This document shows, piece after piece, positions 1-24,087 of a stretch of DNA of 24,087 nucleotides (positions are counted from its first letter, which is position 1; each line of letters starts with the position of its first letter). The translations under genes were made by a program, and so were the position numbers. This DNA comes from a virus: IMG/VR virus record IMGVR_UViG_3300020202_001056, positions 1 to 24,087 of that record; one strand, 5' to 3'. The notes under the pieces were generated by a model. That model saw nothing but the letters and a program-made list of their open reading frames with translations. It was not told the origin of the DNA and did not search any database.

Positions 1-127
1 AATAATTAGAAGCGGACCGGTCCAATCCCACCGCTTTCTTTTGTTCGTCCGAAATTTTGATCTCGGGGAGACGAACTAAACCGAAGTTTTTGATTTCGTA
101 TTTAGTAAATTGGTCTGAGAAATTCAT
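1..127 (-). CDS. Probable DNA polymerase III alpha (DnaE-like) catalytic chain, N-terminus only
   Basis: An ATG at 125-127 opens a frame that runs off the left edge; 42 residues are visible, beginning MNFSDQFTKYEIKNFG and continuing VRLPEIKISDEQKK. I infer the start of a C-family polymerase palm region. In DnaE proteins the segment just after the PHP domain has the same pattern: an LP-x-F/I stretch followed by a charged linker that leads into a helix. The upstream genes encode a PHP-like domain and a proofreading exonuclease, which supports a polymerase here. The leader (128-148) has no clear Shine-Dalgarno sequence. No catalytic residue is visible in this fragment, so the assignment rests mainly on context. 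Confidence 0.5.
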   Translation of the reverse strand, partial: MNFSDQFTKYEIKNFGLVRLPEIKISDEQKKAVGLDRSASNY

Positions 128-148
128 TTTATATCAATGTTTAAATTC

Positions 149-433
149 TTAAATTTTTCTATTTTCCGCGCGAACTTCGGGAAGCTGTTTAGGATTCGGT
201 ATAAAAGCTTGCGCTACAAGACGATGAACATAATAACAACAATCAATACTTTTTTGTTTTAAATGAATTTGGAGATAACCTCCGCTATGATTATTAAACT
301 TTAGTATTTGTCCTTTTAGTCTAGCTGGAAAACCTCTGCGTATTACAACTCTATCTAATGAACGAACGTTCCCGTAAGAAGATATTTGATAAAAGCCTTC
401 AAACCTAACAACGTCCTTCCAAATCTCTATCAT
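149..433 (-). pseudogene. Truncated NUMOD4-HNH homing endonuclease remnant
   Basis: This 94-residue protein begins with a typical NUMOD4 DNA-binding segment (residues 2-30, EIWKDVVRFEGFYQISSYG and then NVRSLDR). It continues to the stretch that normally precedes the HNH nuclease core (residues 69-82, VHRLVAQAFIPNP). In intact relatives the text PEVNHxDGNxxNN with the catalytic His and Asn follows. Here the frame reads LPEVRAENRKI and stops, so the nuclease centre is missing. The start ATG overlaps the exonuclease stop (ATGA at 430-433). It lies between the exonuclease and the polymerase chain, a usual place for homing genes in phage polymerases. Probably inactive as an endonuclease; it may still be translated. 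Confidence 0.75.
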
Positions 434-1065
434 ATATTTACTTCTTTAATTAACTCTTTAAAAACCTTCCAAGTTGTCAGGCAATCTATAATTCCATTGT
501 GTAACTGAGATTCTTCTACATCGATATTAAAGTCTTTAGATAGTTGTCCTAAAGAACATTTAATTTTACGAGAGTATTGAGTTAATAAAGAAAATTGCCA
601 TGCTAAAAGACTCCTTTTAGGATCGTAAGGAATGTTAAGCTTCAACGAGCGAGCTAAACACAATACATCTAAAGTTCGGGGGATAAATGAGTAATCCGGT
701 TCTTTACCGAACTGCCGCCGAAAAACTTGATGAATCATACAATCATAACCCAAATTATTATATCCGACGAATAAATATTTAGGATCGTAAAGGTATTTTT
801 CAATTTTAGATAAAACCAACTCTGCCGGAACTGATTTCGATTTGTAATGTTCAAAGTCAAATCGAGTCACTTGAGCGGCTTTAGTTGAAATACTTAAGTT
901 ATCCCACCAAGGAAAATAATCGTTTTTTTCTACAATTTCATTATTTTCTATTACCAACCACGATGCTTGCCACGGTCGGGCGGATATACAATTGAGACTC
1001 TCCGTCTCGTAATCCACCAGTACCGCATTAATTTTCTTATATCTTAATAAATCACTACCCAACAT
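430..1065 (-). CDS. DEDDh (DnaQ-like) 3'-5' exonuclease
   Basis: A 211-residue exonuclease of the DnaQ/epsilon superfamily, likely the separate proofreading subunit of the phage replicase. All three motifs are visible: Exo I as D18-x-E20 (LVDYETES), Exo II around N103-D108 (GYNNLGYD), and Exo III as H189-x4-D194 (HNGIIDCLTTW), which makes it the DEDDh type. It removes mismatched 3' nucleotides using two metal ions. It starts one base after the stop of the PHP-domain gene and shares ATGA with the HNH remnant. Its place between a PHP gene and the probable polymerase chain recalls PolC, where an exonuclease is inserted in the PHP domain. Confidence 0.85.
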   Translation of the reverse strand: MLGSDLLRYKKINAVLVDYETESLNCISARPWQASWLVIENNEIVEKNDYFPWWDNLSISTKAAQVTRFDFEHYKSKSVPAELVLSKIEKYLYDPKYLFVGYNNLGYDCMIHQVFRRQFGKEPDYSFIPRTLDVLCLARSLKLNIPYDPKRSLLAWQFSLLTQYSRKIKCSLGQLSKDFNIDVEESQLHNGIIDCLTTWKVFKELIKEVNI

Positions 1066-1066
1066 A

Positions 1067-1852
1067 TTAACCTAAATATTTGATATTTGCTTGACGACAA
1101 TACTCTTCAAAAGAGAAATCGTCCGAACAGAAAAAATCAATTCCGGGATTACGAATTGACTGTTTATCGTCGCCCATATTAAAAGCGGCGCGGGTAGAGT
1201 TAATTCTGAAGACTTGATAAGCCTTGAAATCTGCGCGGGCGTAATAATAAATTGAATGGATTGGTAGTAAAGGATAATTCTCTTTCCGCGCGAAATCAGC
1301 AACCAAATTTTTTAAAGTTTCATTGAAAGGTAATTTTTTATCCTGAATTTCTAACCAAACGGGAATATCTCCAAAATCGGGGATACAATTACCCATTTTA
1401 AAATTATTATTGTGAATGAACCCGCCGAAAAAGGGGATTGTAACGATAATATTTCGAGTGTAAAACTTTTTTAAGATATTCCAATCTAATCGGTTCTTGA
1501 TGGCATTGGAATAAAGTTTTATTAAATCGTTGCAACCGTCGGAATTTTCTGCCCATAAACTAACGTAGGATTCGGTGTTTTCTGTTTCTTTCGGGTCCCG
1601 CGCGGCGTCTTCACAGACGGTCATTTTTACACCCCAAACGAACTGATCAGCGACTTTGGGAGTGTTTTTGTAAGCGGATACGAAACCCGAATAGGTATTG
1701 TCTCGAATGAATATCTTTTTTAAGTTGTATTTTTTCGCGATCGAGAATATGGAATTGGGTCTGTTATGTTGAATTTCATCTGGTTCGTCCAGAGTTAATA
1801 TGCTCCGGCCGGAGCTGAAATGACTAGTAAAACAGGGGATTAATTCATCCAT
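1067..1852 (-). CDS. DNA polymerase III alpha PHP-domain-like protein, stand-alone
   Basis: I chose the ATG at 1850-1852 (261 residues, MDELIPCFTSHF). The longer frame to 1915 would need a TTG start and a 71-base overlap. An AAGGA lies just upstream, though very close to the ATG. The protein resembles the N-terminal PHP domain of DnaE: an opening FTSHFSSGRSILTL where DnaE has HxHSxYSLLDG, then IAKKYNLKKIFIRDNTYSGF where DnaE has ALTDHGNLFGA, then VWGVKMTVCE where DnaE has IGCEVY, then a LWAENSDGCNDLIKLYS segment. Most metal-binding His, Asp and Glu positions are replaced, so it is probably structural. Family assignment is from pattern memory, moderately sure. Confidence 0.65.
   Translation of the reverse strand: MDELIPCFTSHFSSGRSILTLDEPDEIQHNRPNSIFSIAKKYNLKKIFIRDNTYSGFVSAYKNTPKVADQFVWGVKMTVCEDAARDPKETENTESYVSLWAENSDGCNDLIKLYSNAIKNRLDWNILKKFYTRNIIVTIPFFGGFIHNNNFKMGNCIPDFGDIPVWLEIQDKKLPFNETLKNLVADFARKENYPLLPIHSIYYYARADFKAYQVFRINSTRAAFNMGDDKQSIRNPGIDFFCSDDFSFEEYCRQANIKYLG
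1802..1815. repeat. 14-base perfect palindrome
   Basis: GCTCCGGCCGGAGC lies inside the PHP-like gene, close to its start. It is GC-rich in an AT-rich region and differs from the CCGCGCGG word. It could be chance. Confidence 0.5.
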
Positions 1853-2114
1853 TTTCCTTATTTTCCACTGTTTTAGGATTAAGGCAATATAAATCGGTGA
1901 GATAAAAATCTTCAATTTCTACGTTCGTTGGTTCCAAACCCGCCCACCACCACTCGCCATTAATTTTATGTTTTTCCCACGGTTCGGTGCGTAAAATCTT
2001 TTTTTCTACTGATAAAATGTAATGAAAACTATCATCAATATAAATATCATCCGGCTCGGCGGGATGCATGGCTGCACAAAAAATTCTACCGTTTTTGCGA
2101 ATTCTGACCGCCAT
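1845..2114 (-). CDS. Small conserved phage-type protein of unknown function
   Basis: An 89-residue acidic, tryptophan-rich protein with no domain I can name. It opens MAVRIRKNGRIFCAAMHPAE, followed by DDIYIDD and FHYILSVE, and later has an EPWEKHKINGEWWWAG segment. Similar short proteins (basic start, HPAEPxDxYIDD, HYxLS, GEWWW) occur in phage replication regions as far as I recall, always without a function. It ends 8 bases inside the start of the PHP-domain gene, so the two are probably translated in a coupled way. Coding status is supported by ATG start, tight packing and this pattern. Confidence 0.65.
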   Translation of the reverse strand: MAVRIRKNGRIFCAAMHPAEPDDIYIDDSFHYILSVEKKILRTEPWEKHKINGEWWWAGLEPTNVEIEDFYLTDLYCLNPKTVENKENG

Positions 2115-2121
2115 AAAACTT

Positions 2122-2394
2122 CTATTTCTTTTCGGGAGGACTTTCCGGCGGGGGTATTTCCGGCGGCTTTTTTTTAATTTTCTTGTTTTTCTTTAAAAAG
2201 TTCTTATCATTGATATGGGCGTAAACGCTTTCAATTAACAAACCCATGATCTCAATTGATTCTTTATTTTCCAAACCAATAAAAATATCCGATTTATATT
2301 TGGTTTTTCCTTTTTGGAGTGTCAAAATTACGTAATCGACCTTCTCGTCTTCCAACTTTTCAGAAATATCCAAAATAAAATCCAGACTAGCCAT
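2122..2394 (-). CDS. Small hypothetical protein with Lys/Pro-rich tail
   Basis: A 90-residue protein I do not recognise. The first 65 residues look folded (MASLDFILDISEKLEDEKVD, then YVILTLQKGKTKY, then a helix IEIMGLLIESVYAHI). The last 25 residues are a low-complexity run of lysines and prolines ending in PPESPPEKK, probably disordered and possibly nucleic-acid or protein binding. The ATG lies 8 bases inside the end of the LAGLIDADG gene and the stop is TAG. The overlap suggests it is read from the same messenger. No membrane segment or signal peptide is visible. Confidence 0.6.
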   Translation of the reverse strand: MASLDFILDISEKLEDEKVDYVILTLQKGKTKYKSDIFIGLENKESIEIMGLLIESVYAHINDKNFLKKNKKIKKKPPEIPPPESPPEKK

Positions 2395-3304
2395 TAAGTC
2401 CCCCAGATTTTACGTTAATACGTCGCCCTAGTTTATCATACCCATTCTTCCTTTCTAAGTCAAGACTATAGTATTTATCTTTTTTTCGTGTTAAATGCCG
2501 CGTTGAATTTACGTAAAGGAAATCTTTAAAAATTTTTAGCGCATCCATTCTGAAGATTCTTAACAAAGAAATACCCGGTGAATGTTTAACATTACTTACT
2601 TTAATAGATTGTTGTTTAATGTTGGTGAGTTCAACTACTTTAGTTTTAATTCCATCGATCAAGTTTTTTGCGCCAACAATTGTAATGTATCCCCGTGTTG
2701 TTCCGGTCTCTTTACTCGCATTCGGATTAATATAAACACATCCGTTTCCATCAAAATACCCACGAATAAAATGCCGCACCAACGAATCGGAAACGATATC
2801 CGAATTTGGAAATGTTAATGTAAAAGATTTTCGGGGAATACATCCTAAATTAATTAAATCTTTACGAAGCTCCACACTAGATATTACGAAACGAATATAC
2901 GTCTCTATTTTTCCACCGTCCAAAATCTTTTCAAAAAACGTTGGAGAACCGGTATACCTAATATCTTCTTTAAATTTATTAATTAATTCAATATCTTGTA
3001 AGTTTAGACTAGTGCTAATACCTTGAGATGTGATGCCAAAATCCGCATACAAAAAACCCAACCAATAAGACTTTATATCATTATCTATTTTTTTAAAGAA
3101 ATTTATGTCAAAAGTAGTGTTTCTTAAGAAAGTTAATGCCCCTTTCTTAGTATCTATTCCCGCCCCCCTAAGAATTTCTAAGGTATTCCAATAAGAGATT
3201 TTATATCTTTGTTTTAGTTCCCGCGTCAGGACGCCGCTTTTATAATCTTCAACTAATTGCCGTTTTAGTTGAGCGTCAATTGTTTTTGTCAATATTCTTG
3301 CCAT
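2387..3304 (-). CDS. Free-standing LAGLIDADG homing endonuclease with N-terminal HTH
   Basis: A 305-residue protein with both LAGLIDADG helices in one chain. Motif 1 is at residues 80-91 (YWLGFLYADFGI, acidic residue D88) and motif 2 at about 178-190 (HFIRGYFDGNGCV, acidic residue D185). Both catalytic acids are kept, so it is probably an active single-chain DNA endonuclease that spreads its own gene. Residues 1-50 resemble a resolvase-type helix-turn-helix (LTRELKQRYKISYWNTLEIL), as in relatives that carry an extra DNA-binding domain. It sits after a 40-base AT-rich gap with no clear ribosome binding site and ends in TAG. The gene looks more AT-rich than its neighbours and has no CCGCGCGG word, fitting recent arrival. 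Confidence 0.85.
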   Translation of the reverse strand: MARILTKTIDAQLKRQLVEDYKSGVLTRELKQRYKISYWNTLEILRGAGIDTKKGALTFLRNTTFDINFFKKIDNDIKSYWLGFLYADFGITSQGISTSLNLQDIELINKFKEDIRYTGSPTFFEKILDGGKIETYIRFVISSVELRKDLINLGCIPRKSFTLTFPNSDIVSDSLVRHFIRGYFDGNGCVYINPNASKETGTTRGYITIVGAKNLIDGIKTKVVELTNIKQQSIKVSNVKHSPGISLLRIFRMDALKIFKDFLYVNSTRHLTRKKDKYYSLDLERKNGYDKLGRRINVKSGGLNG

Positions 3305-3344
3305 TTATATTATTATAACGGAATTAAAGATTTATGTAGCTTCT

Positions 3345-4130
3345 TTACTTCTGCCGCGCGGTTTTTATCCACGGTGAGAAAATCTTCTTCGGCGGTTTCA
3401 TCCCGTTTTTATAATACTCAAGTATTTTTATTATATCTTCTCGACAATAAGGAACCGAATGAATATCGATATCATTATGTCGGATATGTAATAATGTTAA
3501 ATTTTTTATCCAATATCCTTTTTCTTCTAGCATCCACGCGTAGAGGCTTAATTGTAAAGTATATTTATAAAATTGCGTAGAAAATTTATGGGACAGCGGC
3601 GGCAACATCCTATTTTTAAATATAGAATATTTTTCCAATGGCTTACCATTCGCCCAACCATTTGTCTTAAAGTCCCAGACGCCGATCGAATTATCATCTT
3701 CGAAGTATTCAACAACGTCCGTTGTTCCCGCTATTAAAAAATCTAGATTATAAAGCAATTGCTCCGAAAAGACTTTCCCCTTAAATTTAACTTTTTTCTT
3801 TAAAGCTTTAACTAATTTTTCATTATCATCTTTTAGAACTTTACCCGTTTCAATAAAATGTTCCGCCGATTTGTGAAAGGCGGTACCGAAAATACACGAA
3901 TCATCTTTTTTCTTATCCCATTCTTTCTTTAATTCTTCGGGCGGAATACCTCTTTCGGCGGCTTTCTTACGGAGAATCGAGCCGTCCGGATCAAATTTAG
4001 GTGAGAATAAAGAAATTAATTGAGAAACACTAATTAAATGTTGCCCATCTTTCGTTGTATATTTATGTTCAATGGGTTCAAAAGTGACATAATTATCATC
4101 TCCCATTAATTGTTTTTTAATAAAGTTCAT
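3345..4130 (-). CDS. PD-(D/E)XK nuclease, RecB/Cas4-like
   Basis: A 261-residue nuclease of the RecB/Cas4-like PD-(D/E)XK group, likely a DNA exonuclease in recombination, replication or host DNA breakdown. Visible motifs: H86 in GTAFHKSAEHF (motif I), D138 in IAGTTDVVEYF (motif II), D153-F-K155 in GVWDFKTN (motif III), and Q193-x3-Y197 in TLQLSLYAWML (motif IV). The order and spacing match the family well. No four-cysteine iron-sulfur cluster is seen, unlike true Cas4 or AddB. The start ATG overlaps the stop of the DUF2493 gene as ATGA. The C-terminus ends WIKTARQK, the last residues being encoded over one CCGCGCGG word. Confidence 0.8.
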   Translation of the reverse strand: MNFIKKQLMGDDNYVTFEPIEHKYTTKDGQHLISVSQLISLFSPKFDPDGSILRKKAAERGIPPEELKKEWDKKKDDSCIFGTAFHKSAEHFIETGKVLKDDNEKLVKALKKKVKFKGKVFSEQLLYNLDFLIAGTTDVVEYFEDDNSIGVWDFKTNGWANGKPLEKYSIFKNRMLPPLSHKFSTQFYKYTLQLSLYAWMLEEKGYWIKNLTLLHIRHNDIDIHSVPYCREDIIKILEYYKNGMKPPKKIFSPWIKTARQK

Positions 4131-4510
4131 TTCACAAAATCGTAAACGTGGACTTTTTTACCTAATCGTTTCGCTCTTTCGATTACATCCGTTGTGCCTT
4201 TACTCATATTAACACGCCATGCTACTAAAATATCGCAGTCTTTTGCTACTAATTCGTTCCTTCTAAACCCCGCGCCTTTGTCGGTGGAACCATCTTCCCT
4301 TCTCCACCGGGCGTAATGCGTGATTAAAGAAATACCTTTTTTTTCGCAAAACTCTCGCGCGAATTCGTCAGGTCCTTGTTTACATCCGCCGGATACAATC
4401 ATCTCGATTTTATCTTTGTTTTTATCTAACCATTGAAAAACGGCGATTCTATCCGTATACTCTCGGCTCCCGACGATAGCCACACGGTATTTTTTTTGTG
4501 GTTTTTCCAT
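4127..4510 (-). CDS. DUF2493 (YspA-type SLOG) nucleotide-binding protein
   Basis: A 127-residue single-domain Rossmann-like protein of the DUF2493/SLOG group. Visible signatures in order: VAIVGSREYTD (residues 10-20), MIVSGGCKQGPDEFARE (glycine-rich loop), GAGFRRNELV, and DILVAWRVNMSKGTTDVIE with KKVHVYDF at the end. SLOG proteins bind or process nucleotides or nucleotide-derived signals such as ADP-ribose; the function of phage copies is not established. It lies between a RecB-like nuclease (ATGA overlap) and a zinc-finger-like protein (5-base gap). Family assignment is firm; role unknown. Confidence 0.85.
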   Translation of the reverse strand: MEKPQKKYRVAIVGSREYTDRIAVFQWLDKNKDKIEMIVSGGCKQGPDEFAREFCEKKGISLITHYARWRREDGSTDKGAGFRRNELVAKDCDILVAWRVNMSKGTTDVIERAKRLGKKVHVYDFVK

Positions 4511-4515
4511 TTTAA

Positions 4516-4905
4516 TTAACTTTGTTTTTCGGTATTTTCTTCAATCTTTATAATATCCTTAGTATCTTCCAGTTTTTGGAGCGCGTAGTTTGGTTTTTCT
4601 AAGTTATAAATCCAGATCGCTTCACCAAAATCCCGACCATCCCAATCAACCAATCCCCGTATACCATTTTTAAGAGTGACTATTTTTCCAACTAAATGTT
4701 TTACATTATTTACACTAGAACAAAAGAAATTAGATTTTCGGCGTTTCTTTCGTTTCCACGGATTCGGGTTTTGTTTGCAATAGTGCGGGGTAAACCAAGT
4801 ATGATTTAAAAGAGACCATTTTCCTTTTGATAAACCCCAAACTAAACCCTTTCTGTTACAATATTTACAAACAGAATTATATACCAAACGATCGAATTTC
4901 TTCAT
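4516..4905 (-). CDS. Putative zinc-finger protein of unknown function
   Basis: A 129-residue protein with a C13-x2-C16 pair (VCKYCNRKG) and a second H41-x-C43 pair, which could form a zinc site. A very basic stretch follows (WKRKKRRKS) that could bind nucleic acid. The C-terminal part reads LVGKIVTLKNGIRGLVDWDG and looks like a small beta-barrel of the kind found in SH3-like domains; this is a guess. The CxxCxxxGLVWG...GKWxL pattern near the start is familiar from short phage and bacterial proteins of unknown role. It is 5 bases upstream of the DUF2493 gene, so co-expression is likely. Confidence 0.6.
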   Translation of the reverse strand: MKKFDRLVYNSVCKYCNRKGLVWGLSKGKWSLLNHTWFTPHYCKQNPNPWKRKKRRKSNFFCSSVNNVKHLVGKIVTLKNGIRGLVDWDGRDFGEAIWIYNLEKPNYALQKLEDTKDIIKIEENTEKQS

Positions 4906-4920
4906 AAATTCTGATTGTTT

Positions 4921-5100
4921 TTACGCATCTATTTTCTTAGTGTTCCAACGTATAATTTCCTCTTTTTCAAAGTGAAATTCCCGTTCACACTTTTCGCATT
5001 CGAATGATCCAGTGTCCGCCGGAATATCCCAACTATCAAAGTGTTCTTTTCCGCAATAAGGACAAACTAAATTTTCGGTGAGTTCGTGGTTAATTTGCAT
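4921..5100 (-). CDS. Short zinc-ribbon protein
   Basis: A 59-residue open frame, ATG at 5098-5100 and TAA at 4921-4923. It begins MQINHELTENLVCPYCGKEH and later has FECEKCEREFHFE. The two C-x2-C knuckles about 22 residues apart are the mark of a zinc ribbon. A good ribosome binding site (AAAGGAT) lies 6-8 bases before the ATG. Such short ribbons in phages often act as nucleic-acid or protein adaptors; no specific role can be read. It sits 15 bases before the next gene. Some annotation pipelines would miss it because of its length. Confidence 0.8.
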   Translation of the reverse strand: MQINHELTENLVCPYCGKEHFDSWDIPADTGSFECEKCEREFHFEKEEIIRWNTKKIDA

Positions 5101-5178
5101 ATTTTATCCTTTCTTTCATTAATAATTCATAATTTGGATTTATCTCTATTTTTAAATTATTAAAAATTGTAGAGTTTG
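5101..5178 (-). other. AT-rich gap of 78 bases, leader of the zinc-ribbon gene
   Basis: The longest gap in the window. Read on the minus strand it is almost all A and T, with the AAAGGAT ribosome binding site near its end and no GC-rich hairpin. It could hold a phage promoter, but no sigma-70 pair of boxes is convincing. Confidence 0.35.
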
Positions 5179-5382
5179 TTATGATCCATTTAAAACATCC
5201 ATCTTAACTCTTTTTACTATTTCATCAACATTAAAACCCTGTCGGGCGTAACTAATTGCAATTTTTAAAATACCAGAATATGGTATCCGCGCGGATTTAC
5301 TTATCTCAAAAAGACCTTCTCCAAGTCGATCGGGATCATCGATGTTTAAAGTTTTATTAAAAAAGAATTTAGATTGATCCAT
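5179..5382 (-). CDS. Small hypothetical protein
   Basis: A 67-residue protein without a recognisable domain. The central segment RIPYSGILKIAISYARQGFN followed by VDEIVKRVK looks helical, perhaps a small helix-turn-helix or protein-binding bundle. It starts 14 bases inside the end of the cupin gene, in another frame, and an AGGAAGAC-like purine stretch precedes the ATG. A CCGCGCGG word (5287-5294) encodes part of the SAR tripeptide. Coding status is supported by packing and the ATG; function unknown. Confidence 0.5.
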   Translation of the reverse strand: MDQSKFFFNKTLNIDDPDRLGEGLFEISKSARIPYSGILKIAISYARQGFNVDEIVKRVKMDVLNGS

Positions 5383-5761
5383 CGACTATTTGTCTTCCGT
5401 TCGTTAATGTAATTTCTTTATCTCCGATTTGTTCTTTCCAAGTTTTTGACCAAGGTCCACGCAATGTAAAAACCCATGTTGTTCCATGAGAAAATACTTG
5501 GTGGAAAGTTTCTCTTTTGGTAATTATCGGAAAAATAGAAGGCGTATAGTATTGCGTTTCGGCTCCGTTAAGATGGCGCTCTTCTAATTTTCCCTTTAGA
5601 ACCCAAGAGATACAATTGAAGGCATGATTATGAAATGCTTCACGGGTCCCGGGATCAAAACGTAGTAATGCAATAGTGAATAAAGATTTAATCTCAATCA
5701 ACCAATATCCCCAAACGTGGGATTCCGCGCCGCCGTCTTTCGATTTAGATAGTATTTTCAT
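5369..5761 (-). CDS. Cupin-fold protein
   Basis: A 130-residue single-domain beta-barrel protein when started at the ATG at 5759-5761. A longer frame to 5776 would need TTG and a larger overlap with the primase. Cupin motif 1 is seen as PGTREAFHNHAFN (H44 and H46) followed by ISWVLKGKLEERH. Motif 2 is weaker (ETFHQVFSHGTTWVF), with a His in the expected strand. The usual metal-binding Glu of motif 1 is not obvious, so metal binding may be altered. Cupins range from sugar epimerases to dioxygenases and binding proteins. Its place downstream of the primase suggests a metabolic or DNA-linked role, but this is not shown. Confidence 0.65.
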   Translation of the reverse strand: MKILSKSKDGGAESHVWGYWLIEIKSLFTIALLRFDPGTREAFHNHAFNCISWVLKGKLEERHLNGAETQYYTPSIFPIITKRETFHQVFSHGTTWVFTLRGPWSKTWKEQIGDKEITLTNGRQIVDGSI

Positions 5762-6674
5762 ATCCGTATTGTTCAATCACTAAATTTTTATCAATATTTA
5801 AAAGCTCGTTCACATCTTTGCCGCCGCGCGGAAGGCGAATTTCAACCTGATCAGGATCAAAATAGTTTAAAAGTTTATCTTTAATCTTTTCGGCCGCGAC
5901 TAAACCAACATTTGTCTCTTTGTTCTCATCGTTATTTAACGCTAAAATTATTTTATTAACATTTAGTTTAATAATCGTTTTGAGTAGATGAGTTCCAATT
6001 TCCACCCCGAATAAACAAACAACATCTTCGATTCCGCAGGAAAAAAACGAAAGAACGTCCGAGATTCCTTCGGTTAAAATAATCCGCCGGGTTTTCTGGA
6101 TTGTTTTATAGTTAAGAAATAATGGATAGGCGAAATATTCCATCTTTGGTCCGATAATGATCCACTTGGGTTGCTGATCATCCTTTAATGCTCGCCCCGC
6201 CCAACCGATGATTTTCTGAGAACTATTAAAGATTGGAAAAACATAACGATAACCTAACTTCCCTTTTTCGTAAGTAACGCCGCCCCGAAATCTTTTTAAT
6301 ACATCAACATCAATCCCGCGCTTTTCCCAATACGAATAATCCTCTCCTAATTTTTTTAATAATTCGGGCGGATATATCCGCGCGGTTTTAATTTGAGGTT
6401 TCTGAACGGGTGTGGATAACTGGATATTTTTGTTTTTAAGCCATTCTTCAAGCTTTTCCTCAGAATTAAGATTGAGGGTAAGTTTAATTAATTTAGAAAG
6501 GGGTCCTCCGTCACAAGCAACAAAATCGTAATAACTAGCAGTATCACTATAAATCGCAATTGAACCAACCTTATCGCCGGAACGATAAACCGCGCGGCTA
6601 ACGATATGATTTCCGACCCTCTTTAATGGATAACCTAATTCTTCAAGAATAGATAAATAAGAATTCTCTTCCAT
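5745..6674 (-). CDS. DnaG-like primase (TOPRIM) without zinc ligands
   Basis: A 309-residue primase-like protein, shorter than bacterial DnaG. Visible: a core segment YRYVFPIFNSSQKIIGWAGR (residues 143-161) like the DnaG RNA-polymerase domain; TOPRIM motif LTEGISDVLSF (E202, G203); LALNNDENKETN (D249), where many phage primases have NNDE rather than DxD; and PRGGKDVNELL near 282-292. The N-terminal 65 residues align in layout with a CHC2 zinc domain (ending FVACDGGPLSKLI), but the Cys/His ligands are absent. It likely makes RNA primers with the DnaB helicase, whose stop lies 2 bases upstream. No C-terminal helicase-interaction domain is visible. Confidence 0.85.
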   Translation of the reverse strand: MEENSYLSILEELGYPLKRVGNHIVSRAVYRSGDKVGSIAIYSDTASYYDFVACDGGPLSKLIKLTLNLNSEEKLEEWLKNKNIQLSTPVQKPQIKTARIYPPELLKKLGEDYSYWEKRGIDVDVLKRFRGGVTYEKGKLGYRYVFPIFNSSQKIIGWAGRALKDDQQPKWIIIGPKMEYFAYPLFLNYKTIQKTRRIILTEGISDVLSFFSCGIEDVVCLFGVEIGTHLLKTIIKLNVNKIILALNNDENKETNVGLVAAEKIKDKLLNYFDPDQVEIRLPRGGKDVNELLNIDKNLVIEQYGYENTI

Positions 6675-6676
6675 TT

Positions 6677-8155
6677 TTACAATCCCTCTTCGGTGGTTGG
6701 ATTGGACACGTTTGGTTTTTGTTGTAAAAACTTAATAATATCCGCATACGTTCCATGTTCAGTTATTTTAAAGTTATTTACATCATAATTAATAAAATTG
6801 GGAAGATATTTTATTTGTTTCCCGTCTCTTACCCTTACTAACTCGTTAATCCCGCTTTCGCATTTTCCATAAGTCCGAAAGACTAATGGTTTTAAGAGGT
6901 TGCGCCCGAATTTTGTTCCCCAAGATGTAATTTCTTCTGGAGTCTTTTTTCTGAACAGAAATAAACCTTGAGTAAACCAACTAATTCGATCCGATATAGC
7001 AACACTCGATTCATTATCTAACTTGTTGATACCTAAATCGTTACGATTCTGTTGACATGCGGCGAATATTGGTATATCCAATTGATTTCCTAAATCATTA
7101 AACCGACAAACCGAATCGCCAATCGCTTGAAACTCCGCCCAATTTTTTGTTACTTCTGAAATCTTGAGATAATCATATATTACGAAACATTTATTGCCCC
7201 GGCCGACAAATTTATAATACCATCGTTTGATCAAAGAAATAACTTCGGGAACAGGCATCAACCCAACGTATTTATGGAAGATTTTACCTTTTAAGTAATC
7301 GTATTTATCCAATTCTTTCTCAACTTTATCCCTGTATTCAGCCATTTGTTTCCATTGTCCATTTTCGATATATGGCAAAGGACATTGGGTAATCGCGGAG
7401 ATCGCTCGGTTTTTAATGAGCATCGGTCTCATTTCCGTATCGATAATTAAAGACGGACAATCGTTTTGAATTGAGATGCCTTGTGCCATATTTAAAAGCC
7501 ACGAGCTTTTTCCGCTTTTTGCGCGAGCCGCAACAACATAAATTCCATCTCCCGCGCGGACGCCCCCTGTTAGATCATCAAACAAAGTCAAACCGGTCTG
7601 ATATCCAACCATTGAAACGGGATTCTCGGCGGCTTTCTGAGCTACTTCTTTTAAATCACCATACAAATCAACCGGATCATCATCATTTAAATTTATGATT
7701 TCGATCTTTTTATTATGTATGCCGTCAACCCCAGTTACTATTTCACTAATCTCTTTACTTCTATTTTTAAAGATAAACTCCTTAACACGATCGGCGTTCT
7801 CCGTAAGTTCGCGACAAACCGCGAGTTTTTTAAGTTCAGCAAAACAATCAATAACCCCTTCTTTACTGATAGCGGTAAATGCAATTGAACTTAAATAATC
7901 TGCGAGATTTAAATCTCCGAATTGGATTAAACCCAAATTAACTAACTTCTGAGCTAAAACCACCGAGTCAATTAATTCTTTCTTATAAAGAGATTGTTTT
8001 AAAACGGCATAAATTTGCCGATGTTGATCATTAAAAAAATCGGTGGTGTTTATTCGAAGATCGATTTCGGGGAAAACTTCGGGATATTTAAGAAGACCAC
8101 CGATACAATTTTTTTCAATATCAAGCGATGCTAATTCTGATTGCTTTCTAATCAT
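6677..8155 (-). CDS. dnaB: Replicative DNA helicase, DnaB family
   Basis: A 492-residue hexameric 5'-3' helicase. The N-terminal domain begins with EKNCIGGLLKYPEVF and DFFNDQHRQIYAVLKQ, as in DnaB. A linker leads to the RecA-fold motor: TGLTLFDDLTGGVRAGD, Walker A as ARAKSGKS (residues 210-217), Walker B in CFVIYDYLKI, sensor segment IFAACQQNR, and an arginine-finger region SDRISWFTQGLFLF. Length and motif order match the family. It overlaps the SpoU gene by ATGA and lies 2 bases before the primase, forming a helicase-primase pair. A CCGCGCGG word at 7552-7559 encodes VRAGD in the conserved loop before Walker A. Confidence 0.93.
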   Translation of the reverse strand: MIRKQSELASLDIEKNCIGGLLKYPEVFPEIDLRINTTDFFNDQHRQIYAVLKQSLYKKELIDSVVLAQKLVNLGLIQFGDLNLADYLSSIAFTAISKEGVIDCFAELKKLAVCRELTENADRVKEFIFKNRSKEISEIVTGVDGIHNKKIEIINLNDDDPVDLYGDLKEVAQKAAENPVSMVGYQTGLTLFDDLTGGVRAGDGIYVVAARAKSGKSSWLLNMAQGISIQNDCPSLIIDTEMRPMLIKNRAISAITQCPLPYIENGQWKQMAEYRDKVEKELDKYDYLKGKIFHKYVGLMPVPEVISLIKRWYYKFVGRGNKCFVIYDYLKISEVTKNWAEFQAIGDSVCRFNDLGNQLDIPIFAACQQNRNDLGINKLDNESSVAISDRISWFTQGLFLFRKKTPEEITSWGTKFGRNLLKPLVFRTYGKCESGINELVRVRDGKQIKYLPNFINYDVNNFKITEHGTYADIIKFLQQKPNVSNPTTEEGL

Positions 8156-8730
8156 TTTTGTTTTTTTAAAAAGTTCATTTTCGAAAACTCTCGTCTTCGA
8201 CTGGCGATTTCATGTATGACGATTCCAGTAGTCGTACCCAAATTCAAACTCTCAATAATACCACACATCGGAATGGTAATATTAAATTCAGCATAATTAA
8301 GGGCTTGTTCACTTAACCCTTTAGCTTCATTCCCAAACCATACAGCTAATCGCGGCATTGTATAAACGCCTTCGTTGACATTTACATTTGGTTTATTCTG
8401 CTGATGCGGGGAAGTGCTCGCGGATATGAATTTCTTTTTATCAAGATGACCCTTGCAATCTTCAAAATTTTTAAACTTTTTAACGAAAACCCATTTAATA
8501 GCAGATGCCGAAATATCATTAAGTTTCGATCTATCGCGCATTTTTTGCCAATTATCGGGTAGAATATTATAACCATCGATAACGTAGAGTTTTTCCGCGC
8601 CTAAAGCATCAATATTTCTCAGGACGGAACCAATGTTCTGAAAGTTTTTCGGATTTTCGAGAACAATAATAAAATCTTTACAGCGAAAGTTTTTCGCCCG
8701 ATTTGCTTTTATTCTAAGATTTGTTCGCAT
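8152..8730 (-). CDS. SpoU/TrmH-family RNA 2'-O-ribose methyltransferase
   Basis: A 192-residue SPOUT methyltransferase that would transfer a methyl group from SAM to the 2'-OH of a tRNA or rRNA nucleotide. All three family motifs are visible: motif 1 NPKNFQNIGSVLRNIDALG (residues 26-44, with N32 and catalytic-type R38), motif 2 WFGNEAKGLS (131-140), and motif 3 IPMCGIIESLNLGTTTG (153-169), which form the trefoil knot that binds SAM. A small variation is G165 where many members have Ser. No extra RNA-binding domain is seen. It sits between DnaB and a PD-(D/E)XK nuclease. The specific RNA target cannot be read. Such enzymes are uncommon in phages to my knowledge. Confidence 0.9.
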   Translation of the reverse strand: MRTNLRIKANRAKNFRCKDFIIVLENPKNFQNIGSVLRNIDALGAEKLYVIDGYNILPDNWQKMRDRSKLNDISASAIKWVFVKKFKNFEDCKGHLDKKKFISASTSPHQQNKPNVNVNEGVYTMPRLAVWFGNEAKGLSEQALNYAEFNITIPMCGIIESLNLGTTTGIVIHEIASRRREFSKMNFLKKQK

Positions 8731-9211
8731 TGTCTTTTAAATGAAGTTGATTAATTAAAATATTATAACAATCCGCGCGGAATCTCCAACCGTAATCGCT
8801 CATAGGATCAATCTCACCCTTCTTTCTAAATTTAGCTAATTTAAAGAATTCTTCCTTCTTTATCCATCCTAATAGCCAGCCGCACGAAAAATCTTCCATG
8901 ATCCGAGTAAAAAAATAGAAATCGCACTTTTGTTCGGTATTATAATCCGGCACGTTGCAGTAGTAATCCGGGCGGGGAGCGGTTCTGATTATCTTGGTTT
9001 TTACGTCTACTGTAAAGCCTTTATTTGTAATTAGATCGTAGTCGTAGGTGTTCTTTAATTCGCCGCCGAATTCTCGTTGAACTAGAAGTTCGCCCAAAAA
9101 ACCATAAACATTGCCTTCTCCTTTTTTAATCGAGTTACGAAGCGCCCCTAATTCTTCGGCAAGTCTTTCCGCGCGGATGATAAATGTTTTGGGGATTTTA
9201 ACTTCAATCAT
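8714..9211 (-). CDS. PD-(D/E)XK endonuclease-like protein
   Basis: Started at the ATG at 9209-9211 (165 residues, MIEVKIPKTFIIRAERLAEE), which overlaps the release-factor-like gene by 8 bases; a longer frame to 9271 would overlap much more. The core looks like a restriction-type fold: GFLGELLVQREFGG (E41), then YDYDLITNKGFTVDVKTK with D59, D69 and K71, the D-x-K end of the motif. Similar short proteins in phages and bacteria are annotated as restriction-endonuclease-like. Its cut specificity is unknown. It may act in host DNA breakdown or recombination. A CCGCGCGG word is present near each end of the gene (8773-8780, 9169-9176). Confidence 0.7.
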   Translation of the reverse strand: MIEVKIPKTFIIRAERLAEELGALRNSIKKGEGNVYGFLGELLVQREFGGELKNTYDYDLITNKGFTVDVKTKIIRTAPRPDYYCNVPDYNTEQKCDFYFFTRIMEDFSCGWLLGWIKKEEFFKLAKFRKKGEIDPMSDYGWRFRADCYNILINQLHLKDNANKS

Positions 9212-9584
9212 TATCTGTAAATTTAAAATTCGCCGAAACTTCCATCCATTTCCCGTCTTGCTGAATTTCAATTTTAAGATTTTCGGGTGACAATTCTTTA
9301 TCTAGCGATTCTTCAATCGTCTGCTGATTTTTGATTTCAAATTTCTTTTTAGCTAACCAAAACTTGAATTTAGGTGTTTCGATTAAACGAAGAAAGGCGT
9401 TCTTTTTATTCTCGGACTGAGAGCGACTATCAGAAGCACGTCCAATTGCGCCGGAATTAAAATGGATTAACTGAACACCACTTGCCACTTTATTCCGCGC
9501 TTGCCCGCCCGGTCCCGATCCGCAATAATAAGAAATATCGAAATCTTTAGCGGAACAAATATTAATTTTTTGTTTTTCTGACAT
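9204..9584 (-). CDS. Release-factor-like peptidyl-tRNA hydrolase domain protein (GGQ)
   Basis: A 126-residue protein made only of the class I release factor catalytic domain. The GGQ motif is at residues 26-28 (GSGPGGQARNKVASGV), followed by the usual downstream features SRSQSENKKNAFLRL. It lacks domains that read stop codons, like the rescue factors ArfB and PrfH, but also lacks the long basic tail by which ArfB senses an empty mRNA channel. It probably frees peptides from stalled or damaged ribosomes. It starts 2 bases after the nuclease gene ends and overlaps the next nuclease by 8 bases. The family is certain; whether it rescues host or phage translation is inference. Confidence 0.87.
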   Translation of the reverse strand: MSEKQKINICSAKDFDISYYCGSGPGGQARNKVASGVQLIHFNSGAIGRASDSRSQSENKKNAFLRLIETPKFKFWLAKKKFEIKNQQTIEESLDKELSPENLKIEIQQDGKWMEVSANFKFTDND

Positions 9585-9586
9585 TC

Positions 9587-10000
9587 TTAAAAGATTACAT
9601 TAAAATTCTTCTTAAGATATTCCCGCGATAACTGTTTTAAATCTTTTTCTTCTAACTCGATAACGCGGAAATTATTATCTTCAAGGAATTTTATCTTTTG
9701 TATATCTCTCTTAATCTGATCTTTAAGCGCGTTTCGAGAACCATGAAAAAAGGGAACAAACTTTGTATGTTGTTCTCCATTTATTTCAAAACATACGCGC
9801 TTCGAACTACATAGAAAATCAACCCTTAATAAGCCACCGGGTAAACGATACTCATCATACCAAATATAATGAGGCGCGTTTTCCTTTATCCAATCTTTAA
9901 ATATCTGAGCTAATTTGGACGGGGCTTTTTTGTTAAAGTCTATTCGATATTGAGAATCCTTATGAGTAACTTCTTTACCATTTGGCATTTTCCATCTCAT
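9587..10000 (-). CDS. Vsr/DUF559-like PD-(D/E)XK endonuclease
   Basis: A 137-residue nuclease-like protein. The core reads WYDEYRLPGGLLRVDFLC (E50, D61), then VCFEINGEQHTKF (E72, Q77, H78), then IKRDIQKIKFLEDNNFRVIE, the typical order of Vsr-like and DUF559 nucleases (E...D...ExDGxQH followed by a long helix). It likely nicks or cuts DNA; mismatch repair or recombination roles are possible. It shares ATGA with the recombinase gene upstream and is followed by the GGQ protein after 2 bases, so the three are probably co-translated. It is smaller than most Vsr proteins and has no zinc-binding Cys/His set that I can see. Confidence 0.75.
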   Translation of the reverse strand: MRWKMPNGKEVTHKDSQYRIDFNKKAPSKLAQIFKDWIKENAPHYIWYDEYRLPGGLLRVDFLCSSKRVCFEINGEQHTKFVPFFHGSRNALKDQIKRDIQKIKFLEDNNFRVIELEEKDLKQLSREYLKKNFNVIF

Positions 10001-11148
10001 GCGTTAATCAATACCGCGCGGAATTTATTAAAAAGGAATTCAACGATTTTCGGATTTTCTTCTAAATAACTCCTAAAATTATCCATTCCCTGATGACGAT
10101 GGTCAAATTCTTCCCCGATTTTTTCTTTTACTTCTTTAACCAAGTCCGCTGATACTTCGATCCATGAGCCGTTCTTTTTAGCTAATTCCCAAGCTAAAAG
10201 CTGATCGACAACCTCATATTCTACCCAAACGGCTGATTTACCTTTAACCCCATGTTTCACCGGGTATTGAACCGTAATGTAATTCTTCTCGTTAGCTGAT
10301 TTTTTAATCTGTATTTTACAATGATGCCCCAAAACTTTTGTTTTCCCATCGTTTATTTTTCCGGTAGCACTACTTAGAATTAAATCACTTTGATAGAATT
10401 TATTAAATTCCAAAATCCAGTTAGCATAATGAGAAAGCGCGAAACCTCCCGAATAAGACCCGTCTCGCGGCGGAGTTTTTGCATAAGGATCAATTTTAAC
10501 TTCGGCTGTAACTTGACTAATTAAAATACCCATATGACCTTTAACGTTCATCTCAAGACTGAAATCGGTTAAAAATCGTTTGGAGATTGCCGGTGCCCCC
10601 GCCACTTTTGCCGCTTCATCATACGCTTTTCCTTCGTCTGCTTTAATTTTTAATCCGTCCATCGAATCTACAATATAACAAAACAATGTTTTTGTAGGAT
10701 TATTGCGGATTAAAGTAGAGATATATTTCGCGATAATCTCATATTTCTGACAATTAATAACAAGAACCGTTCCGTCCGCCCATTGACTTGGGTCTTTAGT
10801 ATAAACCATACCGGTTCTCTCCATATTCTCTTTTGAGAAACGACCCTCCGCGCGGATATACAATCCTTTCGCTTTTCGCCCGTGCTCCGCGTGATAACGT
10901 AGAAAATTAGCTTGAACTTCCAAAGATGAAGGCGTTTTACCACTATTCATGTGTCCACAAAAACGATGAAAACCCGGACCAAGCCCCCCGCCCAACTCTA
11001 CATCGAGATTTAAACTACCAGTGGAAATCTTATAATCAATCTCTTCTTCTTTATTAAGATGATCATCCGCTGTTTCATCTAAAAGTTCAGACATCAATTC
11101 TTCAGGGGTAATGCCCGCTTCTTTAACTTCTTCCTTCTTTTTTGCCAT
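9997..11148 (-). CDS. RecA/UvsX-like recombinase
   Basis: A 383-residue strand-exchange ATPase started at MAKKKEEV (ATG 11146-11148). An in-frame ATG at 11163 is equally open but has no spaced ribosome binding site; AGGA overlapping that ATG could serve the inner one. Walker A is GHMNSGKT (residues 65-72) after the GSLNLDVELGGGLGPG loop; Walker B is in CYIVDSMDGL; the stretch GILISQVTAEVKID with GGFALSHYANWILEF matches the RecA L2 region and following strand. The acidic C-terminal third is divergent, as in phage UvsX. It likely coats single-stranded DNA for recombination and repair. First gene of the replication part when read in the transcription direction. Confidence 0.88.
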   Translation of the reverse strand: MAKKKEEVKEAGITPEELMSELLDETADDHLNKEEEIDYKISTGSLNLDVELGGGLGPGFHRFCGHMNSGKTPSSLEVQANFLRYHAEHGRKAKGLYIRAEGRFSKENMERTGMVYTKDPSQWADGTVLVINCQKYEIIAKYISTLIRNNPTKTLFCYIVDSMDGLKIKADEGKAYDEAAKVAGAPAISKRFLTDFSLEMNVKGHMGILISQVTAEVKIDPYAKTPPRDGSYSGGFALSHYANWILEFNKFYQSDLILSSATGKINDGKTKVLGHHCKIQIKKSANEKNYITVQYPVKHGVKGKSAVWVEYEVVDQLLAWELAKKNGSWIEVSADLVKEVKEKIGEEFDHRHQGMDNFRSYLEENPKIVEFLFNKFRAVLINA

Positions 11149-11163
11149 AAATTCAAAATTCAT

Positions 11164-11207
11164 CCTACGCGGTTTTCGCGCGGAGACAAGATAAATGATT
11201 ATTTTAT
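11164..11207 (-). other. Recombinase leader with CGCGCG-containing sequence
   Basis: A 44-base gap. On the minus strand an AT-rich part is followed by CTCCGCGCGAAAACCGCG, which could fold into a 4-base CGCG stem. The near-match CCGCGCGA here is the only copy of the repeated word or its one-base variants that I placed outside a gene. Function unknown. Confidence 0.3.
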
Positions 11208-11483
11208 TTAAGATTTAACCAGCGCCGCCAATCTTTTTAAAGCTTCATCTTTATCGGAAATGGTAAAACCCAACAATCCCCAATCTTCGTTGGATGGATA
11301 AACTTCTCGATCGGGGTAGCTGCGACCGTAAATTTCGGTAGCTTTACTTATTTTAATTTGGATCAATTCGTAACTGGTTACTTTTCCAGCTTTGCTTTGT
11401 TCGTAAACCGCCCAATTTCTTTGGCGCGCGATTTGTTTTAAATCAAACCCATCTTTTTTCAAAACTGTATCAATTTCTTTCAT
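11208..11483 (-). CDS. Small conserved hypothetical protein
   Basis: A 91-residue alpha/beta protein. It starts MKEIDTVLKKDGFDLKQIAR and has VTSYELIQIKISKATEIYG, REVYPSNEDWGLLGFTISD, and a final helix KDEALKRLAAL. Proteins with the same outline (a strand-rich middle, YPSxExWGxxGFT, a closing helix) are common in phages as small proteins of unknown function, as far as I recall. It ends 44 bases before the recombinase and its ATG overlaps the stop of the SDR gene as ATGA. This makes it the link between the sugar cluster and the replication genes on one transcript. Confidence 0.65.
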   Translation of the reverse strand: MKEIDTVLKKDGFDLKQIARQRNWAVYEQSKAGKVTSYELIQIKISKATEIYGRSYPDREVYPSNEDWGLLGFTISDKDEALKRLAALVKS

Positions 11484-12499
11484 TTGTTTAATTCGGAATT
11501 TATTAATTTTTTTACCAATCCCCGAAAATCCGTTTTGGGAGACCAGCCTAATTCTTTTTTAATTTTTGACGCATCTGCTCGGAGGTAATCTTTTTCCGCG
11601 CGGAAAAATTCGACGGAGACCTCTATAATTTTGTCTTTTTCGAAAGGAGGAATAAAAGCAAATTCATTTAACCCTAATCCGCGCCATTCAAGGGCTAATC
11701 CGGCGCAAAAACAAGCGTATTCGACAAAATCCCGAACGGTGGCTGGTTCATCCGTGCTGATTAAATAATCGACCGGTTTTCCGTGGTTTAGCATCAACCA
11801 ACAAGCTTCTACGAAATCGTCTGTATCGCCCCATGAACGAATGGCATCCAAATTACCCAGCTTAATCGGAGAAATTGGCTTTCCTTCTTTATAATTTTTG
11901 AGTATATTAACTATTCCCTTTGTTACTTTATTTGTGAGAAAGTTAACTCCCCGTTGAGAAGATTCGTTATTTCCCAAAATCGCGTTGACGGCAAACAGAT
12001 TGTATTTTTCCCGATATATTTTAATTAAGTCATGAGCGGCGTTTTTTGAACCACCGTAAATATTCGCGGGCGCGGGTTTCGAATCTTCGTTGATCGGCCG
12101 CGCGGAATTTTCAAATTGTAAAATACTACCACTTTGAAGAAATCGACAATTAAGTTTATTTTTAACAATAGATTCAAGACAACGCATGACTCCCAAAACA
12201 TTTGTGTCAAATACCTTTACCGGACTTTCCCATGCGGGCTGAACGGACGTGTAACCAGCGTAATTAATAAAGTAATCCGGTTGAACCTGCTTTACGATAT
12301 CATTAATACTAATATCGTCCGAAATATCTCCATAAATTACTTTAAATCTTGGATTATCAATAAAATTTTGGATCGGAGTTAAATCGATTTGGGATTTCCT
12401 TCGAGTTAATCCAAATATCGAATGATGGGTGTTCTTAATTAAATAAGAAATTAGCGCCGATCCCATATTCCCCAAGCATCCTGTGATTAAAATATTCAA
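11480..12499 (-). CDS. GDP-mannose 4,6-dehydratase-like SDR protein
   Basis: A 339-residue extended SDR enzyme, starting with TTG (12497-12499). The Rossmann loop TGCLGNMGS begins at residue 6, so no earlier start is possible, and a strong AGGGAG lies 5 bases upstream. It follows the Gmd pattern: IFGLTRRKSQIDL, YGDISD, GNLDAIRSWGDTDDFVEACW, and a C-terminal FFRAEKDYLRADASKIKKEL. Y148 and K152 of the catalytic YxxxK are kept. The SxSE stretch of Gmd (catalytic Glu) reads SGSILQF here, so the Glu seems lost and dehydration may not occur; epimerisation or a changed reaction is possible. Acts on a nucleotide sugar, probably in surface glycan synthesis. Confidence 0.8.
   Translation of the reverse strand: MNILITGCLGNMGSALISYLIKNTHHSIFGLTRRKSQIDLTPIQNFIDNPRFKVIYGDISDDISINDIVKQVQPDYFINYAGYTSVQPAWESPVKVFDTNVLGVMRCLESIVKNKLNCRFLQSGSILQFENSARPINEDSKPAPANIYGGSKNAAHDLIKIYREKYNLFAVNAILGNNESSQRGVNFLTNKVTKGIVNILKNYKEGKPISPIKLGNLDAIRSWGDTDDFVEACWLMLNHGKPVDYLISTDEPATVRDFVEYACFCAGLALEWRGLGLNEFAFIPPFEKDKIIEVSVEFFRAEKDYLRADASKIKKELGWSPKTDFRGLVKKLINSELNK
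11591..11608. repeat. 18-base perfect palindrome around CCGCGCGG
   Basis: TTTTTCCGCGCGGAAAAA is its own reverse complement. It lies in the 3' part of the Gmd-like gene, where it encodes the FFRAEK peptide. It is the longest symmetrical copy of the dispersed word. Confidence 0.8.
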
Positions 12500-13053
12500 T
12501 TTATCTCCCTAAGTGGTATTTTTGGATCGAAAATTGTCATCCAAAGTCTTTCAATAATACCAGAGTAATGATCTTGAAGTTCGTTGGTTAAAAAATCATA
12601 AGAATAAAGTAATTTTTTGTAAAAGTCATGGGGTCGATATTGAATAGCCGCGCGGGATGCAACGAATTGTTCACCCGCCGAAAACTTCACGATAGCATCG
12701 TCACCAATAAAAAGTGTATCGTAAAATTTTTTTACTTCGTTTACGTTAGGTTCTTCGGCGATTGAGCCGAGCGGACAATAATCAAAACCTTTACAAACAG
12801 CCAATCTTTGATATAAATCGGAACAATGTGGAAATGGATCACCCTGTATAAAAGCAGTATGTTCCGCCATGTAATTATAATTTCGAACAATATGTTGAAG
12901 ATAAGAATACGCCTCCCTACCTTTTTCGGGGATAGGTATAGCGTTACGAATATAATCTCCTTTATTGTAAATCACGTAATCATAAATACATTCAGATGTT
13001 TGTAACCATGAAACATCTTCTCTAAAGCGAGCTAAAACAAGTTGAAGTTTCAT
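12496..13053 (-). CDS. DUF3431 protein, probable glycan-cluster enzyme
   Basis: A 185-residue protein with the DUF3431 outline: an opening strand LVLARFREDVSWL, then VIYNKGD, then a GREAYSYLQHIVRNYNYMAE segment, then HTAFIQGDPFPH. Members occur near glycosyltransferases in bacteria and eukaryotes and are thought to be glycosyltransferase-like, but no reaction is established. Histidines near the FIQGDPFPH motif might bind a metal; this is inference. The ATG overlaps the transaldolase stop (TAATG), and the stop overlaps the TTG of the next gene. A CCGCGCGG word encodes SRAA at 12648-12655. Confidence 0.75.
   Translation of the reverse strand: MKLQLVLARFREDVSWLQTSECIYDYVIYNKGDYIRNAIPIPEKGREAYSYLQHIVRNYNYMAEHTAFIQGDPFPHCSDLYQRLAVCKGFDYCPLGSIAEEPNVNEVKKFYDTLFIGDDAIVKFSAGEQFVASRAAIQYRPHDFYKKLLYSYDFLTNELQDHYSGIIERLWMTIFDPKIPLREIN
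12505..12510 (-). promoter_or_regulatory. Ribosome binding site that fixes a TTG start
   Basis: AGGGAG on the minus strand, 5 bases before the TTG of the Gmd-like gene. It lies inside the end of the DUF3431 gene and supports the unusual start. Confidence 0.7.
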
Positions 13054-13817
13054 TAAATTTCCTTCAAATTCAGAAGCGTAGAAATTTCATCCATTTCTTT
13101 AAAAAAAGATTCGGACATTTCAATGGATTTTCGGGGAACCTCCGGATCATCTAATAACTTGATGAAATTATTTAACTCACCATTGTCTTTCATGGATTGC
13201 CATGCGGAAGTTCCGATCGTTGGGACCATATTTAATTCAAAAGAACGTTTTAAACCACTAAAATCCCGCAGACTTCCAGAAATAAGTTTAGGACCGCGCC
13301 GCATTTGGTTTAAGGTTAACTTGATCTCATTTTCGACGTTAACCCCCTCCGCTTCCAACCGTCCAAAAAGAAAACTGATGTAGTCAACGTCATGTTTGGA
13401 AACCCGCACGGCGGTTTCATGTTCAGTCACGCCAGTAATATTCAAAGAAAGACTGGAATAAACCATGTTGCAAATTTGAATCAGACGTTCGCTGGGCGGA
13501 AGTTTAATACCCAGCATTCGAGTATTGAATTCTTTATTTAATTTATCAATCCAAGGACAAAGTTCAGGCTCCAACATGGTAGAAAGGGGCATTTGAACGT
13601 AAACCCTTCCCATTCGATCGTTGCTCCGAAGATGATCAACAAGAGTTAGCAACTGATTGATCTTAAAAAAGAAATCTTTATTTGTAATCTCTTGTCGTTG
13701 AAGGATTTTCGGATTGGTTGTGAGCCCCGCGAAATATTCTTTTGGATTACCGCCGACGGTTGAAATAATTTCATTGATAAATTCCGGATTTGCGGAATCG
13801 ATAAAAAAAGTTCGCAT
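13053..13817 (-). CDS. Short transaldolase / fructose-6-phosphate aldolase-like enzyme
   Basis: A 254-residue TIM-barrel aldolase of the TalC/FSA type, which forms a Schiff base on a lysine to move or split three-carbon units of sugar phosphates. Visible: D7 in FFIDSAN, GLTTNPKIL (residues 31-39), VYVQMPL, K105 in MLGIKLPPSERL (expected Schiff-base lysine), LNITGVT, YISFLFGRLEAEG and LISGSLRDFSGLK. It is a little longer than FSA (about 220) and clearly shorter than TalB. Marine cyanophages carry talC for carbon metabolism, but here it is inside a sugar-nucleotide cluster, beside a HAD phosphatase, so it may build a glycan precursor. Confidence 0.85.
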   Translation of the reverse strand: MRTFFIDSANPEFINEIISTVGGNPKEYFAGLTTNPKILQRQEITNKDFFFKINQLLTLVDHLRSNDRMGRVYVQMPLSTMLEPELCPWIDKLNKEFNTRMLGIKLPPSERLIQICNMVYSSLSLNITGVTEHETAVRVSKHDVDYISFLFGRLEAEGVNVENEIKLTLNQMRRGPKLISGSLRDFSGLKRSFELNMVPTIGTSAWQSMKDNGELNNFIKLLDDPEVPRKSIEMSESFFKEMDEISTLLNLKEI

Positions 13818-13828
13818 TTCTCATTATG

Positions 13829-14197
13829 TTACGAAGTTTTAAGTAGTTTATCAACATCGTTTTTGATTTGTTTCCAATTTTCCGCGCGGATGGCTTTATC
13901 GTCGATTATGACATCGGCGTTTGGTTTACCGAAGTAAAGTTTATCAATAGGGATGTTGTATTTATCTAACCAATTTAAAATAAGACGAGATTGTTTAACG
14001 ATAATTTCACCTATATCATTATTGCAAGTTTTCATGTGCCGCGCGGTGTAAATGGAAATAGTATGTCCCTCTTTTTTCCATCTTTGTATTTGTTCTACCG
14101 CGCCGGGAAGTGGTTTTACGTCTTCGTATGACTCATCATTTTGTTTGTTCGCGCAAACGGTATTATCCAAGTCCAAAAGTATATTAAGTTTTTCCAT
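13829..14197 (-). CDS. HAD-superfamily phosphatase, capsule-biosynthesis type
   Basis: Started at ATG 14195-14197 (122 residues, MEKLNILLDLDNTVC); the longer frame to 14242 would overlap the nucleotidyltransferase by 59 bases. HAD motif I is DLDNT (nucleophile D9, acid D11), motif II is the T in SIYTARHMKT, motif III is K in LYFGKPNADV, and motif IV is VIIDDKAIR. No cap domain is present. Similar small HAD proteins occur in capsule and lipopolysaccharide loci, where they remove a phosphate from a sugar-phosphate. Here it overlaps the nucleotidyltransferase by 14 bases and is followed by the transaldolase. The substrate is not readable. Confidence 0.85.
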   Translation of the reverse strand: MEKLNILLDLDNTVCANKQNDESYEDVKPLPGAVEQIQRWKKEGHTISIYTARHMKTCNNDIGEIIVKQSRLILNWLDKYNIPIDKLYFGKPNADVIIDDKAIRAENWKQIKNDVDKLLKTS

Positions 14198-14933
14198 ATT
14201 TTTCCATATCTTCCGGCGTTCCCAATGGCACAACCCCGTCAACTATTTTACCAAAAACCGGTATTCCATCCCTCAAATAAGTTTTAATAACACTAGACAG
14301 GTAATACTCGCCATTAACGGTATTATCTCCTTTCAAGGTTTTATCCGCCGAATCTAAAAACTGTTCTACATTTGAAAAATAAAAAACGCCGACCATTGGT
14401 TTACCGCCCGATTTTAGCGCAGTGGAATCTTTTTCGTAAACTCCCGTTACTTCGTCTCCATTTAATTTAAAAAAACACCATTTCGCGGAATCGTCTAATG
14501 GCTCAAACCCCGTCAAAACAGCGAAATTATCAGTTATCTTCTTTTTGTTTTCAATAAAATTGAATAGATCGTCCCCGTTATATAGATTATCTGCGTCTAA
14601 AAATAAAATTTCACTATCGCTTTTTAAATATCCCTCATCGAACATATTCAGTGTGGTATTAAAAGCGGTTTCGAGATTACCACGGGTTAAACGATCCATC
14701 GAACAAATAAAAATATTCTCACCAAATGTATCAATCAAACGTCTAACCACGTCAAATTTGTCGTCATGTTTTTCTTGAATGGTAAAATTAAGATGATGAT
14801 CTTTAAAAGGAATCGATAAGAGAGTCCATTCAAGAATTGTCTTTCCCTTAACTTCAACAAAAGGCTTATATACGTCGCCATATACATCGGTAAAACGTTT
14901 ACCTTCTCCCGCCATTAAAACTACAATTTCCAT
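14184..14933 (-). CDS. Nucleotidyltransferase (sugar-phosphate NTP transferase)
   Basis: A 249-residue nucleotidyltransferase with the pyrophosphorylase signature at its start, IVVLMAGEGKRF (residues 3-14), and KPFVEVKGKTILEW, in which KPF is the conserved lysine strand. A metal-binding Asp is in EILFLDADNLYNGDD, then GVYEKD and GVFYFSN, as in the family. It would couple NTP and a sugar phosphate to an NDP-sugar. The shortness and lack of a left-handed helix domain resemble single-domain enzymes of capsule loci. Overlaps the HAD phosphatase; starts directly after the first of two glycosyltransferase-like paralogs. The nucleotide used is unknown. Confidence 0.85.
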   Translation of the reverse strand: MEIVVLMAGEGKRFTDVYGDVYKPFVEVKGKTILEWTLLSIPFKDHHLNFTIQEKHDDKFDVVRRLIDTFGENIFICSMDRLTRGNLETAFNTTLNMFDEGYLKSDSEILFLDADNLYNGDDLFNFIENKKKITDNFAVLTGFEPLDDSAKWCFFKLNGDEVTGVYEKDSTALKSGGKPMVGVFYFSNVEQFLDSADKTLKGDNTVNGEYYLSSVIKTYLRDGIPVFGKIVDGVVPLGTPEDMEKYGKT

Positions 14934-15665
14934 TTAAACCTTTTCTCCCTGAAATCCATTGTCAAGAGTCCGGATTTTCATATTTAAATTATTACCTAAA
15001 GATGTAAGATGATAAAACAATGTGCGTTCGCCGCCGAAATCATACTCATGACGGGCATAAATTTCTTTAAGTCTAACAAAACATTCGGAATATTTATCCA
15101 TGTTTTCTGAATTGGATAATGCAAAATAGTCATTTGCTAAACCGTCTCCAAATGGACCGGGTAGATAAATATAGTCATAATCGATAGTTGATAAAGGTGG
15201 TAATGAAGTGTATCCGCTATCGGGACGTAATCGGACAACAATATCGTATTTAAAGTTATTTTCTTTTTCGTAATCTTTTTTAAGTTCGTTAGCTTGCCAA
15301 ATTTTATAAAAAGTAACTAATGTGCTTAAAATTCCATCTTTAAAAAGCGCGGGGTTTGTGGGTTCCTTATGTGTATAATTTTTTAAAAGAAGTTTAGGAA
15401 TAGCTTCTTGGTAATTTTCAACGACTATTTTTTTAGGTTTATAAAGAGAAATAACATCATTTTCGTCTGTTTTTATTTGATCTAAACCTTCCGTGTTATT
15501 ATGATAAACTCTCCATGAAAAAGATGGTCCTAATGTATCCCATGTATGGATAAAACTATCAATTTCTCCAATTTTAGAAAACGGTTCATAAATCGAATTT
15601 AAAATACTATTATAAGCGCGCCGATAATGCCTAAGATGCGCGGAATAACAAAATGCAATTTTCAT
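14934..15665 (-). CDS. Glycosyltransferase-like protein, tandem paralog A
   Basis: A 243-residue protein with a characteristic outline: MKIAFCYSAHLRHY, then EIDSFIHTWDTLGP, then a YKIWQANELKKDYE helix, KYDIVVRLRPD, and a closing FGGERTLFYH segment. Proteins of this type occur in capsule and lipopolysaccharide loci and in phages, where they are annotated as glycosyltransferase-like; I know no solved reaction. It shares its whole layout with the next gene and begins on the ATGA overlap with it. No CCGCGCGG word lies in this gene. No membrane segment is visible, so a soluble cytoplasmic enzyme is likely. Confidence 0.7.
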   Translation of the reverse strand: MKIAFCYSAHLRHYRRAYNSILNSIYEPFSKIGEIDSFIHTWDTLGPSFSWRVYHNNTEGLDQIKTDENDVISLYKPKKIVVENYQEAIPKLLLKNYTHKEPTNPALFKDGILSTLVTFYKIWQANELKKDYEKENNFKYDIVVRLRPDSGYTSLPPLSTIDYDYIYLPGPFGDGLANDYFALSNSENMDKYSECFVRLKEIYARHEYDFGGERTLFYHLTSLGNNLNMKIRTLDNGFQGEKV

Positions 15666-16366
15666 TTTGAAGCTATTAAATCCTCCATTTCACCAATATC
15701 CACGCCGCCTAATGCGATATGCCGCCATAAAGTTCGTTCGCCGCCGAAATCGAAATCATCTTGATAAATCCGGCCGATACGCGCGAAACAATTGCTATAA
15801 ACATCCATTGCCGCCGAACCTCCGATAGCGAACTGATCGAACGTTACGCCGTCACGATGATATTGAACATAAACGTTTTTAAAGTCCATTCGATCGATTC
15901 TAAATTTTGTATATCTCATATCCGGGCGTAACCTAACAACAATATCATACTTAAAACCTTCCCTTCTTTCCGCGTCTTTTTTTAATTCATTGCACGCCCA
16001 TATTTTGTAATAACTCACGGTCGTGCTACAAATACCTTCTTGGTAAAGAGCGGGAGTCCCCGGTTTTTTATGTGTATAGTTCTTTAAATAAAGAATCGGT
16101 TTTGTTTTCTCATAATTCTCTATAAAAAGAGTTTTAGGATTATAGAAACTAGCGATTTCGATTGGGTCCGTTTTAATTAAATCTAAACCTTCGGTTCCGG
16201 TTGAGAATGTATGCCACGAATGTTTCGGACCTAATGTGTCCCACGTATGAATAAAAACGTCAATTTCACCTAATTTCGACAATGGATAGTAAACATTATC
16301 AATATAATCATTAAAATAATTTTTATATTTCCGCATGTGCGCAGAAAAACAAAAAGCTATCCGCAT
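15662..16366 (-). CDS. Glycosyltransferase-like protein, tandem paralog B
   Basis: A 234-residue protein with the same blocks as its downstream neighbour: MRIAFCFSAHMRKY, EIDVFIHTWDTLGPKHSW, EGLDLIKTD, LKNYTHKKPGTPALYQEG, YYKIWACNELKKDAE, KYDIVVRLRPD and FDFGGERTLWRH. Roughly half of residues match by eye in the first 150, so this is an old tandem duplication. The shared HTW, RLRPD and FGGERT blocks are probable active-site or donor-binding parts. It overlaps the kinase-like gene by 10 bases. The two copies may use different sugars. Confidence 0.7.
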   Translation of the reverse strand: MRIAFCFSAHMRKYKNYFNDYIDNVYYPLSKLGEIDVFIHTWDTLGPKHSWHTFSTGTEGLDLIKTDPIEIASFYNPKTLFIENYEKTKPILYLKNYTHKKPGTPALYQEGICSTTVSYYKIWACNELKKDAERREGFKYDIVVRLRPDMRYTKFRIDRMDFKNVYVQYHRDGVTFDQFAIGGSAAMDVYSNCFARIGRIYQDDFDFGGERTLWRHIALGGVDIGEMEDLIASK

Positions 16367-17283
16367 AATACTTCGTTTAATGTCTTTATGCCGGTCGCAT
16401 ACATTACCTTCTGACGATCCAAAGAATCATAATGGCGGGCAATCATTCCTATCCAAATTAATCCTTCTACTAATTTAATTAAATTAATATCTACTTTAAA
16501 CGTATCGGTAAATATCTTATCTAAATTCGCCGGGTGATCCGTTTTAAAAGCAAAAACAATCAAATCTTCCCCACTTCGAACATCAAAATTATCTGTAATG
16601 ATATCTTCATAACGATTAGCATAAGAATGTCTTAACTTTGCATAATCGTAAATTGGGTCTCCATAGTTTCCTTGAACACCGAATCTCCCGCGCGGATCGA
16701 TAAATCGGTAAAAAGTTTTATCTGTTACTTTTACTGAAGAACTCAAAATATTACTAAAGCAAAAATCTCCATGAATAATCGTAAAAGGAGCGTTTGTGAA
16801 GAGCTTCGTTTGAATTAATTGCTTAATATCTTCCCAAATTACCTTAAAGTTTTTATAGATAAACCCATTAATATGAATTTCAGATTTTTCACTAATTACT
16901 TTAAAAAATTCATTAGACTCGATTAGTTTATTATATTCATTAATTGTTTTATCAATATACATTTCCCGTCGATAAACATCGAGTAAATCAAACGCATGGA
17001 TAGTTCGTCCTTGGAAAAGTGCTAATGTTTCAGCTAAAGACTTAAATAAACAGGGATAATCAATCTCACATTGACCCAGATTGGGGTAACCATAATATTC
17101 TATATCATAGGAGTAGGGCGGCCGCGCGGTTTGACATCCATAAAAGCGCGGAAAATAAGGTTTTAACTCCCAAGGAAGATTTTGATAATAACGAATCTCA
17201 TCTAACAATCGTTCGTTTTCGCTTGTTTTGGTTGCGACGCCTTGATTATTAATAGTGATTGTATTATATGCCCGAGTTACCAT
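16357..17283 (-). CDS. Phosphotransferase of aminoglycoside/choline kinase fold
   Basis: A 308-residue kinase-like protein. The catalytic loop is clear: FTIIHGDFCFSNIL with H171, G172, D173 and N178, then a metal-binding D196 in FIDPRGRFG, as in APH and choline kinases. The N-terminal lobe is less conserved and the nucleotide-binding glycine loop is not obvious. A later GDPIYDYAKLRHSY segment is typical of capsule-associated members. In this setting it probably phosphorylates a sugar, amino alcohol or polyol used in the glycan pathway. It ends in TAG and overlaps RibB by 20 bases, which suggests coupled expression. A CCGCGCGG word encodes DPRGR. Confidence 0.8.
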   Translation of the reverse strand: MVTRAYNTITINNQGVATKTSENERLLDEIRYYQNLPWELKPYFPRFYGCQTARPPYSYDIEYYGYPNLGQCEIDYPCLFKSLAETLALFQGRTIHAFDLLDVYRREMYIDKTINEYNKLIESNEFFKVISEKSEIHINGFIYKNFKVIWEDIKQLIQTKLFTNAPFTIIHGDFCFSNILSSSVKVTDKTFYRFIDPRGRFGVQGNYGDPIYDYAKLRHSYANRYEDIITDNFDVRSGEDLIVFAFKTDHPANLDKIFTDTFKVDINLIKLVEGLIWIGMIARHYDSLDRQKVMYATGIKTLNEVLCG

Positions 17284-17869
17284 ATATTTCTTTTTCTATA
17301 TCTTCAACCGTAATCATTTTAATATTATACTTTTCGCAATAATCTTTCAATATGTTACCTTGCGCCATTTCACCCGTTTCGAAATCCATTATTTCAACAA
17401 TAATAGCTACCTCTCGTAATCCGGCGGCGCGCATTAATTCAATAGATGATTCGGTATGCCCCTTTCTTTCTTTAAAAAGATTACGCCGAGCTTTCAAAAC
17501 AGCAACGTGCCCGGGTTTTCGTAAATCAGATATTGTGCTTTGTGGATTACAAAAATCTTTTACCGTTAACATTCGATCGGTCAGAGAGACGCCGGTTTTA
17601 CATTTAATACTATCAACTAAAATAGAAAAGGGGGTTTGAAGATAGTCGTTGGAATTCTCTACCATCATAGGTAACTGGAATTGATCTTCGACAATTTCGG
17701 TGGAGGCTGGCATACAAAATAAACCGCCACATTTTGTCATAGCAAATAATACCGCATCTCTTTCGCAAGTTTGAGCGCTTAATACCAAGTCGCCCTCCGA
17801 TTCTCGATGATCTTCGAAAACAACAATGGGAATCCCGGCACGAATATCCTGTAAAATTTGATTAAACAT
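17264..17869 (-). CDS. ribB: 3,4-dihydroxy-2-butanone 4-phosphate synthase (RibB-like)
   Basis: A 201-residue RibB-type enzyme, which converts ribulose 5-phosphate to a four-carbon ketose phosphate and formate in riboflavin synthesis. Key blocks align well with E. coli RibB: FEDHRESEGDLVL (R22, E23, E25, D27), GGLFCMP (C52), LPMMVEN, TGVSLTDR, KPGHVAVLKAR, ERKGHTESSIELM (H138, T139, E140), and E159 in IVEIMD. Differences are H for D before the RExEGD motif, S for N inside it, and HVAVLKAR for HVFPLRAR. No GTP cyclohydrolase II part is fused. A riboflavin gene in a phage sugar cluster is unexpected. Confidence 0.9.
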   Translation of the reverse strand: MFNQILQDIRAGIPIVVFEDHRESEGDLVLSAQTCERDAVLFAMTKCGGLFCMPASTEIVEDQFQLPMMVENSNDYLQTPFSILVDSIKCKTGVSLTDRMLTVKDFCNPQSTISDLRKPGHVAVLKARRNLFKERKGHTESSIELMRAAGLREVAIIVEIMDFETGEMAQGNILKDYCEKYNIKMITVEDIEKEIYGNSGI

Positions 17870-17884
17870 CTAGATAGATTACAG

Positions 17885-18820
17885 TTAAGGTTCTATAGGC
17901 AAACCAGCTTTTTGTTTGTAAATATTCCAATTTGAAACGTAATTAGTATTTTCTTGTGTAATATCTCCAGTTTTTAAATAATGTTTAAAACTCCAATTGA
18001 ATCGTTTTGGAACAATCTCTTTTAAAAAATGTTGTTTCAATATTTTATAACGAAAAAAATCTTTTAAATTCACTTCTAACTCAACCTGATCAATAAATTC
18101 TTCAGTATAGTTTCCGGCGCGGAAATAATTTTCCAAACCATCTAAAGTTAAAGGAATATTCAAAACATTCTCACAATAAAGACGAAACCAAATCCGGCGG
18201 TTTTCGTGATATTGATATATTTCTTCACCAAATTGACCGTATAAAAGTTGAGTATGATTGGAGCGTGAGTAAACCCAATAATATTTCACGGGATTAAGTA
18301 GACCCGAGACATCAATATCTCTTGTATTAATGATATAATTTTCTTTTTTATATCCGGGGAGTCTTTCCAAAAACAACACTTCCGGCTGAATTCCCGTAAG
18401 TCCTTGATGCGGAGTCTGTTCGAAATGAAGAAAATCAAAATATCGAATTAATAAAGGATGATCTAAATAAACACAATTAATTTTATTATTTTGGAGTATC
18501 TCTAGTTGTATTCTTATTGTTTGAATCCATTCTTTATTTGGTAAATCAGTACTGTCTAAGAATAAAAACCAATCATAATTACGCATGACGCCCGCGTGGA
18601 GATAGTAATTCGCGGCTTCATCATGATCATTCCGCCATTCTCTTTGAAAGATTCGACCTTCTTTCTTATTATCATTTAAAACTTCGAAGGTCCCATCGGT
18701 AGAATAATGATCTGTCCAAACAAAACCATCAACATACGGGGCGGTTACTTCAACAAGTTTTTTAATTTTATCAACCTTGTTAAAAGTTATTCCACAACAC
18801 CATAGTTTTGGACTTCTCAT
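17885..18820 (-). CDS. Glycosyltransferase-like protein, GT2-type
   Basis: A 311-residue protein whose first 100 residues look like a GT-A glycosyltransferase fold: LWCCGITFNKVDKI, then GFVWTDHYSTDGTFEVL (DHYSTDGT at 37-44), then a DEAANYYL helix, then WFLFLDSTDLPNKEW (85-99), a DxD-like place with metal-binding acids. The rest is helical and rich in Tyr and Phe, with no family I recognise. It would transfer a sugar from an NDP donor to a glycan. The start overlaps the coiled-coil gene by ATGA. Its stop is 15 bases before the RibB start. Confidence 0.7.
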   Translation of the reverse strand: MRSPKLWCCGITFNKVDKIKKLVEVTAPYVDGFVWTDHYSTDGTFEVLNDNKKEGRIFQREWRNDHDEAANYYLHAGVMRNYDWFLFLDSTDLPNKEWIQTIRIQLEILQNNKINCVYLDHPLLIRYFDFLHFEQTPHQGLTGIQPEVLFLERLPGYKKENYIINTRDIDVSGLLNPVKYYWVYSRSNHTQLLYGQFGEEIYQYHENRRIWFRLYCENVLNIPLTLDGLENYFRAGNYTEEFIDQVELEVNLKDFFRYKILKQHFLKEIVPKRFNWSFKHYLKTGDITQENTNYVSNWNIYKQKAGLPIEP

Positions 18821-19194
18821 ATTTTTGTTTTTGTTTCGGTTAACCCCGCGCGGAAATATTTTTCTTGAATCTTTTGTTTAGCTTTGAATCTTTTTATATT
18901 TAAATCGTCTAATTCTTTCGCGGTAACTTCATTATCTCCATTACGAAGTTGTTCAATTTTTATGAACAATTCCGCGTTTGCTTCGTATAATTCGTTATAT
19001 TCATCGCTTAGAACAATATCATCAAAATTACCAATTTGGTTACTTAAATAATTGGTGCATTCTTCTCTATTTATAGAATTTTGAGGGGTGGGATAAAAAA
19101 TATCCTTTACTTTAAGGATCGAGAGATAATCGAGCGCGTAGGCTCCATCAACAATTAGTTTTACTTTTGCCGGTTTTTTGAACCAATTAAACAT
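18817..19194 (-). CDS. Small hypothetical protein with coiled-coil C-terminus
   Basis: A 125-residue protein I cannot assign. The first third is MFNWFKKPAKVKLIVDGAY followed by a LDYLSILKVKDIFYPTP stretch; the last half is charged and helical (ELYEANAELFIKIEQLRNG, then KELDDLNIKRFKAKQKIQEK), a probable coiled coil. The end reads YFRAGLTETKTKI, with a CCGCGCGG word at 18846-18853. It lies between the GT2-like gene and a methyltransferase and overlaps both, so it may be a scaffold or partner of the glycan enzymes. Function unknown. Confidence 0.55.
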   Translation of the reverse strand: MFNWFKKPAKVKLIVDGAYALDYLSILKVKDIFYPTPQNSINREECTNYLSNQIGNFDDIVLSDEYNELYEANAELFIKIEQLRNGDNEVTAKELDDLNIKRFKAKQKIQEKYFRAGLTETKTKI

Positions 19195-19774
19195 GAAACT
19201 CCGGAAGATTTGTTACTATCCAGATTGCGTTTGCGTTATTAAAAACTCCATCCGGGACGCGAAAATCTCTATGCCCAAATTCAAAATCAACAAAATCTTC
19301 GGTAGTCACTTCCCAATGATTTTCTATGTTTATTCTTTTTAGTAAACGGCGCGGGTGACTGGATGTTTTAATATAACCATGAAGGAATTCATTATAACAC
19401 GTAGGAAACGTTACGAGATAATTTTTCGCTTCTGCAATAATCTTATTTAAACAAATAATTGAATCATCGTTACTTCCATTTGCGTATTCCCGAGTCATAA
19501 AGTGTTCTAACGTGCTAATCGAAAAAACATCTTTACCTTTATAATCCCAATGAAGAGCGTTCGCGCGGATGTTCTTTGGATGTGTATCGGTTAAATCAAT
19601 AATCTCATGTTTATCCCAACCATAATGGGGTAAAACGCAACCAACTTCGGTTGCCGCCGGGAACTTAGATAAAAAATAAGCGCCAAGTGGAATTTCCACC
19701 CGACGTTCATTTTGATAAGTTACGTTATTGGGATGATCAAAATAGTTAAGTTCTACTGTGCCGACTTTAAACAT
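19187..19774 (-). CDS. SAM-dependent methyltransferase-like protein
   Basis: A 195-residue protein with class I methyltransferase traits: ATEVGCVLPHYGWDKHEIIDL, in which EVGCVLPHY (residues 43-51) replaces the usual glycine-rich SAM loop, then DVFSISTLEHF (residues 82-92), a block I know from phage and cluster methyltransferases. The glycine loop is reduced, so SAM binding is plausible but not certain. The gene is followed by the coiled-coil gene with an 8-base overlap. It is 5 bases after the GIY-YIG endonuclease. Likely methylates a sugar or protein of the glycan pathway; this is inference. Confidence 0.7.
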   Translation of the reverse strand: MFKVGTVELNYFDHPNNVTYQNERRVEIPLGAYFLSKFPAATEVGCVLPHYGWDKHEIIDLTDTHPKNIRANALHWDYKGKDVFSISTLEHFMTREYANGSNDDSIICLNKIIAEAKNYLVTFPTCYNEFLHGYIKTSSHPRRLLKRINIENHWEVTTEDFVDFEFGHRDFRVPDGVFNNANAIWIVTNLPEFHV

Positions 19775-19779
19775 ATAAT

Positions 19780-20604
19780 TTAATTTAAAATTTTTATTTT
19801 TACTCCCCGATGATGAGGTCTTTGTCCATGAGCTACTTTAGTAAGGTTTTTACGACATAGCCCAAAATGTTTTGCAAAATGATATAAGTTTTTTATTTGC
19901 ATAACAAGTCCATTAGAAAATTTAACTTCAAAGGTCCGTTCATTTCCCGTCTGGATTTTCTTATCCTTAAACGTATTAATTAATATTTGACTTGGAATAT
20001 AAATATTTTTTCTATTTTTAGATAAATTAATTTTACCTTGTTTAACTCGTTCTTCGTAAAACGATTCTGGTTTATCGGCGTGATAACATTTCCATCCTTT
20101 ATAAGATAGAATTTCCCCGCGAGCGATTTTCATCATTTCACAATCACTTAACTCATTTTCATTACAAAACTTTTTTAAATTAAGAATTTTAGATCGAACG
20201 TTTTCAGGTGAAACAACTATCCACTCCTTCGATGACCGAATCGCCATTTTTTCTTTTTCTTCTTCGCTTCGAGATGTGTAGATATAATAAACATTATTTG
20301 TAGTATTATATTGAGGTTTTAAAAGATTTATAAATTCTTGTTCTAAACATCGATATAATCCTATATGACACGTTTTTCGATCTAAAATATAGAAGGGTAA
20401 AAATGCAAAGTTTTCAGCTCCGTATTTATTCCATGAATTTTGTAAATATTGACTATGGTGAATACCTTTCTCTAAGCTACGTTTATGTTCTGATTTTCGC
20501 TTATAAAACGGCGCAATAGTAGAACCAATATAAAAATGAAAATTTACCTTATTAAAAATAAGATAAACTCCGGTGTCATGGATATTTTTACCAATAAATC
20601 GCAT
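19780..20604 (-). CDS. GIY-YIG homing endonuclease
   Basis: A 274-residue endonuclease. The N-terminal catalytic module is clear: TGVYLIFNKVNFHFYIGST (residues 11-29), then R36 in FYKRKSEHKR, and the catalytic glutamate probably at 88 or 90 in RCLEQEFINLL. The C-terminal half holds modular DNA-binding parts of the type found in intron endonucleases (NLYHFAKHFGLCRKNLTKVA, then HHRGVKI). The domain order matches phage homing endonucleases. Composition is lower in GC than most neighbours in the lines I counted, and no CCGCGCGG word is present. It is inserted between two methyltransferase genes, sharing TAATG with the upstream one. Confidence 0.87.
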   Translation of the reverse strand: MRFIGKNIHDTGVYLIFNKVNFHFYIGSTIAPFYKRKSEHKRSLEKGIHHSQYLQNSWNKYGAENFAFLPFYILDRKTCHIGLYRCLEQEFINLLKPQYNTTNNVYYIYTSRSEEEKEKMAIRSSKEWIVVSPENVRSKILNLKKFCNENELSDCEMMKIARGEILSYKGWKCYHADKPESFYEERVKQGKINLSKNRKNIYIPSQILINTFKDKKIQTGNERTFEVKFSNGLVMQIKNLYHFAKHFGLCRKNLTKVAHGQRPHHRGVKIKILN

Positions 20605-21230
20605 TATTTCGGAAATAAAACCAAAGTTCCCTGAGCCTCATAAATAATCTTTGCTTTATGAGTATCTTTAAACAAATCAATAAATTTAGGTAGATAATCT
20701 CGAAATTCATCTGGAACAGCGTCCTTACCTAAACGATCAACGTTATCTTCAAAGTGATCATCTCGCGAATATAAAAAAACGTCGTCGCAAACAATTAAAT
20801 CACGAGCACCGTTATCCGTCCGAAGTCTTTTCCAAAGTTGAAGCTCTTCCCAAAGTGGAAGTCGAATCGAGACCTCTCCGTCCGAATGTTTATTAAGCGG
20901 CCGATCATTAATATGGTAATCACTCGCCATAAAATGGGCATCTAAAAATGCAAAAATCGGCATTTGTAACGGAATTTGCGGCAATAACATCTGCAACCCA
21001 TCAATACTTTTCATATTTAATAGTTGAATACGGTTATCAAATTTAAAAGTTTTAGTAGAATGATCTACTAAATCTTTATCTAATTCTATGGAAAAAAGAT
21101 ATTTAAATCCAAATTCACATTGCATAGCTCGCATAATTCCAGTTGCGAGCCCAAGACCCGTCTCTAGATAAATCTTAGTGTTATATTGATGAATCCACGG
21201 ACCAATTGGTAAATCTTTAAGAGCGCCCAT
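20604..21230 (-). CDS. Methyltransferase-like protein A, FkbM-like
   Basis: A 208-residue class I methyltransferase-like protein. The SAM loop is YLETGLGLATG (residues 21-31), then FSIELDKDLVDHSTKTF, then a FAFLDAHFM strand and LIVCDDVF near the end, as in FkbM-like enzymes that methylate sugars. A good ribosome binding site (AAAGGAAA, 8 bases before ATG) lies in the upstream gap. The stop overlaps the GIY-YIG start. Substrate unknown; a sugar hydroxyl is likely from the context. Confidence 0.7.
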   Translation of the reverse strand: MGALKDLPIGPWIHQYNTKIYLETGLGLATGIMRAMQCEFGFKYLFSIELDKDLVDHSTKTFKFDNRIQLLNMKSIDGLQMLLPQIPLQMPIFAFLDAHFMASDYHINDRPLNKHSDGEVSIRLPLWEELQLWKRLRTDNGARDLIVCDDVFLYSRDDHFEDNVDRLGKDAVPDEFRDYLPKFIDLFKDTHKAKIIYEAQGTLVLFPK

Positions 21231-21266
21231 ATATGTTTCCTTTTATTATATTTATTTTTCCAAAGA
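21231..21266 (-). promoter_or_regulatory. AT-rich leader with strong ribosome binding site
   Basis: A 36-base gap. On the minus strand AATAAATA (one mismatch from the T4-type late promoter TATAAATA) is followed by AAAGGAAA. The ribosome site is credible; the promoter match is weak in AT-rich DNA. Confidence 0.35.
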
Positions 21267-21818
21267 CTACAAGATAGAATGTAAATAAACAACTTCTTTA
21301 TTTATATCTTTTCCGTAAAGAGCTACCTCATGGCCATAACCGTGCCATTTATAAAGTTTAAAATAAGGATATTTTTGACGTAAAAGAACTCCTTTTGTAG
21401 AAAAATCATCACAAAGAATATAATCCGCGCGGGCCGCTTCGTATTCATCTAGCATATCTTGGGGGTTGTCGGAACCATCCAATAGAATAAGGTCTTTATT
21501 CGTTGGATTCGCTTTTAAATAACTTAAGCCACTACCAAGATAATAATTAATACCTTGAAAATAATCACCTAAAAGTTCCTTACAGATAGTTAAAGCGTTG
21601 GGATCGATATCGCAAACGGTTAGAGACCTGCCGAAACTTTTAACGTATTCCGCGAAAAAGAAAGTGCTAAAGCCGTCGCCAGCACGACCATTCCGATCAC
21701 GAGTCGCGCCGATCTCAAGGATATTAATTGGTTTTTGATTAAATAAAGAAAGAACTTCGTTAAAAATTATATCTCTATTACCTTTACCTTCTTTAAATTG
21801 TTGATAAGCATTACTCAT
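21267..21818 (-). CDS. Methyltransferase-like protein B
   Basis: A 183-residue class I methyltransferase. SAM loop ILEIGATRDRNGRAGDG (residues 33-49), acidic strand VCDIDPNA (68-75), and DLILLDGSDN at about 109-117, then DYILCDDFS. The middle is short and has no extra domain. It overlaps the glycosyltransferase gene by 8 bases and is followed by a 36-base gap. A CCGCGCGG word at 21425-21432 encodes ARAD. With the other methyltransferases in this cluster it suggests a heavily methylated glycan. Confidence 0.72.
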   Translation of the reverse strand: MSNAYQQFKEGKGNRDIIFNEVLSLFNQKPINILEIGATRDRNGRAGDGFSTFFFAEYVKSFGRSLTVCDIDPNALTICKELLGDYFQGINYYLGSGLSYLKANPTNKDLILLDGSDNPQDMLDEYEAARADYILCDDFSTKGVLLRQKYPYFKLYKWHGYGHEVALYGKDINKEVVYLHSIL

Positions 21819-22617
21819 AATATTTAATATAAAAATCGTATATCTTTCTTAACTCTGGATCGGCGGTTAAATCGCTACAATATCGGGCTTGATGCCAACC
21901 AATTTGTCTAAAAAGTTCGTCCCGAGTTACTAAATGAGCGCCGCCGGTTGCATGGTCTCGGGGATAAGTTCCATCTTCGGTTATAATCTTTTCTTTAAAA
22001 GAAAGTTTCCGTTGAATCGATTTTTCATCTAAGGGAGAAAAACCTAACCACATATGATATAAACCGGGGATGCGCAACGCATTTCTCATGCTACTCGTAT
22101 GTCGCCCCGCGCCAACATATTCCCCTTTCGAACGTCTATGTAGTAATCTCTCACTCCCGCGCGGATTCTTCATCCCTTTACTTCCAAAACATCGTTGTAA
22201 AACATAGGGAAAATTAGGGTCTAATTCCGCGCCGATTAATTCCGGCCGGTCAACCATTGTGATTGGCGCAAAAAAAAGACCGTTTACATTATTATTCACC
22301 GGTCTACTTATATCAGCAACCAAACCATTAAAATCAATACAAAAGATAAATTCGCTAATATTCAGAGTGATCTTCCAACCTTCGGTTTTCGCTTCGTAAT
22401 AGAATACCTCTTCGTCAATAGCAAAGCCATGAAAGTATTTATTTCTAGATGGAACGATTTCCCAAGTAGGTGTTAATTCTTTAATAATTGCGCGGGACCG
22501 ATCGGTCGAAGCGTAATCAATCAAGATTCCATGATCGAACATCCCCCGATGATGTTTCAACCAAAAAGGTAGTAAATATTCTTCGTTATAAAAATGAGAA
22601 ATTACGGTCTTTTTCAT
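21811..22617 (-). CDS. Glycosyltransferase-like protein, GT2/GT92 type
   Basis: A 268-residue protein. The start is diagnostic: VISHFYNEEYLLPFWLKHHR (residues 5-24), then FDHGILIDYASTDRS (27-41), as in glycosyltransferases of the GT2/GT92 kind that act on surface glycans. FIFCIDFNGLVADIS is a probable metal site in which DxD is replaced by DFN. Later FGSKGMKNPRGSERLL and GLYHMWLGFS form conserved blocks. It starts in TAATG overlap with the epimerase. A CCGCGCGG word encodes NPRGSE. Confidence 0.78.
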   Translation of the reverse strand: MKKTVISHFYNEEYLLPFWLKHHRGMFDHGILIDYASTDRSRAIIKELTPTWEIVPSRNKYFHGFAIDEEVFYYEAKTEGWKITLNISEFIFCIDFNGLVADISRPVNNNVNGLFFAPITMVDRPELIGAELDPNFPYVLQRCFGSKGMKNPRGSERLLHRRSKGEYVGAGRHTSSMRNALRIPGLYHMWLGFSPLDEKSIQRKLSFKEKIITEDGTYPRDHATGGAHLVTRDELFRQIGWHQARYCSDLTADPELRKIYDFYIKYYE

Positions 22618-23519
22618 TAATTCCGCACTGACCTTTTTGCGAGATGGTAATTTTGTTGGATTTGATCAATAATACTTATTGTATCGTCTTTAAAGGTAAA
22701 AGTAAATTCTTTTTCAAATTTTTTCGAATCAATACTAAAGTTGTAGGCGGTTGATACAAGTTTTGAAGTCGTTTGATGATTCGGTTGTTCTAACTTAATC
22801 GGACAATTTAGCTTTTTTGAAAATTCTTTAGCAATTTCTTCTGATGTGGAATTAAACGATGCGAGATTGTAAATTCCCCTTGTTTTATCTTGAACTAAAA
22901 TAGTTTCAACCGCGCGGCATAAATCTGTTAAACCTAAAATCGGGCGGTTAATTTCGGGGTTAAAAAGTTTAATATGTTTATTTATTTTATAAGATTCAAA
23001 CATCGCGTTGATCATTACGTCTACCCGTAAATTTGGTGAAAAACCACAAACCGTTCCAAAACGTAATCCAAAATAATTAATATCAGTTAAACTAACATAA
23101 TTGTCGATCATGTTTTTACTCAGATCATAAAAATTATGTGGAATATAGGTTCGATAATCTTCAGTAACAAATTTTTTTCGTGTATTACCGTATACACTCG
23201 AACTAGATGCGTAAATAAACTTTTGTTTCTTATTTAATTTAGAAAGTAACTCAACAAAATTACAAACATTATTTTTAAAACTTTCGTAACCCCTTGATTC
23301 GCAAGATTTAACGCTTGAATTACCAGCAAGTAAAATAATAGCGTCAAATTTCTCCAATAGACTTTTTTCAAGTTGATTAAAGTTGATCCGGTAATTATTT
23401 GAATTTACTACATTACCATAAAGGTCTAAATCAACGGTTTCGACTGTAAATTTCCTTGTTAAATGAAGAAAAAGGGCGCTACCGATATATCCGGTTCCGC
23501 CGATAATTAAAATTTTCAT
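22617..23519 (-). CDS. NAD-dependent epimerase/reductase (extended SDR)
   Basis: A 300-residue extended SDR. NAD loop IIGGTGYIGSALF begins at residue 5; acidic strand VDLDLYG (29-35); catalytic serines in YASSSSVYG (103-111); Y131 and K135 in NFYDLSKNMID; later LRFGTVCG and a NRPILGLTDLCRAVE segment, as in UDP-glucose epimerases and related reductases. It probably epimerises or reduces a 4-keto nucleotide sugar. It follows the C-methyltransferase by ATGA overlap, in line with branched deoxysugar synthesis. Confidence 0.85.
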   Translation of the reverse strand: MKILIIGGTGYIGSALFLHLTRKFTVETVDLDLYGNVVNSNNYRINFNQLEKSLLEKFDAIILLAGNSSVKSCESRGYESFKNNVCNFVELLSKLNKKQKFIYASSSSVYGNTRKKFVTEDYRTYIPHNFYDLSKNMIDNYVSLTDINYFGLRFGTVCGFSPNLRVDVMINAMFESYKINKHIKLFNPEINRPILGLTDLCRAVETILVQDKTRGIYNLASFNSTSEEIAKEFSKKLNCPIKLEQPNHQTTSKLVSTAYNFSIDSKKFEKEFTFTFKDDTISIIDQIQQNYHLAKRSVRN

Positions 23520-24087
23520 ATTAATTGAATATGAGGTAACGGTAGAATAAAATCCCCATTTAAATTATAATCCGAATGTTTTTCAATAATATTCCGAGCG
23601 AAATTCCAAGCGCTTATAAGTGTGTAAGGCGGATTCTTCTTTTTCCAAAATTCAACCGATTCAATTTTTACATTTTCCCCGGGAAGATATTTACCAACTT
23701 TTAATGGTGAATCGTCAACGCAATAATTAATATATTTTAAAGATTTTAATACTTTGTAAAGCGTGGTTAATTTCGCAGGTGCTCCGTAAGCGGCAATTTG
23801 AAGTCCAATTTCATGGTAAGTCTGTAATATTAAATTAAGATTAAAATCAATTCTTCGAAACTTCGTCATCCAACTTTGATATACCGATGGGTGATAAATT
23901 TTAGCCGCGTCTTCCGCTTTGATCATCTCATTAACTAAAGATGCTTCATTTGCCTTTTTTGAACAATAAACGCGAATACTACCACCTTGACTAATCGTCT
24001 TCTTAATATCAATTATGTTTAAACCGTATTGTTTTAATAACCGTTTTAAAGGCTTTATCGAATGATAAAAAATGTGTTCATGATAAA
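23516..24087 (-). CDS. C-methyltransferase of nucleotide deoxysugars, 3' part, cut by right edge
   Basis: The frame stays open to the right edge (190 codons visible), so the internal ATG at 23926 is not the true start. It enters with YHEHIFYHSIKPLKRLL, then LNIIDIKKT and QGGSIRVYC, the end of the methyltransferase domain. The C-terminal domain follows: IAAYGAPAKLTTLYKV, INYCVDDSPLKVGKYLPGE, YTLISAWNFARNII and a final FILPLPHIQ. This order is that of NovU/TylC3-type enzymes that add a methyl to carbon of a 4-keto-6-deoxy nucleotide sugar. The N-terminal zinc-binding part lies outside the window. Confidence 0.87.
   Translation of the reverse strand, partial: YHEHIFYHSIKPLKRLLKQYGLNIIDIKKTISQGGSIRVYCSKKANEASLVNEMIKAEDAAKIYHPSVYQSWMTKFRRIDFNLNLILQTYHEIGLQIAAYGAPAKLTTLYKVLKSLKYINYCVDDSPLKVGKYLPGENVKIESVEFWKKKNPPYTLISAWNFARNIIEKHSDYNLNGDFILPLPHIQLI

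Follow-up and report, generated by a model that had tools for sequence, protein, structure and literature searches.

The octamer CCGCGCGG is a highly iterated palindrome, probably genome-wide, of one phage lineage

Highly iterated palindromes (HIPs) have been described from cyanobacteria, where they occur at densities of about 500-2500 per million (Elhai 2015, PMC4390886). Besides HIP1 (GCGATCGC), alternate cyanobacterial HIPs, namely GGGATCCC, TCGATCGA, GGCGCC, rCCGGy and GCsGC, are GC-rich and sporadic in their distribution, and each is found alongside a methyltransferase able to modify its own word (PMC4390886). The same work offers as a hypothesis a model in which repair, guided by methylated G-C steps, drives sequence step by step to the HIP word, with saturation at approximately one copy per 1000 nt (PMC4390886). 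That study covers cyanobacteria alone and the word "phage" is absent from its text, and the literature searched included no paper on CCGCGCGG as a repeat and none on HIPs in phages. The pattern described here is of a known kind, but its word is new and so, apparently, is the type of carrier.

The window, by which is meant the whole stretch of 24,087 bases analysed here, is an IMG/VR-type virus record with a GC content of 35.3% and with every gene on the minus strand. Its replication genes encode parts of a DNA polymerase, an exonuclease, a primase, a DnaB-like helicase and a UvsX-like recombinase, and sugar and glycosyl genes form a further cluster, in which a transaldolase-like protein and a DHBP synthase are also encoded. 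The window has no close relative among cultured phages. The original prediction had placed the repeat in a phage genome; the copies are as it counted them, but the window, although a whole virus record, is probably a fragment of a virus genome and not a complete one.

An exact count returns 22 copies of CCGCGCGG between 1598 and 22917 (Table 1), a frequency of approximately one per thousand letters and roughly thirty times expectation, which ranks it first among all 8-mers of the window; the second-ranked palindrome, TTAATTAA, reaches 11. Recounting agrees with the original prediction on this number and its span, on the division among reading frames (RA 12, AR 7, PRG 3) and on the 22 of 29 CGCGCG hexamers that carry the C and G flanks, from which the octamer had been taken as the unit. 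The expectation under Markov models rises from 0.16 at order 1 through 0.73 (order 2), 1.7 (order 3) and 3.4 (order 4) to 15 and 20 at orders above 4. These last estimates come near the observed count, as an origin in codon or amino-acid preference, low-order composition or chance would have it, but they do so because models of such order already contain the 6- and 7-mers of CCGCGCGG itself; over order 2, the enrichment is 25-30 fold in the window and in its sister contig (G001). A synonymous-codon shuffle, in which all proteins and codon usage are held fixed, yields a mean of 0.48 copies and never more than 3 across 1,000 trials, and the corresponding z of about 31 is the largest deviation among all 4-, 6- and 8-base palindromes. 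This codon-preserving null had been named beforehand as a possible refutation; with an expectation of about 0.5 it refutes instead the origin in codon or amino-acid preference or chance, which, with three frames in use, retains a vanishingly small probability. The excess is genuine, strong and lineage-specific.

Table 1. Copies of CCGCGCGG in the window, with the reading of each in brackets, and the place of the segment replaced in G001
Feature	Window position	Gene or remark
Copy 1 (AR)	1598..1605	DNA polymerase N-terminal-like gene 1067-1915; conserved in G001
Copy 2 (AR)	3354..3361	exonuclease gene 3345-4130
Copy 3 (AR)	5287..5294	small gene 5179-5382
Copy 4 (PRG)	5824..5831	primase gene 5745-6674
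Copy 5 (AR)	6378..6385	primase gene 5745-6674
Copy 6 (RA)	6590..6597	primase gene 5745-6674
Copy 7 (RA)	7552..7559	DnaB-like helicase gene 6677-8155
Copy 8 (RA)	8773..8780	gene 8714-9271
Copy 9 (RA)	9169..9176	gene 8714-9271
Copy 10 (RA)	10014..10021	UvsX-like recombinase gene 9997-11163
Copy 11 (RA)	10848..10855	UvsX-like recombinase gene 9997-11163
Copy 12 (RA)	11596..11603	GDP-mannose dehydratase-like gene 11480-12499
Copy 13 (AR)	12098..12105	GDP-mannose dehydratase-like gene 11480-12499
Copy 14 (RA)	12648..12655	DUF3431 gene 12496-13053; G001 reads CCGCGCGA
Copy 15 (RA)	13882..13889	gene 13829-14242
Copy 16 (AR)	14039..14046	gene 13829-14242
Copy 17 (PRG)	16688..16695	gene 16357-17283
Copy 18 (AR)	17122..17129	gene 16357-17283
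Copy 19 (RA)	18846..18853	gene 18817-19194
Copy 20 (RA)	21425..21432	methyltransferase-like gene 21267-21818 (weak Pfam match)
Copy 21 (PRG)	22157..22164	glycosyltransferase gene 21811-22617
Copy 22 (RA)	22910..22917	epimerase gene 22617-23519
Replacement in G001, about 826 b with N4/N6-type DNA methyltransferase gene	5112..5197	

The unit of repetition is the exact octamer, with sharp edges. All 24 one-mismatch neighbours of CCGCGCGG together reach only 17 copies against 22 for the word alone, which again speaks against composition or chance. Outside the octamer, alternating hexamers occur at expectation in the window (7 CGCGCG against 6.6 expected and 3 GCGCGC against 4.0), and the reading of the repeat as a Z-DNA-prone element, one of several put forward in the original prediction, was rejected on this ground; among the others on that list, the likeness to HIP1 fits best, given the density, the scatter, the exact octameric unit and the GC-rich palindromic composition.

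Since 98% of the window is coding, the location of every copy within a gene is uninformative, and the relation of the word to the encoded proteins is better judged from their residues. The dipeptides RA and AR number 31 and 29 in the window, whereas shuffled proteins give 16.7 and 16.6, and both fall near expectation once the word-bearing pairs are removed; with these pairs so enriched, it is the word that shapes the proteins and not the reverse. Nor do the residues encoded by the word match distant relatives better than other Arg and Ala residues do (27% vs 36% identity, P 0.19). At 10848, for example, the UvsX-like protein reads IRAEGR, against KAEGR in three of four relatives; at 11596 the GDP-mannose dehydratase-like protein reads FFRAE, against FYRPAE in three relatives. 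The inflation of RA and AR together with the lack of any better match to relatives places the driver at the level of DNA. Protein conservation as the cause of the repeat was rejected on the codon shuffle, the dipeptide excess and the residue comparison alike; the original prediction, too, had argued that peptide conservation alone does not explain it.

The word also extends beyond the window, and a confinement to it, which would have told against the original prediction, is contradicted by the sister contig, IMGVR_UViG_3300021057_000260 (19,562 b), which belongs to the same lineage and is likewise dense in CCGCGCGG. The main aligned blocks of the two contigs are 98-99% identical, with some segments replaced. 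Thirteen of the 14 window sites that have a counterpart in G001 are intact there, the exception being the copy at 12648; of its 16 copies, two lie in the 6 kb past the end of the window and one (L011:8410) lies inside an inserted methyltransferase gene. The density amounts to 913 per million in the window and 818 per million in G001, values that agree with each other over these two contigs, which represent part of the phage genome, and that fall inside the HIP range of 500-2500 per million as a gross over-representation, close to the level of one per 1000 nt at which the repair model has HIPs saturate. The excess also goes beyond codon use, in all frames and across genes. CCGCGCGG is described here as a HIP, probably genome-wide, of one phage lineage. 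It has in common with HIP1 a GC-rich palindromic octamer, a spacing of approximately one per kilobase, a scatter within genes in all frames, and sharp limits; it differs in being another word, with no copies of GCGATCGC in the window or G001, and in being carried by a phage, with a predicted methyltransferase, rather than by a bacterial chromosome. With the alternate cyanobacterial HIPs it shares a sporadic, lineage-specific distribution and GC-rich composition, although none of these is CCGCGCGG.

The methyltransferase gene of the sister contig (L011:7788-8582) matches the Pfam family N6_N4_Mtase (PF01555) with an E value of 3.2e-31 and encodes the motifs TSPPY at 28 and DPFAG at 197 in the beta-class order; its PDB matches include the PvuII N4-cytosine methyltransferase. 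By sequence it groups with the phage beta-class N4-cytosine DNA methyltransferases (phrog_67, PF01555), of which PvuII is a structural relative, and it is expected to be an N4-cytosine-type DNA methyltransferase. Methyltransferases of such type are common in phages, and a search with this one as bait returned no close relatives among viral contigs. To our knowledge, a word made entirely of G and C can be methylated by known bacterial routes on cytosine alone, and the predicted enzyme type therefore suits CCGCGCGG, which makes a modification target a plausible role for the word, possibly as the sign of a modification system not yet discovered. In contrast to the sister contig, the window has no such gene at the corresponding place, and its CCGCGCGG sites are kept there nonetheless.

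The explanation preferred here, held tentatively and at somewhat less than an even chance, is that CCGCGCGG is a HIP that arises or persists through a process linked to cytosine methylation, either shared with the host or borne by the phage. A host or phage enzyme would methylate cytosine in CCGCGCGG or in a shorter stretch within it (for instance CGCG or GCGC), and mismatch repair, biased by the methylated sites, would let copies build up to approximately one in each kilobase. The preference follows from the density, the scatter, the sporadic distribution and the composition, each strand having two G-C steps, as well as from a weak tendency of the one-mismatch words to deviate at the two outermost positions on either side (12 of 17 in the window and 15 of 19 in G001, at sites partly shared between the two, where approximately one half would be expected). 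We infer that CCGCGCGG may be methylated, either by the enzyme of the sister contig or by a similarly specific one in the host, and that the word may be shared by the host. Several points weigh against a methylation-linked HIP: the window, in the part of the genome seen, keeps its sites without the methyltransferase at the G001 position; enzymes like that of G001 are common in phages; no host of like density and GC content was found among 84,980 species genomes; the enriched Selenomonadales genomes discussed below have no close relative of the G001 methyltransferase; and the repair model is itself a hypothesis. A narrower version, in which CCGCGCGG is a self-mark established and maintained by the virus through its own N4-cytosine methyltransferase together with its replication and repair set, is considered unlikely; the word would then be an epigenetic label spread through biased repair and not through selection at each site.

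The exactness of the octamer and its symmetry would equally be expected if a dimeric protein dedicated to it, from either the phage or the host, bound the octamer, with selection maintaining some one site per kilobase for genome compaction, segregation, silencing or anti-silencing, or as dispersed repressor sites. The gaps between copies (157-2649 b, mean 1015) are slightly evener than random (P 0.06), a mild preference for T/A is seen just outside the octamer, and two further viral contigs hold a local cluster of 8 copies in about 320 b, different in nature, that resembles an origin or operator. No candidate protein was found, however, and the alteration of residues at many places in 24 kb would be a heavy load to bear. 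The stoperators of phage L5 are dispersed phage sites too, but they are asymmetric and oriented, unlike the palindromic CCGCGCGG, and a binding-protein site is regarded as a doubtful alternative. Far less probable is selection in the phage for a packaging mark or for a chi-type hotspot of recombination or repair. Chi is a dispersed octamer, which CCGCGCGG recalls, and the phage does encode its own UvsX-like recombinase and exonuclease, but both chi and packaging marks lack symmetry and are biased in orientation, whereas CCGCGCGG is self-complementary.

The distribution of the word among other phages bears on its age. Sixty-eight distant relatives were compared, with polymerase identities of mostly 34-50% (one at 22%, and one found through its primase), and each holds 0 or 1 copy of CCGCGCGG in the stretches examined; no palindrome of theirs reaches a comparable excess, TATTAATA coming closest at 22 vs 6.5. 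Inheritance across the wider phage clade was rejected on these counts, and from this near-absence the trait was most likely gained on the branch to the lineage of the window and G001. For studying how HIP words arise, a phage genome this small with so strong a HIP is a favourable case, because the distant relatives found here lack the HIP, residues that relatives keep have been altered and the gain can be dated by comparison, and because the sister contig holds a candidate methyltransferase and long reads can show methylation directly. If the HIP is indeed phage-borne, it would be, within the literature searched, the first such system known from a virus and would make the methylation-repair model testable in a small genome.

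Other carriers were sought with a two-word pattern, designed for AT-rich carriers, in which two copies of CCGCGCGG flank an AT run. Across 2.9 million viral contigs the sole dense carrier returned was G001, at a simulated power of about 30% per 40-kb contig, and the two contigs with the local 8-copy cluster were matched besides; a fixed AT-context pattern matched 18 viral contigs, none of them dense in the word. The two-word pattern over the 84,980 species genomes returned 116 loci and no AT-rich genome dense in CCGCGCGG. As 8-16 matches would be expected from a simulated 2-Mb AT-rich host at the density of the phage, such a host is probably absent from the genomes scanned. These results bear on the possibility that the phage passively copies the word bias of its host, through shared mutation or replication bias and without function or methylation in the phage, a reading that is likewise regarded as doubtful. 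A lineage-specific word that is absent in distant relatives is what a host switch would give, but a 30-fold excess in the phage would need an equally strong bias in the host, and no AT-rich genome of that kind was found.

CCGCGCGG is genome-wide in at least two bacteria. The lone genome matched repeatedly, at 5 loci, is that of an uncultured Selenomonadales bacterium (bin.121; G025), with 1451 copies in 2.4 Mb against 201 of a reversed-word control, and one clear further outlier in its family (G171) holds 934 against 221. Within this family, methyltransferase homologues were rejected as a clue to the host, as they do not track CCGCGCGG (the best in enriched genomes are 26-32% identical to that of G001 and not unique to them), and so was RibB similarity, which does not single out the enriched members. 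Both genomes differ from the phage in GC content (55-56% vs 35%), in enrichment over order 2 (6-7 fold vs 30 fold) and in their GTAC and CGGCCG patterns, all of which argue against a copied host bias, and they avoid RGATCY, GGCC and CCGCGG as the phage does, which argues for it; avoidance of RGATCY or GGCC alone is common, at 24 of the 116 scanned loci each. The word may nevertheless serve as a handle on the host, whose genome possibly has many copies of CCGCGCGG and few of RGATCY, GTAC and GGCC. G025 and G171 are candidates at most for this role, and they demonstrate that a genome-wide CCGCGCGG is possible in bacteria.

Short words in the window and in G001 (L011), a contig of the same lineage, display a strong, restriction-like pattern of depletion. 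Across window 1-24087, RGATCY is absent against about 18 expected, GTAC occurs 4 times against 37, GGCC 10 against 37 and CCGCGG 0 against 3, with YGATCR present 34 times for 26 expected; eight of the ten GGCC sites lie within CGGCCG, itself enriched (8 observed, 3 expected). The same avoidance pattern is found in G001, and among distant relatives avoidance varies from one to another. Comparison of G001 with the window reveals a predicted DNA methyltransferase gene in the former and none at the corresponding window place (5112-5197); the SLOG-like gene adjoining this place (window 4127-4510) is substituted in G001 by a diverged version.

The four homing-endonuclease-like genes of the window bear no copy of CCGCGCGG against about 2.2 expected, and this might fit young invaders, the numbers being too small for significance. 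Two other viral contigs of about 51% GC share 8 copies of CCGCGCGG, along with partial copies, within about 320 b, resembling an iteron or operator array, and the adjoining large reading frame (6342-7811) appears by eye to be helicase- or primase-like. Two genomes of one Selenomonadales family, G025 and G171, are 6-7 fold enriched in CCGCGCGG, which occurs there mostly as TCCGCGCGGA and is near the level of the reversed-word control in most other family members tested.

Locations of the genes and word-bearing loci discussed
Feature	Source	Position or loci
Homing-endonuclease-like gene	window	149-433
Homing-endonuclease-like gene	window	2387-3304
Homing-endonuclease-like gene	window	9587-10000
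Homing-endonuclease-like gene	window	19780-20604
SpoU-type RNA methylase	window	8152-8730
RF-1 domain (GGQ) protein	window	9204-9584
DHBP synthase (RibB-type)	window	17264-17869
N4/N6-type DNA methyltransferase (predicted)	G001	L011:7788-8582
CCGCGCGG cluster	viral contig	L039:5999-6320
CCGCGCGG cluster	viral contig	L042:1484-1805
CCGCGCGG enrichment	G025, CAMKFB01 contigs	L231-L235
CCGCGCGG enrichment	G171	L236-L240

Two further genes of the window are uncommon cargo for a phage: one encodes an RNA methylase of the SpoU type, the other a protein with an RF-1 domain. The window's DHBP synthase gene sits within the sugar/glycosyltransferase cluster.
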